A DNA stretch of 64,000 bases from NCBI RefSeq assembly GCF_003854935.1, contig NZ_CP033969.1:2666001-2730000 (forward strand), read 5' to 3'. Below, piece by piece: positions 1 to 64,000 of this stretch. The position numbers and the translations under genes are program-made. Below the pieces are notes generated by a model. That model made no database searches. It was not told the DNA's origin and saw only the letters and a list, made by a program, of their open reading frames with translations. Each line of letters starts with the position of its first letter. Position 1 is the first letter of the stretch. The stretch comes from Cupriavidus pauculus. GTDB lineage: Bacteria; Pseudomonadota; Gammaproteobacteria; Burkholderiales; Burkholderiaceae.

Positions 1-1
1 A

Positions 2-1744
2 CCCATTATTGCGAAGCATCCATTGGCCGATCAACGCTCTAGTGGTTACGCTGGCGCGCTGGCGCAGTTATTCGAAAAGTTTCCTGATGTCAAGAAAGAT
101 TTAATACAAAAATTCTTTCTGCAGCCGGATAAACAAAAGAAGTCAAAAAATAGCCGTTCGCCGCAGTTAGGGCCGCAGCCTTATATTGAAATACATGGCG
201 AGTTTCTTTCTGAATTACGGACAAAAGGGGTTGGAGAGAATGAATGGCCCTTCCTGACGGAAGACAAGGGTAGACGATCCCTTTTGCGCTTCCTTCATTC
301 TTTGAAGAATGAAAGATCAGAGCGTGCGGTAAAAGCCAGAATGGGTGCTGAGGCGACTAACAATCTAGGACATGGTATGGGTCCTAATGCTCTCATATCG
401 CCACTTCTCCCGTTTGCAGTCGTAGAGCTTGATTACACAGTTATTGATATTCCCACTCATGTTAGGGTGATTGATCCCAACGGTACAGGGCATTTGATAC
501 CTATATCTCGTTGGTATCTAGGGTTGCTGGTCGAGGTAAAAACAAGCGCAATTTTGGGCGCACATATCTCTCTGGAAGTTAACCCGAGCGCCGATTGTGC
601 GTTGCAGACGATGTTGAGCAGTGTGCCTGTCGTGTTAGACGCACGGAATTCTGGTGACGTTCGCATTGAGGTACGTAGCACCAATATGGATTTTGTTGCA
701 CGCGGCCCCACCTTGATATGCTCGTTGATACCGCAGTTGGCAGGGCAAGCATTCAGTTTGCTTAGGGTGGATAACGGTTGGTGCAATATTGCAAATGATT
801 TTGTAAATAACGTTATTGATGTATTTGGTTGTGCCATTGAGTTCGGCCCCCCACGTGCCTGGTGGGGAAGGTCGTTAGTCGAAAGGATCATTGGGGTTTC
901 AAAAGAACGCGGAGAGCATCGCCTGAAGGCCACATACGCGTCGGGCCCCGACGATGTTCGCCGGCCCCCCGATGTCGAACAGCTCGGTTTAAATGACGGA
1001 ATCGACCTTGATTTTGTGGTCGATATGTTGAATGCCGTTGTCCGTGAACATAATACTATCTCAACCGGTGATCGACTTAATGGTGCAACTGTAATTAATG
1101 TTCTGCAAAGATTCGTAGATAAGCATGAGCTTCTATGGGTTCCACAGCCTCTACCAAGATCTATCAATTCAAATGATCGACTCCTTATGCACCGACGAAA
1201 GGTGGAGGTTAGGGGAGAATGGGGCGTCCATACGCGTAGGCCGTACATTAATACGGCATACTGCCGATATACAAATCCTCGTATCGCTTCTGATTTTTCT
1301 ATGATAGGAAGAAAAGTGTTTGTCTACATCAATCGTCTCGATGCGAGAGAGGCATGGGCAAGTGACGCGGAAACTGGCGAGAATTTGGGCAAGCTATACG
1401 GTGAGGAAAAATGGGAAAACTGGCGATGTGCATTGCGGGTCAGAGAACTGGTAGGCGCAAAAGCAAAGGGACGGCCCCGAGGCCGGAGCCCCGATATTTA
1501 TGCTAGATCCGGAAAAGTAGATTATGAGTTTGTAACGAGCGAAAATAGCGGCGAAAATATCGGAAAAAAAACTGCGCTTGCGATAGCGAAAGTAGCTCGG
1601 GATAGCTTTACTGGTTCGAAATCAGCATCCCTAAAGCCGGCCGAAGAAGATAACCACAATAATAATGTTGGGAGTGATAACGATCTGCTTCCAAATATAA
1701 ATCCGCGCGGAATATTCAAGCTGGATTCGGGGAATAAGAAATGA
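2..1744 (+). CDS. TniA/TnsB-family DDE transposase, 5' partial
   Basis: Catalytic subunit of a Tn7/Tn5053-type transposon, which would bind element ends and carry out strand transfer. Counting from the first available start (TTG at 23), the protein has a retroviral-integrase-like core. D137 lies in VVELDYTVID, D250 in RVDNGW, and E287 in WWGRSLVERI; the 36-residue D-to-E spacing fits the DDE family. The C-terminal part is basic (Mu-type beta barrel and linker). The reading frame is open from base 2 with no stop, and no good ribosome site precedes the TTG, so the true N-terminus (with DNA-binding HTH domains) is probably outside the window. The stop overlaps the next gene region, so this is one operon with the ATPase and TniQ. 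The region is visibly AT-richer than the later catabolic genes, a sign of transfer. TniA versus TnsB cannot be settled here. Confidence 0.85.
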   Translation, partial: PIIAKHPLADQRSSGYAGALAQLFEKFPDVKKDLIQKFFLQPDKQKKSKNSRSPQLGPQPYIEIHGEFLSELRTKGVGENEWPFLTEDKGRRSLLRFLHSLKNERSERAVKARMGAEATNNLGHGMGPNALISPLLPFAVVELDYTVIDIPTHVRVIDPNGTGHLIPISRWYLGLLVEVKTSAILGAHISLEVNPSADCALQTMLSSVPVVLDARNSGDVRIEVRSTNMDFVARGPTLICSLIPQLAGQAFSLLRVDNGWCNIANDFVNNVIDVFGCAIEFGPPRAWWGRSLVERIIGVSKERGEHRLKATYASGPDDVRRPPDVEQLGLNDGIDLDFVVDMLNAVVREHNTISTGDRLNGATVINVLQRFVDKHELLWVPQPLPRSINSNDRLLMHRRKVEVRGEWGVHTRRPYINTAYCRYTNPRIASDFSMIGRKVFVYINRLDAREAWASDAETGENLGKLYGEEKWENWRCALRVRELVGAKAKGRPRGRSPDIYARSGKVDYEFVTSENSGENIGKKTALAIAKVARDSFTGSKSASLKPAEEDNHNNNVGSDNDLLPNINPRGIFKLDSGNKK

Positions 1745-1768
1745 TTGCGTGCGATCGTGGAGAAAGAA

Positions 1769-2776
1769 ATGGATGAGGGTCATCTTCGAGCATTAATGCT
1801 GCAGCACCCGATTATATCCAAGAAGAGCAGAGCGGAATCACCATTATGGACACTCCCGATATCGAATTTTTATGACAACGCCAGAACTTTATTGTTTCTC
1901 AGGCAAAGTTTTTTCATAGAAGAGATCGCTGGCGAGGGAAAAACCATCATGATGAATGTCCTTCGTGAGCGGTTACCAAGAGATCTCAGCGAAATTCACG
2001 TACTCTCTTATAGAGGCTTAAATAGGGAAATATTTTCTCATGGTGGATTTGTGAGGGATTTGCTTTATACGGTTAATCATGCTGCTCTTGATGGAAATTC
2101 ATACGAATTAAGTCGGAGATTGATTAATGACATTGTGGCTTCTGCACTGGAGACTAATTGGAAGCTAATTGTGATGCTGGTTGACGAAGCGCAGGCCCTT
2201 CGTCCTATAGATTTCGGTTTTATCAAAGATCTGCATAATGAATTAGAAGAGGTGAGGATTGATTTCGTCGTGATTTGTTGTGGCGAGTCTCCAAAAATTC
2301 GTGAATTATTCAGAACCTTATCCAGTGAGCAGCAAATAGGCTGCCTGGATCGGTATTTTAGGCATCGGCTGAGACTCAGCGGATATGGATTGGAAGAGCT
2401 GCAAGATCTGCTTGAGGTGATCGACGTGAAAAGATGGCCGACGGATTTTGGACCAACATGGACAGAATTTTGTTTTCCACTCGGATATGCCTCTGGCTTT
2501 CGCCTAGCTAATCAAGCCAGTTTATTTTGGCAGGCAATGAAGGAGGTACATCTTATAAGAGACGATAAAATATCAGAACCAAGTCAAAATGGAAAATTGC
2601 TTTCGAGGCGTATTTTCGATGCTCTTGGGTTTTTAGCGTTTAAGGGTATGGATAAAGATTGCCCAAACTTCGAGTTTCCAAAGGAAGATTGGCAGAGTGC
2701 CGCTAAGTTTGCAGCTAAATCGGCCTGGGATGAAAAACCGGATGCCACGGATAGACCAGACTGCTCTCAAGCTTAG
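1769..2776 (+). CDS. TniB/TnsC-family AAA+ transposition ATPase
   Basis: ATPase that links target selection to the transposase in Tn7-like and Tn5053-like elements. A Walker A motif (GEGKT, about residue 50) and a Walker B motif (LIVMLVDEAQAL) are visible, and the protein is about 335 residues, close to family size. An in-frame TTG at 1745 directly follows the transposase stop. The ATG at 1769 is preferred because GGAG lies six bases before it. The gene is tightly spaced with the transposase upstream and the TniQ gene (2 bases) downstream, so the three are likely co-transcribed. The base composition is AT-rich like its partners. Confidence 0.85.
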   Translation: MDEGHLRALMLQHPIISKKSRAESPLWTLPISNFYDNARTLLFLRQSFFIEEIAGEGKTIMMNVLRERLPRDLSEIHVLSYRGLNREIFSHGGFVRDLLYTVNHAALDGNSYELSRRLINDIVASALETNWKLIVMLVDEAQALRPIDFGFIKDLHNELEEVRIDFVVICCGESPKIRELFRTLSSEQQIGCLDRYFRHRLRLSGYGLEELQDLLEVIDVKRWPTDFGPTWTEFCFPLGYASGFRLANQASLFWQAMKEVHLIRDDKISEPSQNGKLLSRRIFDALGFLAFKGMDKDCPNFEFPKEDWQSAAKFAAKSAWDEKPDATDRPDCSQA

Positions 2777-2778
2777 GC

Positions 2779-4107
2779 ATGAAAGACGCTCACTGGTGCG
2801 GTGGTGGATTAGATTCGATACCAAATGAGTCTTCATTCGGGTATTTTCATCGGTTGTGTTGGCTGAATGCAGTTGGCATGCAAGCCGCAATGAGGTTACT
2901 CGATGCTCCGAATTTTCCCACGCGCACGCAGACTTTTTTCGGCAAGCTGAAACGAATCCGCCATGTCATAGAGCGAGTTAACTTCAATAGTACTAGGTTT
3001 CCAGAGGAGCGTTCGCTGGTGGCTGGGGAGGTTTCAAATTTGTTGGGCGCCATTTTTACTAGTCGCCTTAGATTTTGTCCCGTTTGTTTGGAGTCCGGAT
3101 ATCACTCGATCTGGTTTCAGTGTAGCAAGTTAGCGCGATGCCCGATTCACAATGTTGATATACATGATCGTTGCATGAAGTGTAGTAGCCTTCTCTCCGA
3201 TATAGGTATTTTGGAAAACTTCAGAGAGGCGCTTCATTGTCCGGTATGTCACTGTGCATTATCGGGGGCGCCCCTTAGTCCAGGAGTTTTTGTCGAAAGC
3301 TACCTCCACGAACATCGAACCCACGTAAAAATATATCGACAAGCATTCTCTACGTTGAATGAGTGGGTAGAGGATGTCTCCGCTCGCGGTGACAGTTGGA
3401 TCGCCTACTCCAACGTCGAAATATGGGCCGCGGATGCGGAATGTGCCTTTGCGATTGCATGTGCGCTGGCAAAGCCTCCGGAGATATTGGAACGGCCATC
3501 ATGCAACGGCGTAGCCCTGTTCTGGCAACGACATTTGGCGGGAAATATGTCATTCGTGCCTTTGTTTACTATTAGACGGCGCGAAGACGAGCTTATACGC
3601 GTTGTCTATTGCTGCACTTTGCGGCTTCTGCGTTCTTATGCTGCGGGTATTGCGAGCTCCGGGAGGGTTCCGCTGAAGCAATTTGTCGTCTTCAGGAAGG
3701 GCGACGGAATACAAGTCAGCACAGGGGATGCACGAGTACAGGCCTACCTGCTGCTACGCTATTTTGTGGAACAACCTGCCAATAGTGTTATCGCGCTTGA
3801 TTCAGCAGTAGAACAGGTGTCGCCAAGTAGAGATTTGGGATGGTTTCTCTCCAGGGACGAGAACTCGAGAGCATCGACCCGAGCAGGAATTCTATTGGCG
3901 TATGCGACAATGCATCGTGCGATTCGAGAAGCAGCGACCTCCGGATTTGTGAAATGGGATCGTCTGATCGAACTGGTACAAGGTGTCGTCATGGCCCATC
4001 AATACTCGGAGACTGTCGAGCGGGGAGTCGTAGTATTCCGGATGCCCGTGGGAATGCCTTTGGCTCCGTTTCGGCCTTTGCCGAATCTTCCCCGCATTTC
4101 TGCGTAA
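2779..4107 (+). CDS. TniQ/TnsD-family target-selection protein
   Basis: DNA-binding targeting subunit of the transposon, 442 residues. The N-terminus matches the TniQ start pattern (FGYFHRLCWLNAVG). A zinc-binding block follows between about residues 95 and 160, with CxxC pairs: FCPVC, then CSKLARCP, CMKC and CPVC. TnsD proteins recognise a fixed chromosomal site, and shorter TniQ proteins act with TniB; this length is intermediate. It starts 2 bases after the ATPase stop and ends the operon. No resolvase gene or cargo gene on the same strand follows, and no CRISPR-Cas genes are nearby, so a CRISPR-guided transposon is not supported. Confidence 0.8.
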   Translation: MKDAHWCGGGLDSIPNESSFGYFHRLCWLNAVGMQAAMRLLDAPNFPTRTQTFFGKLKRIRHVIERVNFNSTRFPEERSLVAGEVSNLLGAIFTSRLRFCPVCLESGYHSIWFQCSKLARCPIHNVDIHDRCMKCSSLLSDIGILENFREALHCPVCHCALSGAPLSPGVFVESYLHEHRTHVKIYRQAFSTLNEWVEDVSARGDSWIAYSNVEIWAADAECAFAIACALAKPPEILERPSCNGVALFWQRHLAGNMSFVPLFTIRRREDELIRVVYCCTLRLLRSYAAGIASSGRVPLKQFVVFRKGDGIQVSTGDARVQAYLLLRYFVEQPANSVIALDSAVEQVSPSRDLGWFLSRDENSRASTRAGILLAYATMHRAIREAATSGFVKWDRLIELVQGVVMAHQYSETVERGVVVFRMPVGMPLAPFRPLPNLPRISA

Positions 4108-4665
4108 GAAATCTGAAATCGGGCATCGCACGGTGGTGGTCGGAGTCATGCGCCAACTCGCCAGCAGCGAAAGCACCTTGAAAGCGGGAAAGCCAGCACG
4201 CCCCTTATGATCCCGAGAGGGCGTGGTCGGACCTTCAACGGGCCGATATTTGAGGCTGTGTGGCCGAAGGAAGCACAGTTTAGACGTCCGGCCGTTTCTC
4301 ATGAACTCGCCGGGCTTTGCGTCAGTGCCGCTGCAGCGTTTCGAGCTTCCTTGGCGGGTATCCGCCATCACTTTGTTTTCGTTGGAGGCAGGCTGGAACG
4401 AAAACTAGTTCCGGAGGTAGCGAATGTCACCCGATCGGCAGCGATGTCTTGCCTCGAACTGTTATGGATTCTGTGCGGGCCAGCTTCTCCAGGGCATACC
4501 GACCAGTAGGCCGAGTGCCCGATCAACTCTCGGCAACTGACCCAACGTTGGACATTGATCGGCGCTTTCAATGGCTGGAACGCCGCCGCACGCTCCAATA
4601 CGAGTGATTCTAAGAAAGCTGACGGTACATGCGACGTGAGCCACTCCGCGTACGCGCTGGTTGCG
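4108..4665. other. Decayed intergenic region after the tni operon
   Basis: About 560 bases without a convincing gene. The lower strand continues from the four-repeat pseudogene but loses the repeat pattern. I looked for a Tn7-like right end (short repeated binding sites with a terminal TGT) and could not identify one with confidence. Confidence 0.4.
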
Positions 4666-4944
4666 CTAGCGTAATTCGTATTGTGCAGAGCCGGTCCAAC
4701 CCTGTGCATGGGAGCACGTGCGATACAACTTGTTGCCTCGGATTTCATATTGAGGAACTGCGCTCCAGCTGTCTGCATGCGACACGGTACGGTACACCTT
4801 ATCGCCACGGATCTCATACTGAGGCAGGCCAGTTCAACCGCTAACATGGGACACCGCCCGGTAGACCTTGTTGTCGCGAATCTCGTATTGCGGGAGGCCA
4901 GTCCAGCCATCGACGTGGCTCACCGTTCGGTAGCTTTTTGCCAT
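4666..4944 (-). pseudogene. Four-repeat small protein, interrupted by a stop
   Basis: Read on the minus strand from the ATG at 4944, this encodes four tandem 23-residue units with consensus YRTVSHxDGWTGLPQYEIR followed by about four variable residues. Units start at residues 5, 28, 51 and 74. Unit 2 has TGA (4834-4836) where the others have the tryptophan codon TGG, and the frame ends in TAG right after unit 4, so the gene is probably dead or needs read-through. The alternating aromatic/charged pattern suggests short beta strands, and a closed four-fold beta structure is an inference. It starts 70 bases downstream of the SAVED gene on the same strand, which suggests a former operon. I do not recognise a function. 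Confidence 0.6.
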
Positions 4945-5014
4945 CACTTTCGCCAGATATGTCCCACACCAAAGCCACATCGGCCCAGTCATTCGGCAAT
5001 GCCTGACGCGCGTG

Positions 5015-6562
5015 CTAGGTCGGGAGCGTCAGGGAGGCTTGATAGCCGCCGCCAAACGCGCCCTCGAAGTCATACTCATACAAGGTTGTTCGTCCCATAC
5101 CCGGCTGACGCTGGCCCAGGAAGAACGTAAAGGCGTTGGGCGCCGCAATAAAAATATGCATTGGAGGTTTCACGTCCTTCCGCTCCATATTGATGCGCTG
5201 AACCAAGGCTTCGGCGAGTTCGAAAGCGTGCCTGCCGCTTGCGACCGACTGCGCTCCCGATCCGCACGACGGTTTCGCGACTAATAGCTTGCTGACGCCA
5301 GGCAAGGCGGTGGCAATATAGCCGCGCACCGCGTCGGGAATATCGTGGGTGAGCGCAACAGCCACGGCCATCTCTCCTGACTCTGACGTCAAGTCTTCCA
5401 CTTCAAAGTTCCACGTCGGCCAGTCTGGATTGGTGAAAGTGTCCGTCGCGCTCCAGCTTTGCCGGTCGATCGTACGCTGCTCGATTTCCACGTGCCGTCC
5501 AGACTTGATGTTGACGACGGACCCAGCGGCAAACGCCAGCGTCAAGTGGGCGTCTAGCGCCAGGAGTAACGGTTGCGGTTCGCGCGCCGCGTCAATGAGA
5601 AAGCGCTTGAGCGCGGGGTACAGGTTGCCGGTCCAATCTTGCTGGTCGCGAATGGCCCGATCGTTGAAATACGGTATCAAGTCCAGGACGGTGCTGCATC
5701 GTTCCTCTAGTCGGTCGAACGCGTGCTCGAACGACTTGACACCCACTAGTGTCCTTGGAGAGTTCCTTTTCGCAAACAGATTCTCGCGCTGGCAGGCGTC
5801 CCGAAAGGTGTCCCGCGTGAACTCGAGGCGACCCTGGGCGAGCCATTGGAAGACGATGTCGTCATACCGGAAGCTACTCTCGTTCAGCGGTATGCGAAGC
5901 AGTCCCCGGTTCTCGAAGTGCATGTCCAACAGTTCGCGGAGGTCATCCAGCGATGTGGAGTCGGTGTCGAGCGAAAGCGTGCGGGCCAGTAGACGCAATT
6001 CGGCATCGTCGATGCCCAGATGTTCCCGCCACAGTTTCCGGATCCGGCCTGTCGCCGACGCATCGGTCTTCGTGCCAAACAACTGCTCCAGGCGAATGGC
6101 TTTGTGACGCTGATGGATAAGGGGTCGGAGCGGGTCGGTCTGCGCGATCCGCCAGTTGGTTAGCAATTTGAATCGGACCCCGATCCCGTCTTTCGCGTGG
6201 GCGTGCTGAGCATTTCGGGCCCGCTGAAGAAAGGAAAAACGATTGGCGTTGATCCACTCGGGATCTATGAGGTCGCTATGTCCGAAGTCGCTTACCGAAA
6301 CGTGCCACTTGCATTGCGTGTACTCCCGCAGGATTGGTTTTCCTTCTGGGTCATTTGGTGCACGGCTGGGGTCATATTCCACCCATACGTCGTCGAAGCC
6401 TTTGGGACCGGATTCGAAACCCACGCGAATGACGGGGCTGTTAGGGTCAAGCAGGCAAACGGCCTTGCGCCAGAAAATCCGGGCCTGGAAGTTGTCGCCG
6501 TCCCGACGCACAGGCGCTTTAGTTATCGGCAGTCGATAGCTGACGCGCGGCGGGACATGCAT
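5015..6562 (-). CDS. Cap4-like nuclease-SAVED domain protein (orphan CBASS effector)
   Basis: About 515 residues from the ATG at 6562. The N-terminal third contains a PD-(D/E)xK-like nuclease pattern: GFDDVWVEYD, then TQCKWHV about 20 residues later, giving candidate D, E and QxK residues. The last ~170 residues look like a SAVED domain, with ALTHDIPDAVRGY, HIFIAAPNAFTFFLGQ and LYEYDFEG. In known Cap4 proteins SAVED binds a cyclic oligonucleotide and activates a DNA-degrading nuclease during phage attack. No CD-NTase is present in the window; sequence upstream is broken by IS66 debris. The frame stays open to 6748, but those 62 extra codons overlap the inverted repeats and IS66 sequence, so an internal start is chosen. 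The gene may be N-terminally truncated. Confidence 0.7.
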   Translation of the reverse strand: MHVPPRVSYRLPITKAPVRRDGDNFQARIFWRKAVCLLDPNSPVIRVGFESGPKGFDDVWVEYDPSRAPNDPEGKPILREYTQCKWHVSVSDFGHSDLIDPEWINANRFSFLQRARNAQHAHAKDGIGVRFKLLTNWRIAQTDPLRPLIHQRHKAIRLEQLFGTKTDASATGRIRKLWREHLGIDDAELRLLARTLSLDTDSTSLDDLRELLDMHFENRGLLRIPLNESSFRYDDIVFQWLAQGRLEFTRDTFRDACQRENLFAKRNSPRTLVGVKSFEHAFDRLEERCSTVLDLIPYFNDRAIRDQQDWTGNLYPALKRFLIDAAREPQPLLLALDAHLTLAFAAGSVVNIKSGRHVEIEQRTIDRQSWSATDTFTNPDWPTWNFEVEDLTSESGEMAVAVALTHDIPDAVRGYIATALPGVSKLLVAKPSCGSGAQSVASGRHAFELAEALVQRINMERKDVKPPMHIFIAAPNAFTFFLGQRQPGMGRTTLYEYDFEGAFGGGYQASLTLPT

Positions 6563-6656
6563 CCGCATCGATGCCGTAGCCCAGCAAATGCAGGGCCGCG
6601 GCATGGATCGACGCGTGTTCGTTCGATATAGCTCCCGCGAAGCTTCCATAATTGCG
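6519..6656 (-). pseudogene. Possible 3' end of a lost gene upstream of the SAVED gene
   Basis: In a different minus-strand frame, a 45-codon open segment (containing SNEHASIHAAALHLLGYG) ends with TAA at 6519-6521, overlapping the SAVED gene start by 44 bases. Overlapping stop and start codons are usual inside defence operons, so this may be the tail of a gene (perhaps the missing cyclase or another CBASS gene) cut off by the inverted repeats and IS66. The segment is short and matches no family I can name, so this is weak. Confidence 0.25.
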
Positions 6657-6700
6657 AACTTACGATAATTTCGATTATGGAAGGGCTTCCATAATCGAAA
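6643..6700. repeat. Inverted-repeat array with CTTCCATAAT half-sites
   Basis: A perfect 15-base inverted repeat, TTTCGATTATGGAAG (6669-6683) and CTTCCATAATCGAAA (6686-6700), separated by GG. A third related half-site, CTTCCATAATTGCGAA, lies at 6643-6658 and also pairs with the left arm. Three half-sites with a short spacer resemble recombinase or repressor binding arrays. The array sits exactly at the junction between the SAVED gene and the IS66 remnant. Confidence 0.6.
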
Positions 6701-6701
6701 G

Positions 6702-6956
6702 GCATGGCTCTTCGCAGACACCGTGGCCGGCGCCAAGGCAAGCGCCATGATCTATAGCCTGATGCTGACGTGCCGGGCCTGTGACGTCGAGCCATATGCC
6801 TATCTGCTCCACGTGCTCACAGAGTTGCCACAGCGAACGCCAGACGCCGACATCAGCGACCTGTTGCCGTTCAGCTTCGCCCCGCCGAAAGCCGCCCCGC
6901 CGCATCCTGCCTGAATACGCTCGTCGCACTCAAGGTGTGCCGAAACTGGCGCTTAC
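6702..6956 (+). mobile_element. IS66-family element, right-end remnant
   Basis: The plus strand at 6702-6914 encodes the last ~70 residues of an IS66 TnpC transposase (WLFADTVAGAKASAMIYSL, later TELPQRTPDADISDLLPF) and ends in TGA. About 40 bases downstream, the sequence ...GGCGCTTAC ends at 6956. Its reverse complement, GTAAGCG, is the typical IS66 terminal repeat. The element is inserted in the ISKra4 transposase gene, which resumes at 6957. Its left part is gone, replaced by the inverted-repeat array. Confidence 0.75.
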
Positions 6957-8156
6957 GATGGGCAAGCCCTTTCGATGCCGGGCGCCATAGTTGACCAACG
7001 TAGACGCGTTGCTCCGCAGGTACCCGCAGACCTTATCTAGATTCCACCACAGCGTACTGAATTCATACCCCGCTCTGGTCAGGAGCTGCGCGTCCAATGC
7101 CTTGATGCGCTCCAACGCTTTGCGGCCCTTGCCATGCCACGCGAGCCACTTGGCGTGCGTGATTTCGGTCTCTATCGACTCTCGTTCCAGTGAATCGATA
7201 ACCTTACTGCCGAACACGGAACGCTGCGCCGCTTTGAACTTCATAGCGATGTGGAACCAATCGAGAATCCTGCCGCGTGCGAGCTGACTGCCCCGGATGG
7301 TCTTCTCAAATTCACCGGCGTCGTCGCTGATCACGGTAACGCGCTCGTCGGTCGCCACACCGTTTCGAGTGAGAAATTGATCCAGCCGCGCTACTGCCGA
7401 GGTAACTTCCCGGTGCACATAGGCATAGAACTTTGGCGGCCTGTCGGTGAACGTCGCTCGTCCAGCGATGAGGTTGACATGTCGGCCAAGGCCCCTCACC
7501 GAGTCGCAATGCCGCAACCACGCCGAGTCAACGCTCACGGTCGCGACATGGCTGGATTCGCGAACCTGGACGCCTCCGTCGAAAGGGGGCAGCTTCGCAA
7601 TATCACGCTCGATGTCAGCGTCGAGTTGCTTTCCGATAGCACGAATCCGATTTCGAGTGCCGCTGAACGAAATGCCCTTGTCCAGAGGCAGTATTTCCTT
7701 CAGCATCGCCGTGGCCTGCCGATATGGCAGATGGCTTGCCCACTTCGCCTGGAGGTATTCCAGCTCTGGCGTGGCGCGATTAGTCAGCGCTTTAGACAAG
7801 GGATGGATCACGGATCGTGGCGTCGGCACAGTCCGTTGGCAAGCACACGACCACAGCCTCGGACTGTTCACCATCACCTTGCCATACACCGTGCGCACCA
7901 CCGTCGAGCGCTGGTCCTTGTGGCTCAAAGCCGCCCCGCAACTCCTGCAATGAGTCTGGCCCGAAAGCCATCCCGCGACTTGTTTCGAAACCAGCTCGGT
8001 CTGAACCTTGGCCAACAGCGAGCGGCCCTCCGCGAGGGTCAGGCCCAGATCCGCAAGACTACCGTCACGGCGCTCGATCACTGCCAAAACGCCCTCACCG
8101 GCATGGCCAATATCGCTGCCCTCGTCCGCCAACCTGGCTTCGATGATCAACCGCAT
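6930..8156 (-). pseudogene. ISKra4-family transposase, 3' truncated by IS66
   Basis: Read from the ATG at 8156. An N-terminal CxxC region (HCRSCG) and DDE-like segments are visible (VSVDSAWLRH, VTVISDDAGEF, LDWFHIAMKF), as in ISKra4 transposases. The coding match runs to NYGARHRKGLPI near 6960. The true C-terminal ~50 residues are then missing, because IS66 sequence starts at 6956 and supplies a stop codon after about nine foreign residues. The gene is therefore inactive. Confidence 0.75.
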
Positions 8157-8478
8157 GGCTTGCTCCCACCGTTGCGATACCGATCAGCCTAGTTCACATA
8201 CAACCGGCGCGGTGCCTAAGCGGCACTTTCTTGGTGTCCTCCCCAACCTTTGCACGCTCTCCAACGGATAGCGAGAAGATGTTGTTCGAGCGTGAGAAAC
8301 GCAAATACAATGCGATGCATAGGCCAGTCTGTTCTGGTTGTCGTGTGGCGCCTGGAAAACATCGCACGATATCAGAGCAGTACTGGCCTTCCTTATGTCC
8401 GTTGCGTCTCGCGCTGATTGCGGAGATGTTCAGAAAATCGCCCCAGCCGTTCGCGGGATAAACGGCCCTCCCCAAACC
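8157..8478. other. IS-derived non-coding sequence
   Basis: About 320 bases between the start of the ISKra4 transposase and the ISL3 remnant. It should contain the ISKra4 left end and the ISL3 right end, but I cannot place the terminal repeats. No gene is supported. Confidence 0.35.
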
Positions 8479-8622
8479 TCAGATTGCGCGGGACGTAACA
8501 ACCCGCAGCCGCAGAAGCTCGATATTGGCGCGGCCATACATTTGGCGCTTGAGGAGCTTGAGCCTGTTGACATGACCCTCCGTCTGGCCATTGCTCCATT
8601 GCAGCCTGACACGCGCGGTGGA
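8479..8622 (-). pseudogene. ISL3-family transposase, C-terminal remnant
   Basis: A 47-codon segment ending in TGA encodes WSNGQTEGHVNRLKLLKRQ followed by MYGRANIELLRLR, the conserved end of ISL3-family transposases. Nothing of the N-terminal ~85 percent remains. It abuts the stop codon of the desaturase-SRPBCC gene at 8644. Confidence 0.75.
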
Positions 8623-8643
8623 GCCTGCATGCCCCCATGCCCT

Positions 8644-9789
8644 TCATGTCGCCTGTTTGGAAGCACAATCCGTTTCTGCCGCGGGAAGAACACTCTCGGA
8701 GACGCTGCGCAGCTTGTGAAGCAAGGCAACAGAGTCGCGCTCAATTCGCTTACGCAAAACCAGCCGATCAGCCATGCGGGCCACCACACTGGAAAACCGA
8801 TACTCCAGCGTCCGCACGAAGCGCGTGCCAGTGGCTGTGCCGATGCACTCATACGTGACGAACATCTCAAGACCCCGGTTGCCACGGGCCCGGGTTCGCC
8901 AGAGCCGATCCGGAAGACTTTCCACGACTTCCCACTGCAACTTGCCTGCACGGCCGCCGACGTACGCAAAGTGGCTCCCAACCGGCAGCGACCCTCCCTG
9001 CCCGGTGATCGCTACGTGGTAAGGATGCCACTCGTGCCAACGAAGCGGAGTACTCACGTAGGCCAGTACCTGGCTTGGCGTCCGGGCGATATCAATGGAA
9101 TGCTGCATCTTGACGGTGGGGACCAGGCTCTCGCTTGCTTCTTCGGGCTCCCAATGAAGGGTTCCATAGATCCAGTCCCACAGTGGAAACACTACGGCGA
9201 AGTTCTTGGTCTGCATCAGGTCACGGCGGTGATGCAACTCATGCAACCGCCGCATGTGGCGAATCCACGGCAGGCGACAGATCGGATTCTGCGGCGGGAG
9301 GTGCTCGCAGGCATGAAAGATCTCGTAGCTGAGATAGCCGCCCAGTAGCGTGGCGGCAAACAGCGCAGCGACGTTCGCATTGACCAGGCCGATGATCGAC
9401 CAAGCGAGCAGCGCGCCAATGCTGTAGACAACGATCAGCCATGCCGGGAACAGAATCACCCGCCAGTCCTTGGCGAACTCGTAGCGCATCTGGTCATCTG
9501 CGAAAAAACTATGATGGTCGCCCGTGTGGCGCTGGTAGAACGCCTTCGCGAATCGCTTCTTGTTGTGCCCGAGACCCTTATGGGTGCGGTACTCGCCACT
9601 GCTGTAGAAAATTAAGGTGGCCGGCACAGTTAGCCACTCCACCGCGCTGACGTGGTCCAACTTGTTCAGCAAGAAGAGGATCAAGGTCACGCCGAAAACA
9701 AGAACGAAGCCAGCATGCAGCCAGGGGTTGTAGTAAGGCGAAATGTTCGCCCGGTATTTCTTCCGGAAGGTTTGGGTATCAAAAGACAT
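8644..9789 (-). CDS. Fatty-acid hydroxylase/sterol desaturase fused to an SRPBCC domain
   Basis: 381 residues. Residues ~20-215 form a membrane di-iron hydroxylase. Hydrophobic helices lie near 25-40, 50-63 and 112-150, and histidine clusters are visible at H70/H75, H88/H92/H93, H159/H163 and H183/H186/H187 (RLHELHHRRD). Residues ~230-365 look like an SRPBCC/polyketide-cyclase ligand-binding domain (SIDIARTPSQVLAYVSTPLRW, then EVVESLPDRLWRTRARG). Such a domain could hold or pass on the lipid substrate, which is inference. The fusion is unusual for this family. The gene diverges from a LysR regulator that probably controls it. The substrate is unknown. Confidence 0.75.
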   Translation of the reverse strand: MSFDTQTFRKKYRANISPYYNPWLHAGFVLVFGVTLILFLLNKLDHVSAVEWLTVPATLIFYSSGEYRTHKGLGHNKKRFAKAFYQRHTGDHHSFFADDQMRYEFAKDWRVILFPAWLIVVYSIGALLAWSIIGLVNANVAALFAATLLGGYLSYEIFHACEHLPPQNPICRLPWIRHMRRLHELHHRRDLMQTKNFAVVFPLWDWIYGTLHWEPEEASESLVPTVKMQHSIDIARTPSQVLAYVSTPLRWHEWHPYHVAITGQGGSLPVGSHFAYVGGRAGKLQWEVVESLPDRLWRTRARGNRGLEMFVTYECIGTATGTRFVRTLEYRFSSVVARMADRLVLRKRIERDSVALLHKLRSVSESVLPAAETDCASKQAT

Positions 9790-9954
9790 GATCGGCTCTC
9801 AAAGACTGTTGCGCTGTCGGGCTCGCGATACGTGGCCAGTTCCGCCAAGCCCCCGCGGACCTTTCTGACGTCTGGCGCCAGTAGGTCGCTTGGTGTTGTA
9901 GTCTATTGGTGCGATCATTTTCATTCCAATGGATATTGATGATGAGAATTATTG

Positions 9955-10869
9955 ATGAATCAGAATTTGCAGCAGATTGATCTCAATCTCCTCTTCGTGT
10001 TCGACATGCTGATGCAGGAGCGCAACCTGTCACGCGCGGCCGAGCGACTGCACAAGAGCCAGCCGGCGGTGAGCAATGCGCTCAGTCGTCTGCGCGAGCA
10101 ACTGGGGCAACCTCTTTTCCGCCGTACCGCTAAGGGACTCGAGCCCACTGCCGGGGCGATGACGCTGCACGTGCCGGTACGGCAAGCCCTGCGCTTGCTG
10201 CAGGCAGGGCTTGCCGTTCAAGAGAGTTTTCAGCCGGACACGGAGCGAACCTTCCGACTGTCGATGAATGACTATGGGCAGCTACGGCTGTTACCGAGCC
10301 TGATGACCCGGCTGATGGCGCTGGCGCCGCAGGTGAAGCTGCAGGTACTGTCGGACGAAGGTGCCCTGATCCCGCAGCGACTGGCCAGCGGAGATCTGGA
10401 CTTGGCGATTGATTACCTGTACTTCGACGACGCCGATTTGCTCTACCAACCGATTCACGAAGAGCGCCTCGCAGTTATCGGCCGACCGGGCCACCCTGCA
10501 TTCAGGGAAGGCCTCGACAAGACGGCGTATCTGGCCGCACAGCACGTCTCGCTCTTGCCGCGAGCCGGCCGCGGCAGTCCGCTCGAGATCGTCCTGGGCT
10601 CGGCCAAAGTGCAGCGCCATGTGCAGTTGCAAGTTCCGCACTACCTGACCATTCCAGCCATCGTCGCCAGCACCGATTTGCTGGGTACCGTGCCCTGGCA
10701 CTTGGCCAGGCATTTCGTGCACAACTATGGCTTGCAGCTCGCGGAGCTTCCTTTCGAAACGCCTGCGGTGCAGGTCAGCTTGATATGGCACCGTCAACAA
10801 CAACACATGTCTGGTCTGCAATGGCTGAAGGAGCAAATTGCGCAAGTTGCACAGACCGAATCGAGCTGA
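9955..10869 (+). CDS. LysR-family transcriptional regulator
   Basis: About 304 residues. The N-terminal winged HTH is clear (LSRAAERLHKSQPAVSNALS RLREQLG), with LDLAID-type effector-domain sequence near residue 145. An in-frame TTG immediately precedes the chosen ATG at 9955. It is transcribed divergently from the desaturase-SRPBCC fusion across a ~165-base spacer, the classic arrangement for a LysR gene controlling its neighbour. The effector is unknown. Confidence 0.85.
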   Translation: MNQNLQQIDLNLLFVFDMLMQERNLSRAAERLHKSQPAVSNALSRLREQLGQPLFRRTAKGLEPTAGAMTLHVPVRQALRLLQAGLAVQESFQPDTERTFRLSMNDYGQLRLLPSLMTRLMALAPQVKLQVLSDEGALIPQRLASGDLDLAIDYLYFDDADLLYQPIHEERLAVIGRPGHPAFREGLDKTAYLAAQHVSLLPRAGRGSPLEIVLGSAKVQRHVQLQVPHYLTIPAIVASTDLLGTVPWHLARHFVHNYGLQLAELPFETPAVQVSLIWHRQQQHMSGLQWLKEQIAQVAQTESS

Positions 10870-10987
10870 TGTGGCGGGCCTCATTGGGCTGCCTGCGCGA
10901 TGGATCTTTGAATCCATAGTGGCGCTGCCTGCGCTGTGTCGGGAAATCGGGCGGCGCGTTCGAGCCCTGCAGCCGCACCAATAAAAT

Positions 10988-11021
10988 CAAGGGTTTACAG
11001 GGGTTTTCCTGTAAACCCTTG
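10988..11021. repeat. Perfect 14-bp inverted repeat
   Basis: Arms CAAGGGTTTACAGG (10988-11001) and CCTGTAAACCCTTG (11008-11021) with a 6-base loop. It lies eight bases after a tRNA-3'-end-like string that finishes in GCCGCACCA at 10980. Possible roles are a terminator, an integration (att) site or a binding site. There is no run of T after the stem, so a simple intrinsic terminator is less likely. Confidence 0.55.
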
Positions 11022-11189
11022 TGCATTTTGCGGTCTATGTAACCGCCATGTAACCCGATTGGATCGCCGCGATCCATCTGGAACCATGTCCTGCCTGCGC
11101 CTACAGTTGCTTCGTGCCCCATTTGCTCGTGTGGCACATAGGTCTCGCGCGATAAAATCCTACCCACTGCATCAAAGGGGACCGGGGTC

Positions 11190-11412
11190 GTGTCACAAGC
11201 AACAACGCCACAAGAATGCGTCGCTGCCGCAAGGCAGCTTTATGCCGTTTTGAAAGGGCATCTCGATCGTCCAACTTGCACCAGCAGGATGTGCGGAATT
11301 CCCTCGTGAGGCGATGGGCCTCGATGGAAGACCGTTCAACGTCATCGACCGTCAGACCAAGGCTCGCGAAATCATGCGGCTATGGGAAGCCTTGGGACGA
11401 TCAGGACAGTAA
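11190..11412 (+). pseudogene. Unrecognised gene remnant with a frameshift
   Basis: From GTG at 11190 a frame reads SQATTPQECVAAARQLYAVL and further. A second frame then reads MGLDGRPFNVIDRQ and TKAREIMRLWEALGRSGQ to a TAA at 11410-11412. Both halves look protein-like and together suggest one gene of ~75 codons with a single indel near 11275. No family is recognised. It lies between the inverted repeat and the LacI gene in IS-rich sequence. The rest of 10870-11455 shows no gene. Confidence 0.3.
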
Positions 11413-11455
11413 TGCATGATGGCAAGGTGTTGCACTTTTGATTTGAGGCCGCCAT

Positions 11456-12478
11456 TTATTGTCGAGGTGGCGCAGTACTTTCGCGAATTACTAGGTCAGG
11501 CTCGAACTCGGTCTGGATGTTTTTGGCTCCTCCTTCGATCTGCTCAATCAAGTTGCGCGAAGTAAGCTCGCCAATCAGAACGGGATTCGAGTGCACTGTC
11601 GTTAGCGCGGGTGTTACCAGTTCCGCCATCTGCCAGTCGCCGAAGCCTGTGACAGAGATGTCGCTCGGAACCGAAAGTCCCAATGTGCGGCACTCCGCGA
11701 TCGCCGCCACAGCAATGAAGTCATTGATGCATATCAGGGCGGTCGGCTGTTCCCGATGCAACAGCAAGTCCTTGCGCTGCAGGCAGACGCGCACCGCTTG
11801 TCGCACAGCAGATGCATCGTAAGGGGTCGGAAAAATGCGGTTATCGGGTAAGGAAATGTCGTTCTCGCTGAGGACGTCTCGGATCCCCAGAAGCCGTTGA
11901 GACGATAGAAACTGAGTTTCGAGAGGACCTGGGAGCACTGCAAACTGCCGGTGTCCTTGTTTGACTAAGTAGGTGGTTAGCCTGCGCATAGCCAAGCGGT
12001 TGTCATACCCCACCGTCGGATGCATCCCTTCGCGGTCCACGGCCCACATTAGTACATACGGGATAGCGTGCTTGTGTATCAGCGAGAAGACTTCGGGATG
12101 ATGTTGTGAACCGATTATTGCGATCCCGTCCACTCTACGCTCCAATAGGGCGCGGGCGCAGCGCAATTCGGTCTCACTGTCGTCCCGATGGCAAGTCAAC
12201 AGAACGGTATATCCAAGCCGGTCGAGCTGGGCCTCCAAGGTATCTACTGCTTTGGCGTAAAGTTCATTCATCAGTGTCGGCGCAATTATGCCCACCGATC
12301 GCGTGCGCCCCTGACGTAGTTCGCGAGCCGCCGAGAAGGGAACGTAGTTGAGGCTTGCAATAGCGTTCTGCACTCGCTCCAGCGTGTCAGGTCGCAGCCT
12401 ATCCGGCGATGTCAGTGCACGGGAGACTGTTGCCGAGGAAACGCCGGCGAGGAGGGCGACTTGCTTGACATTCACCAT
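11456..12478 (-). CDS. LacI-family transcriptional regulator, copy 1
   Basis: 340 residues. The N-terminal LacI HTH and hinge are clear (VKQVALLAGVSSATVSRALT), followed by a periplasmic-binding-like sensor domain with RSVGIIAPTLMNELYAKAV and VTGFGDWQMAEL. It is nearly identical over its length to the regulator at 30294-31313; differences are scattered single residues. Downstream of a Bug gene in both copies, it belongs to a duplicated unit. Here its operon partner is truncated, so this copy's remaining targets are unclear. It may cross-regulate the TGCAATCGATTACA sites elsewhere in the window. Confidence 0.9.
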   Translation of the reverse strand: MVNVKQVALLAGVSSATVSRALTSPDRLRPDTLERVQNAIASLNYVPFSAARELRQGRTRSVGIIAPTLMNELYAKAVDTLEAQLDRLGYTVLLTCHRDDSETELRCARALLERRVDGIAIIGSQHHPEVFSLIHKHAIPYVLMWAVDREGMHPTVGYDNRLAMRRLTTYLVKQGHRQFAVLPGPLETQFLSSQRLLGIRDVLSENDISLPDNRIFPTPYDASAVRQAVRVCLQRKDLLLHREQPTALICINDFIAVAAIAECRTLGLSVPSDISVTGFGDWQMAELVTPALTTVHSNPVLIGELTSRNLIEQIEGGAKNIQTEFEPDLVIRESTAPPRQ

Positions 12479-12602
12479 ATCGGGTCAGATGTTATCTTCA
12501 GCCGGAATGACGGCCGTCTGCCATCCATTGTAACGATTGGTAGTCGAAAGCAGTTCCCGTCGTTGGAGGGTTCCCGAAGACGGATCGACATCCCTGGTGA
12601 GG

Positions 12603-13220
12603 CTAGTCGAGCCGGACCTTTGCTGAATCTGCCACTCGCTTCCACTTCGAAACTTCGGCGCGAAGCAACGCATTGAACGCCTCAGGCGTGCCGCCTGCGA
12701 TCTGCGCTCCTTGAGCCATCAGCTTGTCGCGGACCTCCGGATCCTGAAGGGCTTTGTTGAACTCGCTGTTCATCTTAGCAATGATGGCCTGTGATGTCCC
12801 GCTCGGGACCATGAACCCGCCCCAGGAAACGGCTTCGTAGCCGTTTATCCCGAGTGCTTCATCTACCGTGGGCACATCGGGCAGTGACGGTAATCGAGTC
12901 TTGCTCGTGACCGCGAGCGCCCTGAGCTTTCCACTCTTGACTTGCGGCATTCCCGCGAGCGAGGTGGGAAGGGCAACATTGATCTGCTGACCGAGCACGT
13001 CTGTGAGCGAAGGCGCGTCTCCCTTATAGGGAACGTGGTTCATCTTGACGCCAGCCATGGTACTAAGGAGTTCCCCGGCCAGATGGCTGCCCGAACCATT
13101 GCCGGCGCATCCAAAGGTGATCTGCCCTGGCCTAGCCTTTGCCATCGAGACTAGTTGGCGCAGGTCCTTTATTGGCGAATTTGCTGCTGTGACGATAATG
13201 AGCGGCACCGTTGTCACTAA
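12603..13220 (-). pseudogene. Bug-type TTT solute-binding protein, N-terminally truncated
   Basis: Encodes the C-terminal ~200 residues of a Bug protein (VPLIIVTAANSPIKDLRQLV to the end), closely matching the complete copy at 31443-32429. Homology begins abruptly at about 13220, where IS5 sequence starts. The first ~115 residues, including the signal peptide, are lost. The frame runs on to 13259 only through IS sequence. An exported binding protein cannot be made. Confidence 0.85.
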
Positions 13221-13356
13221 GGAATTGCTGATCAATGAGGTTTGCGCTTGATGTTGCACAAGCCAAGGACTTCAGCTTTCGCAATCCGGGAGAGATGGGC
13301 CGATTCAAGCCGTCTTTCTCGCGTTTCGCACCTTTCCTGGTCGCGCTTTTGCGCGC

Positions 13357-13846
13357 TCAGGACGGATTGCTCCCCTCTAAGGACAACAACAGCCTCCTGG
13401 CGAACACCAGATTCGCCAAACCAAACAGGCTGAACAACTGCGCCGTGTTCTTGAACAGGCCCTTGTAGCGAACCTTGCGATGACCAAACAGATTCTTGAT
13501 AACGTGGAACGGATGCTCAACCCGCGACCGAATCTGTGCCTTGACCCGCTCGACGGCGATCAGCAAGTCCTTGACGGCTCCGTCACACATCGCCTTGATC
13601 TTGCCGCGCTTGACGGCCACCTGCCACTTCACGGTCTTGCCTTGCATCTCCTCGCGCTTGTCCACGCCCGTGTAGCCCGCGTCGCCAAACGCATGCTCCT
13701 CGTGGCCATGCAGCAAGGCATGGGCCTGCGACACGTCCGACTCTTGGCCGCTGTGCCCACCACGCTATGCACCAGCCCAGAGGCCGCATCCACGCCGACG
13801 TCGGGTAGCAGCGGCGCATTTCTGCGCCACTGCCCCCTAAGGTAGG
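13357..13846 (-). pseudogene. IS5 transposase, C-terminal part with frameshift
   Basis: The segment GVDAASGLVHSVVGTAA is in one frame. SQAHALLHGHEEHAFGDAGY through VEHPFHVIKNLFGHRKVRY and KNTAQLFSLFGLANLVFARR continues in another, so there is an indel near 13740. These are conserved C-terminal DDE-region signatures of the IS5 subgroup. Confidence 0.75.
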
Positions 13847-13849
13847 GTC

Positions 13850-14518
13850 GAGAACTGGCGCGCGCACCTTCAGGTGCCGGTGGTGATTCCACCGCTTTCG
13901 CGATGGCCCGCAATCCGGCGACCATAGTCACGTTTCCAACTCCCGCCACGTCAAACGCAGCATGCGGTTTTCCCGCACTACGCTTTCCTGTTTGCTTCAT
14001 GTCAAGGTATATGGGACCTATCATGCCGGGGCCGCTTTCGTCGATGGTCGACGACGAACCCGATAGCCGTTGAACAGCTTCAGTTCGTCATAGAGCCACC
14101 GCCTACTCCACGTCTTCCAGCCGAAGCCCCGACGATTCCGGGAGCGCTCCAGATGGCGCCTGACCTTCTTTTCCACCCAGTCCTGGATGAAGCTGAAGCA
14201 CTCACTGGAGTGTCCGACCGCGAAGTAGTTCACCCAGCCACGTAGCACCGGATTTATCAGTTGCACCACCCGATCCACCGGCTGCGACTGGTATCGCCTG
14301 AACACCTCCTTGAGTTTGCGCAGCAACGCCGTGCGTTTCTTCAACTTGGGCGTATAGTGCGCTCGCCACACCTGTCTCTTTATGCTGCGCAATCGACGGA
14401 AGTCGAATCCCAGAAAGCCAAAGCTCTCACCGCAGTCCAAATCCACCGTGCGACTCTTCTCTTCATTGACCTCGACCTGCAACTTGGCAAACTCTTCCCG
14501 AAGCCGTCGGCTTTCGCG
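13850..14518 (-). pseudogene. Group II intron reverse transcriptase/maturase remnant
   Basis: From about 14518 to 14021 the minus strand encodes the end of an intron-encoded protein: EEFAKLQVEVNEEKSRTVDL, ESFGFLGFDFRR, then the maturase-type stretch LINPVLRGWVNYFAVGHSS. The catalytic reverse-transcriptase motifs (YADD) are missing. Downstream sequence to ~13850 (GTGCGGGAAAACCGCATGC on the minus strand) resembles the 3' structured part of such introns, although I cannot fold it. The remnant sits inside the split IS5 transposase. Confidence 0.7.
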
Positions 14519-14876
14519 TCAGTTCATGCTCGACGAGCAGGCGGCGAAACTTCAGCAGCGTGGTCGCGTCTGGCACCGCCTCGACTGCCAGGTCGATCCC
14601 GGCAAACGCCCGCATCGCCATGCTGTCGTACAGCGCGTCTTCCAGTGCCTCGTCCGACAGCCCGTACCACTGCAGGAGGAAGTAAATGCGCAGCATCCGC
14701 TCAAGGCCGATCGGCGGCCGGCCACGTTTGCCCTTGGGGTAGTACGGCTCGACCGCCGCAATCAGGCGCGCCCACGGCACCACGCTCTCCATCTCCGACA
14801 GGAAGCGCTGGCGGCGCGTCACACGCTTCTTGCCGTGACTTTCCGCTTCCGCAAAACTGATCTGTCGCTTCATCAC
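14519..14876 (-). pseudogene. IS5 transposase, N-terminal part
   Basis: The ATG at 14876 (or 14873) starts KRQISFAEAESHGKKRVTRR, then PYYPKGKRGRPPIGLERMLR and VPDATTLLKFRRLLVEHEL, the conserved N-terminus of IS5-subgroup transposases. The match stops at LTRK, where the intron remnant begins. Confidence 0.8.
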
Positions 14877-15088
14877 AGGACCTGAATCATGGACACGCTC
14901 ATGACAACGCGCTCACCCAATGCCTCGATGACTCGCGCACTGATTTAATCAGATGGTATGGACGCCTCCCCCCGGCAACGGGGCGCCGCTTACCTGCAAG
15001 AGTAACTGTAAGGGTCCTCGCTGCCATGGCATCCCTATGCCAAAGTGGAGGTGTCGATTGCAAACGACCCTGATCGGGACGATCCAAA

Positions 15089-16107
15089 ATGAAGCTTACC
15101 GTCATCGGCATGGATATTGCCAAGCATGTCTTCCAACTTCATGCGGTGAATGCCAACACCGGTGAAATCGAGCGCATCAAGTTGAAGCGGAGCCAGGTCA
15201 CCGACTTCCTTGCTCAGCGGGAGCGTTCACTCATTGCCATCGAAGCTTGCGGCAGCGCCCACCGTTGGGCACGAGAACTGCAGAAGCTCGGCCACGAAGT
15301 GAAGCTCATCTCTGTGCGATCGGTTCGTCCCTTTGTGTTGCGTAATAAAACCGACGCTGCCGATGCCAGAGCTATCTGGACAGCAGTCCAGCAGCCCGAG
15401 GCGCGGTTTGTTGCGATCAAGAGCGAGCAGCAACAGACCATTCTGGCGCTGCACCGCATCCGGGCTCAACTGATGAAGTTCCGGATCATGCAGACGAACG
15501 CATTGCGCGGCTTACTCTATGAGTTTGGTGAAGTCCTTCCGGAAGGATCTCGGGAATTTGCCGAAAAAATTTCTGGTGCGCTTGCCAAGATCGCGAATCG
15601 CTTGCCAGCCATACTGATCGACAGCCTACGAGAGCAATGGGCACGCGTGCAGGCAACCGACAAGGAAATCGCTGTGCTGGAACGTCGGCTCAAGGTTGCG
15701 CTTTGCGACAATCAGGAATGCCAGAAGATCGCTGAAATTCCTGGCGTGGGGCTGCTAACCGCCACGGCTGCGGTGGCTGCGATCGGCGATGCCAAAACGT
15801 TTCGCTCCGGGCGTGAGTTCGCTGCCTGGTTAGGCTTGGTACCGAAACAAACGGGCACCGGTGGTCACGTGCGCCAGCTTGGCATTAGCAAGCGAGGTGA
15901 CACCTACCTGCGCACCCTACTCATACACGGCGCCAGATCGGTGATCATCAAAGGCGCATGAACCGCCTGGCTCGACGGATTGCTTCAGCGACGTCCTTTC
16001 AATGTAGTGGTGGCTGCCGTAGCCAACAAACTCGCCCGGACCATCTGGGCGGTGCTAGCAAGGGATACGAGATACACGGCACCCGCCATGGCTGCATAGC
16101 CAGGTGC
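15089..16107 (+). pseudogene. IS110-family transposase with a premature stop
   Basis: The frame from ATG 15089 encodes the DEDD-type N-terminal domain (GMDIAKHVFQLH, IAIEACGSAH, KTDAADARAIW) and the C-terminal serine-containing domain (IPGVGLLTATAAVAAIGD, AAWLGLVPKQTGTGG, ISKRGDTYLRTLLIHGAR). A TGA at 15959-15961 stops it at residue 290. The same frame continues with family-typical sequence (WLDGLLQRRPFNVVVAAVAN) to a TAG at 16105-16107. A single point change therefore probably inactivated it. IS110 elements carry a structured guide (bridge) RNA in a flank; candidates are 14950-15088 or the sequence after 16107, not resolved here. Confidence 0.8.
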
Positions 16108-16681
16108 GTGGCCCGCCTGAACTGACTTCTTCTCAAGGAGCGCAAGCATTGATCGCATGATGGCTAACAGGTTGGACCGGGGCGAGGAAAACCCGATAGG
16201 GAATGTGAGCAGCAACGCTCGATGATCAGATGAGGACCTCGCCAGCGAATTCCATATGGGCCAGCAGGCTGAGCGGCCTGCACAAAAGGGCCGGACATAG
16301 GCGTGCTGCCTTCACCTGTCGACCACCATGTCAATCGGCTTGCAATCCGGGAGGCGTCCACATAAGGCGATTCCCTAGTGACGGATCGCGCCGCAGCAAC
16401 TATGACAGTTGTGCATCGCCAGAACACCGGGTTGTCGCGCCATCATCAGTACGAGCACGCTGACAACCAAGGTGGCCGCATTGATCTGGAGTATCGGATG
16501 CGGGCTCAAAGTACTGGCTACTGAGCGGCCCCAGATCTCAATGCCTTTACGTTGACCGCCAGCCAAAGCGGCAGTGTCGCAGACACCACGCATCAGAACA
16601 GCTTCGAAGATTGATCCTGCCCGGCAACTTTCATGTCGCAGAATCGTCTGCGTAGCTAGGTACGCCTCCGCTACTCCCAAA
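16108..16681. other. IS110 right flank and unassigned sequence
   Basis: No supported gene. The first ~250 bases are probably the IS110 non-coding right end. At 16378-16510 the minus strand reads a hydrophobic stretch (INAATLVVSVLVLMMA) followed by HNCHSCCGAIRH and a stop, perhaps a membrane-protein remnant, but too short to name. Confidence 0.3.
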
Positions 16682-17020
16682 TTAGGGCGTCATCTCCTGG
16701 ATGCAGCTTGATGCGGGTTTCAACGTGCGTTCCTTCGGCGCGAGTATGCCTGCGGACGGTCCATTCTCGATCGTCTGTTGCGAAGATATTGGCGCCAACA
16801 TGGGCGTTGCCGTACGGGGCGTTAGTATGCGCAAGTGATCTGCTAATGCGATTTCCAGCGTCCCATTGCCAGTTGCAGCTAGTAGAACGACCACGCCTGG
16901 GTTACGGTGAAATGGGAAGCGCTGATCATCCAAGAAATCAGAATCGTGCGTCAGTATGATGCGTCGCGTTTCACAAGCCGTCGCGAAACTGGCCTCGTCG
17001 GCGTGTCCAATGAGCGCCAT
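16682..17020 (-). pseudogene. PIN-like (DUF5615-type) toxin-domain remnant
   Basis: 112 codons. The segment TACETRRIILTHDSDFLDD followed by NPGVVVLLA matches the second half of PIN-like DUF5615 (VapC-like nuclease) domains, where HDSDF carries acidic active-site residues. The usual N-terminus with the first aspartate is missing. The ATG lies within seven bases of the ferredoxin reductase remnant, so the gene seems truncated by that junction. No antitoxin partner is seen. Confidence 0.5.
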
Positions 17021-17028
17021 GCTAGGGT

Positions 17029-17258
17029 AAGCCGCCTACTTTTCCGATGAGAGTAAGGCGTCCGGGCCAGCCCTTGCGCCCGCAGCGCTCGTGCCGCCGT
17101 GATGCCGTGATGCCGTGATGCCGGCGGCGGGTGTCCCGACGACTACGATGTGCTCACGGGAAATCATCAGAGATCCTCGTGAACCTCGATTGCAAGCGCC
17201 GGACAGATCCCAGCGGCCAAGCGGGCAGATTCGTGTTGATCAGTCGACGGTTCCGCAC
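17029..17258 (-). pseudogene. Remnant of ferredoxin 3' end plus ferredoxin reductase 5' end
   Basis: On the minus strand, 17258-17167 encodes the end of a [3Fe-4S] ferredoxin (ESARLAAGICPALAIEVHED, TGA at 17167-17169). The overlapping ATG at 17167 begins EHIVVVGTPAAGIT, the FAD-binding start of the reductase. This is the same gene junction found intact at 46242. Here the reductase dies within ~45 codons. A small triplication of TGATGCCG near 17100-17125 disrupts the Rossmann segment, followed by a frame change. It is one of three copies of this cassette in the window. Confidence 0.75.
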
Positions 17259-17279
17259 CCGGGGCGATGAGCGAACTCC

Positions 17280-17927
17280 CTACGCTGGCCCCATCCCAAC
17301 AAGCCTTGAGACCATCGCTGCGGCATTCTGAAGTGTTGGAATGATTTCATTCTCGATCCTTTCGGGTGTCGCCTCGGCTGGCGATGTGGAAATCCCGATA
17401 GCCAGCTGGCGGTTGCCAACCCGAGCAAGCGGGACTGCAACTGAGATCTGATTGCTCTCTGGATACTCGACCATCGCCCATTCACCGACCCCGAGGGTCA
17501 ACGCCTGTGTGAGCGCGCTACTTGGAGGCAGGATGCTTCCAACCCGGAGATTCATCACCACGAGGCGACGGCGTTCCGCGAGTGCCATCGCCCTTCCAAT
17601 AATGATCACCCCGTCGGGGTTCGCTTCACCCAGGTTGGATGTTCCTGCGTACGTGTCAGCCAGTTGCTGGAGCATCTGCTGAACCGAGTCTGTCACTCCC
17701 AAACTTTCCAAAGCAGCAAAGCCGATTTCGAAGACTCGGGTAGTCAAGCGCCATTGGTTGCCCTCGCGCGCGACATATCCCTCCTCCTCCAAAGTCAATA
17801 GAAAGCGCAGAACGGTCGGGTGCGGCAGGTCTACGGCACGCGACAACTCCGCCAACGTAGGTCGCCCGTTCTCTCGGAAAGCGCGCAGCACCGCTAGACA
17901 GCGTTGGATCGATCTATTATTCTTCAT
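17280..17927 (-). CDS. IclR-family transcriptional regulator
   Basis: 215 residues, somewhat shorter than the usual ~250. The N-terminal winged HTH is visible ([28 protein letters not shown]), followed by an IclR effector domain missing part of its length. It is divergent from the Bug-VOC-aldehyde dehydrogenase-CoA operon, about 95 bases from the Bug start, and probably regulates that operon in response to its substrate. The shortened effector domain may reflect real divergence or an internal deletion. The gene stop lies close to ferredoxin debris at 17258. Confidence 0.8.
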
Positions 17928-18021
17928 TCGTACACCCTGTGTACCGCTAGTTCACCTAGTGAACATCATAAACCAGGTGCCCTTGAGATGCAACCTGCTT
18001 CTTGAGGTCAGGAGACAACGA

Positions 18022-19005
18022 ATGAAACGATGGATATTGGGCTTTAGCGCCGCTGTGGTGGGGTGCTGGGCAGCGACCGGTCAATCTGTTGCGAACGCCA
18101 GCGAGTCCTGGCCGAGTCGCCCGATCAAGTGGGTCGTGCCGTATCCGCCGGGCGGCACCACTGACATGCTGGCACGTATCGTCGGTGCCAAGCTCTCTGA
18201 ACGACTCGGGCAGCCCGTGGTGATCGAGAACAAGCCAGGCGCTGGGGGCGATGTTGGCACGGCCTATGTTGCGAAACAGCCCGCTGATGGATACACCATC
18301 GTTATGGGCAATATTGGTCCTATTGCCATCAACCCCACGCTTACTCCCGACGCTCGCTTTTCTCCCACGCGAGATCTCGCGCCGGTGACGCTCCTGGCGG
18401 AGGTTCCCAACCTGCTGGTGGTCAACCCGCAACTGCCGGTCAAATCGGTGAAGGAACTCGTTCAGTACGCGAAGCAACAGCCCAATCCCTTGTCGTACGC
18501 AACGCCTGGCAACGGAACATCTTTGCACTTGGCGGGTGAACTGTTCGCTTCGACAGCGGGCCTGCGCATGGTTCATGTGCCATACCGCGGTAGCGGCCCC
18601 GGCCTGAACGACACGATGGCAGGCCATGTACCGATCATGTTTGACAACATGCCTTCGGCATTGAATCTCGTAAAAGGCGGAAAGGTTCGCGCACTCGCCA
18701 TCACGAGTGCTGTCCGTTCCCCGTTGCTGCCGGACGTCCCAACGATGACTGAAGCTGGTCTGAGCAACTATCAGATCACTGGTTGGTTCGGCGTCTTGGT
18801 ACCTGCCGCAACGCCGAAGCCGATCGTCACCCGTTTGGATGCCGAAATTCAAGCTGTACTCAAGATGCCTGACGTCCGCAGCAAGATTGGCGACATCGGC
18901 GGAATCATCTCTGGCGCAGGACGAGATGAGTTCGGCCGATTCATCCAGCAGGAGTCGGCGAAATGGCAAAAGCTCATTCGTACCGCGCACATCACCGTGC
19001 AGTAG
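18022..19005 (+). CDS. Bug-type TTT periplasmic solute-binding protein
   Basis: 327 residues. A signal peptide ends near ASES, and the family segments are present: WPSRPIKWVVPYPPGGTTD, LGQPVVIENKPGAGG, VPYRGSGPGLNDTMAG and LPDVPTMTEAG. Bug proteins bind carboxylates or related organic acids in the periplasm, here perhaps the operon's growth substrate. The ATG at 18022 is chosen because AGGAG stands eight bases upstream. The frame extends further upstream only through the promoter and into the IclR gene. It is the first gene of a nine-kilobase catabolic operon. No membrane TctAB genes are in the window, as is common for orphan Bug proteins. Confidence 0.9.
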   Translation: MKRWILGFSAAVVGCWAATGQSVANASESWPSRPIKWVVPYPPGGTTDMLARIVGAKLSERLGQPVVIENKPGAGGDVGTAYVAKQPADGYTIVMGNIGPIAINPTLTPDARFSPTRDLAPVTLLAEVPNLLVVNPQLPVKSVKELVQYAKQQPNPLSYATPGNGTSLHLAGELFASTAGLRMVHVPYRGSGPGLNDTMAGHVPIMFDNMPSALNLVKGGKVRALAITSAVRSPLLPDVPTMTEAGLSNYQITGWFGVLVPAATPKPIVTRLDAEIQAVLKMPDVRSKIGDIGGIISGAGRDEFGRFIQQESAKWQKLIRTAHITVQ

Positions 19006-19029
19006 GTCAGTTACTTTAAGGAAGAAGCA

Positions 19030-19899
19030 ATGTTGAACTCGGTTGACAGAATCCTCGTTGCGGTGCGCGACCTCGATCAAGCAGAGCAGAACTACAGGGA
19101 AGTACTTGGGGCGCAGTATCTTGATGAGCTTGCAAGCGACCATCTGAATGCCCGTGGCCGTAGCCTGGTAATCGGCGAAAGCACGGTCGAACTTTGGACC
19201 CCGCGGGGAGCAGGGGTCGTAAGTGATCATCTTGATAGCTTCGGGGAAGGCCTCTTCTTTGGAGGGGTCTCGACAGCTAGCCTGGCTGAATGCCAGAGGT
19301 TCCTTGCCGAGCAAGGTATCCGATTTGCTGAAGCCGACGGCCGTCTCTATTTGAACGCGGGCGGCCTCTATGGCATGCCACTCGTTGTCAGCGAAGCGGC
19401 AGCGCGGGTTCGAGCGAATGGTCCTGTGTCGTTTCTGTACGAGCTCACCATGGTTCTCAGCACCGACTGGCGAGAAGTCGCGGATTGCTACGCGCGAAAA
19501 CTGGGCCTGCAGCGCGACAAGGCAGTAGACATCACGTTCGCGCGATTTGGCTATGAAGGCACGCTGCTGATGTTCGCGCCGGATCGTCTCGATCGCATCG
19601 AATTGGCTGAAGCGCATGATCCCGCCTTTGCCATGGGCAGGTTTTCGGGCAAGCGAGGTGACGCACTTTACATGTGCTACATCGAAACGCATGATTTGGC
19701 GGACGTAATCAGGCGACTCGAATCGCGCAACGCAAAGTGGACCCGAAGGACCGACACGGGCAAGCCCGAGCAGGACGGCCTCTGGATCCATCCGAGCGCG
19801 CTGAATGGCGTCCTACTTGGTGTATCCCGAACCTCGTTGGCGTGGGGATGGTCCGGTAGCCCCGAGAAAGTCGAAGAGATTTCAGAGGTGCAGTCGTGA
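19030..19899 (+). CDS. VOC-superfamily (glyoxalase-like) protein
   Basis: 289 residues made of two vicinal-oxygen-chelate-like halves. The N-terminal one begins VDRILVAVRDLDQAEQNYRE with later ELWTP; the second half starts near residue 138. VOC proteins include lyases, epimerases and dioxygenases that use a bound metal. The exact reaction is not readable here. It is preceded by AAGGAAGAAGC, lies 24 bases after the Bug gene, and overlaps the start of the aldehyde dehydrogenase gene, so it is translationally coupled to the pathway. Confidence 0.75.
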   Translation: MLNSVDRILVAVRDLDQAEQNYREVLGAQYLDELASDHLNARGRSLVIGESTVELWTPRGAGVVSDHLDSFGEGLFFGGVSTASLAECQRFLAEQGIRFAEADGRLYLNAGGLYGMPLVVSEAAARVRANGPVSFLYELTMVLSTDWREVADCYARKLGLQRDKAVDITFARFGYEGTLLMFAPDRLDRIELAEAHDPAFAMGRFSGKRGDALYMCYIETHDLADVIRRLESRNAKWTRRTDTGKPEQDGLWIHPSALNGVLLGVSRTSLAWGWSGSPEKVEEISEVQS

Positions 19900-21314
19900 T
19901 GCCGGAGATCTTCGATCAGCAATACATCGGGGGATCGTGGCGCCGTGCTTCTGGCACACAGCTCATCGACGTAGAGGACCCGAATACTGGCCTGGTATCG
20001 GCCCAAATTCTTCCAGGTACCGAGGAGGACGTCGGTCTCGCCTTGGGTGCCGCGCAGAACGCATTGGCCAGCTGGTCCGCAACATCCGTGTCGGACAAAT
20101 GCGCAATTCTTAATCGCCTAAAAGACCAACTCACAAATCGGCAGGAGTCGTTGGCCGATGCTATCGCGGCTGAGGTTGGCACGCCCTTGAAGATCTCACG
20201 CATCGTTCAAGTCGACTCGCCCATTCGGAACATTGGGAACTTCGTAAAGCTGGCGGAAGGATTTCCATGGCAATCGCGAACGGGCCCATCTGTCATCGTC
20301 CGGGAGCCATTCGGCGTCGTGGCATGTATCACGCCATGGAATTTCCCGCTTCATCAGATCATTCTGAAGGTGGTGCCCGCGCTTCTGGCCGGGAACACAG
20401 TCGTGCTCAAACCAAGTGAATTGACGCCCCGAACAACGCGCCTTATCTGCGATGCCATCAATGACGCAGGCTTTCCTTCGGGCGTGGTGAACGTTGTGAA
20501 CGGCTTGGGTGCGGTAGTGGGCGCAGCGTTGGCGCGAGCTGACGGCGTGGACATGGTTAGCTTCACAGGATCCACGGAAGCGGGTCGTGCAGTGTCTTGC
20601 TTGGCCGCGTCGACCATTAAGAAGGTGACGCTGGAATTGGGCGGCAAGTCGCCTTCCTTGGTATTGCCGGGTGCGGACCTGACTGTGGCCGTCAAGGGAA
20701 CGCTCGCTTCCTGCTTCCTCAACAACGGTCAGACTTGCAGCGCGCTGACCAGGTTGATTGTTCACTCGCGTGATGTGTCGGCCGTCGAAGCCCTGGTGAA
20801 GCAAGAACTCGCCAAGTTCTCTGTCGGATCCAGCCTCGTCGAAGGCCATCGGATCGGCCCGCTCATTTCTGGCAAGCAGCGTGACCGCGTGCAGGAACTA
20901 GCGGAAAAAGGGGTAGCGGAGGGCGCCACGCTCATCGCGTCAGGCCAGGATGTTCCGCCTGCAGGATTCTTCGTCAGCCCGAAGGTGTTTCTCACAGATC
21001 AACATAACTATCTGGCCAAGGAAGAGGTGTTTGGCCCCGTGCTCTGCGTGATTCCCTACGACGAAATCGACGACGGCATCCGCATCGCCAACGCAACGGT
21101 GTATGGCCTGGCGGCGGCCGTTTGGGGCGATCCTGACCTCGCACTCGACGCCGCTAAGAAGATTCGTGCAGGACAGGTCGATATTAACGGCGCCCGATTC
21201 AACCCCGTAGCGCCCTTCGGCGGCTTCAAACAAAGCGGTGTTGGCCGGGAGGCGGGTCACGTCGGTTTGGATGAGTTCCTCGAGTACAAATCTATCCAAA
21301 TGAACGAGGGATGA
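19899..21314 (+). CDS. NAD(P)-dependent aldehyde dehydrogenase
   Basis: About 471 residues, a normal length. The cofactor and active-site signatures are present: ITPWNFPLHQIILK, FTGSTEAG, the general-base region VTLELGGKSP and the catalytic cysteine in FLNNGQTCSALTR. It oxidises an aldehyde to the carboxylic acid, which the next gene product could activate to a CoA thioester. An in-frame GTG lies just before the ATG at 19899. The stop of the VOC gene overlaps this start. The protein differs clearly from the second aldehyde dehydrogenase at 42556. Confidence 0.9.
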   Translation: MPEIFDQQYIGGSWRRASGTQLIDVEDPNTGLVSAQILPGTEEDVGLALGAAQNALASWSATSVSDKCAILNRLKDQLTNRQESLADAIAAEVGTPLKISRIVQVDSPIRNIGNFVKLAEGFPWQSRTGPSVIVREPFGVVACITPWNFPLHQIILKVVPALLAGNTVVLKPSELTPRTTRLICDAINDAGFPSGVVNVVNGLGAVVGAALARADGVDMVSFTGSTEAGRAVSCLAASTIKKVTLELGGKSPSLVLPGADLTVAVKGTLASCFLNNGQTCSALTRLIVHSRDVSAVEALVKQELAKFSVGSSLVEGHRIGPLISGKQRDRVQELAEKGVAEGATLIASGQDVPPAGFFVSPKVFLTDQHNYLAKEEVFGPVLCVIPYDEIDDGIRIANATVYGLAAAVWGDPDLALDAAKKIRAGQVDINGARFNPVAPFGGFKQSGVGREAGHVGLDEFLEYKSIQMNEG

Positions 21315-21318
21315 CGGG

Positions 21319-22596
21319 ATGTCTCTTATGCAGAAACAAGCTCTAGGGAACATTCGCGTATTGGATATGACGCGAGTGCTCGCAGGGCCATGGTGTACCC
21401 AGATGCTGGGCGACATGGGAGCCGATGTCATCAAGATTGAGCACCCATCGCGAGGGGATGATACGCGGCAGTGGGGGCCGCCGTATGCGATGACGAGTGA
21501 AGCGGAAGTGCTTGAGGATTCCACCTACTTCGCTTCCGCAAATCGGAACAAACGATCGGTTGGCGTGGACATCGCCAACCCAGACGGTGCGGATCTGATC
21601 CGTAAGCTCGTTCTTGAGTGCGACATCTTTGTAGAGAACTTTAAGGTTGGTGATCTGGCTCGTCGAGGGCTTGACTACGACAGTCTGAAAAAGATCAATC
21701 CGCGCCTGATCTATTGCTCTATCACCGGGTACGGCCAATCCGGGCCGTACGCTGACCGCCCCGGCTACGACTTCGTTTTCCAGGGGGAAAGCGGGCTGAT
21801 GAGCATAACGGGCGAGCGTGATGACGAGCCTGGTGGTGGGCCACAGAAGGTCGGGATCGCCATTGCTGATCTGACGACGGGACTGTATGCGACGGTCGCG
21901 ATCCTCGCCGCGTTGAACCACAGGAATGTCACGGGAGAAGGTCAGCACATCGATTTGGCACTGCTCGATTGTCTGGTTGGCTTGTCGTCGAATCAGGGAT
22001 TGTCGTGCCTGATCAATGGCGCCGAACCGCACCGGTGGGGGAACGCGCATCCGTCTCTCGTACCGTATCAAGTCTTTGATACGGCAGACGGTAAGGTGGT
22101 AGTTGCTGTGGGGAACGATTCCCAGTGGCAACGCTTTTGCCAAGCGATCGACGCCAAAGAACTGGCCCGGGATTCGACGTTCTATTCCGCATCCGGACGC
22201 ATTCGGAATCGAGAGGCGCTAATTGCGCAGGTGTCGTCGGTTCTTGCGGCGCGCCAAACCGAGCATTGGCTTGCCGCGTTCTCCGCAGCGGATATCCCGC
22301 ACGGTCGTATCAATACCTACAAGGAAGCCTTTGCTCACCCACAGGTCATCCACCGTCAGATGGCGATCGACGTGCCGGTTGACAAAGGTATCGGCTCGGT
22401 ACGGGGCATCGCCAATCCCATCAAATTCAGTAAAACGCCGGTGCACTACGTTCGGGCGCCCGCGAAACTCGGTCAGCACACAGAAGACGTGCTTTCCGAC
22501 TTGCTAGAACTTTCCGCGGACCACATCGCCGGTCTCGAAGAACGTGGGGTGATTAGTTGCCAAACGTCAAAAAAGACACTTCAGGAGCAATCATGA
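21319..22596 (+). CDS. Class III (CaiB/BaiF) CoA-transferase
   Basis: 425 residues. The family start (IRVLDMTRVLAGPWCTQMLG DMGADVIKIE) and the catalytic-aspartate region (PGYDFVFQGESGL, D151) are visible. Family III enzymes move CoA between acyl donors and a carboxylic acid through an aspartyl-CoA anhydride. Here the enzyme likely activates the acid made by the preceding dehydrogenase. It is spaced 4 bases from that gene, and its stop overlaps the next ATG (ATGA at 22593). It is similar to, but not a recent copy of, the CoA-transferase at 32488-33711. Confidence 0.9.
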   Translation: MSLMQKQALGNIRVLDMTRVLAGPWCTQMLGDMGADVIKIEHPSRGDDTRQWGPPYAMTSEAEVLEDSTYFASANRNKRSVGVDIANPDGADLIRKLVLECDIFVENFKVGDLARRGLDYDSLKKINPRLIYCSITGYGQSGPYADRPGYDFVFQGESGLMSITGERDDEPGGGPQKVGIAIADLTTGLYATVAILAALNHRNVTGEGQHIDLALLDCLVGLSSNQGLSCLINGAEPHRWGNAHPSLVPYQVFDTADGKVVVAVGNDSQWQRFCQAIDAKELARDSTFYSASGRIRNREALIAQVSSVLAARQTEHWLAAFSAADIPHGRINTYKEAFAHPQVIHRQMAIDVPVDKGIGSVRGIANPIKFSKTPVHYVRAPAKLGQHTEDVLSDLLELSADHIAGLEERGVISCQTSKKTLQEQS

Positions 22597-23333
22597 GCAT
22601 CCAAGCTAATAATGTCGGAAACGTCCTGGAGATTTGCATTGCGCGTCCAGAAAAGCGCAATGCGATCAGCGCCGCGATGTACCAGGAACTGACCCGTCTT
22701 CTGGATGAGGCCAACGCGGACAAGGAATGTGCCGCAGTCATCGTGCATGGTGCGGGCGGACACTTCACTGTCGGTGCCGATATCAATGATTTCCAGACCC
22801 GGCGGGGTAATGAAGATTCCCCTGCTGTCACGCTTCTCCGGAAGATGGCCGCGATCGATGTGCCGCTAATCGCAGCAGTCGAGGGACTGGCGATTGGAAT
22901 CGGCGCCACGATGCTGCAACACGTCGATTTTGCCTACGCATCCCAAGATGCGCGCTTCCGCATGCCGTTCGTATCGCTGGGTCTGTGCCCCGAGGGCGCA
23001 TCCAGCTACCTGCTCGAATCGCTGGTAGGTGTCCGGAAGGCACGTGAGTGGTTGATGCTTGGAAAGTTCTTTGATGCAGAAGAAGCTTTCGATGCCGGGC
23101 TTCTGACGTCGCTGACGCAGGACGGGGAAGCCCTTGCACGGGCGCGCGAAACGGCTGCCGAACTGGCAAAGCTTCCCAAGGCTTCGGTACGCGCGACAAA
23201 GCGGATGTTGAACCACGAGAATCGTGCCGCTGTGGGTTCTGCGCTCGACCTGGAAGTGAAGATGTTCGCCGAACTCTTGAATACCGAAGCCACTCAGGAA
23301 ATCTTCAAATCCTTCCTGAACAAGAAGCGTTAA
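22593..23333 (+). CDS. Enoyl-CoA hydratase/isomerase
   Basis: 246 residues from the ATG at 22593, which has CAGGAG seven bases upstream and overlaps the CoA-transferase stop. Crotonase features are visible: ARPEKRNAISAAMYQEL, GAGGHFTVGADINDF (oxyanion hole), VEGLAIGIGATMLQHVDFAY and FVSLGLCPEGASS. It hydrates or isomerises an enoyl-CoA in the pathway. The frame is open upstream to 22557, but that start lies within the preceding gene and lacks a ribosome site. Confidence 0.9.
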   Translation: MSIQANNVGNVLEICIARPEKRNAISAAMYQELTRLLDEANADKECAAVIVHGAGGHFTVGADINDFQTRRGNEDSPAVTLLRKMAAIDVPLIAAVEGLAIGIGATMLQHVDFAYASQDARFRMPFVSLGLCPEGASSYLLESLVGVRKAREWLMLGKFFDAEEAFDAGLLTSLTQDGEALARARETAAELAKLPKASVRATKRMLNHENRAAVGSALDLEVKMFAELLNTEATQEIFKSFLNKKR

Positions 23334-23340
23334 GAACGCC

Positions 23341-24078
23341 ATGGCCGAGTTGATAAAAATCGAATCAGAAAATTTCGTCCGGGTCATTACGATGAATCGG
23401 CCGGATAAGAGAAACGCGCTGAACTCGGAAATGTGCGACGCGTTGCACGACGCGTGGCAAGACTTCGCGGGCTCAGAGGATCGCGTTGCCCTGCTACGTG
23501 CAGAGGGGTCGGTGTTTACGGCAGGCCTCGACACGAACGATCCACCGGATTCCTTTTGGCATGCCATTCCCAATGTCGCATTTGACATTGGAAAGCCGGT
23601 TATTGCAGCGGTTAATGGCCCCGTGATAGCGGCGGGCGTATCGATGCTTGCATTCTGCGATCTTTGTGTAGCGACTTCGGCAACGACCTTCGTTTATCCC
23701 GAAGGTCGCCTAGGCATGGCAGCCGGCTTGATTAGCTCGCTGGTCGGTCGGATTCCCCACAAGATCGCGATGGAGCTCATGTTGACCGGGCGCCCGGTAT
23801 CCGCCCAACGGGCCTATGAAGTCGGATTCGTAAACGAACTCTGTGAACCAGGAAGCGAAACAGAGGCAGCTCTAGTGACAGCGCGTCAGATTGCGAGCGC
23901 AGCGCCGCTGGTACTGCGTTTCCTCAAACAGGCGGCGAGACACTCGATTCCGGTAGGACTGGTTGAGGCAGGCTATAGCGCCCAGTACCAAGCTCAGATG
24001 CTGGCCAGGAGTGAAGACGCCCGGGAAGGGGCGTTGGCGGCCAAGGAGCGTCGCGCTCCCGTTTTCGTGGGCCGCTAG
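23341..24078 (+). CDS. Enoyl-CoA hydratase/isomerase family protein
   Basis: 245 residues, a second crotonase-fold enzyme eight bases after the first. The segments MNRPDKRNALNSEMCDALH, EGSVFTAGLDTNDP and VNGPVIAAGVSMLAFCDLCV are seen; at the position usually holding an acidic residue it reads YPEGRLGMAAG. Two crotonases in one operon usually divide double-bond isomerisation or hydration from ring or C-C cleavage steps. Which does what here is not known. Confidence 0.88.
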   Translation: MAELIKIESENFVRVITMNRPDKRNALNSEMCDALHDAWQDFAGSEDRVALLRAEGSVFTAGLDTNDPPDSFWHAIPNVAFDIGKPVIAAVNGPVIAAGVSMLAFCDLCVATSATTFVYPEGRLGMAAGLISSLVGRIPHKIAMELMLTGRPVSAQRAYEVGFVNELCEPGSETEAALVTARQIASAAPLVLRFLKQAARHSIPVGLVEAGYSAQYQAQMLARSEDAREGALAAKERRAPVFVGR

Positions 24079-24107
24079 GACTAACTAACACAGTAGGGGA
24101 CTGAGAA

Positions 24108-25289
24108 ATGGATCTGAATTTCACAGAAGAAGAGCAGGAATTTAGAAAAGAGGTACATGCGTGGATCGACGCCCATTTGCCGAAGGAGATCTCGCACAAG
24201 GTGCACAACGGACTGCAGCTATCCCGCACCGATATGCAGCGTTGGCACCAAATTCTGGGGAAAAAGGGTTGGCTGACGTATAAGTGGCCAGTCGAGTTCG
24301 GCGGCACGGGCTGGACACCAGTGCAGCGGCACATATTCGAGGAAGAGTGCGCGTTGGCAGGAGCACCGCGACTCGTGCCCTATGGGCCTGTCATGGTGGC
24401 ACCAGTCATCATGGCATTTGGTAACGCTGAGCAACAGGCGCGCTTCTTGCCCGGCATTGTGACGGGCGATGTTTGGTGGAGCCAGGGTTACAGCGAGCCG
24501 GGATCGGGTTCCGACCTGGCTTCGCTCAAGACACGAGCGGAGCGAAAGGGAGACAAGTACATAGTCAATGGTCAAAAGATCTGGACCACGTTGGCTCAGT
24601 ACGGGGAGTGGATTTTCTGTCTCGTCCGGACCAATACAGAAGGGAAGCCGCAGGCAGGGATCAGTTTCCTGCTCATTGACATGCGTTCGCCTGGCGTCAC
24701 GGTTCGGCCCATTAAGCTGCTGGACGGCGAGTGCGAGGTCAATGAGGTCTGGTTCGACAATGTTGAGGTCCCCGTTGAGAACCTGATTGGCGAAGAAAAT
24801 AAGGGCTGGACCTATGCCAAACACCTTCTCAGTCACGAACGCTCGAACATTGCAGAAGTCGGGCGTGCCAAGCGTGAGCTCCGACGCCTGAAGCGAATCG
24901 CGGCTGCAGAAGGCATGATGGACGACCCTCGTTTCAAAGACGAGGTTTCGAAGCTCGAGGTAGATATTATCGCGCTCGAAATGCTGGTTCTTCGCGTTAT
25001 CTCGGCAGAAAAATCCGGGAAGAATCCATTGGATATCGCAGGCCTACTGAAAATCCGAGGCAGTGAGATTCAACAGCGCTACAGTGAATTGATGATGCTG
25101 GCTGCAGGTCCCTATAGCCTCCCATTTATTCAAGACGCTATGTTGACGGAGTGGGATGGCGAGTTCCCAGGTGGAGAGCGACGGAACGCTCCGCTTGCCG
25201 CGACATATTTTAATCTGCGGAAAACCACTATCTACGGTGGCTCCAATGAAGTGCAGCGTAACATTGTTTCGCAAGTGGTCCTCGGATAA
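24108..25289 (+). CDS. Acyl-CoA dehydrogenase, subunit 1
   Basis: 393 residues with the full acyl-CoA dehydrogenase layout: an N-terminal helical domain (NFTEEEQEFRKEVHAWIDAH), the flavin/substrate segment YSEPGSGSDLASLKTRAE, KIWTT, and a C-terminal domain ending in YGGSNEVQRNIV, which packs against FAD. GGGGAC precedes the ATG. It is followed 11 bases later by a second, shorter acyl-CoA dehydrogenase gene. Such adjacent pairs often form heterotetramers in the oxidation of branched or cyclic acyl-CoAs. Confidence 0.9.
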   Translation: MDLNFTEEEQEFRKEVHAWIDAHLPKEISHKVHNGLQLSRTDMQRWHQILGKKGWLTYKWPVEFGGTGWTPVQRHIFEEECALAGAPRLVPYGPVMVAPVIMAFGNAEQQARFLPGIVTGDVWWSQGYSEPGSGSDLASLKTRAERKGDKYIVNGQKIWTTLAQYGEWIFCLVRTNTEGKPQAGISFLLIDMRSPGVTVRPIKLLDGECEVNEVWFDNVEVPVENLIGEENKGWTYAKHLLSHERSNIAEVGRAKRELRRLKRIAAAEGMMDDPRFKDEVSKLEVDIIALEMLVLRVISAEKSGKNPLDIAGLLKIRGSEIQQRYSELMMLAAGPYSLPFIQDAMLTEWDGEFPGGERRNAPLAATYFNLRKTTIYGGSNEVQRNIVSQVVLG

Positions 25290-25300
25290 AGGAGTAGAGC

Positions 25301-26416
25301 ATGGATTTCGAATTCACTGACGACCAGGACCAACTGCGAGATGCAGTAAGAAAGTGGGTAAAGCGTAGCTATACGTTTGAGCACCGTCGCAGTTCCGAGA
25401 GCAGCGGCGGATTTTCCCCGGACGCGTATTCGGAGCTTGCGGAGCTTGGGCTGACTGGACTTTACGTCCCAGAAGAGTATGGCGGCGTCGGTATGGGGCC
25501 GGTCGACGTTATGGTGGTTATGGAGGAACTGGGGCGGGGCATCGTACTCGAACCGCTGGCGCAAGTTCTACTTGCGGGTGCAGTGCTGTCGAACTACGCC
25601 GAAGCAAGCGTACGTGCGGCGTGGCTGCCTACGATCGCTTCTGGAGAAAGTCTGGTCGTACTGGCCCAGCAGGAGCGCGCGAATCGTTATCGCATCGATA
25701 CGTGCGAGACGCGAGCAGTCGAGACGGCGGAAGGTTGGGAGCTTACTGGGAGTAAGAGCCTCGTGCCGGTTGGCGATCATGCTGCTGCGTACATTGTACC
25801 CGCCATGATTGCTGACACTCTCGGAGCGTTCCTTGTGGAGCGCTCCGCCCCAGGTGTATTGGTACACCCTTATCAAACTGTCGACGGCTCGCGCGCCGCG
25901 GAGCTGACGTTGTCGAAGGCGCCGGGCACGCTAGTCACCCGCGAAGGCCAGGATTGCCTGTCGTATGCCGTGGATCTTGGCATTGCAATGACGTGTGCAG
26001 AGGCCGTGGGCGTGATGGACGTAACCCTGGAGGCTCTGGTGGATTACATGAAGACGCGCAAGCAGTTCGGCGTCGCTATCGCGAGCTTCCAAGCGTTGCG
26101 TCACCGCGTCGCAGATATGAAGATGAGTCTAGAGCTCGCGAGGTCTATGAGCTACTACGCCTCGCTCAACGTCAACGCGCCGGCGAACCAGAGACGTCGC
26201 GCCATGGCACAAGCGAAATATCAGTTGGGCGGGTCGATGCGATTCGTCGGCCAGCAGGCCGTGCAATTGCACGGTGGGATTGGAATGACGGATGAGTATA
26301 TCGTCAGCCACTATTTTAGACGCCTTACCCAAATGGAATCGGTGTTCGGAGATACGCTGCATCATCTGGCGCAGATGTCGGACTCCATGCATCCCGAGCT
26401 TGACAAGGCTGCCTAA
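25301..26416 (+). CDS. Acyl-CoA dehydrogenase, subunit 2
   Basis: 371 residues. DFEFTDDQDQLRDAVRKWVK begins the N-terminal domain; ADMKMSLELARSMSYYASL and VQLHGGIGMTDEYIVSHYFR form the C-terminal domain. The middle part is divergent and lacks the usual SEPGAGSD loop, reading ERANRYRID instead. This supports a non-identical partner subunit for the preceding dehydrogenase. AAGGAG precedes the ATG. It is the last gene of the operon that begins at 18022. Confidence 0.88.
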   Translation: MDFEFTDDQDQLRDAVRKWVKRSYTFEHRRSSESSGGFSPDAYSELAELGLTGLYVPEEYGGVGMGPVDVMVVMEELGRGIVLEPLAQVLLAGAVLSNYAEASVRAAWLPTIASGESLVVLAQQERANRYRIDTCETRAVETAEGWELTGSKSLVPVGDHAAAYIVPAMIADTLGAFLVERSAPGVLVHPYQTVDGSRAAELTLSKAPGTLVTREGQDCLSYAVDLGIAMTCAEAVGVMDVTLEALVDYMKTRKQFGVAIASFQALRHRVADMKMSLELARSMSYYASLNVNAPANQRRRAMAQAKYQLGGSMRFVGQQAVQLHGGIGMTDEYIVSHYFRRLTQMESVFGDTLHHLAQMSDSMHPELDKAA

Positions 26417-26537
26417 GGCGCCGCGAAGAGTAAGTGCTCGATGAATTGCGATGGCGGGTGACCCTCATCGTTTCCGGCAGCGCGGTGGTACATCCTCGCG
26501 CTGCTCATAGTATCGGACCGGGATAGTAGCGTAATTG

Positions 26538-27140
26538 ATGCAGACGCAACTTCAGTCACGAAGCCAAGTCGGGATCCATGATATTTTTCTTCCAATTCCA
26601 ATGAAAGTGACTTCGTTGAGTGGCGAGCAGATAATCATCCGACAAGGCTATTCACGCGTAATTAAAGAGGGGAAGTTCGTGAAGCTCCCCGCTTTTTCTC
26701 CTGCGAGTCTGTTCTTGGGCGGCTCTATTTTTAAGAGCTCGCATTGCAGCTTCGATCTGGATGTAACTAGTTATTCTGTGGTGCGTGATCAACCAATGCA
26801 CGATCTGTGGGATTCCAGGCCGCTTTGGGAGGCAATTTCATTGTCGGTGTTTATGAATCCAAAGGAAGCTTGGAATATTGCAGATATAGCGGATAGTTTG
26901 CAGACAACATCCTCGAGAGTCAGGCGGACCCTCTTCAGCCAGGGCAATTGCTTCACGGAAATATGTAACACGCAGCGGCTTATGCGTTCGCTGTTCGAAT
27001 TGGCAGGACTGGAAAGATCTATACCGGATATTTCGAACAGAATTGGGTGGAGCCAATCCTATGACTTTGAGTCATCTTTCTATAATAGATTTAAAGTTTC
27101 GGCAGATGTTATTTGCGGAATGAAATTTTATGCCCGCTAG
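26538..27140 (+). CDS. AraC-type HTH regulator, AT-rich orphan
   Basis: 200 residues. The C-terminal ~100 look like an AraC/XylS double HTH: WNIADIADSLQTTSSRVRRT, then a second helix pair at IPDISNRIGWSQSYDFESSF YNRFKVS. The N-terminal ~90 residues form a short sensor-like part with no match I recognise. Base composition is clearly lower in GC than the operon upstream, which suggests separate transfer. It lies between the acyl-CoA dehydrogenase operon and the converging P450 cassette. Its target is unknown. An in-frame TTG precedes the chosen ATG. Confidence 0.6.
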   Translation: MQTQLQSRSQVGIHDIFLPIPMKVTSLSGEQIIIRQGYSRVIKEGKFVKLPAFSPASLFLGGSIFKSSHCSFDLDVTSYSVVRDQPMHDLWDSRPLWEAISLSVFMNPKEAWNIADIADSLQTTSSRVRRTLFSQGNCFTEICNTQRLMRSLFELAGLERSIPDISNRIGWSQSYDFESSFYNRFKVSADVICGMKFYAR

Positions 27141-27149
27141 GCGATCTAT

Positions 27150-27337
27150 TTAGAGGAGCTCTACTGAACGTTTGCCAGCCATCAACCGCTTCGAAAGAGA
27201 TGGGCGGCCGTTGGGCAGGCCGCCCTCTTTTGCGATGGAAGTACCATCCGCCCCAGCCTCGCGCGCGCAGGCTGCTCGTGCCGCCGTGATGCCGGCGGCC
27301 GTTGCCCCGATGACTACGATTTGCTTAGGGGAATCAT
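27150..27337 (-). pseudogene. Ferredoxin reductase 5' remnant
   Basis: The ATG at 27337 starts QIVVIGATAAGITAARA, the reductase FAD-binding motif. The sequence then alternates between frames (GGLPNGRPSLSKRLMAGK-like) before ending near 27150. It aligns with residues 1-55 of the intact reductase at 45046-46242. The remainder is gone, so the neighbouring P450 lacks its own reductase. Confidence 0.7.
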
Positions 27338-27535
27338 CAGAGAGCCTCGTGAATCTCGATTGCCAACGCCGGACAGATCCCAGCAGCCAAGCGTGCAGAT
27401 TTTGTATTGATCGGCCGACGGATCGGCATTCAAAAGAATGACGATTCCGTCATCCTTTTGGTCGAACAGATCCGGCGCATTGACGACGCATTGGCCGGAA
27501 CCGCAGCATTTTTCGGGATAGATTGTGATTTTCAT
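27314..27535 (-). pseudogene. [3Fe-4S] ferredoxin of P450 system, frameshifted
   Basis: The first 43 codons (KITIYPEKCCGSGQCVVNAP then DLFDQKD) match the intact ferredoxin at 46242-46439. An extra base in an A4 run (27400-27403 on the plus strand) then changes frame. The real tail (SARLAAGICPALAIEIHE) is present in the next frame, with its stop at 27337-27339. The frameshifted product keeps cysteines 10 and 16 but loses the third ligand, Cys54 of the intact copy. It is therefore unlikely to hold its cluster unless the shift is a sequencing or programmed event. Confidence 0.75.
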
Positions 27536-27555
27536 CGTGATTCGCCGTAGTGGAT

Positions 27556-28872
27556 TTACCAGCTAACGGGCAGTGCCCTAACACCATACATGAGCGAATC
27601 GCTCTTGAACGCGAGGCTCTCGATGGGCACGGCCAGCCGAAGATTCGGCAGGCGCTTCAGTAGGGCGGTGAACATGATCTGCATTTCGACTCTGGCGAGA
27701 ACTTGTCCCATGCACTGATGCGGGCCGTATCCGAATGCGATCTGTGTCCGGGCATCACGGCGGAGGTCAAAGACGTGGGGATCTTTGAACTGCTCCTGGT
27801 CGCGATTTGCGGAAATACTAAGCACGACAACGGGATCACCGGCTCGGATCAATTGCCCATTCACGACAACGTCCTCCAGTGCGACACGTCGCGTCCCGGA
27901 CTGTATGACATCCAGGAAGCGTAGCATCTCCTCCACCGCGTTTGGAACGAGGCTTGGATTCTGGCGAAGCTCTTCCCAGATGTCCGGCCTCTGAAGTAGG
28001 AAGAGCACCCCCATCGACGTCGTATTTGCCGTCGTCTCGTGCCCGGCAATCAGCAGAAGCCTTCCAAGCGAGACCACGTCTGTTTCAGTGATATCGCCCT
28101 TCCGTACATGATTAACGATAAGGCGACTGAGGATGTCCTCCCCGGGGCTTTCGGATCTCTTCGCCACCAGTTCACGCAGGTATTCGCACAACGCTTGATT
28201 CGCGGCGCTAGCCTCTTCCCTCGTCGCGGTGCTCGACGTCATGATCATCGCCTGTTCTTGGAAGAAGTCGTGATCGTCGTATGGAACACCAAGCAACTCT
28301 GAGATAGCCAATGCTGGTGTCGCCAATGTAAAGGCGCTAACCAGGTCAGAAGGCTGCGGCCCCATCGCAAAATCTTCCAAGAGCTTGTCCACGATGGCCT
28401 GAAGTCGCGGCCGCAGATTCTCGATCTTTCGGATCGTGAATTCGCTGGTCAGCATCCGCCGTTGCTCTGAATGCTTGGGTTCATCCATGGTAATGAAGGT
28501 CCGGTTACTACTCCGAACAACCTTTACTGCGGCGCTGGAAGAGGGAAATCCCGGATGTGAGACGTCGGAGCTAAAGCGAGAGTCCGACAAGACAGCGCGA
28601 ACATCGTCATAACGCGTGACAAGCCAAGCGATCTTTCCGTCCCAAAGCTTACCTTGTGCCAATTCGCCCTTCTGTTGCATCTGGAAGAACACCGGCGGCG
28701 GCGCCAAGGGATCTACGCGCTTAGGGGGGAAATCTGGGATTCCGCCGCTGTCGCCCTCAGCGTGAAAAGGACACGCTGATTTCGGCTCGTTCGCAGCCGC
28801 ATCAAAAGGACAGCGCCCTTCTACCGCGGAAGATGGGTTGGAGGAAGGGGTGGGAGCAGGCGACTCCGTCAT
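27556..28872 (-). CDS. Cytochrome P450, copy 1
   Basis: 438 residues, a soluble bacterial class I P450. The I-helix AGHETT (276-281), the ExxR region VEEMLRF (E315/R318) and the heme-ligand loop FGYGPHQCMGQ (Cys387) are all intact. The N-terminus carries two CPF motifs (C21, C34) also found in copy 2. The ATG at 28872 follows CGGAG with the same upstream context as copy 2. It lies upstream of the frameshifted ferredoxin. Electrons may come from the intact ferredoxin and reductase at 45-46 kb. A TAGGTAG-C-CTACCTA palindrome sits 35 bases upstream. The substrate is unknown. Confidence 0.92.
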   Translation of the reverse strand: MTESPAPTPSSNPSSAVEGRCPFDAAANEPKSACPFHAEGDSGGIPDFPPKRVDPLAPPPVFFQMQQKGELAQGKLWDGKIAWLVTRYDDVRAVLSDSRFSSDVSHPGFPSSSAAVKVVRSSNRTFITMDEPKHSEQRRMLTSEFTIRKIENLRPRLQAIVDKLLEDFAMGPQPSDLVSAFTLATPALAISELLGVPYDDHDFFQEQAMIMTSSTATREEASAANQALCEYLRELVAKRSESPGEDILSRLIVNHVRKGDITETDVVSLGRLLLIAGHETTANTTSMGVLFLLQRPDIWEELRQNPSLVPNAVEEMLRFLDVIQSGTRRVALEDVVVNGQLIRAGDPVVVLSISANRDQEQFKDPHVFDLRRDARTQIAFGYGPHQCMGQVLARVEMQIMFTALLKRLPNLRLAVPIESLAFKSDSLMYGVRALPVSW

Positions 28873-28906
28873 GGAAATATCTCCGAGGGCGATTGGTGGC
28901 TAATGT

Positions 28907-28921
28907 TAGGTAGCCTACCTA
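28907..28921. promoter_or_regulatory. Operator palindrome TAGGTAG-C-CTACCTA (site 1)
   Basis: Perfect 7+1+7 palindrome upstream of P450 copy 1. The same sequence occurs at 47788-47802 (P450 copy 2) and, with a central G on this strand, at 48701-48715 (transporter). This arrangement suggests one repressor, possibly of the MarR or TetR type, controlling all three. Confidence 0.75.
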
Positions 28922-28978
28922 TGTGGCGCAAAGGGGGGTTTACCCTCAACAACAGAATCGAAGGTCGACCCGTAGACA

Positions 28979-29341
28979 TCAGAAGAAAGCGGAGAACCCA
29001 TATGTGGCGATATGCCCGCCGACGTTGGAGTGCTTGCCCGCCCGCAACACCATCGCCATGGCATTCCAGCGCGCCATGGCGGCCAGTCGGCGCTCGATCG
29101 AGGTGTCGCCTGGAGGCTGCTCGCCCGATTCGGCAATCGTATTGACGTAGGGCGTCGTGATTGCGCCATGGAAATCCCCGTGTCGGGCCGCGTCCGATTC
29201 ATGCAGGCGGCCGATCAGGTAGTGGGCGCGTTCGCGGCCTTCCACTTCGGTCACGGCGGCCAGGGCCTCAATCCATTCCTGGGTTTCCTGCGGGTCCACA
29301 TCCAGCGGCAATACGTGTAGCGGCAACACCGGGGCATTCAT
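28979..29341 (-). pseudogene. Pyruvate dehydrogenase E1 (AceE), N-terminal fragment
   Basis: The ATG at 29341 has GGAG six bases upstream. It begins ~115 residues like the start of homodimeric pyruvate dehydrogenase E1: DVDPQETQEWIEALAAV, ERAHYLIGRLHESD, TTPYVNTI, ERRLAAMARWNAMAMVLRA and GGHIATYG. The normal protein has almost 900 residues. Homology ends near 28995, next to the P450 promoter, and the frame stops at 28979. The enzyme cannot be made, but the gene keeps its divergent MarR neighbour and operator. Confidence 0.75.
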
Positions 29342-29421
29342 CTCTGTCTCCATGGGATTGACGGGGCTTCGGTTCGCATCAGGCCCGGTCGGATAGGCGT
29401 GGCCATTGCGCTTCAAATAAA

Positions 29422-29478
29422 TTGCAGTTGCAATCGTCTGGGCATTGTGAGCGCTCTGCGGCATAATTGCAACTGCAA
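29422..29478. promoter_or_regulatory. Paired MarR-type operator sites
   Basis: TTGCAGTTGCAAT (29422-29434) and its exact reverse complement ATTGCAACTGCAA (29466-29478) flank the short spacer between the AceE fragment and the MarR gene. Each is itself nearly palindromic. They are likely binding sites for the MarR regulator acting on both directions. Confidence 0.6.
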
Positions 29479-29492
29479 CTATTGGAGATACC

Positions 29493-29936
29493 ATGTCGAC
29501 TGAGAAGCCGGATTTGTGGTTTTCGTTTGTACGGTCGCACCGGGCCTTGATACGTGAGGTGGATCGGCGTCTTGCCGAGGCTGGACTGCCTGTCTACGCG
29601 TGGTACGACGTGCTGTGGGGGATTGAAAGCGGGCCGGAGGAAAGCCGCCGGATGCATGAGCTGGCCGATGTGCTTGCCATCGAGCGGTACAACCTGACTC
29701 GCCTGATTGACCGGCTGGAGCGTGAAGAGCTGGTGACCCGTATCCGGTCAGAGGAAGACGGCCGCGCCGCGTTCGTGTCCGTCACACGGCAAGGTAAGGC
29801 CTTGCGCAAGAAGATGTGGGGCATCTACGAGGCGGCGGTCAAAGAACTGTTTCTGGCCGAGTTCCGGCCGGAAGACATCGGGCGATTTTCTCGTGCGCTG
29901 GATGCGGCGGCAGCCAAAGCGGGGTGGCCGAAATAG
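29493..29936 (+). CDS. MarR-family transcriptional regulator
   Basis: 147 residues. The winged HTH core is visible (MHELADVLAIERYNLTRLID RLEREELVTRIRSEEDGRA), with flanking helices for dimerisation. The ATG at 29493 follows GGAG by six bases. It is divergent from an aceE-like gene now cut short, and the two share a promoter with a paired 13-base inverted repeat. It may now act only on itself. Confidence 0.88.
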   Translation: MSTEKPDLWFSFVRSHRALIREVDRRLAEAGLPVYAWYDVLWGIESGPEESRRMHELADVLAIERYNLTRLIDRLEREELVTRIRSEEDGRAAFVSVTRQGKALRKKMWGIYEAAVKELFLAEFRPEDIGRFSRALDAAAAKAGWPK

Positions 29937-30293
29937 GTTCGAACTCCCTTTTCGTGCGGTGACGCTTCTGGCTCGCGCCGGAGGGGACGAATGTGTCCGC
30001 TTTTTGGGACACGTTCGACTTAGTTGGCAACGGCGGTACCCTGACGCCTCAATCAAAGGTCAGTGGCATGACCGGCGCTTACCGGCCCACCCTAAGCGGA
30101 CATCAGGATGGAGCAGAGACTGATATCCATTAGGCGCCCCGCATGACTGAAGAATTCCCTCAGAACGTTGTCTGCAACGCTTCATTTAATAGCTGGACAA
30201 CGTATGCTTCGACCGCTTTGTGCCCGGTGAGGGCCTAGCTAGAGCGACGGCTGAGTTCCGTCCGTAGCGACAAAACGTAGTTTGGCTCACCAA
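29937..30293. other. Intergenic region with an orphan inverted repeat
   Basis: No gene found. GTGTCC (29993-29998) and GGACAC (30007-30012) form an inverted repeat around GCTTTTTG. The pairing extends outward to an 11-bp stem if one G-T pair is allowed. It could be the MarR gene's terminator or a regulator site left without its gene. Confidence 0.45.
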
Positions 30294-31313
30294 CTATTGG
30301 GGCGGCGCCGTACTTTCGCGAACTACAAGGTCAGGCTCGAACTCGGTCTGAATGCGTTTGGACCCGCCTTCAATCTGATCAACCAGGTTACGAGAAGTAA
30401 GTTCGCCAATCAGAACGGGATTCGAGTGTACGGTCGTGAGTGCGGGCGTCATCAGTTCCGCCATCTGCCAGTCGCCGAAGCCTGTAACTGAGATGTCGCT
30501 CGGAACCGATAGTCCCAATGTGCGGCACTCCGCGATCGCTGCCACAGCAACGAAGTCATTGATGCATATCAGGGCAGTCGGCTGTTCCTGATGCGGCAGC
30601 GAGTCATTACGCTCGAGACAGGTCCGAACCGCTTGCCGGACGGCAGATGCTTCGTACGGTGTCGGGAGAATGCGGTCGTCGGGTATCGAAATGCCGTTCT
30701 CACTGAGGACGTCTTGGATGCCCAGAAGTCGTTGAGAGGAGAGAAATTGAGTCTCTAGTGGCCCTGGGAGGACGGCAAACTTTCGATGTCCCTGTTTGAC
30801 CAAATAGCTCGTCAACCTGCGCATCGCCAAGCGATTGTCATATCCCACCGTGGGATGCATACCCTCACGATCGACGGCCCACATTAGGACATACGGAATG
30901 GCATGCTTGTGGATTAGCGAGAAGACGTCAGGGTGATGCTGTGACCCGATAATGGCGATTCCGTCGACTCTGCGCTCCAAAAGCGCGCGCGCGCAGCGTA
31001 GTTCTGTCTCACTGTCGTCCCGGTGGCACGTCAATAAAACGGTGTATCCGAGCCGATCGAGCTGCGCCTCTAAGGTATCGACCGCTTTCGCGTAAAGCTC
31101 GTTCATCAGTGTCGGCGCAATGATGCCGACCGATCGCGTGCGCCCTTGACGCAGGTCCCGAGCCGAGGAAGACGGGACGTAGTTGAGGCTTGCGATGGCG
31201 TTCTGCACGCGCTCCAGCGTGTCAGGTCGCAGCCGATCCGGCGATGTCAGTGCACGGGAGACTGTTGCCGAGGAAACGCCGGCGAGGAGGGCGACTTGCT
31301 TGACATTCACCAT
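30294..31313 (-). CDS. LacI-family transcriptional regulator, copy 2
   Basis: 339 residues, nearly identical to the regulator at 11456-12478, with the same HTH (VKQVALLAGVSSATVSRALT) and sensor domain. It is the last gene of the minus-strand series FAD oxidase, CoA-transferase, Bug and LacI, so it is probably autoregulated. A LacI-type palindrome (GGTAATCGATTACA) lies directly upstream of the first gene of that series, and a second lies 89 bases further. The likely inducer is the substrate of the operon or its CoA or hydroxy-acid product. Confidence 0.92.
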   Translation of the reverse strand: MVNVKQVALLAGVSSATVSRALTSPDRLRPDTLERVQNAIASLNYVPSSSARDLRQGRTRSVGIIAPTLMNELYAKAVDTLEAQLDRLGYTVLLTCHRDDSETELRCARALLERRVDGIAIIGSQHHPDVFSLIHKHAIPYVLMWAVDREGMHPTVGYDNRLAMRRLTSYLVKQGHRKFAVLPGPLETQFLSSQRLLGIQDVLSENGISIPDDRILPTPYEASAVRQAVRTCLERNDSLPHQEQPTALICINDFVAVAAIAECRTLGLSVPSDISVTGFGDWQMAELMTPALTTVHSNPVLIGELTSRNLVDQIEGGSKRIQTEFEPDLVVRESTAPPQ

Positions 31314-31442
31314 ATCGGATCAGCGGTTATCTTCAGCCTGGGATATCGGCCGACTGCCGTCATTGTAACGACCTTGGTAGTCCACAGGCAGTTTCCGTCG
31401 TCGGGGGGTATCCCGACGACGGACCGGCATTCCCGGTGAGGG

Positions 31443-32429
31443 CTAGTCGAGCCGGACCTTTGCTGAATCAGCCACGCGCTTCCATTTCGTAACTTCGGTG
31501 CGCAGAAACGCATCGAATGCTTCCGGGGTGCCGCCTGCGATCTGCGCGCCTTGAGCCATCAGCTTGTCGCGGACCTCCGGATCCTGAAGGGCTTTGTTGA
31601 ACTGGCTGTTCATCTTAGCAACGATGGCTGGTGAGGTCCCGGTCGGCACCATAAATCCACCCCAAGAAACGGCTTCGTATCCGCTTATCCCGAGCGCTTC
31701 ATCTACCGTCGGCACATCGGGCAGTGCCGGCAATCGAGTCTTGCTCGTGACCGCAAGAGCCCTGAGTTTTCCACTCTTGACATGTGGCATTCCAGCAAGC
31801 GCGGTGGGAAGGGCAACATTGATCTGCTGACCGAGCACGTCTGTGAGCGAAGGCGCGTCTCCCTTATAGGGAACGTGGTTCATCTTGACGCCAGCCATGG
31901 TACTAAGGAGTTCCCCGGCCAGATGGCTGCCCGAACCGTTGCCTGCAGATCCAAAGGTAATCTGTCCTGGCTTGGCCTTTGCTAATGAGACCAGTTGGCG
32001 CAGGTCCTTCACCGGCGAATTTGCTGCCGTGACGATAATGAGCGGCACCTTTGTCACCAAGACAACTGGCGTAAAGTCTTTCAGCGTGTCATAAGGAAGT
32101 CTCCCGTATACGGCCGGGTTGATGGCATTCGGCCCAAGGTTGGCCATCAGCACGGTGTAGCCGTCAGGCTGCGCCTTCGCAACGGCTTCATTAGCGATGA
32201 TGCCGTTTGCGCCAGGCCGGTTCTCCACAACAACAGACTCTCCCCATGCCTGGCTAAGCTTAGCGCTTAGGAGCCTGGCGGTCACGTCTGAGGCGCCGCC
32301 AGGGGGATATGGAAGAACGACCCGAATCGGCTGGACCGGCCATTCCTTAGCGTGGGCGGCGGCCAGACCGATGGTCAGTGTCACTCCGCAAACGGCTAAT
32401 GCCCCCGCAATTCGTAGCAATCGATGCAT
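31443..32429 (-). CDS. Bug-type TTT periplasmic solute-binding protein
   Basis: 328 residues with a signal peptide (cleavage near AHAKEWP) and Bug motifs: [48 protein letters not shown] and LPDVPTVDEALG. It is the complete version of the truncated gene at 12603-13220. It lies 58 bases after the CoA-transferase and 129 bases before the LacI gene. It likely captures the acid used by this operon. Conserved upstream motif CAAAGGAGACAGACATG gives the start. Confidence 0.92.
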   Translation of the reverse strand: MHRLLRIAGALAVCGVTLTIGLAAAHAKEWPVQPIRVVLPYPPGGASDVTARLLSAKLSQAWGESVVVENRPGANGIIANEAVAKAQPDGYTVLMANLGPNAINPAVYGRLPYDTLKDFTPVVLVTKVPLIIVTAANSPVKDLRQLVSLAKAKPGQITFGSAGNGSGSHLAGELLSTMAGVKMNHVPYKGDAPSLTDVLGQQINVALPTALAGMPHVKSGKLRALAVTSKTRLPALPDVPTVDEALGISGYEAVSWGGFMVPTGTSPAIVAKMNSQFNKALQDPEVRDKLMAQGAQIAGGTPEAFDAFLRTEVTKWKRVADSAKVRLD

Positions 32430-32487
32430 GTCTGTCTCCTTTGAACGTGATCTTTATGGTGATCACTGTGGTCGGGCGGATTACACG

Positions 32488-33711
32488 TCAGATCGTCCCA
32501 TCGCGGCGCATTGCCTCAATTTGCTCCACAGACTTCCCGAGCTCATTTTTCAGGATGGTTTCAGTGTGTTCGCCCAGCGCTGGGGGCGCGCGAAGGTAGT
32601 CGATACTGCTGCGAGAGAACTTGATAGGGTTCGCAACCTGGGGCGCGCTTGCACCGCTGCTGTGGGGCAAAGAGAAAACCATTTCACGCGCCCGGATATG
32701 GGGATCCTCCAGTGCTTCTGGAATGCTCTGGATCGGGCCACAAGGTACGCCGACCGATTCCAGCAGTTTGAGCCACGTGTCTCTCTCTTCTTCTTCAAAG
32801 CGAGCCGAGAGCACCTCCACAAGACTTTCACGGTTCTTTAGACGATCCGCATTGCGTCGATAGCGGTCATCATCCGGAAGATTGATTAAACCCAGCGCTT
32901 CGCACATGGCTCGGAACTGCCGGTCATTACCGACTGCTACGATCAGAGAGCCATCGCTTGCAGGGAATGACTGATAAGGTGCGAGATTGGGGTGCGCGTT
33001 GCCCCAACGACGCGGGTGGCTCCCGCCCACCAAATAGTTCGAGGCCTGGTTTGCCAGCCACGCCACCTGCGTATCCAGCAGGCTCATATCGATGTACTGC
33101 CCGCGGCCACTGCCGACTCGCTCAAATAGCGCGCTGACAATTGCAACGCTTGCATACATGCCAGTCATCAAGTCCGATATGGGCACCCCGCATTTTTGCG
33201 GGCCGCCACCGGGGACGCCGTCGCGCTCGCCTGTGATGCTCATCAGCCCGCCCATGGCTTGCACCACGAAATCGTATCCAGCCCGCTTGCGGTATGGGCC
33301 CGTCTGCCCGAAGCCGGTGATGGAGCAGTAGACGAGCCGAGGATTGATCTCACTCAGGGTCTTGAAGTCCAACCCGTAACGTTGCATATCGCCGAACTTG
33401 TAGTTCTCAACGAAGACGTCGCAATCTTTGACTAGCTCGTGCAGCAAATCCTGACCGACCTTGCTGCTGACATCCAGAGTGATCGAACGCTTCCCGCGAT
33501 TGGCGCAAAGGAAGTACGCCGACTCTTCCGTCGTCGTGCCATCCTCACGAGTAAGGAACGGCGGGCCCCAAGCTCGCGTGTCATCGCCGGTGCCGGGACG
33601 CTCAACCTTCATCACGTCAGCGCCCAGGTCGGACAATAGTTGCGTGCTCCAGGGTCCAGCAAGGATCCGGCTCAAGTCTAGGACCTTGATACCTGCAAGG
33701 GGGCCTGCCAT
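32488..33711 (-). CDS. Class III (CaiB/BaiF) CoA-transferase
   Basis: 407 residues. The start IKVLDLSRILAGPWSTQLLS DLGADVMKVE and the catalytic-aspartate segment RAGYDFVVQAMGGL are typical. It activates a carboxylic acid by CoA transfer, with formyl-, succinyl- or acetyl-CoA-type donors known in the family. It lies between an FAD-dependent oxidase and a Bug binding protein in a LacI-controlled series. Thus it may act on a 2-hydroxy or 2-oxo acid or its product, which is inference. Confidence 0.9.
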   Translation of the reverse strand: MAGPLAGIKVLDLSRILAGPWSTQLLSDLGADVMKVERPGTGDDTRAWGPPFLTREDGTTTEESAYFLCANRGKRSITLDVSSKVGQDLLHELVKDCDVFVENYKFGDMQRYGLDFKTLSEINPRLVYCSITGFGQTGPYRKRAGYDFVVQAMGGLMSITGERDGVPGGGPQKCGVPISDLMTGMYASVAIVSALFERVGSGRGQYIDMSLLDTQVAWLANQASNYLVGGSHPRRWGNAHPNLAPYQSFPASDGSLIVAVGNDRQFRAMCEALGLINLPDDDRYRRNADRLKNRESLVEVLSARFEEEERDTWLKLLESVGVPCGPIQSIPEALEDPHIRAREMVFSLPHSSGASAPQVANPIKFSRSSIDYLRAPPALGEHTETILKNELGKSVEQIEAMRRDGTI

Positions 33712-33745
33712 ATCTCCTACTCCTCTTTTTTGAGTTTCTAACTAA

Positions 33746-35350
33746 TTAGCTCGGGTCGAACAGCACGCCAGGGTTCAAGACCTGGTGCGGATCAAAGGCC
33801 TGCTTGGCGGCCTTTAGCGCGGTGCAGAACAGCTCCGGCCGTTCCTTGTCGTACCAAGGGCGATGGTCCCGACCAAGCGCATGGTGGTGGGTCACCGTAC
33901 CGCCTGCGTCCACCATGGCTTGCTCTCCAATGCGTTTGATCGCTTGGAACTGCTCGGGCAATCGAGCCTTATCGCCATAGGCAAACCACGTGAAATATGG
34001 CGCAGGGCCATCAGGGTAGAGGTGGGTAAAGCGGCAAGTCACCGAACCCGGGCGGCCGGTAACTTCGCGAATGGCCCGATGCGTTTCTGCCTTGACGTGC
34101 GCGTGAAGAGCGGCGAACTTGTCCCACGTGCACGCGGTTTCCATGGTCTCGCGCATGACGCCGCGAGCAATGGCGTACTCGCGCAGGTATGGGCCGCGCA
34201 GGAACTTGTTTCGCCAGCTCGATGTCGCAGCGTCCGCACCACCTTGGTTTCCGCTGACCGGATCATCGTCCCATTCGCCGCCGCACTCCGCGCAAATTTC
34301 CAGTGCTCGCTTCAGGCGTGCCTCGACCGGGTGGTCGGCGGACTCGAATCCCAGCACGAGAATGTCATAGCTGCCGTCGCTCGAACCCGTGTACAAGGCT
34401 TCTTCGCGTTCCACAAGGCGGGCATTGGCAGGGTTCAGTCCAGATTGAGACAGTACCCGTGTGGCCTCGACAGCGCGCGCATAGTCACGGAAACGTACGG
34501 TCACCTGCTTGCGGAAGACCGGCCGGCGGTGAAGCTTGACCCACGCCTCGGTAATGATGCCCAGTGCGCCTTCGGAGCCGAGGAAAAGTCGATCCGGATT
34601 GGGTCCCGAACCCGATACCGGGAAACGTCGGGATTCAATGGCACCCTGGGGCGTTACCACTCGCATGCTCTCGACGTGGTCGTCGATCTGAGTGAACGCG
34701 GTCGCAAAGTGGCCTGCTGCTCGCGTTGCGATCCAACCCCCCAGTGACGAGAACTCCCACGCTTGCAGGAAGAATCGCATGGTCAGGCCGGTGGGCTTGA
34801 GCTGTCGTTCCAGCTCCGGGCCAAGGACGCCCGCTTGAATGCGCGCGGCCTGCGATGTTTGGTCTACCTCCAGCACTTTGTTGAAGTGCTTCATGTCGAT
34901 GGACACCACGCCACGGTAACGATCGTGCTCGGGCGGATTCACGCCGGCCACGACGCTGGTGCCGCCGCCGTACGGAACTGCAGCAACGTTCTGGCGCCCG
35001 CACCAGTCGAACAGGTCCACGATGTCCTGCTCAGTGCGCGGGTAGGCGATGACGTCCGGCGGGTTGGAAAATTCCCGGCGCATTGCGCGCGCAACATCCA
35101 TGGTGCCCGCGCCGTAGGTGTGATACAGGCGGTCGTAATGATCGCTTGTGCAGATTTCGCGAAGCGACGCGGGCAGCTGTACGCGAGGTTTGCGCAGCGA
35201 AATTTCTTCGGGCGTCGGAAAAGGTGTCGCTTCGAAGTGCTCGACACCCAGCAAGCGTGTCCACGCTGCCTCGAACTCCCGGATTTCGTCCGGCGTGACG
35301 GTGTCACCCTCATAGCCCCACCCGTAAAACTTACGACGACGTTCCTGCAT
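33746..35350 (-). CDS. AGPS-like FAD-dependent oxidase/dehydrogenase
   Basis: 534 residues from the ATG at 35350, which has GGAGG seven bases upstream; the frame is open further up only through the promoter. The VAO/PCMH-type FAD fold is visible (PYGGGTSVVAG, FLGSEGALGIITEAW). The C-terminal GGTVTHHHALGRDH with three consecutive histidines is typical of alkylglycerone-phosphate synthase-like enzymes. Bacterial members often oxidise 2-hydroxy acids. It is the first gene of a minus-strand operon with a LacI-type operator 21 bases upstream of its ATG. Confidence 0.85.
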   Translation of the reverse strand: MQERRRKFYGWGYEGDTVTPDEIREFEAAWTRLLGVEHFEATPFPTPEEISLRKPRVQLPASLREICTSDHYDRLYHTYGAGTMDVARAMRREFSNPPDVIAYPRTEQDIVDLFDWCGRQNVAAVPYGGGTSVVAGVNPPEHDRYRGVVSIDMKHFNKVLEVDQTSQAARIQAGVLGPELERQLKPTGLTMRFFLQAWEFSSLGGWIATRAAGHFATAFTQIDDHVESMRVVTPQGAIESRRFPVSGSGPNPDRLFLGSEGALGIITEAWVKLHRRPVFRKQVTVRFRDYARAVEATRVLSQSGLNPANARLVEREEALYTGSSDGSYDILVLGFESADHPVEARLKRALEICAECGGEWDDDPVSGNQGGADAATSSWRNKFLRGPYLREYAIARGVMRETMETACTWDKFAALHAHVKAETHRAIREVTGRPGSVTCRFTHLYPDGPAPYFTWFAYGDKARLPEQFQAIKRIGEQAMVDAGGTVTHHHALGRDHRPWYDKERPELFCTALKAAKQAFDPHQVLNPGVLFDPS

Positions 35351-35370
35351 TGTTGCCTCCTGTGTGATGT

Positions 35371-35384
35371 GGTAATCGATTACA
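35371..35384. promoter_or_regulatory. LacI-type operator GGTAATCGATTACA (site 1)
   Basis: Contains the 12-base palindrome GTAATCGATTAC, 21 bases upstream of the FAD oxidase start. This is a position where a LacI-family protein would block transcription. The regulator encoded at the end of the same operon is the natural candidate. Confidence 0.7.
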
Positions 35385-35459
35385 TACGTTACGGTAACCT
35401 GCATCAGAGACTGTAAATAACCAATGCCAGTACGGTGATGAGGCGAAAACAGCACTGCG

Positions 35460-35473
35460 TGCAATCGATTACA
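35460..35473. promoter_or_regulatory. LacI-type operator TGCAATCGATTACA (site 2)
   Basis: Second copy, 89 bases from site 1. It is identical to the 14-base site at 48572-48585 upstream of the transporter. The ~89-base spacing (about eight and a half turns) could allow looping by a tetrameric repressor. Confidence 0.65.
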
Positions 35474-35484
35474 TAAGTTTAGAT

Positions 35485-35822
35485 TGGTGCGGCATAATGT
35501 CAAGCAGTTAACGCAGTCGCGGCCATGGGTTGGAGCAGGAGTCGACGAAGAGATCGGATCGCTAAGAGACCTTCCCGCGGCGAGGTCACTGTGGGTTGGA
35601 GAGCGACTTACTTGGTGGTCTTCCCTTGCAGGGCGTCACGTACGTCCTTGCCTGAGGACCCAGTGAGTCGATCCTGAGCAAGCAATCTGGGGGCGCTTGC
35701 TCGTTGCAGCGTTGGCATGGTGCTCGAGCGACAGAGCAGCAAGAAGTGTGGCCGCTCCCTAGGCCTCAAGCGATGACATGCGGCATATCCGCCCTGGGTA
35801 GCCCACCAAACGGAGAGAAGAT
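35485..35822. other. Intergenic region without a gene
   Basis: No protein or RNA gene is supported. It should hold the promoter of the LysR gene; GGAGAGAAGAT directly precedes that gene's ATG at 35823. Confidence 0.4.
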
Positions 35823-36704
35823 ATGGCCCTGCAACACATCCCGCCCATTCAATGTCTTGTCACCTTCGAGACGGTTGCAAGGCTTCGGAGCGCCACACGT
35901 GCCGCCGACGAGTTGTGTGTAACAACCAGCGCCGTGAGTCATCGAATCCGCCAGCTTGAATCTCACCTCGGTGTTGAACTCTTCGGGCGGAGTGACTTCA
36001 CGCTTTCTGCACATGGTGCAGCGTACCTGGCGAATGTCCGAAGCGGCCTCGCTGCGCTACAGCAGATGCCGGTCAAAAATGGAAAAGCCTCTTCCACGCG
36101 ACTGCGGGTCGCGGTGACCCCAACTTTCTCCAGGCAGTTCCTGATGCCCAAACTGGAACTGTTCCGCAACAAGTATCCGGACATCGACCTTATCTTGCAG
36201 GTCTCCATCCCATTCCTGGACGTCACAGCCGAGCCATCCGATTTGGAAATCCGGTACGGCGCCGGCGGATATGCGGACGTCGATCATCGCGTCGTTCTCT
36301 CGGAGGAGGTGGCGCCGGCTTGCAGCCCTACCTATCTCAACGAGTTCGGCCCCTTCGAAGGCTTCGAAATGGCGGGTGAAATCGACCAGGCGCGTCTGAT
36401 ACGTAGCCCGCTTGAGCCTTGGACGACATGGTTCTCCTCATGTGGATTGACGAGAACGGAGCCGCATGTGGGCGCTCAATTCAACGATCTAGGGCTTCTC
36501 TATGACGCAGCCGCGTGCGGGTTCGGCGTGGCACTAGTGAGGACCCGTATGGCGCAGTCATGGCTAGAGGGGGGGCGACTCATCCGCATATCGGATCGAT
36601 CCGTGCCTTCACCGATGGCGCACTACTTATGCTGGGAACCTGGGGCCCTGGAGAGATGGGAGTGCGCCGCCTTTATGGAGTGGCTCACCGACTCGCTAAG
36701 TTGA
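35823..36704 (+). CDS. LysR-family (GcvA-like) transcriptional regulator
   Basis: 293 residues. Starts PPIQCLVTFETVARLRSATRA ADELCVTTSAVSHRIRQLE, the GcvA-subgroup HTH, followed by a short effector domain (LEIRYGAGGY). GGAG lies seven bases before the ATG. It precedes glcDEF by ~330 bases on the same strand and diverges from the FAD oxidase operon. Either could be its target; glcDEF is the closer functional guess. Confidence 0.85.
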   Translation: MALQHIPPIQCLVTFETVARLRSATRAADELCVTTSAVSHRIRQLESHLGVELFGRSDFTLSAHGAAYLANVRSGLAALQQMPVKNGKASSTRLRVAVTPTFSRQFLMPKLELFRNKYPDIDLILQVSIPFLDVTAEPSDLEIRYGAGGYADVDHRVVLSEEVAPACSPTYLNEFGPFEGFEMAGEIDQARLIRSPLEPWTTWFSSCGLTRTEPHVGAQFNDLGLLYDAAACGFGVALVRTRMAQSWLEGGRLIRISDRSVPSPMAHYLCWEPGALERWECAAFMEWLTDSLS

Positions 36705-37036
36705 GCGGCCCAAACACGGCAATCAAGTTTTCTGCAACTCAACCGCAAATAACTCTCAACCTGCTATATCGCGTGATTGTCTACAGTCAAGTCATGGCGT
36801 CTCGTCGACGCCTTTGACAGAAGTGTATTAGAACCTCCCCACACAATGCATCGCATTCATCGCTCAACGTTTGAGCCTCAGCGCCCGGAAGCAACGCTCC
36901 GCCTTGGAGCTGCAGCATCCGTCCAGGCTGATTGCGCGGTTCGCCGGCTCGCTACGGTCGCGCCGTCGCTCCGCACTGATTATCCAATAGACCGGCACAG
37001 CACGACGCAGCTTCATCGCACCAGGAGGGCAAAGTC
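36705..37036. other. Intergenic region before glcD
   Basis: No gene supported. The last bases, CAGGAGGGCAAAGTC, are a strong ribosome site for glcD. No clear operator palindrome is seen. Confidence 0.4.
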
Positions 37037-38548
37037 ATGAATGCGACGCGTGACGGCTGGTTGGCACATCCTACTGACGCTGAGCGGAGGGAAGCCCGGC
37101 GTGCGGAAGTGGTTTCCGCGCTAGAAGGCGTGCTGCCTAGGGACCTTATCCTGTCGCAGCGCGAGGACACCCAGCCATTTGAATGCGATGGCCTTACGGC
37201 CTATCGGGCGCAGCCGCTCGTCGTGGTGCTTCCCGAAACAGAAGAGCAGGTTGTTGCCATTCTGCGAACGTGCAAGACGCTCGGTGCGCCCGTCGTGGCT
37301 CGGGGCGCAGGCACGGGATTGTCAGGCGGTGCGCTCCCACATGAGATGGGCGTGCTCCTTTCGCTCGCTCGTTTTAACCGGATCGTCAGGGTAGATCCTG
37401 TGAGTTGTACCGCAGTGGTCCAATGCGGTGTACGCAACGCCGCAATCAGTGAGGCAGCCGCTACGTATGGGCTGTACTACGCCCCCGATCCGTCCAGCCA
37501 GATTGCCTGCACGATCGGTGGAAACGTGGCCGAGAATTCCGGAGGCGTCCATTGCCTCAAGTACGGACTCACGTTGCAGAACGTAATGAAAGTACGGGGA
37601 TACACCATTCAGGGCGAGGCGATAGAGTTTGGATCGGAAGCCCTTGATGTCCCTGGGCTCGATTTGCTCGGCGTCGTTGTAGGCAGTGAAGGGATGCTCG
37701 CAGTGACATTGGAAGTCACCGTCAAGTTAATTCCTAAGCCAGAACTTGCGCGATGCATCGTTGCAAGCTTCGACACCGTCGAAGCCGCTGGTGACGCCGT
37801 AGCCAACGTCATCGCGGCCGGCATCATCCCAGCCGGCCTGGAACTGATGGACAAGCCGATGACCGCCGCCGTAGAGGACTTCGTGCATGCTGGCTATGAC
37901 CTGGACGCGGCCGCAATCCTATTGTGCGAGAGTGATGGGACGGCGTTGGAGGTCGAGGACGAGATTGTGAAGATGAATGCCGTCCTCACCGCCAGCGGGG
38001 CCACTCGTCTTGAAGCAAGTCAGGACGAGGCGCAGCGTCTTCGTTTCTGGAGCGGGCGAAAGAATGCATTTCCCGCGACGGGGCGCATGAGCCCGGATTA
38101 CCTGTGCATGGATTCCACGATTCCTCGCAAGAGTCTCGCTGCGATCCTTCGAGCAATCAGCGAGATGGAGGTGCGCTATGGGCTTCGCTGCGTGAACGTG
38201 TTCCACGCCGGCGACGGGAATCTACATCCGCTGATCCTTTTCGACGCCAACAATCCCGAAGAACTGCACCAGGCGGAGCAATTCGGCGCTGAGATTCTGG
38301 AAACAAGCGTCACGCTTGGCGGGACGGTGACCGGAGAGCACGGTGTGGGCGTGGAGAAGCTGAACTCAATGTGCGTTCAGTTCTCAGGCGCAGAGCGAGA
38401 ACAAATGTTTGCGCTGAAACGTGCATTCGATCCGCAATCGCTCTTGAATCCTGGGAAGGTAATTCCGACGCTGCATCGATGTGCCGAATATGGTCGCATG
38501 ACTGTTCGGCGTGGGATGCTGCCGCATCCAGAAATCCCGAGGTTCTAG
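37037..38548 (+). CDS. glcD: Glycolate oxidase-like FAD subunit GlcD
   Basis: 503 residues. FAD-binding signatures ARGAGTGLSGGALP and GNVAENSGGVHCLKYG, and the C-terminal motifs HAGDGNLHP and GTVTGEHGVGVEKL, identify a GlcD-type 2-hydroxyacid dehydrogenase. With GlcE and GlcF it oxidises glycolate or a related 2-hydroxy acid and passes electrons to the respiratory chain at the inner membrane. The ATG follows AGGAGG. The N-terminus is about 20 residues longer than usual. Its glcE neighbour starts one base after its stop. The actual substrate in this cluster may not be glycolate. Confidence 0.9.
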   Translation: MNATRDGWLAHPTDAERREARRAEVVSALEGVLPRDLILSQREDTQPFECDGLTAYRAQPLVVVLPETEEQVVAILRTCKTLGAPVVARGAGTGLSGGALPHEMGVLLSLARFNRIVRVDPVSCTAVVQCGVRNAAISEAAATYGLYYAPDPSSQIACTIGGNVAENSGGVHCLKYGLTLQNVMKVRGYTIQGEAIEFGSEALDVPGLDLLGVVVGSEGMLAVTLEVTVKLIPKPELARCIVASFDTVEAAGDAVANVIAAGIIPAGLELMDKPMTAAVEDFVHAGYDLDAAAILLCESDGTALEVEDEIVKMNAVLTASGATRLEASQDEAQRLRFWSGRKNAFPATGRMSPDYLCMDSTIPRKSLAAILRAISEMEVRYGLRCVNVFHAGDGNLHPLILFDANNPEELHQAEQFGAEILETSVTLGGTVTGEHGVGVEKLNSMCVQFSGAEREQMFALKRAFDPQSLLNPGKVIPTLHRCAEYGRMTVRRGMLPHPEIPRF

Positions 38549-38549
38549 A

Positions 38550-39623
38550 ATGACGACGATCCCCACGGAAGTGTCTCATCTGATTGAGACAGTCCTGCAT
38601 GCAAGAAAAACGAAGACCTCTCTCAACATCGTTGGCGGCGGTACGAAATGCTTCTACGGTGAAGAGCCGTCGGGTGAACCGTGTGATGTCCGGCGCCTCA
38701 GCGGAATTTGCAGCTATGAACCGTCTGAGCTGGTTGTCACCGCTCGTGCAGGCACACCGCTAGAAGAACTTGAGGCCGTGCTGGCCGAGCACAATCAGTA
38801 CCTTGCCTTTGAGCCGCCACGCTTTGCTAAAGGAAGTACTGTCGGAGGAGCGGTCGCGGCAGGTCTGAGCGGGCCAGCACGCGTCGGGGTAGGGTCCATT
38901 CGGGACTTCGTTCTCGGCGCGACCATGATTAACGGCAAAGGCGAGCTTCTGACATTCGGCGGGCAAGTGATGAAGAACGTTGCCGGTTATGACGTTTCGC
39001 GTCTCCTGGCGGGCTCAATGGGAACACTCGGTGTTATCTGTGAGGTCTCGCTGAAGGTTCTGCCCATTCATTCATCGAGGATCACCCTGTTCATTGAACG
39101 CGACGAAGCAGGGGCGTTGTCTCTCTTAAACGGGCTGACTCGGCAAGCATTGCCAGTCAATGCGAGTGCCTGGCACGACGGAAAGCTGTTCCTCCGACTG
39201 AGTGGTGCAGCCTCTGCTGTCACGGAAGCCAGAAAGCGTTTGGGCGGGACTGAGCTGGAACCAGACGAAGCGTTGTCCTGGTGGGATGCCGTCCGCGACC
39301 ACCGCCACGACTTCTTTTCACAGAGCGACGCGCCTCTCTGGCGTGTTTCCGTTCCGGCAGTCTCCCAACCCTTCTTGGCCGCGAATCAGCTTATTGAATG
39401 GGGTGGTGCATTGAGATGGCTATACACCGACGATCCCATCGAGGACGTTCGGGAAATGGCGTCATCGCTTGGTGGTCACGCCACGCTGTTCAGGGATCCG
39501 CATCATAGGAGCGGCGTGTTCACGCCACCGAGCGATGCGCTCTTCGAGATTCATCGCAATCTCAAGCAAGCGTTTGATCCCGATGGCATCTTCAATGTTG
39601 GTCGACTCTACCCCGGCCTGTAA
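38550..39623 (+). CDS. glcE: Glycolate oxidase-like FAD-binding subunit GlcE
   Basis: 357 residues from the ATG at 38550. GGGTKCFYG and the FAD loop GSTVGGAVAAGLSGPARVG with SIRDFVLG match GlcE, the smaller FAD-binding partner of GlcD. The C-terminal FDPDGIFNVGRLYPGL is typical. It is translationally close to glcD (1 base) and glcF (10 bases). The frame extends upstream into glcD, but the ATG after the glcD stop is preferred. Confidence 0.9.
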   Translation: MTTIPTEVSHLIETVLHARKTKTSLNIVGGGTKCFYGEEPSGEPCDVRRLSGICSYEPSELVVTARAGTPLEELEAVLAEHNQYLAFEPPRFAKGSTVGGAVAAGLSGPARVGVGSIRDFVLGATMINGKGELLTFGGQVMKNVAGYDVSRLLAGSMGTLGVICEVSLKVLPIHSSRITLFIERDEAGALSLLNGLTRQALPVNASAWHDGKLFLRLSGAASAVTEARKRLGGTELEPDEALSWWDAVRDHRHDFFSQSDAPLWRVSVPAVSQPFLAANQLIEWGGALRWLYTDDPIEDVREMASSLGGHATLFRDPHHRSGVFTPPSDALFEIHRNLKQAFDPDGIFNVGRLYPGL

Positions 39624-39633
39624 GGGGCTCCAT

Positions 39634-40893
39634 ATGCAGACAAAACTAAGTCATGAGTTTGCCAACACTCCAGAAGGGGCGGAGGCCGAAGAGATTCTGC
39701 GCAAGTGCGTGCATTGCGGCTTTTGTACGGCAACGTGTCCGACTTACCTGCTTCTGGGCGATGAACGTAACGGACCCCGGGGACGCATCTACTTGATGAA
39801 GCAGTTGCTTGAGGGGGAAGAGGTCACAGCAAGCACCCAACAGAATCTAGACCGCTGCTTGACGTGCCGGAACTGTGAAAGCACCTGTCCCAGCGGTGTC
39901 GAGTACGGCAAGCTAGTTCACATTGGGCGGAAGCTAGTCGATGAGCGAATTCCTCGTCCGCCAAAAGACCGCGCGGTGCGTTGGCTGCTGCGTGAGGGGC
40001 TAACTTCGCCATTGTTCTTGCCGGCCATGAAGATTGGCCGAATGGTTCGGCCGCTACTTCCTTCCAAGCTCGCCAACAAGCTTACGCCGAGCAGACCTGC
40101 GGGTCAGCGCCCAACGCGCCGCCACGCCAGGAAAGTGCTCATGCTCGAAGGTTGTGTGCAGCCGGCGATGATGCCGAACATCAATTCTGCGACCGCGCGG
40201 GTACTCGATGCAGCCGACTTTCAGGTTGTAAGTGTTCCTCGAGCCGGTTGCTGTGGCGCGATCCGGCTGCACACCGGAGATCACAAGGGCGGCCTCGATG
40301 ATATGCGCAGAAACATCGACGCCTGGTGGCCGGCGATTTCCAGCGGTGAAGTCGAGGCAATTGTCATGAACGCGTCCGGCTGCGGCGCGACCGTGAAGGA
40401 CTACGCCGACTTGCTAAAGCATGACGCGGAGTACGCCGAGAAGGCAGCTCGGGTTAGCGAGTTGACCCGCGACCTGAGCGAATTGCTTCCTGAACTTCTG
40501 CCAAGACTGCGCGGCAAAGTCAAAGCGTGCGACAAGCCGGCCTTGGCGTTCCATCCGCCGTGCACGCTGCAACACGGCCAGAAGCTGCGGGGAGTGGTGG
40601 AGGAGCATCTGGGACAGTTGGGCTTTTCCGTTCATCGTGCCAGCGTGGAGAGTCACCTTTGTTGCGGCTCAGCCGGCACCTACTCCGTTCTGCAGCCCGA
40701 AATTTCACTCCAGCTCAGAGACCGCAAGATCGAGCATCTGAGCGAGAAGCAACCTGACTGCATCGTGTCCGCGAACATCGGTTGCATCCAGCATTTGCAA
40801 AGTGGAACGCCCACGCCAGTAAAGCACTGGATCGAGGTACTGGATGATGCAATCGAGCCGGCAGTCCAACCAGAGGAACAAGTATTTATCTAG
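39634..40893 (+). CDS. glcF: Glycolate oxidase-like iron-sulfur subunit GlcF
   Basis: 419 residues from the ATG at 39634. Two 4Fe-4S motifs near the N-terminus, CVHCGFCTATCP and CLTCRNCESTCP, and two CCG-type domains (GCCGAIR, CCGSAGTY) identify GlcF, which carries electrons from GlcDE to quinone. AGGGGCTCCAT precedes the start. It ends the glcDEF operon, about 130 bases before the gamma-carbonic anhydrase-like gene. Confidence 0.92.
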   Translation: MQTKLSHEFANTPEGAEAEEILRKCVHCGFCTATCPTYLLLGDERNGPRGRIYLMKQLLEGEEVTASTQQNLDRCLTCRNCESTCPSGVEYGKLVHIGRKLVDERIPRPPKDRAVRWLLREGLTSPLFLPAMKIGRMVRPLLPSKLANKLTPSRPAGQRPTRRHARKVLMLEGCVQPAMMPNINSATARVLDAADFQVVSVPRAGCCGAIRLHTGDHKGGLDDMRRNIDAWWPAISSGEVEAIVMNASGCGATVKDYADLLKHDAEYAEKAARVSELTRDLSELLPELLPRLRGKVKACDKPALAFHPPCTLQHGQKLRGVVEEHLGQLGFSVHRASVESHLCCGSAGTYSVLQPEISLQLRDRKIEHLSEKQPDCIVSANIGCIQHLQSGTPTPVKHWIEVLDDAIEPAVQPEEQVFI

Positions 40894-41020
40894 CGGCAGG
40901 GCAAGAAACGGCGTCGAAGTCGGCACGGGCTGCGAGAGCGGCCCATGCAGTAGTGTTTCGCCTCCTGCAAGTAACGCGGTCGGCGAAAAGTTAGTCACAT
41001 CAAGATAAGAGGAGCATTTT

Positions 41021-41545
41021 GTGGCGATCTATCGAATTGGAGAGAAAGAACCGACAATTCATCCGAGCTCGTATGTATCCGAGCATGCGGTAATCATCGG
41101 CGACGTGGAAATCGCCGAAGACGTGTCCATCTGGCCCGGCGCTGTGATCCGCGGCGACAATGAAAAGATCACGATTAGGCGAGGCGTGAACGTCCAGGAG
41201 GGGGCTGTGTTGCACACCGATCCTGGCTTTCCCGTCGAGGTAGGCGAGATGGTCTCCATTGGACACCAGGCGATGCTTCACGGTTGCAAGGTCGGAGCAC
41301 GTAGTCTGGTCGGCATTCAGGCTGTGATCCTGAATGGATCCGAACTCGGACAACAATGCCTCGTGGGGGCCGGATCCTTGATCGGCGAGCGCAAGAACTT
41401 CCCGGCAGGAGGCTTGGTCATGGGCACACCTGCAAAGCAGGTACGTGAACTAACGGAGGAAGTCAAAGCTGCGATCGAGAAGAACGCTGACGACTACATT
41501 AACAAGGCGAAGACGTACAAGAAGGACCTGGTCAAGCTGAGTTAG
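41021..41545 (+). CDS. Gamma-carbonic anhydrase-like (PaaY/CaiE type) hexapeptide protein
   Basis: 174 residues. A left-handed beta-helix is built from hexapeptide repeats (VIIGDVEIAEDVSIWPGAVI RGD through LVGAGSLIGE). Histidines at LHTDPG and IGHQAMLHGC are the zinc ligands of the family. The start is GTG at 41021, with AGAGGAG eight bases before it. Members near CoA pathways (PaaY, CaiE) can act as thioesterases or as carbonic anhydrases. The context with CoA-transferases favours a CoA-related role, which is inference. Confidence 0.85.
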   Translation: MAIYRIGEKEPTIHPSSYVSEHAVIIGDVEIAEDVSIWPGAVIRGDNEKITIRRGVNVQEGAVLHTDPGFPVEVGEMVSIGHQAMLHGCKVGARSLVGIQAVILNGSELGQQCLVGAGSLIGERKNFPAGGLVMGTPAKQVRELTEEVKAAIEKNADDYINKAKTYKKDLVKLS

Positions 41546-41851
41546 CAAGCTCCGCGCGTCGGCGGATCAAGCGTCGACGCCTTGAGACGAGAGCGCCAGC
41601 CAGCGCCTCGTCTCGTCATCCCTCTCCATCAAGATTGGTGCTCCGGCCATCGCGAACGAACGCGACAAGGCCCGGCCTTGAGTTGCTACCCGGCCACAGG
41701 CACAGAACCCCTTCACGCGCCGCCGCTGTCTGCGTGGTCGCTACCCTCACCAGTCGGACCATATCGACTCGGTGCCTCCAGGTACTTCGCGCGATCATTC
41801 TTCACTGAATCGTTATATCATCTGCTCAGTGATTGCCCCCTTTTTGTAGAC
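41546..41851. other. Intergenic region upstream of MarR gene
   Basis: No gene seen. The following MarR reading frame is open through most of this stretch, but codon content and the lack of a ribosome site argue against an N-terminal extension. Confidence 0.4.
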
Positions 41852-42298
41852 ATGACAGAACCTACGGTTGAAATGCTTGCGGACGAACTTAGACCCCGCT
41901 TGATGCGGATCGTTGTAGCGCTGCGGCGGGAAATGAGAGCGGCGCACGTGCCCCCCGCGCAGAGCGCTGTTCTTAGTGCATTGCTCGTAAGAGGGCCGAT
42001 GCGAGTTAGCGATCTGGCCAGGAATGAAGGCGTCAGATTGCCTACGATGACGCAGATTGTCGGGCGGATGGTCGACGCCGAGTTAATCGCGCGCTCCGCA
42101 CCCGTCGGCTCGTACAACAACATGATTCAGATTACTGATGAAGGCCGGGCTGTGGCCGGCAAATTGGCCGCACAGCGGACGGCGGCACTGGGCAAGCGCA
42201 TGGAGGGATTGACGCCCGAGGAGTTGCAGACGGTGATCGCGATGTTCCCCATCATCGATAAGATGTTCAAAAGAGAACCGTGGCTGGACCACGAGTAA
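41852..42298 (+). CDS. MarR-family transcriptional regulator
   Basis: 148 residues from the ATG at 41852. The winged HTH is readable: MRVSDLARNEGVRLPTMTQI VGRMVDAELIARSAPVGSYN. MarR proteins bind 15-20 base palindromes and are released by aromatic or lipophilic acids. This gene lies beside the P450-2 cassette, and the three identical TAGGTAG palindromes nearby are of MarR size, so this is a candidate repressor of that regulon. A TetR protein elsewhere in the genome is an alternative. It is followed by a terminator. Confidence 0.88.
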   Translation: MTEPTVEMLADELRPRLMRIVVALRREMRAAHVPPAQSAVLSALLVRGPMRVSDLARNEGVRLPTMTQIVGRMVDAELIARSAPVGSYNNMIQITDEGRAVAGKLAAQRTAALGKRMEGLTPEELQTVIAMFPIIDKMFKREPWLDHE

Positions 42299-42466
42299 TA
42301 CCAACGAAATCTTCCTGGAAGACGACACGATTCGAGAAGGCTTATCGCTAGCCGGCCGCGCTTGCGCTGCAACTGCGGAGCCATGCAGGGAGTTGTCAGA
42401 GTCGCCGAGAGCAACCGCATCGCCCAATATGGGGCGCACTGCCGCGACCTATACGCTAATAAAAAA

Positions 42467-42491
42467 GGCGCCTAACACTCACTTAGGCGCC
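42467..42491. terminator. Bidirectional intrinsic terminator
   Basis: GGCGCCTAA (42467-42475) and TTAGGCGCC (42483-42491) form a 9-bp stem with a 7-base loop. A run of six A precedes it and AAAA follows. It lies between the converging MarR gene and aldehyde dehydrogenase gene and can stop transcription from both. Confidence 0.85.
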
Positions 42492-42555
42492 AAAACCTGA
42501 CTGGGAACGTAGCTTCGGGGGAAAGGGCGACGTATCGCCCTTTGCGGCCCCCGAT

Positions 42556-43983
42556 CTACACTTGAGTTACAAATTTCGTGACGAGATAGCCGTCGAACGT
42601 CTCGGTCCCACCCTCACTCCCGATACCGCTATCTTTAATGCCTCCAAACGGTGTTTCGGCGAGAGCGCTTCCAAAGTGGTTGATGTTGACCATGCCGGCC
42701 TCAAGGCGGGTAGAGACAGCATGCGCTGTCTTCGCTGACTCGGTAAACACGTAAGACGACAGGCCGTAAGTCAGTTTGTTCGCCCGTGCCAGCACCTCAT
42801 CCAGATCGTCGAACGCTACAACCGGGGCGACAGGGCCGAATGGCTCGCAAGTCATGAGCATGGAGTCGTCTGAAATGTCTATAACGACGCTGGGCGCGAA
42901 GAAATGTCCTGTGTCGCTGCACCTGGTCCCTCCCACGACAACCTTTCCGCCGCGCGCTTTGGAGTCGGCAATCAACCCTTCCATTGCAGCAACACGGCGT
43001 TGGTTTGCGAGCGGTCCCATCTGTGTCGAGCTGTCTATACCGTTGCCGACCCGCACTGCGCCAATGACGTCCGTAAAACGCCTGAGGAACCTATCGTAAG
43101 CCCCGCGCTGGACGAAGAAGCGGGAGGGCGAGACGCATACCTGACCAGCGTTTCGCAGCTTGTAGTTTGCAAGCATCTCGGCGGCGGTATGGACATCCGC
43201 ATCGTCGAAGACGATTGCAGGGGAGTGACCACCAAGCTCCATAGTGATTCGCTTCATATGGGATCCTGCTAGAGCTGCTAGTTGTTTGCCAACAGCAGTG
43301 GACCCCGTAAAGGAGATCTTCTGGACCAGCGGAGATGCAATGAGGTGTGCTGACACCTCCGCCGGGACGCCAAATACAATGTTTAAGCAACCAGGAGGAA
43401 GGCCCGCATCATGGAACAGTTGAGCGATCGCCAGCACGGCACTCGGTGTCTCTTCTGGTCCCTTCAGAATGATCGTACAGCCTGCGCCAAGCGCGGCAGA
43501 GATTTTCCGGATCGCCTGATTGAAGGGAAAATTCCAAGGGGTGAAGGCTGCGCAGACTCCGACCGGCTGACGTAGCACGAGCTGGCGGACGTTAGGGTTG
43601 CGGCTGGGGATCACGCGGCCGTAGATCCGCCGAGCCTCTTCTGCATGCCAGTCCGCATGCTCTGCACAAACCGTTACTTCGCCCACGGCTTCGTGCAGAG
43701 GCTTCCCCTGGTCAATGGTCATGTTGCGGCCGATTTCCGGCGCCCTTTGACGGGCGAGCTCCGCAACTTTACGCAAGATTGCACTGCGTTCCAAAGGCGA
43801 TGAGTCGCGCCACGTCAGGAAAGCTCGATGAGCCGCCTCGACGGCGGTGTCGAGGTCCTCGCGGGTGGCGAGCGGCAGTCGCCCAACGACCTCCTCCGTC
43901 GCAGGATTGACTACGTCCTGGTGTCGCCGGCCTTCAATGCCGAGAAATTCGCCATTGATGTAAAGGGATAATTCTGGATACAC
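42556..43983 (-). CDS. NAD(P)-dependent aldehyde dehydrogenase
   Basis: 475 residues, resembling the succinate-semialdehyde dehydrogenase branch. [28 protein letters not shown], the base region [10 protein letters not shown] and the cysteine loop [15 protein letters not shown] are all present. It is the most downstream gene of the minus-strand series P450, ferredoxin, reductase, Bug and aldehyde dehydrogenase. It would oxidise an aldehyde formed after P450 hydroxylation or dealkylation. The actual substrate is unknown. Confidence 0.9.
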
Positions 43984-44045
43984 AGCGTGTACTCCAATGA
44001 CTAAGAGGTTAGCTACGAAATTCTGTGCTTGTGACGGAGGTCGAT

Positions 44046-45014
44046 CTATTCGAGCTTAAAATCACCGACCTTAATTACTGCATCAATGCTCTTCTTGCGC
44101 TGCTTAAGGTAGCCCTCGAAATCCTCCGGGGACTGCGTAATGACTTCCATTCCAGTGCCTTGCATCCGCGTGCGAAGCTCGCCGTTCTTCAAAATCGTAG
44201 CGACATCGCTCTGCATTTTTTTGATTGCGTTCTGGGGCATCTTGGCAGGCGCATACAGGGCGATGGTTCCCGTAAGCTGGACGTCAATCCCCGCTTCCTT
44301 GAATGTAGGGACGTTTGGCAGCATAGGCGAGCGTTCTGGCGTCGACACGGCAAAGGCCTTCACTTTTCCAGCCTTAACGAGTTGCGCGATCGGTGCCATA
44401 TCGATCATGAGCATATCGATCTCGCCTGAAACGATAGCGGGGACACTTTGCCCAGCACTCTTGTAGCCGACTGGGGTCATCTTTACCCCGGTCTTTTGCG
44501 CGAACTCCTCCATACCGACACGCATGCCCAAGTTGGCCCATCCGTACGTGAACTTCCCGTTGGCCGCACGAGCTGCCTTAATGAGGTCAGCGAGGTTGTT
44601 GTATGGCGCGGAAGCCGGGGTCACCACAACGAGTGGGGTTGCGGCTAGCCCGCTCACAAGGGTGAGTTCCTTGGTGGGATCGACAGCAACAGTGGGGCGC
44701 AAGTTTGCGTCGATGATCAACGTGGACGGGGGCATGACCAGAAGGATCGAACCGTCCGGTTCAGCTCGCGCGACAGCCTTGCTGGCGATCGCCCCGTTTG
44801 CGCCTGGCCGATTTTCGACGATTACGGGCCGATTCCAGATTTTTGCCAGCTCTTCGCCAACTGCGCGTGCAACTACGTCGGTGCCACCGCCCGGTCCGTA
44901 GCCAACAAAGAGCCGGACCGGCAACGGGCCAGATTGCTGGGCGTACAGGATGGAGGGCAGGGCCAGGGAGCAGAGTAGGACTGCTCTGCGGATAGCCGAA
45001 GCGGGTTTTGTCAT
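44046..45014 (-). CDS. Bug-type TTT periplasmic solute-binding protein
   Basis: 322 residues, with a signal peptide ending near YAQQSGP. Family motifs include [33 protein letters not shown] and [14 protein letters not shown]. It lies 31 bases downstream of the reductase gene in the P450 cassette and probably binds the cassette's substrate or a related acid in the periplasm. It is distinct in sequence from the other Bug proteins in the window. AAGAGGAGACAAC precedes the ATG. Confidence 0.9.
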
Positions 45015-45045
45015 GTTGTCTCCTCTTTTATTATGAAATACAGCC

Positions 45046-46242
45046 TTAACCTGCTACCGCAGCTGGAGCGTGGCTCTTCGTCCACTCCTCCTTCAACAGC
45101 TTGATGTGCTCACGCGCTTTTCTACTGGCGTTCCAACTAAGAACGCCCATCAAAACGTCTCCCTGGTAGTAGCGAAAGATGCAGGAGTCGTCTTTCAGTT
45201 GATCCCCTTCGACAACTTCAACGGTGTATTGAGGGCCGATGCGTCCGTAGCTGTGGATTTGGACCTGGTACTGATCCGACCAGAAGAACGGCAGCGGAGC
45301 GTATTCAACGCGAGAGCCGAGCATGTTCTTTGCCGCGGCCATCGCCTGTTCGCTTGCATTCGTCCGGTGTTCAATACGCATGTGCTCGCCGTAGCCTTTG
45401 TGAAACCACTCTGCAGCATCGCCGGCGGCATATACGTTCGGGGCTGCTTCACAGTATTCATTGCAGACTACGCCGCTGCGGATGTTTAATCCGCTGCACC
45501 ACTGCACGCTGGGAACTGCGCCGATAGCCACAACAATTACGTCGCAAGCAATCACAACCCCAGTGTCCAAGCGGACTTCGGTAATGGTGCGGTCACGCCA
45601 TTTCACCTCCCTGAGTTCGCAGTCGTTGTGGAAAACCACGCCGTTGGCTTCATGGAGTTTTTCGATCCGCTTCCCAACGATATCCCCGACTCGCGCCCCG
45701 AGAGGAACTTTCGACTTGTCGATGACGGTCACCTCACAGCCGCTGGTCTTTGCAATCGCCGCTAACTCTGTGCCGATGAAGCCCGCGCCGACTACTAGTG
45801 CCCGCTTTCCGGCAGTCAGATGTTCCCGAATCGCCAGCGCGTCGTTTAAGTTGCGCAGGCTGTAGCAGTTCGCCGCCTGGCTGAGGTTGGGAATCACTCG
45901 AGCGTCCGCGCCCGTGGCGATCAGCAAGCGATCATATTGAAGTGTGGAGCCGTTGCTGAGTTGCAGTGAACTGGCGTCCGTATCGAGGCCGGTGGCCGAT
46001 GTCCCGTCCAGGTAGTGCAGGTTCAGCGCCTTCATGCCGTCTTCGGACACAAGGTTGAGCGCCTCTACCGGACATTCTCCTGCCATCAGCCGCTTTGAAA
46101 GAGGAGGGCGGTCATAGGGCATGCCGCCTTCCTTTCCAATCAGCGTGAGCCGCCCTCCCCAGCCCTGTGCGCGCAGCGCTCGTGCTGCCGTGATGCCGGC
46201 GGCCGAGGCGCCGACAACGACGATGTGCTCGGGGGAGTTCAT
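45046..46242 (-). CDS. FAD/NAD(P)H-dependent ferredoxin reductase of the P450 system
   Basis: 398 residues from the ATG at 46242, which overlaps the ferredoxin stop (ATGA). FAD motif IVVVGASAAGITAARALRAQ, NAD(P) motif VVGAGFIGTELAA and the C-terminal YAAGDAAEW are intact, as in putidaredoxin-reductase-like proteins. It transfers electrons from NAD(P)H to the adjacent [3Fe-4S] ferredoxin. It is the only intact copy in the window; degenerate 5' ends lie at 17029 and 27150. It may therefore have to serve both P450 proteins. Confidence 0.92.
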   Translation of the reverse strand: MNSPEHIVVVGASAAGITAARALRAQGWGGRLTLIGKEGGMPYDRPPLSKRLMAGECPVEALNLVSEDGMKALNLHYLDGTSATGLDTDASSLQLSNGSTLQYDRLLIATGADARVIPNLSQAANCYSLRNLNDALAIREHLTAGKRALVVGAGFIGTELAAIAKTSGCEVTVIDKSKVPLGARVGDIVGKRIEKLHEANGVVFHNDCELREVKWRDRTITEVRLDTGVVIACDVIVVAIGAVPSVQWCSGLNIRSGVVCNEYCEAAPNVYAAGDAAEWFHKGYGEHMRIEHRTNASEQAMAAAKNMLGSRVEYAPLPFFWSDQYQVQIHSYGRIGPQYTVEVVEGDQLKDDSCIFRYYQGDVLMGVLSWNASRKAREHIKLLKEEWTKSHAPAAVAG

Positions 46243-46439
46243 CACTGATCCTCGTGAATCTCGATGGCGAGCGCTGGGCAGATGCCAGCCGCCAGGCGTG
46301 CTGATTCGAATTGGTCAGCCGACGGCTCTGCGTTCAAGAGAATGACGATGCCATTGTCCTTTTGGTCGAACAGATCCGGCGCGTTGACGACACATTGACC
46401 AGAACCGCAGCACTTTTCGGGGTAGATTGTGATTTTCAT
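46242..46439 (-). CDS. [3Fe-4S] ferredoxin of the P450 system
   Basis: 65 residues from the ATG at 46439. Cluster cysteines C10, C16 and C54 sit in KCCGSGQC and GICPALA, the pattern of P450-associated [3Fe-4S] ferredoxins. It carries electrons from the reductase encoded by the overlapping gene to the P450 encoded 23 bases upstream. The intact tail here shows what was lost in the frameshifted copy at 27314-27535. Confidence 0.93.
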   Translation of the reverse strand: MKITIYPEKCCGSGQCVVNAPDLFDQKDNGIVILLNAEPSADQFESARLAAGICPALAIEIHEDQ

Positions 46440-46462
46440 GATGCTTCTCATTTAAGTCGGGA

Positions 46463-47752
46463 TTACCAGCGAACAGGGAGTTCCTTGACGCCATACATGA
46501 GTGAATCGCCCTTGAACTCAAGGCTTTCCACGGGAACAGCAAGCTCGAGGTTCGGAAACCGCTCCAGCAAGGCGGTGAACATGATCTGCATTTCGAGCCG
46601 TGCGAGGGGTTGACCGATGCACTGATGCGGGCCGTATCCGAACGAGACCTGCGTCCTTGAATCTCGGCGAAGGTCGAACACATTCGGATCTTCAAATTTC
46701 GAGCTGTCGCGATTGGCCGAGACACTCAGCACTACAACGGGGTCGCCCGCCTGGATCATTTGTCCGTTCACGACAATGTCCTCGGTCGCGACACGACGCT
46801 TTCCTGAATGTGTGACATCCAGATAGCGCAGAATTTCTTCCACCGCATTTGGAACGAGGCTTGTGTCTTGTCGAAGCTCATTCCAGATATCCGGTCGTTG
46901 CAGGAGGAAAAGCACTCCCATTGCGGTCGTATTCGCCGTGGTCTCGTGGCCGGCAATCAGCAAGAGCCTTGCAAGGGAAACAACGTCCGTTTCGGTGATA
47001 TCGCCCTTTCGTACGTGATTGACGATGAGGCGGCTGAGGATATCTTCCCCGGGGTTCTCCGATCTCTTCGCCACCAGGCCCTTCAGGTACACCTCGCACA
47101 ACTCATGATTTGCGGCGATGGCCTCCTCAAGCGTCGCACTACTCGACGTCAGGACCATCGCCAGTTCCTGAAAGAAGTCATGGTCTTCGTACGGAACGCC
47201 AAGCAACTCTGAGATCGCCAATGCCGGCGTAGCCAACGTAAAGGCGCTAACCAGGTCGGAGGGTTGAGGCTTTGTTGCGAAGTCGTCCAGCAGCTTGTCT
47301 ACGATCGCCTGAATCCGCGGGCGAAGGGCCTCGATTTTGCGGATCGAGAATTCACCTGTCAGCATGCGCCGATGCTCTGCATGCTTGGGTGCATCCATGG
47401 TGATGAAGGTCCGGTTACTACCCCGGGCAACTTTCATTGCAGCACTGACAGTGGGATAGCCGGGATTCGTAATGTCAGAACTAAAGCGAGGGTCAGACAG
47501 GACCGAGCGGACGTCGTCATAGCGCGTAATCAGCCAGGCGATCTTTCCGTCCCAGAGCCTAGCTTGCCCCAAGCCGCTTCCTTGCTGCATCTGGAAGTAC
47601 ACCGGCGGCGGCGACAAAGGATCGACCCGTTCGGGCGGAAAGTCGGGGATGCCGCTGTCCCCGCCAGCGTGCATCGGACACGTGGACTGCGCAGGTGAGG
47701 CCGCGTGAAACGGGCAGCCAGTCGACTGCGTGGGGGTTTGGGGGGCGGTCAT
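46463..47752 (-). CDS. Cytochrome P450, copy 2
   Basis: 429 residues from the ATG at 47752, with GGAG nine bases upstream. The I-helix AGHETT, ExxR region VEEILRY and heme loop FGYGPHQCIGQ are intact. It is highly similar to copy 1 from the GIPDFPP segment onward; the first ~40 residues differ but again carry two CP motifs (GCPFHA, TCPMHA). It heads a cassette with its own ferredoxin, reductase, Bug and aldehyde dehydrogenase. The TAGGTAG palindrome lies 36 bases upstream of its start. It presumably hydroxylates or dealkylates the substrate imported by the neighbouring transporter. Confidence 0.93.
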   Translation of the reverse strand: MTAPQTPTQSTGCPFHAASPAQSTCPMHAGGDSGIPDFPPERVDPLSPPPVYFQMQQGSGLGQARLWDGKIAWLITRYDDVRSVLSDPRFSSDITNPGYPTVSAAMKVARGSNRTFITMDAPKHAEHRRMLTGEFSIRKIEALRPRIQAIVDKLLDDFATKPQPSDLVSAFTLATPALAISELLGVPYEDHDFFQELAMVLTSSSATLEEAIAANHELCEVYLKGLVAKRSENPGEDILSRLIVNHVRKGDITETDVVSLARLLLIAGHETTANTTAMGVLFLLQRPDIWNELRQDTSLVPNAVEEILRYLDVTHSGKRRVATEDIVVNGQMIQAGDPVVVLSVSANRDSSKFEDPNVFDLRRDSRTQVSFGYGPHQCIGQPLARLEMQIMFTALLERFPNLELAVPVESLEFKGDSLMYGVKELPVRW

Positions 47753-47787
47753 GAATATGTCTCCGATGGGAAATTGTGAGTACATAT

Positions 47788-47802
47788 TAGGTAGCCTACC
47801 TA
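47788..47802. promoter_or_regulatory. Operator palindrome TAGGTAG-C-CTACCTA (site 2)
   Basis: Identical 15-base palindrome to site 1 at nearly the same distance from the P450 start (36 versus 35 bases). The sequence just downstream of both differs, so the site has been conserved within otherwise diverged promoters. Confidence 0.78.
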
Positions 47803-48354
47803 CTATATGCAAAAGGGGTTTACCCTAATCGGTGCAGAGGATTGACCTCGCGTCACAAATCTCGAGCGGGACCAGGGGTGGGAGAGGAGGGCGTGGCTAG
47901 ACTGGGGGAGCCCAGTTGGCCTGAAGGCGGGCGACCGCCGATTTCAGTGGTCAAGATATGCCGCCGGTGACCCACTGGGTATGCGCGAGGACTGTTTGCC
48001 TTCTGGTTGTTATAGCTCGTCCCAGGGTAGATATGCGGTCCGGCCGGGCTGGCTGACGACAGAGGTCGGTACCGAGTGAGGCGCGGCCGGAGGCCCGCTT
48101 GGGACCTGCTGGAGGCCACCTTTGACGCCGGGACCTTCCGTAAGGTCGGGATCGCAGGGCTTCGGTTCTTACCTATGCATAGGCGTGAAAAAACACCCGC
48201 ATGGACGTGGGGTTAGAAGTGCGCGATCGCCACCACTCGCTGACCAAGGGGGCAGCCTCACGACGCGTTGTTAAAGAGGCGCGGGGGGACAGTGAAGCCG
48301 GTGCAAGAAGGCAAGCGAGAAAGCCGAAGCGACCTCGCTTTGGCAGCCTACAAA
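47803..48354. other. Intergenic region without a supported gene
   Basis: About 550 bases between the P450-2 promoter and the small gene at 48355. Open frames on both strands look like noise; no RNA gene or mobile end is recognised. Confidence 0.4.
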
Positions 48355-48471
48355 TCAAATAAATAGGCTCCAGCTCTCCCCTAACTCGGCACTGAGGTAC
48401 TCGAACATCGACATGAATCGAAAGCGCTCCCATTGATTGAACGCCTCGCGTACCGCTGCCATCAGTGACAT
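48355..48471 (-). CDS. Possible small protein of 38 residues
   Basis: ATG at 48471 with a strong GGAGG seven bases upstream. It encodes SLMAAVREAFNQWERFRFMS and then MFEYLSAELGESWSLFI, ending in TGA at 48355. The ribosome site is good, and a long amphipathic helix is plausible. There is no family match I know and the length is short, so it may be a remnant of a larger protein. Confidence 0.35.
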   Translation of the reverse strand: MSLMAAVREAFNQWERFRFMSMFEYLSAELGESWSLFI

Positions 48472-48571
48472 AGCTACCTCCGGGGTGATCGACTTTAGTT
48501 AGGGGGGGCACCGCAAGAAAAAAGCAGGTCTTTCAACACTCGTTCGCATCGGCGCATAGCCCATTCCACGA

Positions 48572-48585
48572 TGCAATCGATTACA
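48572..48585. promoter_or_regulatory. LacI-type operator TGCAATCGATTACA (site 3)
   Basis: Identical 14 bases to the site at 35460-35473. It lies ~215 bases before the transporter start and suggests that the LacI regulator of the FAD oxidase operon also controls the transporter and GMC oxidase genes. Confidence 0.65.
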
Positions 48586-48700
48586 TAGAGCGTAGGTCGC
48601 CACGATGGTCTGTCAAGATAAAGCGTAAAAGTGTCATTTGCGGCTCAAAATCAGCCACCTGACTTCGTTGATGGGAGGGTAAACGCCTATTTGATTGTAA

Positions 48701-48715
48701 TAGGTAGGCTACCTA
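48701..48715. promoter_or_regulatory. Operator palindrome TAGGTAG-G-CTACCTA (site 3)
   Basis: Same palindrome as upstream of the P450 genes (central base complementary, so identical on the other strand, including flanking ATT). It lies 73 bases upstream of the transporter ATG. Confidence 0.75.
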
Positions 48716-48787
48716 ATATTTACCACAAATAAGAGTAAGCGCGCTTCGGTTTTTCAAACATTGCTTATAGAAGTGGAGACAAAATCA

Positions 48788-50164
48788 ATGCAACATCATC
48801 CCCGAAGAGGTTCGACCCCCACCCCCCAGCGGGTCCGGGATGTTCTCAAGCCGATCTCCGGTGCCGCCGTGGGAAACATGCTGGAGTGGTTTGACTACTC
48901 GTTGTATGGCTATCTTTCCGCCACCCTGGCGAAGGTGTTCTTCCCAAGCAGCGACCCGATCGTTAGCCTGATAGCGGCTTTCGCGGCATTCTCCGTCGCA
49001 TTCGTTACCCGACCACTCGGCGCTCTGTTTTTTGGATCGCTGGGAGACCGGCTTGGACGGCGCGATACGCTCGCGATTGTCGTTGGTTTGATCAGCGTTT
49101 CGACGGGGTTGGTCGGTGTCCTACCGGGATACGAGGCGATTGGCATCGCCGCTCCTTTGCTGCTGGTAGCCCTACGCATGATTCAGGGATTTTCCGCGGG
49201 AGGCGAAGCAGGTGGAGCACTCGCATTCCTTGCCGAGTACGCCCCGACACGCCGGCGTGGCGTTGTGATCGGGTTCTTCGGTATGTCGGCTGGAATTGGT
49301 GCGTTGAGCGGATCCGGTCTTGTTCTGGCGATCACCAGCATTTTTGGTCAGACGGCAGTTGAGGCATGGGCCTGGCGATTGCCCTTCCTGATCGCTGGTC
49401 CGATTGGGTTGGGTGCGTTCTGGCTGCGGCTGCGCATCGAGGAAACACCGGCATTCCGGTTGCACTTGGAACGCGAGGGCGCGGCACAAGCACCATTGCG
49501 CGAAGCCCTTCGTGACGACTGGCGAAGCATTGTCAAATGTCTTGGCGTAGCGATCTCACACGGCATCCCTTACTACTTGATCCTGGCGTATCTCCCGTCT
49601 TATCTCGTGTCAACTGGACGGTTGAGTAGCGGGCAAGCTCTAGCGGCGTCCGGCCTGGCCTTTCTGGGTTCAGTGATTGTGATCCCATTCGCTGCAGCGC
49701 TATCCGACCGCGTGGGTCGACGACCCGTCGCCTTTACGGCGGCATTGGCATACCTCGTCGTTGCGCTTCCTTTGTTCCGGATCGTCGTGGGCTCGACACC
49801 AGAGGTGGTAATTGCCACGATGGCTAGCGTCGGGGTATTGATGGGGATGTATGGCAGCGCGCCGTTCTGCATGATGACGGAGTTGTTTCCGACACGCACA
49901 CGCTACAGCGCCATGTCGGTAGGCTACAACGTGGCCATGGTGCTATTTGGCGGCACCGCTCCTTTAATCAGCGCTTCTCTGACGAAGCTGACCGGAAACC
50001 CTTCATCACCCGCCTATTTCATGATGGGGGGCGCAGTGTTGTCTATTTTTGCCATCTTGGCGTCTCCTGAAACGTCACGAGTACCGATTGATGAGCTCGG
50101 ACAGTCGGACGAGCACATTCGCCGCGTGCGCATGGCGCTCAAGGCATCGGCTCGCGTTGAGTGA
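48788..50164 (+). CDS. MFS transporter, metabolite:H+ symporter (MHS) type
   Basis: About 458 residues from the ATG at 48788 (GGAG 11 bases upstream); an in-frame TTG at 48761 would add nine residues. Twelve hydrophobic segments are evident. VGNMLEWFDYSLYGYLSATL, the loop GSLGDRLGRRDTL and IQGFSAGGEAGGA are hallmarks of the ShiA/ProP-like MHS family, which imports organic acids or betaines with protons. It is followed 10 bases later by the GMC oxidase gene. Both a LacI-type and a TAGGTAG operator precede it, so it is probably the uptake system for the P450 pathway substrate. Confidence 0.9.
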   Translation: MQHHPRRGSTPTPQRVRDVLKPISGAAVGNMLEWFDYSLYGYLSATLAKVFFPSSDPIVSLIAAFAAFSVAFVTRPLGALFFGSLGDRLGRRDTLAIVVGLISVSTGLVGVLPGYEAIGIAAPLLLVALRMIQGFSAGGEAGGALAFLAEYAPTRRRGVVIGFFGMSAGIGALSGSGLVLAITSIFGQTAVEAWAWRLPFLIAGPIGLGAFWLRLRIEETPAFRLHLEREGAAQAPLREALRDDWRSIVKCLGVAISHGIPYYLILAYLPSYLVSTGRLSSGQALAASGLAFLGSVIVIPFAAALSDRVGRRPVAFTAALAYLVVALPLFRIVVGSTPEVVIATMASVGVLMGMYGSAPFCMMTELFPTRTRYSAMSVGYNVAMVLFGGTAPLISASLTKLTGNPSSPAYFMMGGAVLSIFAILASPETSRVPIDELGQSDEHIRRVRMALKASARVE

Positions 50165-50174
50165 TCTCCTGATT

Positions 50175-51782
50175 ATGAAAACCGCTACATACGACTACAT
50201 TGTTATCGGCGCCGGCTCGGCAGGGTGTGTTCTCGCTTCTCGGCTGAGTGAAGATCCCAGCGTCAAGGTACTGCTGATAGAGGCGGGCGCTCCCGCGTCA
50301 TCCATCTTTGTTCAGATGCCGGCAGGGATCCGGGTTCTCTATAAGAGCCAAAAATTCAACTGGCGCTATTGGACGGAGCCCCAGACACAACTGGACAATC
50401 GGAATATTTATATACCCCGGGGCAAGGTGGTGGGCGGTTCATCCTCGATCAATTCCATGATTGCTATCCGGGGGAACCGATCCGATTACGACAACTGGGC
50501 ATCTCAGGGCCTGTCGGGCTGGGACTATGAATCCCTTCGTCCGTACTTTCGAAAGATTGAGGATGCATCACTGGTAACGAAGGCGAGGAATGACGATCGC
50601 GGGTACGCGGGTCCGATTCGCCTGTCATACGGCACGCAGCAAAACGCCATATCGACTGCGTTCATAGAGAGCGCAGTATCGGCCGGTATGCCGGAGAACA
50701 ACGGATTCAATGGGGCGTCGCAGGTAGGCGCAGGATTCTACGAGCTTACGATTGCCGAGGGAAAGCGATCCGGTGCTTATCGTTACCTGGATCGAGCAGG
50801 TAACCGATCCAATCTGACATTGATGGCGAACTGTAAAGTCCGCAGGATTCTCCTTGCCGGAAAGCGAGCGCAAGGCGTAGTGATTGAGGATGGATGGGAG
50901 GAGGTGGAGCTTCGCGCGGACCGCGAAGTGATTCTGACAGCAGGGGCCATTGCCTCACCGCAACTCCTGATGCTTTCGGGGATCGGACCGGCCAAACATC
51001 TGCAGTCGATTGGTATCGCTCCCGTGGTCGATCTGCAAGGCGTCGGTGAGAACCTTCAGGACCATCTTGATTGCGCGATTCGCTTAGAAGCGTCGCAGCC
51101 CAATACGCTCACGCCCTATATCGGCCTGGTAAGAGGCGGAATGGCAGGAGCTCGCTATCTTCTTTCAGGAGGCGGGCCGGCTTCCTCTCAAGGCGTTGAG
51201 GCAGGAGCATTTTACAACTCCGACAGAAATCCGGATCTGCCTGAGTGGCAGGCCCATCTGATCATTGCGCTGCGCAATCCACCGCCTAACGAAAAAGTTC
51301 CCCACGGATTTGCAGTCCGCGTATGCCAGCTGCGTCCAAAAAGTAGAGGCGTGCTGCGACTGCGTTCTTCAGATCCGTCCGATTCTCCCCGAATCGACCC
51401 TCGCTTCCTCTCAGACGAGTCTGACCTGGAGAGTTTGGTGCGCGGCGTGGAACGCACGTGCGAGATTGTCGACCAGCCGGCGCTCCGGAAGTACATCAAA
51501 CGAAGGCTCGACATCGATGCTTTCTCCACCGGTGCAGCCCGTAAGGCATGGATACGCTCGCATGCGGAAACCATCTATCACCCGGTTGGCACGTGTCGCA
51601 TGGGAGTCGACGACAACGCTGTTGTTGACGAGGAGTTGAAAGTGCGCGGGGTTGAGAACTTGAGAGTAATTGATGGATCTGTGATGCCAACGATCATCAG
51701 TGGGAACACGAACCTTCCCATTATGGCCATGGCAGAGAAGGCCGCAGACTTGATACGAAATTCACGCACATCCGCTCGTTGA
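50175..51782 (+). CDS. GMC-family FAD-dependent alcohol dehydrogenase/oxidase
   Basis: 535 residues from the ATG at 50175. The GMC signatures are YIVIGAGSAGCVLASRLSE (FAD), GKVVGGSSSINSMIAIRGN and the C-terminal catalytic-histidine region HPVGTCRMGVDD. Members oxidise primary alcohols such as choline or alkyl alcohols to aldehydes. Lying in an operon with the MHS transporter and sharing its operators, it could oxidise the alcohol made by a P450. It then could feed one of the aldehyde dehydrogenases, which is inference. The upstream open frame overlaps the transporter gene and is not used. Confidence 0.9.
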   Translation: MKTATYDYIVIGAGSAGCVLASRLSEDPSVKVLLIEAGAPASSIFVQMPAGIRVLYKSQKFNWRYWTEPQTQLDNRNIYIPRGKVVGGSSSINSMIAIRGNRSDYDNWASQGLSGWDYESLRPYFRKIEDASLVTKARNDDRGYAGPIRLSYGTQQNAISTAFIESAVSAGMPENNGFNGASQVGAGFYELTIAEGKRSGAYRYLDRAGNRSNLTLMANCKVRRILLAGKRAQGVVIEDGWEEVELRADREVILTAGAIASPQLLMLSGIGPAKHLQSIGIAPVVDLQGVGENLQDHLDCAIRLEASQPNTLTPYIGLVRGGMAGARYLLSGGGPASSQGVEAGAFYNSDRNPDLPEWQAHLIIALRNPPPNEKVPHGFAVRVCQLRPKSRGVLRLRSSDPSDSPRIDPRFLSDESDLESLVRGVERTCEIVDQPALRKYIKRRLDIDAFSTGAARKAWIRSHAETIYHPVGTCRMGVDDNAVVDEELKVRGVENLRVIDGSVMPTIISGNTNLPIMAMAEKAADLIRNSRTSAR

Positions 51783-52109
51783 AGTTTTCGGAGAACTCTG
51801 TTCACTGGCGTTTCGAGCTTGCTCCGTCGCCTTCTTCCCGGTTGTCCCCTTACACGGGGACGAAAGGTTGCAGCATAGATTTCCCAGCATCGAATGGGAA
51901 CGTCTACGGGCTTGCGTCGTTTGATGGAAGCGTTGGGCCACACCCTTTCTCTCAAGCGCCGAAACCGCCGGAATGCCAAAGCGCGGGTTCCAGCAAAGAG
52001 GACCACGTGAACAAGGGACTCGCCAGTCAACACATACCCATCACGGGCGCGTCACAGGGCATCGGCCGCTGGACATTCCCTGTACTTCAATAACCTTAAG
52101 GAGATAAGA
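51783..52109 (+). pseudogene. Intergenic region with a short-chain dehydrogenase remnant
   Basis: Most of this stretch has no gene. At about 52008-52085 the plus strand reads NKGLASQHIPITGASQGIGR, the cofactor-binding TGxxxGxG motif of a short-chain dehydrogenase, and then stops. A dehydrogenase gene seems to have been deleted here, leaving its start before the EthD-like gene. Confidence 0.4.
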
Positions 52110-52448
52110 ATGGTCAAGTTCACCTATCTGGTACTCACGAACGCGGTTCCGGGGCGTGAAGAAGAGTTCAATCGCTGGTATACCGAGCAGCACCTTCCAG
52201 ACGTGTTGCGCGTACCGGGCGTGGTGAGCGCACAGCGCTTCAGTCGCACGGAGCAGCAGCGAAAAGCGGGGCCTCATCCGTGGCAGTACCTGGCACTCTA
52301 TAACTGCGAGGCCGCTGACCCGCAGGTCGTCACAGATGGGATCCAGGCTCGCGTCAACACAGCGGAGATGCAAATGAGTGACACGGTGGGCGATGTCAAA
52401 TATGGTTGCTATTTCGAGCCAATCACCGAGGTGATTCGCAGTAAGTAG
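52110..52448 (+). CDS. EthD-like dimeric alpha-beta barrel protein
   Basis: 112 residues: FTYLVLTNAVPGREEEFNRW YTEQHLPDVLRVPGVVSAQRF. This pattern fits small dimeric ferredoxin-like-fold proteins (EthD and related) that often accompany oxygenase pathways, with EthD itself required by a P450 ether-cleaving system. AAGGAGATAAGA precedes the ATG. It lies downstream of the GMC oxidase and the dehydrogenase remnant. Its exact role is unknown; a link to the P450 systems here is inference. Confidence 0.65.
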   Translation: MVKFTYLVLTNAVPGREEEFNRWYTEQHLPDVLRVPGVVSAQRFSRTEQQRKAGPHPWQYLALYNCEAADPQVVTDGIQARVNTAEMQMSDTVGDVKYGCYFEPITEVIRSK

Positions 52449-52678
52449 ACGGCATGGAAGTACCTGCTTTCCCGTCGTCTCAAAGATGAGTCGGGTAGAA
52501 GCTCAACAGCTTCTCCGCCACGTGAGGCGACGGGCCAGGGCGGGTCGCTTACTCCGCCGTAGCGGCGATGGAAGGCCATGCAACCCGGTGCGAGAGCTTG
52601 GGACTTGGGCCGAGGAGGCCAGCCTAAAACCTTCAGCGCTGCAATCACATGGGCGACTGCGCTGTTGCCCGTAGCGGA

Positions 52679-53677
52679 TCACGCATCCATTTCGCGGCGC
52701 CAGGCTTGCGGGCTCTGCGATGTCCATCTCCGGAATGCGCGAGTAAATGCACTGTGCTCCGAGTACCCAAGTATCCAGGCCACCTCAGCGAGCGAAAGCC
52801 GTGGATCTTTTAGGTAATTCTCTGCAATCCGGCGTCTCGTGTCGTCACGTAGCTCGCGAAATTTCAGACCCAGTTTGTCGAGTCGCCGCTGCAACGTGCG
52901 GGGGGTCATGTGCATGGAGGAAGCCACTGTTTCAAGGCTCACTTCGCCTTGACGCGCGAGCCCGGCTACCGCTTGCCTGATGGCATGTTCCATGTCATCC
53001 ATCTTCGGCATGGCACCCAGCAGAGCCTGTACCTGAAGCTCCATGATTCGCAGTAGCGCTTCATCAGGTTGACGCAGAGGCGCCTGCAAAAGGTCGACGG
53101 GGAAGCGCAGACTCGTCTCCGGTTGGTCGAACTTCACCGGGCAGCCGAAGTATGCAAGATAAGGGGTGGTGTCTTGAGGTGTTGCGTTAACAAAGCACAC
53201 CTCCTCCAGCCTCACATCACCATCTGTCATGGCTCGCGTGAAACGGGTCATCGCAGCCAAGGCCGTTTCGTCAACGAGCGGCCCCGTTGGTTCCGTCGAA
53301 CGGGGCCACGTCATCACGACGGACTTACCTTCGGTTCTTAGCTCCGCCGGCGTAACGTTTGCAACCACACGGTCGTACTGTTGCCAGCGTTGCAAGACAG
53401 CCCCGACGTCAGGGCAAGCCCCAAGTGCGTATCCAAGCACGCCGAGATGCGCAGGCGCAATGCGCTGGCCAACGTGCAATCCGAGGAGCGGATCATTGCA
53501 AACCTCGGCGGCACGCTCAAGCAAACGCCGCCAGTGATCGAGCGCGTAGAGTCGCACTTCCTGGCAATTAGGGCTGGATTCCCCCAGCACATGCACGGCA
53601 TCCAGCCCTTGGTCCTGCAAGTAGTCGAAAAGCAGGTTCACGTAGGTGCTGGCGTAGTAAGCGGTGGGCGCGGACAT
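52679..53677 (-). CDS. AraC-family transcriptional regulator
   Basis: About 332 residues from the ATG at 53677 (frame open to 53731). The N-terminal arabinose-binding-like domain of the OruR/ArgR type is followed by the C-terminal double HTH: VSLETVASSMHMTPRTLQRR, LAEVAWILGYSEHSAFTRAF RRWTSQSPQAWR. Divergent from the membrane hydroxylase gene at 53790, separated by about 110 bases, it likely controls that gene and the DUF4345 gene. Confidence 0.88.
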   Translation of the reverse strand: MSAPTAYYASTYVNLLFDYLQDQGLDAVHVLGESSPNCQEVRLYALDHWRRLLERAAEVCNDPLLGLHVGQRIAPAHLGVLGYALGACPDVGAVLQRWQQYDRVVANVTPAELRTEGKSVVMTWPRSTEPTGPLVDETALAAMTRFTRAMTDGDVRLEEVCFVNATPQDTTPYLAYFGCPVKFDQPETSLRFPVDLLQAPLRQPDEALLRIMELQVQALLGAMPKMDDMEHAIRQAVAGLARQGEVSLETVASSMHMTPRTLQRRLDKLGLKFRELRDDTRRRIAENYLKDPRLSLAEVAWILGYSEHSAFTRAFRRWTSQSPQAWRREMDA

Positions 53678-53789
53678 GGGATGACAATGAACAATGTCGC
53701 GAAGTGTCAAGAAAGTGTCGAGGACTGTCAATGCGGAGGGTCACCAGTTTGATCAAACTGTCGGCAAGCCAAGCGAACAGGAGTCTAAA

Positions 53790-54758
53790 TTGCCGTCCGA
53801 TATGATGAACTGGCTGCATTCCATATTTGGGAAGTCCGTGGATTGGAAGCAGGCGTTCATGCTCAGCATGGTTCCTCTCTTCATCATTGCATTCAGTCTC
53901 GAGACCCTGATCAATCGAAGGCGTAGAGCCGAATCGACACTGAACTGGAAAGAGGTGTGGGCGAACATCGCATTGGGCACCACTTACCAGATCATGGAGC
54001 CCCTGGGAGTGGCTCTTGTGACAGGATCCATCTATGCGTGGGTATATTCAAAACGTTTGTTTGATATCCCGGTGGACGGTTGGACCATTCTCCCAATCAT
54101 TCTGTCGGTCGAGTTCTGCTACTACTGGTTTCATCGCGCCAGCCATCGAATCCGCTGGTTTTGGGCGGCGCACGTCGTTCATCATACCGGCGAGAACATG
54201 AACTTCACTACGGCGGCACGACAATCGATGCTCAATGTGGTCGCTGGGAGTTTCATCTTTTTCCTTCCTCCCGTGCTCCTCGGTGTGCCGCCGGCCGCAG
54301 TCGCACTCATCCTGGCCGTGAATCTGTCCTATCAGTATTTCATTCATACCGAACTGATCCGCCGCCTTCCTGGCTGGATTGAGTACATCTTCAATACACC
54401 GTCCCATCACCGTGCCCATCATGGCCGAAACGACCAATATATCGACAAGAACTACGGTGGCATGTTGATCATTTTCGATCGCATGTTTGGCACTTTCGAA
54501 GAAGAACGGGAGACGGTGCAATACGGCATCACCCAACAGATTAAGTCCTACAATATCCTGGTGCTGAATCTCCACGAGTTTGTCGACATGTGGCGTGACG
54601 TGATGTCACCGGGGCCCGTGTGGCAGCGACTGCAACACCTGTGGCGGCCGCCGGAATGGGTGCGCCGTGGTCATGAACCCATCCACACATGGACGGTGGA
54701 CAGGAACGAGCCGACCGGCAGTGAGTCGACACCCACTCCGTCAACGTCCGCTACCTGA
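53790..54758 (+). CDS. Sterol desaturase/fatty-acid hydroxylase family membrane protein
   Basis: 322 residues from a TTG at 53790, chosen because AGGAG stands six bases before it; the ATG at 53802 is the alternative. Several hydrophobic helices and the three di-iron histidine clusters are present: FHRASH, HVVHHTGENMN and PSHHRAHHGRN. It would hydroxylate or desaturate a lipid or sterol-like substrate in the membrane. Unlike the relative at 8644-9789, it has no SRPBCC domain. The start of the DUF4345 gene follows its stop by 10 bases. Confidence 0.88.
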   Translation: MPSDMMNWLHSIFGKSVDWKQAFMLSMVPLFIIAFSLETLINRRRRAESTLNWKEVWANIALGTTYQIMEPLGVALVTGSIYAWVYSKRLFDIPVDGWTILPIILSVEFCYYWFHRASHRIRWFWAAHVVHHTGENMNFTTAARQSMLNVVAGSFIFFLPPVLLGVPPAAVALILAVNLSYQYFIHTELIRRLPGWIEYIFNTPSHHRAHHGRNDQYIDKNYGGMLIIFDRMFGTFEEERETVQYGITQQIKSYNILVLNLHEFVDMWRDVMSPGPVWQRLQHLWRPPEWVRRGHEPIHTWTVDRNEPTGSESTPTPSTSAT

Positions 54759-54768
54759 GAGCCAACTC

Positions 54769-55176
54769 ATGCATCGCCTCTCTCAAATATACCTGGCCGT
54801 TTCGGCACTGGCTTTCCTGCTAATTGGCTTGCATACGTTTCACGACCCCGCTACGGCAATGGCGGGCCTCGATATGCAACCCCATTCGGTGAATGCCTTC
54901 AATGAGATCCGTGCCAACTACGGTGGCATGCATCTCGGTATCAGTCTGTTGCTGGCCCTGGGTCTACTCTCGAAGGCGTGGCGAAAGCCCTCGATGTGGA
55001 TCAACGTCGTGTTCACCAGCGGCCTGGTGCTCGGGCGGCTGGTCAGCATTTCCGCTGACGGGTGGCCAAATGATCTCGTTCGAATGTTGCTTGGAATCGA
55101 AGCAGCAGCGGCATTCACCGGCCTAGCGCTGTTGTGCTTCCTCAACAAACATGATGCGCGCTCTTCCATGAGATGA
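54769..55176 (+). CDS. DUF4345-like small membrane protein
   Basis: 135 residues with four hydrophobic helices. LSQIYLAVSALAFLLIGLHT and NEIRANYGGMHLGISLLLAL fit DUF4345 proteins of unknown function. It is translated just after the membrane hydroxylase and probably co-regulated by the AraC protein. The start is the ATG at 54769. Confidence 0.7.
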   Translation: MHRLSQIYLAVSALAFLLIGLHTFHDPATAMAGLDMQPHSVNAFNEIRANYGGMHLGISLLLALGLLSKAWRKPSMWINVVFTSGLVLGRLVSISADGWPNDLVRMLLGIEAAAAFTGLALLCFLNKHDARSSMR

Positions 55177-55560
55177 GCGCTCACTTTGAGCGCCCGCGAC
55201 GCGTGGACATGAGGTCATCGTTCACCCAGTCCTATCAAGTTAAACTCGCACCGATCAACCTCCACCTGTCCTGATACCGGTCTTGCGGACAACGCGCGAG
55301 ATATCCGCGTTGACGGGCTTCACCGCTTTCTAAGCATCCTTTCATCGCGACGGGTCCGACGCAGCGAAGAGAACGCTAGCTCTCCCGAGAGCAGTCAAGG
55401 TGTTGGGGCCTGGCCCCAGTAGAGACTACGGAGGTTGCGTCCAGGACCGTAGTGTTCGGTCTCTTCTGGGGTCTTTCGATGCCGTGTCTGCAATTGCCAC
55501 CCTCTGCGAAGTGCTTATTAGCAGGCGCAGATCTTTGCCGGCATCCGGCCGCCATTGTGA
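55177..55560. other. Intergenic region without a supported gene
   Basis: About 380 bases. Short open frames on both strands look like noise, and no RNA gene is recognised. Confidence 0.4.
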
Positions 55561-55563
55561 GAG

Positions 55564-55584
55564 TATAATTTCACGATAGTGAAA
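55564..55584 (+). promoter_or_regulatory. Promoter and operator of the HipB-like gene
   Basis: TATAAT at 55564-55569 is a perfect -10 box. It overlaps the inverted repeat TTTCAC-GATA-GTGAAA (55569-55584), the expected kind of operator for an XRE/HipB autoregulator. It lies 54 bases upstream of the gene start. Confidence 0.6.
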
Positions 55585-55637
55585 CAACACAGAAAACCGC
55601 TCTCCACGCTGGTGTTCCTTTTGCAAGAACGACCTCC

Positions 55638-55973
55638 ATGCCACGACCACTACCTGATCCGAAGCCACCGTCGCGTGCGACGATTCGCACCATTCACCAA
55701 CTGGGCGACCGCATTCGAGCAACGCGGGCAGGGAAAAGGATGCCCATTGACCAGGCGGCAAGACATTGCGGGGTCTCGGTCGGCATGCTGTCCAAGCTCG
55801 AGAACGGCAAGGGCGTCAATCTCGAGCACGCCCTGCGTGCGTTGGACGGACTGGGTTTGGCGATGCTGGTCGTTCCCAGGGCGCATGCGCCTTGGCTTGA
55901 ACAGGCAGCGGCCCATACGGCCAAGATCGGCGAGGACGCGGCCAGGCGACAGCACGCCTGGCTGGAAGAGTAG
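55638..55973 (+). CDS. HipB-like XRE-family regulator, without HipA
   Basis: 111 residues. The HTH core is LGDRIRATRAGKRMPIDQAA RHCGVSVGMLSKLENGKG, and the following NLEHALRALDGLGLAMLVV is typical of HipB antitoxins. The usual downstream hipA kinase gene is absent; 90 bases later the recombinase gene ends on the other strand. It may be the survivor of a toxin-antitoxin pair cut by the incoming element. A well-formed promoter/operator suggests it is still expressed. Confidence 0.75.
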   Translation: MPRPLPDPKPPSRATIRTIHQLGDRIRATRAGKRMPIDQAARHCGVSVGMLSKLENGKGVNLEHALRALDGLGLAMLVVPRAHAPWLEQAAAHTAKIGEDAARRQHAWLEE

Positions 55974-56061
55974 TAGAGGCCTGCGATCAGGCTGGGCATC
56001 AATCTCTGATGCGATCCCAGATCGGTGCGGAAATGCACTTCGCTTGGTGTGCTGACGCGCC

Positions 56062-57288
56062 TTATGCTTTCCTGATCCATCCGATGCGGTGCCGCTCCTG
56101 CGTGGCCTCGTGCCGCGCATCCTCTTCGCTGTGCAGATAGCCGCTCGTCGTCGACAGCGAGCTGTGCCCAAAGTTGTCGCGCACATAACGCAGGTCGACC
56201 TGCTGGTCGGTCATATGCGAGCCGGCGGTGTGGCGCAGCCAGTGGGCCGAGGCGCTGGCCAGCACCGCGGCCTGCGCCCCCCACTCGGGCCCGCGCGCCC
56301 GCAGGCGCTCCGCGGCCATGCCAAACACCTCTTTCAGGATCAGGTGCAGCGCGCCGCGTGACAGGGGTTTCTCGCCACCCTCTCTGCCAATCACCGGCAG
56401 CACCAGTGGCCGCGTCTCCCCGAACTGCGGGGTAGGCGGCAGGTCGTGGGCGCGACGGTAGCGCGCGAGTTCGGCAATCAGTTCGTCGGTCGCCGGCACC
56501 AGCCGGGTCTTGTTGCCTTTGCCGGTCACCTCGAGCCACCAGCGCTCGATGCCCTGGCCATCGCGCCGGCAGAAGAACGCGCCCATGGGGGTCGCCGTCA
56601 GCTCGGAGGCGCGCAGGCCGCCCAGATAGAGCACGGTCAGCACCCACCGGCAGCGCGCGGCGTGCCGGCGTTCCCGCGCGGTCTCGGTCGGCATGGCCGC
56701 GACGGTGTCTTTGACCGTTTCCCACAGGTCGTGGCTCAGATAGCGGGTGATGCGCGCTCGGGTGGGGGCGCGCCGGCGGCGGGCGAGGGCAAGCGGGTTG
56801 CCGGCCAGGTAGCCCGCCTCGGTCAGCCAGGCGAACAGCGCGTTCAGGATCACCATCGCGTGGCGCACGCTGGACGGCGACAGCGGCCCGGCAAACGGGC
56901 GCCAGTCGGGGTGGCCGCGTGCAAGCTTCTTGCTGCCGGCCAGCACCCAGCGCGCGGCGGGTTGCGGATCGGCGAGGAAGCGCTCGTAGGCGAGCAGGTC
57001 TTCGTGCGTCAGCGAGGACAAGGGCTTGCCCACCTGGAGCACGGTCCACAGGATCAGCCGCTCCACCTCGCGGCGATAAGTGGTGAGCGTCGCGGTGCTG
57101 TCGGCATAGCGCGCGAGCCAGGCGGTGACGGCGGCCAGGTCGTCGGCCGCGGCGATCCGCGTGGCGCTGGCGGGCGCGCGGTTGCTGCCGGCCGCGCCGG
57201 ACAGCGCCGGGGTCAGGCGCAGGCGCTCCAGCGGGGTGGGAAGCGGGGCGGCCAGGCCATCCAAAGGTTTAATCGGGAGCAGTTCCAT
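56062..57288 (-). CDS. Tyrosine recombinase/integrase
   Basis: 408 residues from the ATG at 57288; the frame is open to 57396. An N-terminal SAM-like core-binding domain (TTYRREVERLILWTVLQVG) precedes the catalytic domain. The catalytic residues are in LYLGGLRASEL (Arg), GKGNKTR (Lys), HWLRHTAGSHM (His, Arg) and GHSSLSTTSGYLH (Tyr). It diverges from the KfrA-like gene. This pairing is seen on plasmids and megaplasmids of Burkholderiales, where such recombinases may resolve multimers or move an island. It is not typical of prophage integrases. Confidence 0.88.
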   Translation of the reverse strand: MELLPIKPLDGLAAPLPTPLERLRLTPALSGAAGSNRAPASATRIAAADDLAAVTAWLARYADSTATLTTYRREVERLILWTVLQVGKPLSSLTHEDLLAYERFLADPQPAARWVLAGSKKLARGHPDWRPFAGPLSPSSVRHAMVILNALFAWLTEAGYLAGNPLALARRRRAPTRARITRYLSHDLWETVKDTVAAMPTETARERRHAARCRWVLTVLYLGGLRASELTATPMGAFFCRRDGQGIERWWLEVTGKGNKTRLVPATDELIAELARYRRAHDLPPTPQFGETRPLVLPVIGREGGEKPLSRGALHLILKEVFGMAAERLRARGPEWGAQAAVLASASAHWLRHTAGSHMTDQQVDLRYVRDNFGHSSLSTTSGYLHSEEDARHEATQERHRIGWIRKA

Positions 57289-57711
57289 GGTGTATCGGCC
57301 TAAGCGTCGGTTTGCACAAATTTGTTCCCGCTGGTCGCACGCCAGCAAGCCGATTGCAGGGCGATGGTAACAATATTGCGTCGAGAAACGCTGCAAGAAA
57401 TTGTTCCCCCAGCCGACACTTGAAGCAATTTTGTACCTTCCCCCAACGCATCGGTCCGTCGTCAGCCTTCACCCCGCCGACGGCGCGGGGCGATCCGATG
57501 GACGGGATTCAGCTGCGCAAAGCGATGACGTTCGCCGTCAGGCGTGCCACGCAAGCTAGCCGAGTCACGCCGCGCCTGCCGCCGGTGCGTGCGCTCCAGC
57601 GCGCCAGCCAGGCGTGCCCATGGGGGTCGGGAACAAAATTCTGCAAAAAGAGGGCACAAATTTATGCATACCGACAGGGGCAGCGTGGGGAGGCGATTCG
57701 AGCCAATATTA

Positions 57712-57735
57712 TAGACATAAGCGTACTTATGTCTA
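57712..57735. promoter_or_regulatory. Palindromic operator TAGACATAAG-CGTA-CTTATGTCTA
   Basis: Perfect 10-bp arms in the spacer between the recombinase and KfrA-like genes, 80 bases upstream of the latter. KfrA proteins repress their own gene through palindromes of this type. Confidence 0.65.
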
Positions 57736-57760
57736 AACTTTTACACGAATCTTGTTATCC

Positions 57761-57777
57761 ACTACGTATTACGTAGT
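57761..57777. promoter_or_regulatory. Palindromic site ACTACGTA-T-TACGTAGT
   Basis: Perfect 8+1+8 palindrome 37 bases upstream of the KfrA-like gene start. Either this or the site at 57712 could be the autoregulatory operator. The rest of 57289-57814 shows no gene. Confidence 0.6.
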
Positions 57778-57814
57778 AATATTTAACTCTGAATGTCCAA
57801 AAAGGTGCTCGACC

Positions 57815-58846
57815 ATGACGCCAGACGCTGTAGATCCCCTTCGCCTCGAAGCCGAGGTCGAGCAGTTGCGGCACCTTCACGCCGACACGCGCACGCTCTA
57901 CCGCGAGGTGTGCGGGCTGCTGTTCTTTCGCTACGGCATCACGCCCACCACCAACAAGCTCTATCAACTGGTGCGCAAGGGCAGCATGGGCACGCCGGCC
58001 CAGGCGCTGCAGCAGTTCTGGCAAGACCTGCGCGCCCGTTCGCGGGTCACGATTGACCATCCCGATCTCCCCGACAGCCTGAAGCAGGTGGCTGCCGACG
58101 CCGTCCAGACCATCTGGCGCGCCGCCGGCGAAGCCGTCTTGGCCGAACTCGCCGCGACGCGCCAAGACATAGAGGCGCAGGAGCAAGTCGTCGCGGCCGA
58201 GCGGGATGCCGCGCAGATGGCTTTCGCCGACGCTCAAGCCGCGCTCACCGCGCTCGAGCGCGAGCGCGAGGCGTTGCGGGCTGAATGCCGCCAGTTGCAG
58301 GAGCAGGTGGCGCAGGCGCGCGGCGCCGAAGCAGCCGCATCGACGCACCGGGAGGCCTTGCAGAGCGAACTGCTGGCGGCGCGCGAGCAGGCGGGCGCCG
58401 CGCGCAGTGATTTCCTGGCGGAGCTGGAGCGCATGCGCGAGCAACTCGAAGCGATGGAGGCGCGCGGGGACGCTGCCGTGCGGCGTGCCCAACTGGAATT
58501 GGACCAGGAACGCACGGCGCGGCGCCAGAGTGACCGGGGACTCGATGCGGCGCGGGTGGAGGTGGATCGCTTGCGCGACATGCAGCGGCAGGAAGCGGTG
58601 GCCGCGGCCGAAGCGCTGGGTAGTTGGCAAGCCCAGGCGCAGGCGGCGCAGGTACGTTGCGCGGCGCTGCAGGACGCGCAGGAGAGCGGACAGCAACAAC
58701 TGGGTGCCGCCCAGGAGGCCTTGGCAGAAATGACCCGGCGGGCCGAGCGTGCCGAGACTGAACGGGACCTGTCGCGCGAGTTGCTGGGCAATTGGCGCGA
58801 CGGCGCCAAGGTGCGATCCGGGGCACGGCGCAAGGCCGCCGCCTAA
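57815..58846 (+). CDS. KfrA-like DNA-binding coiled-coil protein
   Basis: 343 residues from the ATG at 57815. Residues 1-115 match the KfrA N-terminal DNA-binding domain (YREVCGLLFFRYGITPTTNK, LYQLVRKGSMGTP). Residues ~120-330 are a long, alanine/glutamate/arginine-rich coiled coil (for example EREREALRAECRQLQEQVAQ). KfrA proteins bind plasmid operators and help plasmid organisation or segregation. Two palindromes stand upstream. It is divergent from the tyrosine recombinase and is followed by an H-NS-like gene. Confidence 0.85.
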   Translation: MTPDAVDPLRLEAEVEQLRHLHADTRTLYREVCGLLFFRYGITPTTNKLYQLVRKGSMGTPAQALQQFWQDLRARSRVTIDHPDLPDSLKQVAADAVQTIWRAAGEAVLAELAATRQDIEAQEQVVAAERDAAQMAFADAQAALTALEREREALRAECRQLQEQVAQARGAEAAASTHREALQSELLAAREQAGAARSDFLAELERMREQLEAMEARGDAAVRRAQLELDQERTARRQSDRGLDAARVEVDRLRDMQRQEAVAAAEALGSWQAQAQAAQVRCAALQDAQESGQQQLGAAQEALAEMTRRAERAETERDLSRELLGNWRDGAKVRSGARRKAAA

Positions 58847-58865
58847 CCGCTTCGAGCCACCGCCC

Positions 58866-59107
58866 ATGCACGCGCCCCATGAGATTGCCCGCGCCGACGC
58901 CATTCGCTGGGTGCGTATCAAGATGGCGCAATCGGGCCTGACACTGGCCGATTTATTGGCGGCCGGCTGTTTCGCGCCCACAGCGGCACGGCCACGCTAC
59001 CGCAAAATGCCGAGGGGCAAACCTGGGATGGGCGAGGGGAGCGTCCCGACTGGTTTCAGCGGGCCATCAACGCCGGACAGCAGCCGGAATTCTTTCAGAT
59101 CGACTGA
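58866..59107 (+). pseudogene. H-NS-family nucleoid protein, frameshifted
   Basis: The ATG at 58866 begins a short helical part (ARADAIRWVRIKMAQSGLTLA DLLAAG). The AT-hook-like C-terminal domain (NAEGQTWDGRGERPDWFQRA INAGQQPEFF) is in the next frame, ending in TGA at 59105-59107. The two join if one A is added to the A4 run at 59004-59007. Thus it is a recent pseudogene, a phase-variable gene or a base-calling error. H-NS-like proteins silence foreign AT-rich DNA on mobile elements. Confidence 0.7.
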
Positions 59108-59132
59108 GGAATCTGCGCCAAACGCCCCTGGC

Positions 59133-59396
59133 TCAATGACGCGGGGCGCGCTTGCGCGGGGGCGTCACGTCTGGCACGCGAAACAGTTCCGCGACCGGGA
59201 CTTCCAGGGCGAGCGCCAGCCGTTCAATGACGTCGATCGACAAATTGCGGGCCGCCCTTTCGACGTGTGCCAGAAACGAACGGTCCATGTCCGCTTGCCA
59301 GGCCAGATCTTCCTGCGTCCATGCATAGGCCGCGCGCAGTCGCCGAATATTCAGGGCGAGCAATTCACGAGCGGAGGGCTGATGGACACGGGACAT
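59133..59396 (-). CDS. Small XRE-family HTH regulator
   Basis: 87 residues. LALNIRRLRAAYAWTQEDLA WQADMDRSFLAHVERAARN followed by LSIDVIERLALALEVPVAEL is a complete cro/C1-type HTH. The C-terminus is a short basic tail. It is transcribed toward the H-NS-like remnant. Two direct repeats of GTCGTTGAGxCACAAT in its upstream region may be its operators. Confidence 0.85.
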   Translation of the reverse strand: MSRVHQPSARELLALNIRRLRAAYAWTQEDLAWQADMDRSFLAHVERAARNLSIDVIERLALALEVPVAELFRVPDVTPPRKRAPRH

Positions 59397-59433
59397 GCGT
59401 CCATATTGCGGACCGTTCCCTTATCTGTCAGTG

Positions 59434-59550
59434 GTCGTTGAGTCACAATATTTTCCTGCTATATAAGCTCGCCGTTTCCATGAAAGACAAGGCTTTCCGA
59501 ACATATTCTTGCGTCAAGGTCTTCTCATTCTGTAGTCGTTGAGACACAAT
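59434..59550. repeat. Direct repeat pair GTCGTTGAG(T/A)CACAAT
   Basis: Two 16-base copies at 59434-59449 and 59535-59550, differing by one base and 101 bases apart, in the space upstream of the XRE gene. They may be operators or the scar of a small duplication or deletion. The remaining sequence to 59726 has no gene I can support. Confidence 0.5.
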
Positions 59551-59726
59551 GCCGCCTTTGCAGCGGCCCTTAACCAAGGGCTTCGCGCGGCGTCACACTG
59601 CTGCGCACACCGATCGCCGCCCCGCGCGCATAGCACCGAGAGGGCCTGCCGCCGAACGGCGGATCTGGGGCGGCAGGCACGAGCGGCTACGCATTGCCCT
59701 GCGTCAGCGCAACGACACGATGCACG

Positions 59727-60257
59727 ATGATTTTGTTTCTGGACTACGACGGTGTTCTGCACCCCGATGCGGCCTATCTGGTCAATGGCCGGCCTCAATT
59801 GCGTGCGGCAGGCTCGCTGTTCATGTGGGCGCCGATTCTCGTGGAAGCTCTCGCCCCCTATCCCCAGGTCCAGATTGTTCTCTCCACGTCGTGGGTGCGC
59901 GTGCTCAAGAGCTTCAGCCGAACCCAAGCCTATCTGCCCGCTGCGTTGCAGGCGCGCGTGATCGGCGCTACTTGGCATTCGGCCATGGCGCGACACCATG
60001 AGGGTGCGCACCGCATCGACGCGAGCTGGTTCAGCGAACTCACGCGGTATGCCCAGATCGCGCGATACGTTGCGCGATCTGGGCTGCGGGCCGAACATTG
60101 GCTGGCCATCGACGACGACAGCGAGGGCTGGCCCGTCGCGCTGCGCGACCACTTGGTCGAGACGGATGGGGCGCTGGGGCTTGCGAGCGCGTCGACACGG
60201 TGCGACCTGACCCAGCGACTGCAGGGGATGGCCGCAAGCACGCTCAGCGGGAAGTGA
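59727..60257 (+). CDS. HAD-superfamily-like hydrolase (Swiss-army-knife HAD type)
   Basis: 176 residues from the ATG at 59727. ILFLDYDGVLHPDA is the nucleophile motif (DxDG), VLSTSW is motif II, and LAIDDD with later residues supplies the acidic motif III. This small HAD type is found with RNA repair proteins, but also alone on mobile DNA. It precedes two unrecognised genes and a DUF4261-like gene on the same strand with short spacers, so it may belong to a small accessory operon. Confidence 0.75.
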   Translation: MILFLDYDGVLHPDAAYLVNGRPQLRAAGSLFMWAPILVEALAPYPQVQIVLSTSWVRVLKSFSRTQAYLPAALQARVIGATWHSAMARHHEGAHRIDASWFSELTRYAQIARYVARSGLRAEHWLAIDDDSEGWPVALRDHLVETDGALGLASASTRCDLTQRLQGMAASTLSGK

Positions 60258-60262
60258 ACACC

Positions 60263-60586
60263 ATGCTACGCGTGACCGTGGAACTCATTCCAGACGGACA
60301 GGAAGACTGCCGCCGAACACTTGGGCAGCTTGAGATCGAGAACATCGCGGGCGATTCGCTGGTGACCGGTGCCTACCGAATCGTCATGGACGAGTTCGAT
60401 GCGCGGGGCCCGGGGCCGCGCACAACGTTCCGGACCATCGCATCGCTAGACAATGTGGAACGGGACCTCGTTCGCCCAATGCAATTGGTCGGCATGGCGC
60501 TTAGCGTCGTGGCACCGGTTAAGCGCACGATGCATCGTTCGGAGGACGTGCCGCAGGGCACCGTGCTATCGCGCGAGTCGATCTAA
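60263..60586 (+). CDS. Unrecognised small protein
   Basis: 107 residues from the ATG at 60263, five bases after the HAD-like gene. It begins LRVTVELIPDGQEDCRRTLGQ with LEIENIAGDSLVTGAYRIV, an alternating strand pattern that suggests a beta-rich fold, and no signal peptide or membrane helix. Close spacing argues that it works with its neighbour. No function is assigned. Confidence 0.55.
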   Translation: MLRVTVELIPDGQEDCRRTLGQLEIENIAGDSLVTGAYRIVMDEFDARGPGPRTTFRTIASLDNVERDLVRPMQLVGMALSVVAPVKRTMHRSEDVPQGTVLSRESI

Positions 60587-60615
60587 GACGGTTTCGAGTT
60601 GCTGGGAGGGGTACC

Positions 60616-61251
60616 ATGGCTGAAAAATTTGTATTCCGAGACCTGGCGTTTCGCGCGGGTGCACACCTATGGTCCAACCCCAAACTGCGCGGCACCCCGG
60701 CGGAAATCCCTATCATCCTCGCGCGTCCGACCCTGTTTGATGTGGTCCAACTCGCCCAACGCTACCCGCTGGAAACGTTGTACCGGGCGAATCGCCGGCT
60801 CCGGGCGACCCGGGAGATTTCCGAGCGCCAGTTTCTTCGCACGCAGGAGATTCTGCGCAACATCCAACGCGCAAAGAATGATGGTGCGCTCAGTTGCGAA
60901 GATTGCGTGACGGCGGTGACCGTAGGTTACGAAGATCCTCCGAGGGAGGAACGAACGTCGACACCAGCGCAACGACACTGCGCATTGGCGAATTGGTTGC
61001 CGGGCGGACTGCAAACCATCAAATCTGAACCCGAAGAATACATCCGCCTTGACGACGTGCCGTCGGAGTTCACGGTGCCTCTCCGTCGATGGCTACGGTG
61101 GCAACTCGATTGCGCGCCGGGCCAGTCGTCGGGGTGGCTGATCGATACGCCTGACGGCCAGGGTCTCTCACACGGCGGATGGTGCGCTTTCCTGTCCTGG
61201 CTAACCGACGCCTTGCTTTGTCGATTAGATCAAATCGAAGTTGGTATGTGA
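60616..61251 (+). CDS. Unrecognised 211-residue protein
   Basis: Starts EKFVFRDLAFRAGAHLWSNP. The central LARPTLFDVVQLAQRYPLET LYRANRRLRA and a helical part are followed by a pair CEDC (residues ~95-98) and a C-terminal tryptophan-rich segment. GGGAGGGG precedes the ATG. It follows the 107-residue protein by 29 bases. I recognise no family; it may be part of a small accessory operon with the HAD-like and DUF4261-like genes. Confidence 0.5.
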   Translation: MAEKFVFRDLAFRAGAHLWSNPKLRGTPAEIPIILARPTLFDVVQLAQRYPLETLYRANRRLRATREISERQFLRTQEILRNIQRAKNDGALSCEDCVTAVTVGYEDPPREERTSTPAQRHCALANWLPGGLQTIKSEPEEYIRLDDVPSEFTVPLRRWLRWQLDCAPGQSSGWLIDTPDGQGLSHGGWCAFLSWLTDALLCRLDQIEVGM

Positions 61252-61298
61252 CGAGCATCGCTCCGCCGCCGCTTCGACAACTTTCATGTAGCCGTCCG

Positions 61299-62030
61299 AT
61301 GCAAAACTCTCTCGTTGTTCTTTCCCTTCCGGGCGCGTGGGTCTCCCGTGCCGAATTTCTATCCGCGCTAAGTTCTCAAGCGCCAAAGTATCGTCTTGTT
61401 GACGGCATGCTCACGGATTTGCACACGGGGGAGAGCGTCCTCATCGAGTTTCGGAAAGGACGTCGTAGGAATACCGTGCTGGATTTTTGGTGTTTTGGTC
61501 TGCACTGGCACGACACCAGCGAGATGCGTGCAGTGAGGCAGCACGCGTCGTGCGTCATTATCAAGGGCGCGGGGGGCAGTTTGCATCGGATGATGCATCT
61601 GATGGCTGCGGCAAGCGCTGTGGTTCAAGCTGGGGCGCTGGGTGTGCTCGTCGAGCACGTCGGCATTGCCCATACGCCGCAAAAATGGCTGGACTTCGCG
61701 AGCGAGGGCGTCGATGGGATTCTTCGGGCGTTTGTCGTGACGGTCGATGGGGCCGGCAGCGGTGCCTATAGTTGCGGTATGCATAATTTTGGGATGAAGG
61801 AAGTCAGTGCCCCGGCCGAAATCCCAAACTGTGCGAATGTTGTCGGAATCATTACCCGGCATTTGTTGGTGAAGGGCGCGAGCATTGCCCGCGGACAAAC
61901 TATCGCCATCGGCGGGAAGGCAGACCGGTATCAATTTTGGGATGTGCGATCTGCGGTGGCTCCCGATGGGGCCGTATTCGACCACCAAATTGGCACGTGG
62001 AAGCTGCTGCGTGCCGAGGCCATCCATTAG
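61299..62030 (+). CDS. DUF4261-like protein
   Basis: 243 residues from the ATG at 61299. The C-terminal half (GAYSCGMHNFGMKEV, then IITRHLLVKGASIARGQTIA) resembles DUF4261, and the middle GALGVLVEHVGIAHTPQKWL resembles the family's DUF4261/SUFU-like surroundings. Such proteins occur in polyimmunity and effector-immunity loci, but their function is unknown. It is the last gene of the plus-strand series starting at 59727. Confidence 0.5.
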   Translation: MQNSLVVLSLPGAWVSRAEFLSALSSQAPKYRLVDGMLTDLHTGESVLIEFRKGRRRNTVLDFWCFGLHWHDTSEMRAVRQHASCVIIKGAGGSLHRMMHLMAAASAVVQAGALGVLVEHVGIAHTPQKWLDFASEGVDGILRAFVVTVDGAGSGAYSCGMHNFGMKEVSAPAEIPNCANVVGIITRHLLVKGASIARGQTIAIGGKADRYQFWDVRSAVAPDGAVFDHQIGTWKLLRAEAIH

Positions 62031-62288
62031 AGTTCGAGGCAGCGCTGTGGACTGACGAGAACGGCCGTAGGAGGCGCCCTTCACCGACGTCAAATGCCGC
62101 CGTCCCGTACGACACTCTTGGTCGCTCATCATTCATGCGCCGAGAGTCCAGTTCGTGACTGAAAGGCGGTGCAACTCCCAACAGTCCCGGAAATCGATGT
62201 GTTTTACCGCTTTGTAAGCAGGACGGAAAATCAGCGTTCATGAACACTGGGCCGGGCAGTTAAGCGCTTAGCGGTCTCCTCCCCGAAG
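62031..62288. other. Convergent intergenic region
   Basis: Between the DUF4261-like gene and the converging NmrA-like gene; no gene or clear terminator is seen. Confidence 0.4.
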
Positions 62289-62927
62289 TCATTGTCGGGT
62301 GCTGATTCCGGGAGCCCGGCGAACGAAATCGTGGTTCGCAATTTGATCAAACATGAATTTGGCCAAGTCTTCACGGGCGACCGTCAGCGAATGCTTGGCG
62401 TGACCATACAAGCCGACGTTGAGTTGCTCCGCGGCGTGGCGATTCTTCAATACAGCCGCTCGAACCATTGTCCAATCAAGCGACGAGATACGGATCGCTC
62501 TTGCAAGTCCGATCATATCTTCGTAAGCACTTGGCATCGCGAACTTGATGATTGCGGCAGGCAGCCAGATCTTGAGGTCGAAATCATCGCCAGGATCAGC
62601 GGCTGTCCCGGTCGAGACCGCGATGAACCGCTTCACCTGCTCGCGTTCCATCGCTGAGATGATTGCCCGGGTCGCCGTAGTGATTGGCATACCTTTCGGG
62701 TGTGGCTGCCTGGCAGGGCCCAGCGCCGAAAGCACCGCATCTGATCCACGGATTGCGTCTCGCAACAAGTCAATATCGGTAAACTCGCCTCGGACAATCT
62801 GCACATTGGCGTTCTCAAACTTACTGCTGGAACGTGCAAAGACGGTGAGTTCGAAGCCGCGCTGCAGGCCCTCGTTTACAAGGGATGGCCCGGTTTTCCC
62901 GGTCGCTCCGAAAAGGGTAACTTTCAT
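62289..62927 (-). CDS. NmrA-like NAD(P)-dependent atypical short-chain dehydrogenase
   Basis: 212 residues. KVTLFGATGKTGPSLVNEGL is the NAD(P)-binding glycine motif of the atypical (a5) SDR group, followed by SDAVLSALGPA. Members include flavin reductases, quinone reductases and redox sensors. It lies ~100 bases downstream of the short-chain dehydrogenase on the same strand. The cofactor motif is complete. Confidence 0.82.
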   Translation of the reverse strand: MKVTLFGATGKTGPSLVNEGLQRGFELTVFARSSSKFENANVQIVRGEFTDIDLLRDAIRGSDAVLSALGPARQPHPKGMPITTATRAIISAMEREQVKRFIAVSTGTAADPGDDFDLKIWLPAAIIKFAMPSAYEDMIGLARAIRISSLDWTMVRAAVLKNRHAAEQLNVGLYGHAKHSLTVAREDLAKFMFDQIANHDFVRRAPGISTRQ

Positions 62928-63025
62928 CTCTCTCTCAATTGCCGCTTCACAGCCTCAGGTGCTAGTGGCCCGATCAAATTTGATAGCATTGCATACGTGT
63001 TCGAACCACGGACAGTTGCTCCGAG

Positions 63026-63757
63026 CTATCGAGCGCTGTCGATGATCGAGCCGCCGTCGGGGGTAAGGCTGTATCCGGTCAAAAACTGGGCATCCTTACT
63101 CGCCAAGAACAGGACGACAGGCGCAATATCGTCTTCCGGCGAACCATAGCGGCCGAGCGGGTTGGTCGGCGGAGGGACGTTGGTTTCCGGACCCCATGTC
63201 TCGGCCACCGGCAGTACATTATTCACCGTGATCTTGTCGGGGCCCCACTCACGGGCAGCGGTGCGGGTGAGAGCGCGCACTGCCTCTTTGGCCATGTTGT
63301 ACGGACCATATCCCACCAAGCCCAGGACACCAGCCATTGAGCCGAAGTTGATGACACGTCCTTCACCGCTCGCCTTGAGGTAGGGGTACGCCGCCTGCAT
63401 CGTCCGCAGATACGCAATCGGTCCCATCTCGAAATTGCGCTGCAACTGTTCCGTCGACAGATCGGTAATGGAAGAGAACGGCGCGGATGAGTCGAAGGCA
63501 TTGTTGACGAGGATGTCGATCCCGCCATAGGTAGCGACGACTTTATCCACCGCTGCCTTAATCTCGCCGGCATTGGCGATGTCGCAAAGCGCGCCGATTG
63601 CCGTTCCGCCATCAGCGCGAATGTCGGCAACGACCGCATCCACATTGGCCAGGGTGCGCGAAAGAACGGCCACTTTGGCGCCTTCTGCGGCAAACAGTTT
63701 TGCGATGCCGCGGCTGGCACCAGTGATGATCGCGACTTTTCCGTTGAGTCGAGCCAT
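63026..63757 (-). CDS. Short-chain dehydrogenase with a shortened cofactor loop
   Basis: 243 residues. A classical SDR: catalytic YxxxK is intact in GYGPYNMAKEA, with NNA in DILVNNAFDSS, and the C-terminus TPDGGSII is typical. The N-terminal motif reads IITGASRGIAKLFAAEGA. Relatives read TGASRGIGRAIAKLFA, so four residues including the last glycine of TGxxxGxG are missing without a frameshift. Cofactor binding may be impaired. It is transcribed between the DoxX-like gene and the NmrA-like gene. Confidence 0.85.
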   Translation of the reverse strand: MARLNGKVAIITGASRGIAKLFAAEGAKVAVLSRTLANVDAVVADIRADGGTAIGALCDIANAGEIKAAVDKVVATYGGIDILVNNAFDSSAPFSSITDLSTEQLQRNFEMGPIAYLRTMQAAYPYLKASGEGRVINFGSMAGVLGLVGYGPYNMAKEAVRALTRTAAREWGPDKITVNNVLPVAETWGPETNVPPPTNPLGRYGSPEDDIAPVVLFLASKDAQFLTGYSLTPDGGSIIDSAR

Positions 63758-63769
63758 GGTTGATCTCCG

Positions 63770-64000
63770 TTAGTTGAGGGATGTTTGGCGCTCCGCAAAT
63801 GGAGCGTAGGGGGACGGGGTCTCGCGAGCGATGTTCTGTGTTGCGAACGACGAAACGAGCAGCACAACGCCGACTACCGCAGGCAGCGCACCTCTCAGTT
63901 CACGGACGCCAAGGTGAGCCAAACCAGACAGCAGCAGGTGATAAAACATGCCGGCGTAGGCCAGGTCGCTTAGCGGCGCGCTGACGCGCGCCAAAATGGC
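63770..64000 (-). CDS. DoxX-like membrane protein, 5' partial
   Basis: The last ~77 codons of a gene that continues past the window end; the frame is open through 64000 (AILARVSAPLSDLAYAGMFY). Two hydrophobic helices, LAYAGMFYHLLLSGLAHLGV and ALPAVVGVVLLVSSFAT, are typical of the C-terminal half of DoxX-like small membrane proteins. Its stop is 12 bases before the short-chain dehydrogenase start, suggesting a joint operon. Confidence 0.65.
   Translation of the reverse strand, partial: AILARVSAPLSDLAYAGMFYHLLLSGLAHLGVRELRGALPAVVGVVLLVSSFATQNIARETPSPYAPFAERQTSLN

Follow-up and report, generated by a model that had tools for sequence, protein, structure and literature searches.

A palindromic candidate operator shared by two P450 genes and a transporter gene of a mobile island, and its association with the RxPT recognition helix of MarR proteins

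The site of HucR, a MarR family regulator from Deinococcus radiodurans, is TAGGTAGACATCTAAGTA and includes the half site TAGGTAG (PMC6694116). PenR and PntR, of Streptomyces biosynthesis, are MarR-type regulators of a pathway with P450 genes, as we propose here for a protein of Cupriavidus pauculus, and are reported activators (PMC5487221). The half site TAGGTAG also occurs in the C. pauculus locus described here, as part of the palindrome TAGGTAG-N-CTACCTA. We analyzed a window of 64,000 nucleotides (assembly GCF_003854935.1, contig NZ_CP033969.1, positions 2,666,001 to 2,730,000), and all coordinates below refer to it.

Three palindromes in the promoters of a mobile island

The initial annotation listed three copies of the palindrome, and we confirmed that all three are exact. 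Copy 1 (28907-28921, minus strand) lies 34 bases before the start codon of a P450 gene, P450A; copy 2 (47788-47802, minus) lies 35 bases before that of a second P450 gene, P450B; and copy 3 (48701-48715, plus) lies 72 bases before that of an MHS transporter gene. The spacings of 35, 36, and 73 bases given previously are also correct when counted to the first base of each start codon (28872, minus; 47752, minus; 48788, plus). The start at 48788 is the annotated start on plasmid pRK1-1 (coordinate shift of 5924).

Exact copies are confined to these three promoters. P450A (27556-28872, minus) matches Pfam p450 and is 76% identical to P450B (46463-47752, minus). The P450B operon would continue through a ferredoxin gene (46242-46439, minus; coordinates transferred from pRK1-1) and a ferredoxin reductase gene (45046-46245, minus), and probably includes genes for a TctC-type binding protein (44046-45014, minus) and, at its probable end, an aldehyde dehydrogenase (42556-43983, minus). 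The MHS-type MFS transporter (48788-50164, plus) has metabolite/H+ symporter as its best NCBIfam match, at 376 bits and below the cutoff of 443, and the end of its gene is overlapped by a GMC oxidoreductase gene (50157-51782, plus; start transferred from pRK1-1). The cluster probably degrades a compound of unspecified nature. Our literature search returned no paper whose listing describes this P450 cluster, and the P450B stretch had no counterpart in phage records.

As a mobile island, the cluster recurs in near-identical form in 10 of the 61 genomes of its genus that we searched. Proteins of the island copies are mostly 98 to 100% identical, with a minimum of 95% for the aldehyde dehydrogenase in Pandoraea and for partial LacI stretches. 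Because the copies are near-identical, it is uninformative that the sites are conserved in all of them, and we rejected this conservation as evidence.

All three palindromes share a promoter module in which a second element, AGGGTAAACNCC, occurs 24 to 25 bases upstream of the palindrome. Measured between starts, it precedes copy 1 by 25 bases as AGGGTAAACCCC at 28935-28946 (minus), copy 2 by 24 bases as AGGGTAAACCCC at 47815-47826 (minus), and copy 3 by 25 bases as AGGGTAAACGCC at 48676-48687 (plus). Around each palindrome we read putative, weak -35 and -10 boxes separated by 17 bases: TTGCGC and TAACAT for copy 1 (28903-28931, minus), TTGCAT and TAATAT for copy 2 (47784-47812, minus), and TTGATT and TAATAT for copy 3 (48691-48719, plus). 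A scan for consensus promoters reported none of these three sigma-70-like pairs, which are too weak for it. The P450A and P450B leaders are alike and, given the identity of the two genes, the first two sites cannot be counted as independent of each other; at site 3 the whole 15-mer is kept within different wider flanks.

The palindrome is rare. Four places in the window match with 3 mismatches or fewer, the three exact copies and one at 35795-35809 with 3 mismatches, compared with a mean of 0.35 and a maximum of 3 in 100 shuffles of the window. The 3-mismatch place precedes a LysR gene (35823). In the whole genome (6,177,826 bases in 4 contigs; up to 2 mismatches), we found the three exact copies and a single-mismatch place at C2:1242558, while the reversed pattern, used as a control, matched 16 places, so the palindrome is rarer than base composition suggests. 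This count, run as a check for many random copies, leaves the regulon reading standing. Among 398 genomes sampled from the phylum, three have an exact palindrome, namely, two island carriers and one other genome (G144), and eight have an exact copy of the reversed control. Some further matches were taken as chance: a long-pattern match inside a 1198-codon frame of an Algibacter metagenome-assembled genome (MAG), another before a gene read as fasciclin-like in a Scytonema MAG, and exact palindromes in 38 viral stretches, in which tblastn (1e-3) gave no match to the Massilia MarR protein described below or to the favored island regulator.

The recognition helix that accompanies the palindrome

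The initial annotation proposed the MarR gene at 41852-42298 (plus), here called MarR2, as the nearest candidate regulator. Proximity was the wrong reason, as another MarR gene, MarR1 (29493-29936, plus), is closer, at 571 bases from site 1. The choice of MarR2 is nevertheless supported by its recognition helix. MarR2 carries a MarR winged-helix domain based on its match to PF01047 (35.1 bits; cutoff, 24.6) and falls slightly below the cutoff of PF12802 (26.9 bits; cutoff, 27). Within its predicted recognition helix, VRLPTMTQIV, the segment RLPTMT fits the pattern R-x-P-T-x-[S/T] (RxPT), keeping R62, P64, T65, and S/T at position 67. Among the best 30 of the 129 loci of the genome that match the MarR_2 profile, MarR2 alone has an RxPT helix.

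Outside the island, 16 of the 17 RxPT MarR genes that we read have the palindrome just upstream with at most one mismatch, 11 of them exactly and 5 with one mismatch. Three of these, in G144, Massilia sp. Bi118, and Dyella sp. C9, each with a copy just upstream of the MarR gene, were found via the palindrome, so only the remaining 13 count as independent of it. Those 13, which are related to each other, came from an operator-blind protein search in the families of G144 and the Dyella genome, and every one has the palindrome (8 exact, 5 with one mismatch). Alignment of the 16 genes showed that 13 of the 15 palindrome columns are invariant and that the flanks are variable except for a -10-like stretch. 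By comparison, none of 59 MarR-like loci lacking RxPT, a set that includes weak profile matches that may not be MarR genes, has the palindrome within 1 mismatch; one is within 2 mismatches (a sister with RTAT in place of RxPT), and three more are within 3. One of the searches for relatives returned 32 matches, of which 30 had a locus and were read.

The sole exception is a gene on a Mycobacterium branderi plasmid (L115) with the RxPT helix RTPTTT and 35% identity to MarR2. Its best upstream match has 6 mismatches, and none within 4 occurs across 6.4 kb; only 31 bases separate its start from fadD4, and it may be without a promoter of its own. Eight other plasmid relatives of MarR2 were read, none with RxPT and one with a 2-mismatch site. 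A Fisher value for 16/0 against 0/59 is not used here, since it omits L115 and treats the genes as independent. Sequence comparison ties this operator to the RxPT helix in bacteria other than C. pauculus. We did not find this link in print in our literature search. In PMC2791445, TAGGTAG is primer sequence for the nadA promoter of the meningococcus and was set aside.

We favor MarR2 because it has the only RxPT helix among the 30 loci and because RxPT accompanies the palindrome in 16 of 17 genes elsewhere. Several features weigh against this choice. MarR2 is only 28 to 32% identical to the RxPT relatives compared. Its wing, PVGSYNNM, lacks the arginine-rich (DRRR-like) stretch common to them, its own upstream region has no operator (best match, 6 mismatches), and its neighbor is the convergent aldehyde dehydrogenase gene rather than an MFS transporter gene. 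In our tree, MarR2 is a long branch within a wider clade that contains the 16 operator-linked genes (98/91); the tree neither places it inside their own clade nor fixes the branching order within the wider one.

Candidate regulators and modes of control

The prediction from sequence that one operator serves the two P450 genes as well as MHS-GMC is well supported, and this part of the earlier proposal of a single repressor stands; repression itself we infer. The palindrome is likely the operator of a MarR-type dimer, with the island-encoded MarR2 binding all three copies, probably as a repressor. The operators would occupy the expected core promoters of P450A, of P450B-ferredoxin-reductase-TctC-aldehyde dehydrogenase, and of MHS-GMC, and from this location bound MarR2 would shut RNA polymerase out of all three. 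A substrate or intermediate would then release MarR2, so that uptake, P450 hydroxylation, and alcohol/aldehyde oxidation are switched on together.

Regulation of all three promoters by MarR1 is very unlikely. MarR1 is a clear MarR protein close to site 1, is carried along with the island, and has a normal-looking wing (EEDGR), but its helix, IERYNLT, is not of the RxPT type. Ten relatives of MarR1 (33 to 51% identical) never have an upstream palindrome closer than 5 mismatches, and nowhere in six loci from the plasmid collection (L056-L061) is there one within 3 mismatches. MarR1 adjoins a remnant of pyruvate dehydrogenase E1, and by our own reading a similar remnant adjoins a Burkholderia stagnalis relative that shares 70% identity with MarR1, so its former partner seems to be a different gene. 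The tree places MarR1 elsewhere, among its own relatives. Its helix, relatives, and neighboring genes led us to reject it. Regulators of other families are also present in the window, and we regard it as unlikely that one of them, or a host protein, reads the palindrome: the island candidates are AraC-type (52679), LacI-type (11456 and 30294), LysR-type (9952 and 35823), and IclR-type (17280). The AraC-type gene is located after MHS-GMC, and its product scores 222 of 250 bits for QhpR and 133 of 500 bits for CypR, two oxidation-pathway regulators, each time below the cutoff; in addition, the RxPT rule is not strict, since at least one RxPT MarR gene has no site. However, no palindrome was seen beside AraC, LacI, LysR, or IclR genes in the loci read, which were chosen for MarR, compared with the high frequency beside RxPT MarR genes, and for a host regulator one would expect further sites in the genome, where only the single-mismatch place is present.

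Two other readings concern how the site works. MarR2 may bind and activate, as PenR is reported to do on pentalenolactone genes (PMC5487221), with the end product releasing it, and a MarR gene near the pentalenolactone synthase gene of Streptomyces NBC_00557 is a tblastn relative of MarR2 (31.7%). We consider activation quite improbable, as the operator coincides with the expected spacer between -35 and -10 instead of lying upstream of it; in relatives, too, the site adjoins a -10-like box near the start codon, a placement that suits a repressor. That the palindrome is nothing more than a stretch of promoter that was copied along with its genes, and that no protein reads it, is hardly credible. 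Duplication of the P450 genes, with their similar leaders, could explain why sites 1 and 2 match, but site 3 retains the full 15-mer despite its different surroundings, and the identical 15-mer is retained before MarR genes of bacteria from other families.

Beyond MarR2 repression, we tentatively suggest a history that is possible but doubtful. The island may have taken its MarR gene from a lineage regulating itself plus a transporter and rewired it, with the operator lost from its own promoter and now found in three two-part promoters. There, AGGGTAAACNCC would bind a second protein, perhaps the AraC-type regulator of the island as an activator, and the palindrome would bind the MarR2 repressor, forming a closed regulon that would be silent towards the host because the exact site is nowhere else in the genome. 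This suggests that a mobile catabolic island can import its own regulator together with sites otherwise absent from the host genome, so that the island genes would switch jointly and leave the host undisturbed. The pairing of the RxPT helix with TAGGTAG-N-CTACCTA gives a specific helix-operator link that can be tested cheaply, and the island promoters are candidate inducible promoters.

Comparison with described systems

The closest relatives of the proposed system are the RxPT MarR-MFS gene pairs of the Massilia and Dyella types, for which we know of no published name. They have the palindrome and the R-x-P-T-x-[S/T] helix in common with the island. In these pairs, the site lies upstream of their own marR, followed by the MFS transporter gene, whereas the island sites precede P450 and importer genes and are absent before marR. 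By profile, the best NCBIfam match of MarR2 is the Rv0880-type MarR family (NF052438), yet at 47.1 bits against a cutoff of 220, MarR2 is not a member. PenR and PntR are likened to MarR2 by pathway type and through the distant Streptomyces relative of MarR2 in such a setting. The half sites of HucR are imperfect and 4 bases apart, while those of the island are perfect and 1 base apart, and HucR senses uric acid, a link that we did not see for the island.

Promoters sharing one palindrome

The initial annotation placed the palindrome TAGGTAG-N-CTACCTA at 28907-28921, 47788-47802, and 48701-48715 (sites 1 to 3), and a pattern scan of the window found exact copies at all three places. The regulon drawn there from these sites also withstood a genome-wide count: at up to two mismatches, the only match besides the three exact ones is a place with a single mismatch elsewhere on the same contig, and the backwards control gave 16. 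The single-mismatch copy (C2:1242558 in the window's own genome; bases 1501-1515 of locus L004) lies just 5' of a chromosomal gene read as acylphosphatase. Allowing up to three mismatches adds one place within the window (shuffle mean, 0.35), and on the window's plus strand TAGGTAG and CTACCTA each occur four times, three of each within palindromes. At 35795-35809, TGGGTAGCCCACCAA, which differs from the palindrome by three mismatches, lies directly 5' of the LysR gene at 35823.

Toward the gene, all three promoters have the same order: AGGGTAAACNCC, 12 to 13 bases with TTTG near their start, the palindrome, and AYAT. AGGGTAAACNCC (28935-28946, 47815-47826, and 48676-48687) is fixed 24-25 bases upstream of the respective palindrome and is possibly the site of a second regulator. 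Free of mismatches, it is found in the window at these three promoters only; at up to two mismatches, it is at chance level (9 versus 9.5). Genome-wide, mismatch-free copies of the longer AGGGTAAACNCCNNTTTG are confined to sites 1 and 3; at site 2, the stretch is one base shorter. TTGNNN and TAAYAT boxes 17 bases apart can be drawn in all three promoters, and the palindrome then lies at the spacer's end and reaches into the second box; a consensus promoter scan of the three sites reported none of these weak boxes. Sites 1 and 2 are not independent, because their P450 genes are duplicates (76% identical) with similar leaders. The wider flanks of site 3 differ from those of both.

Genes downstream of the sites and their mobile island

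Site 1 precedes a P450 gene (P450A) and a ferredoxin gene with a broken frame. This frameshifted gene lies at 27340-27560, and the ferredoxin gene after the second P450 gene (P450B) is intact; P450A may borrow the ferredoxin of P450B. Site 2 precedes, on one strand with short gaps, genes for P450B, ferredoxin, ferredoxin reductase, a TctC-type binding protein, and aldehyde dehydrogenase, and site 3 an MHS-type symporter gene with an overlapping GMC oxidoreductase gene. The PDB entries closest to P450B by sequence are actinobacterial (e.g., P450-SU1/vitamin D3 dihydroxylase and CYP105Q4), matches that do not fix its substrate.

All three sites are present in 10 of 61 Cupriavidus genomes, including the window's own; one genome of another family (G144) has one site, bringing genomes with a match to 11 of the 149 searched. 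Pandoraea terrigena carries the cluster as well, and so do three plasmid-collection records (C. basilensis pRK1-1, C. sp. P-10, and a 2.8-Mb replicon of C. campinensis) at 99.8% DNA identity, and integrase genes flank its region on pRK1-1. Window parts compared with genomes G001, G023, and G054 are 99-100% identical. This near-identity, with the presence in P. terrigena and on plasmids, marks the cluster as a recently spread island. Since the island copies are almost identical, the sites they have in common are no proof of selection.

Two LacI-TctC gene pairs (11456-13259 and 30294-32429) look like duplicates, because 30301-32061 matches the G001 part corresponding to the first pair at 87.7%, the pairing being by coordinates.

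Recognition helix and operator outside the island

We scanned a species-genome collection for the palindrome followed by AYAT. Of the 15 stretches found, five island carriers account for 11; the other four come singly from Massilia, Dyella, an Algibacter MAG, and a Scytonema MAG. In Massilia, Dyella, and G144, the palindrome lies directly 5' of a MarR gene. Their MarR proteins have R-x-P-T-x-[S/T] (RxPT) at the recognition helix, as does MarR2 (41852-42298; RLPTMT), the favored regulator, and not MarR1 (29493-29936).

A follow-up search by protein only covered the families of G144 and of the Dyella genome. In the former, relatives turned up in 6 of 116 genomes: that of G144, four RxPT genes whose site has one mismatch, and one RTAT gene with a two-mismatch site. 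In the latter, they turned up in 10 of 127, Dyella included; all are RxPT, with the site exact in nine and one mismatch in one. In total, the Massilia-type and Dyella-type groups hold 16 RxPT genes with the site (11 exact and 5 one-mismatch); without the three genes to which the site itself had led, the count is 13 of 13 (8 exact and 5 one-mismatch). At the 16 genes, the palindrome is kept far better than its flanks, save a -10-like stretch just upstream, and an MFS transporter gene lies directly 3' of the MarR gene at 17 of 17 loci tested, including the RTAT locus.

Counting all genes read outside the island, 16 of 17 RxPT genes have the site. Among nine plasmid-collection relatives of MarR2 that were read, one is RxPT (Mycobacterium branderi plasmid; RTPTTT); it starts 31 bases downstream of fadD4 and has no palindrome at up to four mismatches within 6.4 kb. 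One of the eight non-RxPT plasmid relatives, from Arthrobacter (KVPSAT), has a two-mismatch site directly 5' of its gene, overlapped there by another TAGG..CCTA-like stretch (L119 2950-2976). Across 59 non-RxPT MarR-like loci, the site occurs in none at up to one mismatch, in one at up to two, and in three more at up to three. Three-mismatch variants lie 5' of MarR genes at L068 (G434; TQPTMT), L067 (G380; RAQSMS), and L081 (G079; RPQSMG), a pattern that would fit a joint change of helix and operator.

Assignment of the operator and known parallels

The palindrome is a real, cluster-wide operator. Pfam identified two LysR, two LacI, one IclR, two MarR, and one AraC regulator, and no TetR, among 40 stretches of the window, which has 149 open reading frames of at least 100 amino acids. 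RxPT was found in MarR2 only, among the best 30 of 129 MarR_2-profile matches in the window's genome. In a 76-protein tree, MarR2 falls within a wider clade holding the 16 RxPT genes (98/91), its placement inside being no finer, and MarR1 falls in another clade. MarR1 adjoins an N-terminal remnant of pyruvate dehydrogenase E1 (28979-29494); by reading of locus L057, a similar remnant adjoins its relative in Burkholderia stagnalis. We do not file MarR2 in the lineage of the 16, because it is about 30% identical to those compared, has a wing without arginines, and, unlike them, has neither a palindrome upstream nor an MFS gene downstream. In its DNA recognition, MarR2 most likely resembles these proteins, and the operator most likely belongs to MarR2 as its putative binding site.

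In the literature searched for the palindrome and its core, no link of the palindrome to a MarR protein was found in print; two of the matching papers apparently concern human lung cells and nerve-cell trafficking, and the sequence match in PMC2791445 is a primer. A MarR repressor acting through a palindrome is ordinary regulation, and a MarR activator, PenR, is reported in PMC5487221. Three features merit a bench test: the rewired position of the site, the link between helix and operator, and AGGGTAAACNCC as a second element of the promoters. According to PMC6694116, HucR binds TAGGTAGACATCTAAGTA, one half site of which is identical to that of the palindrome.
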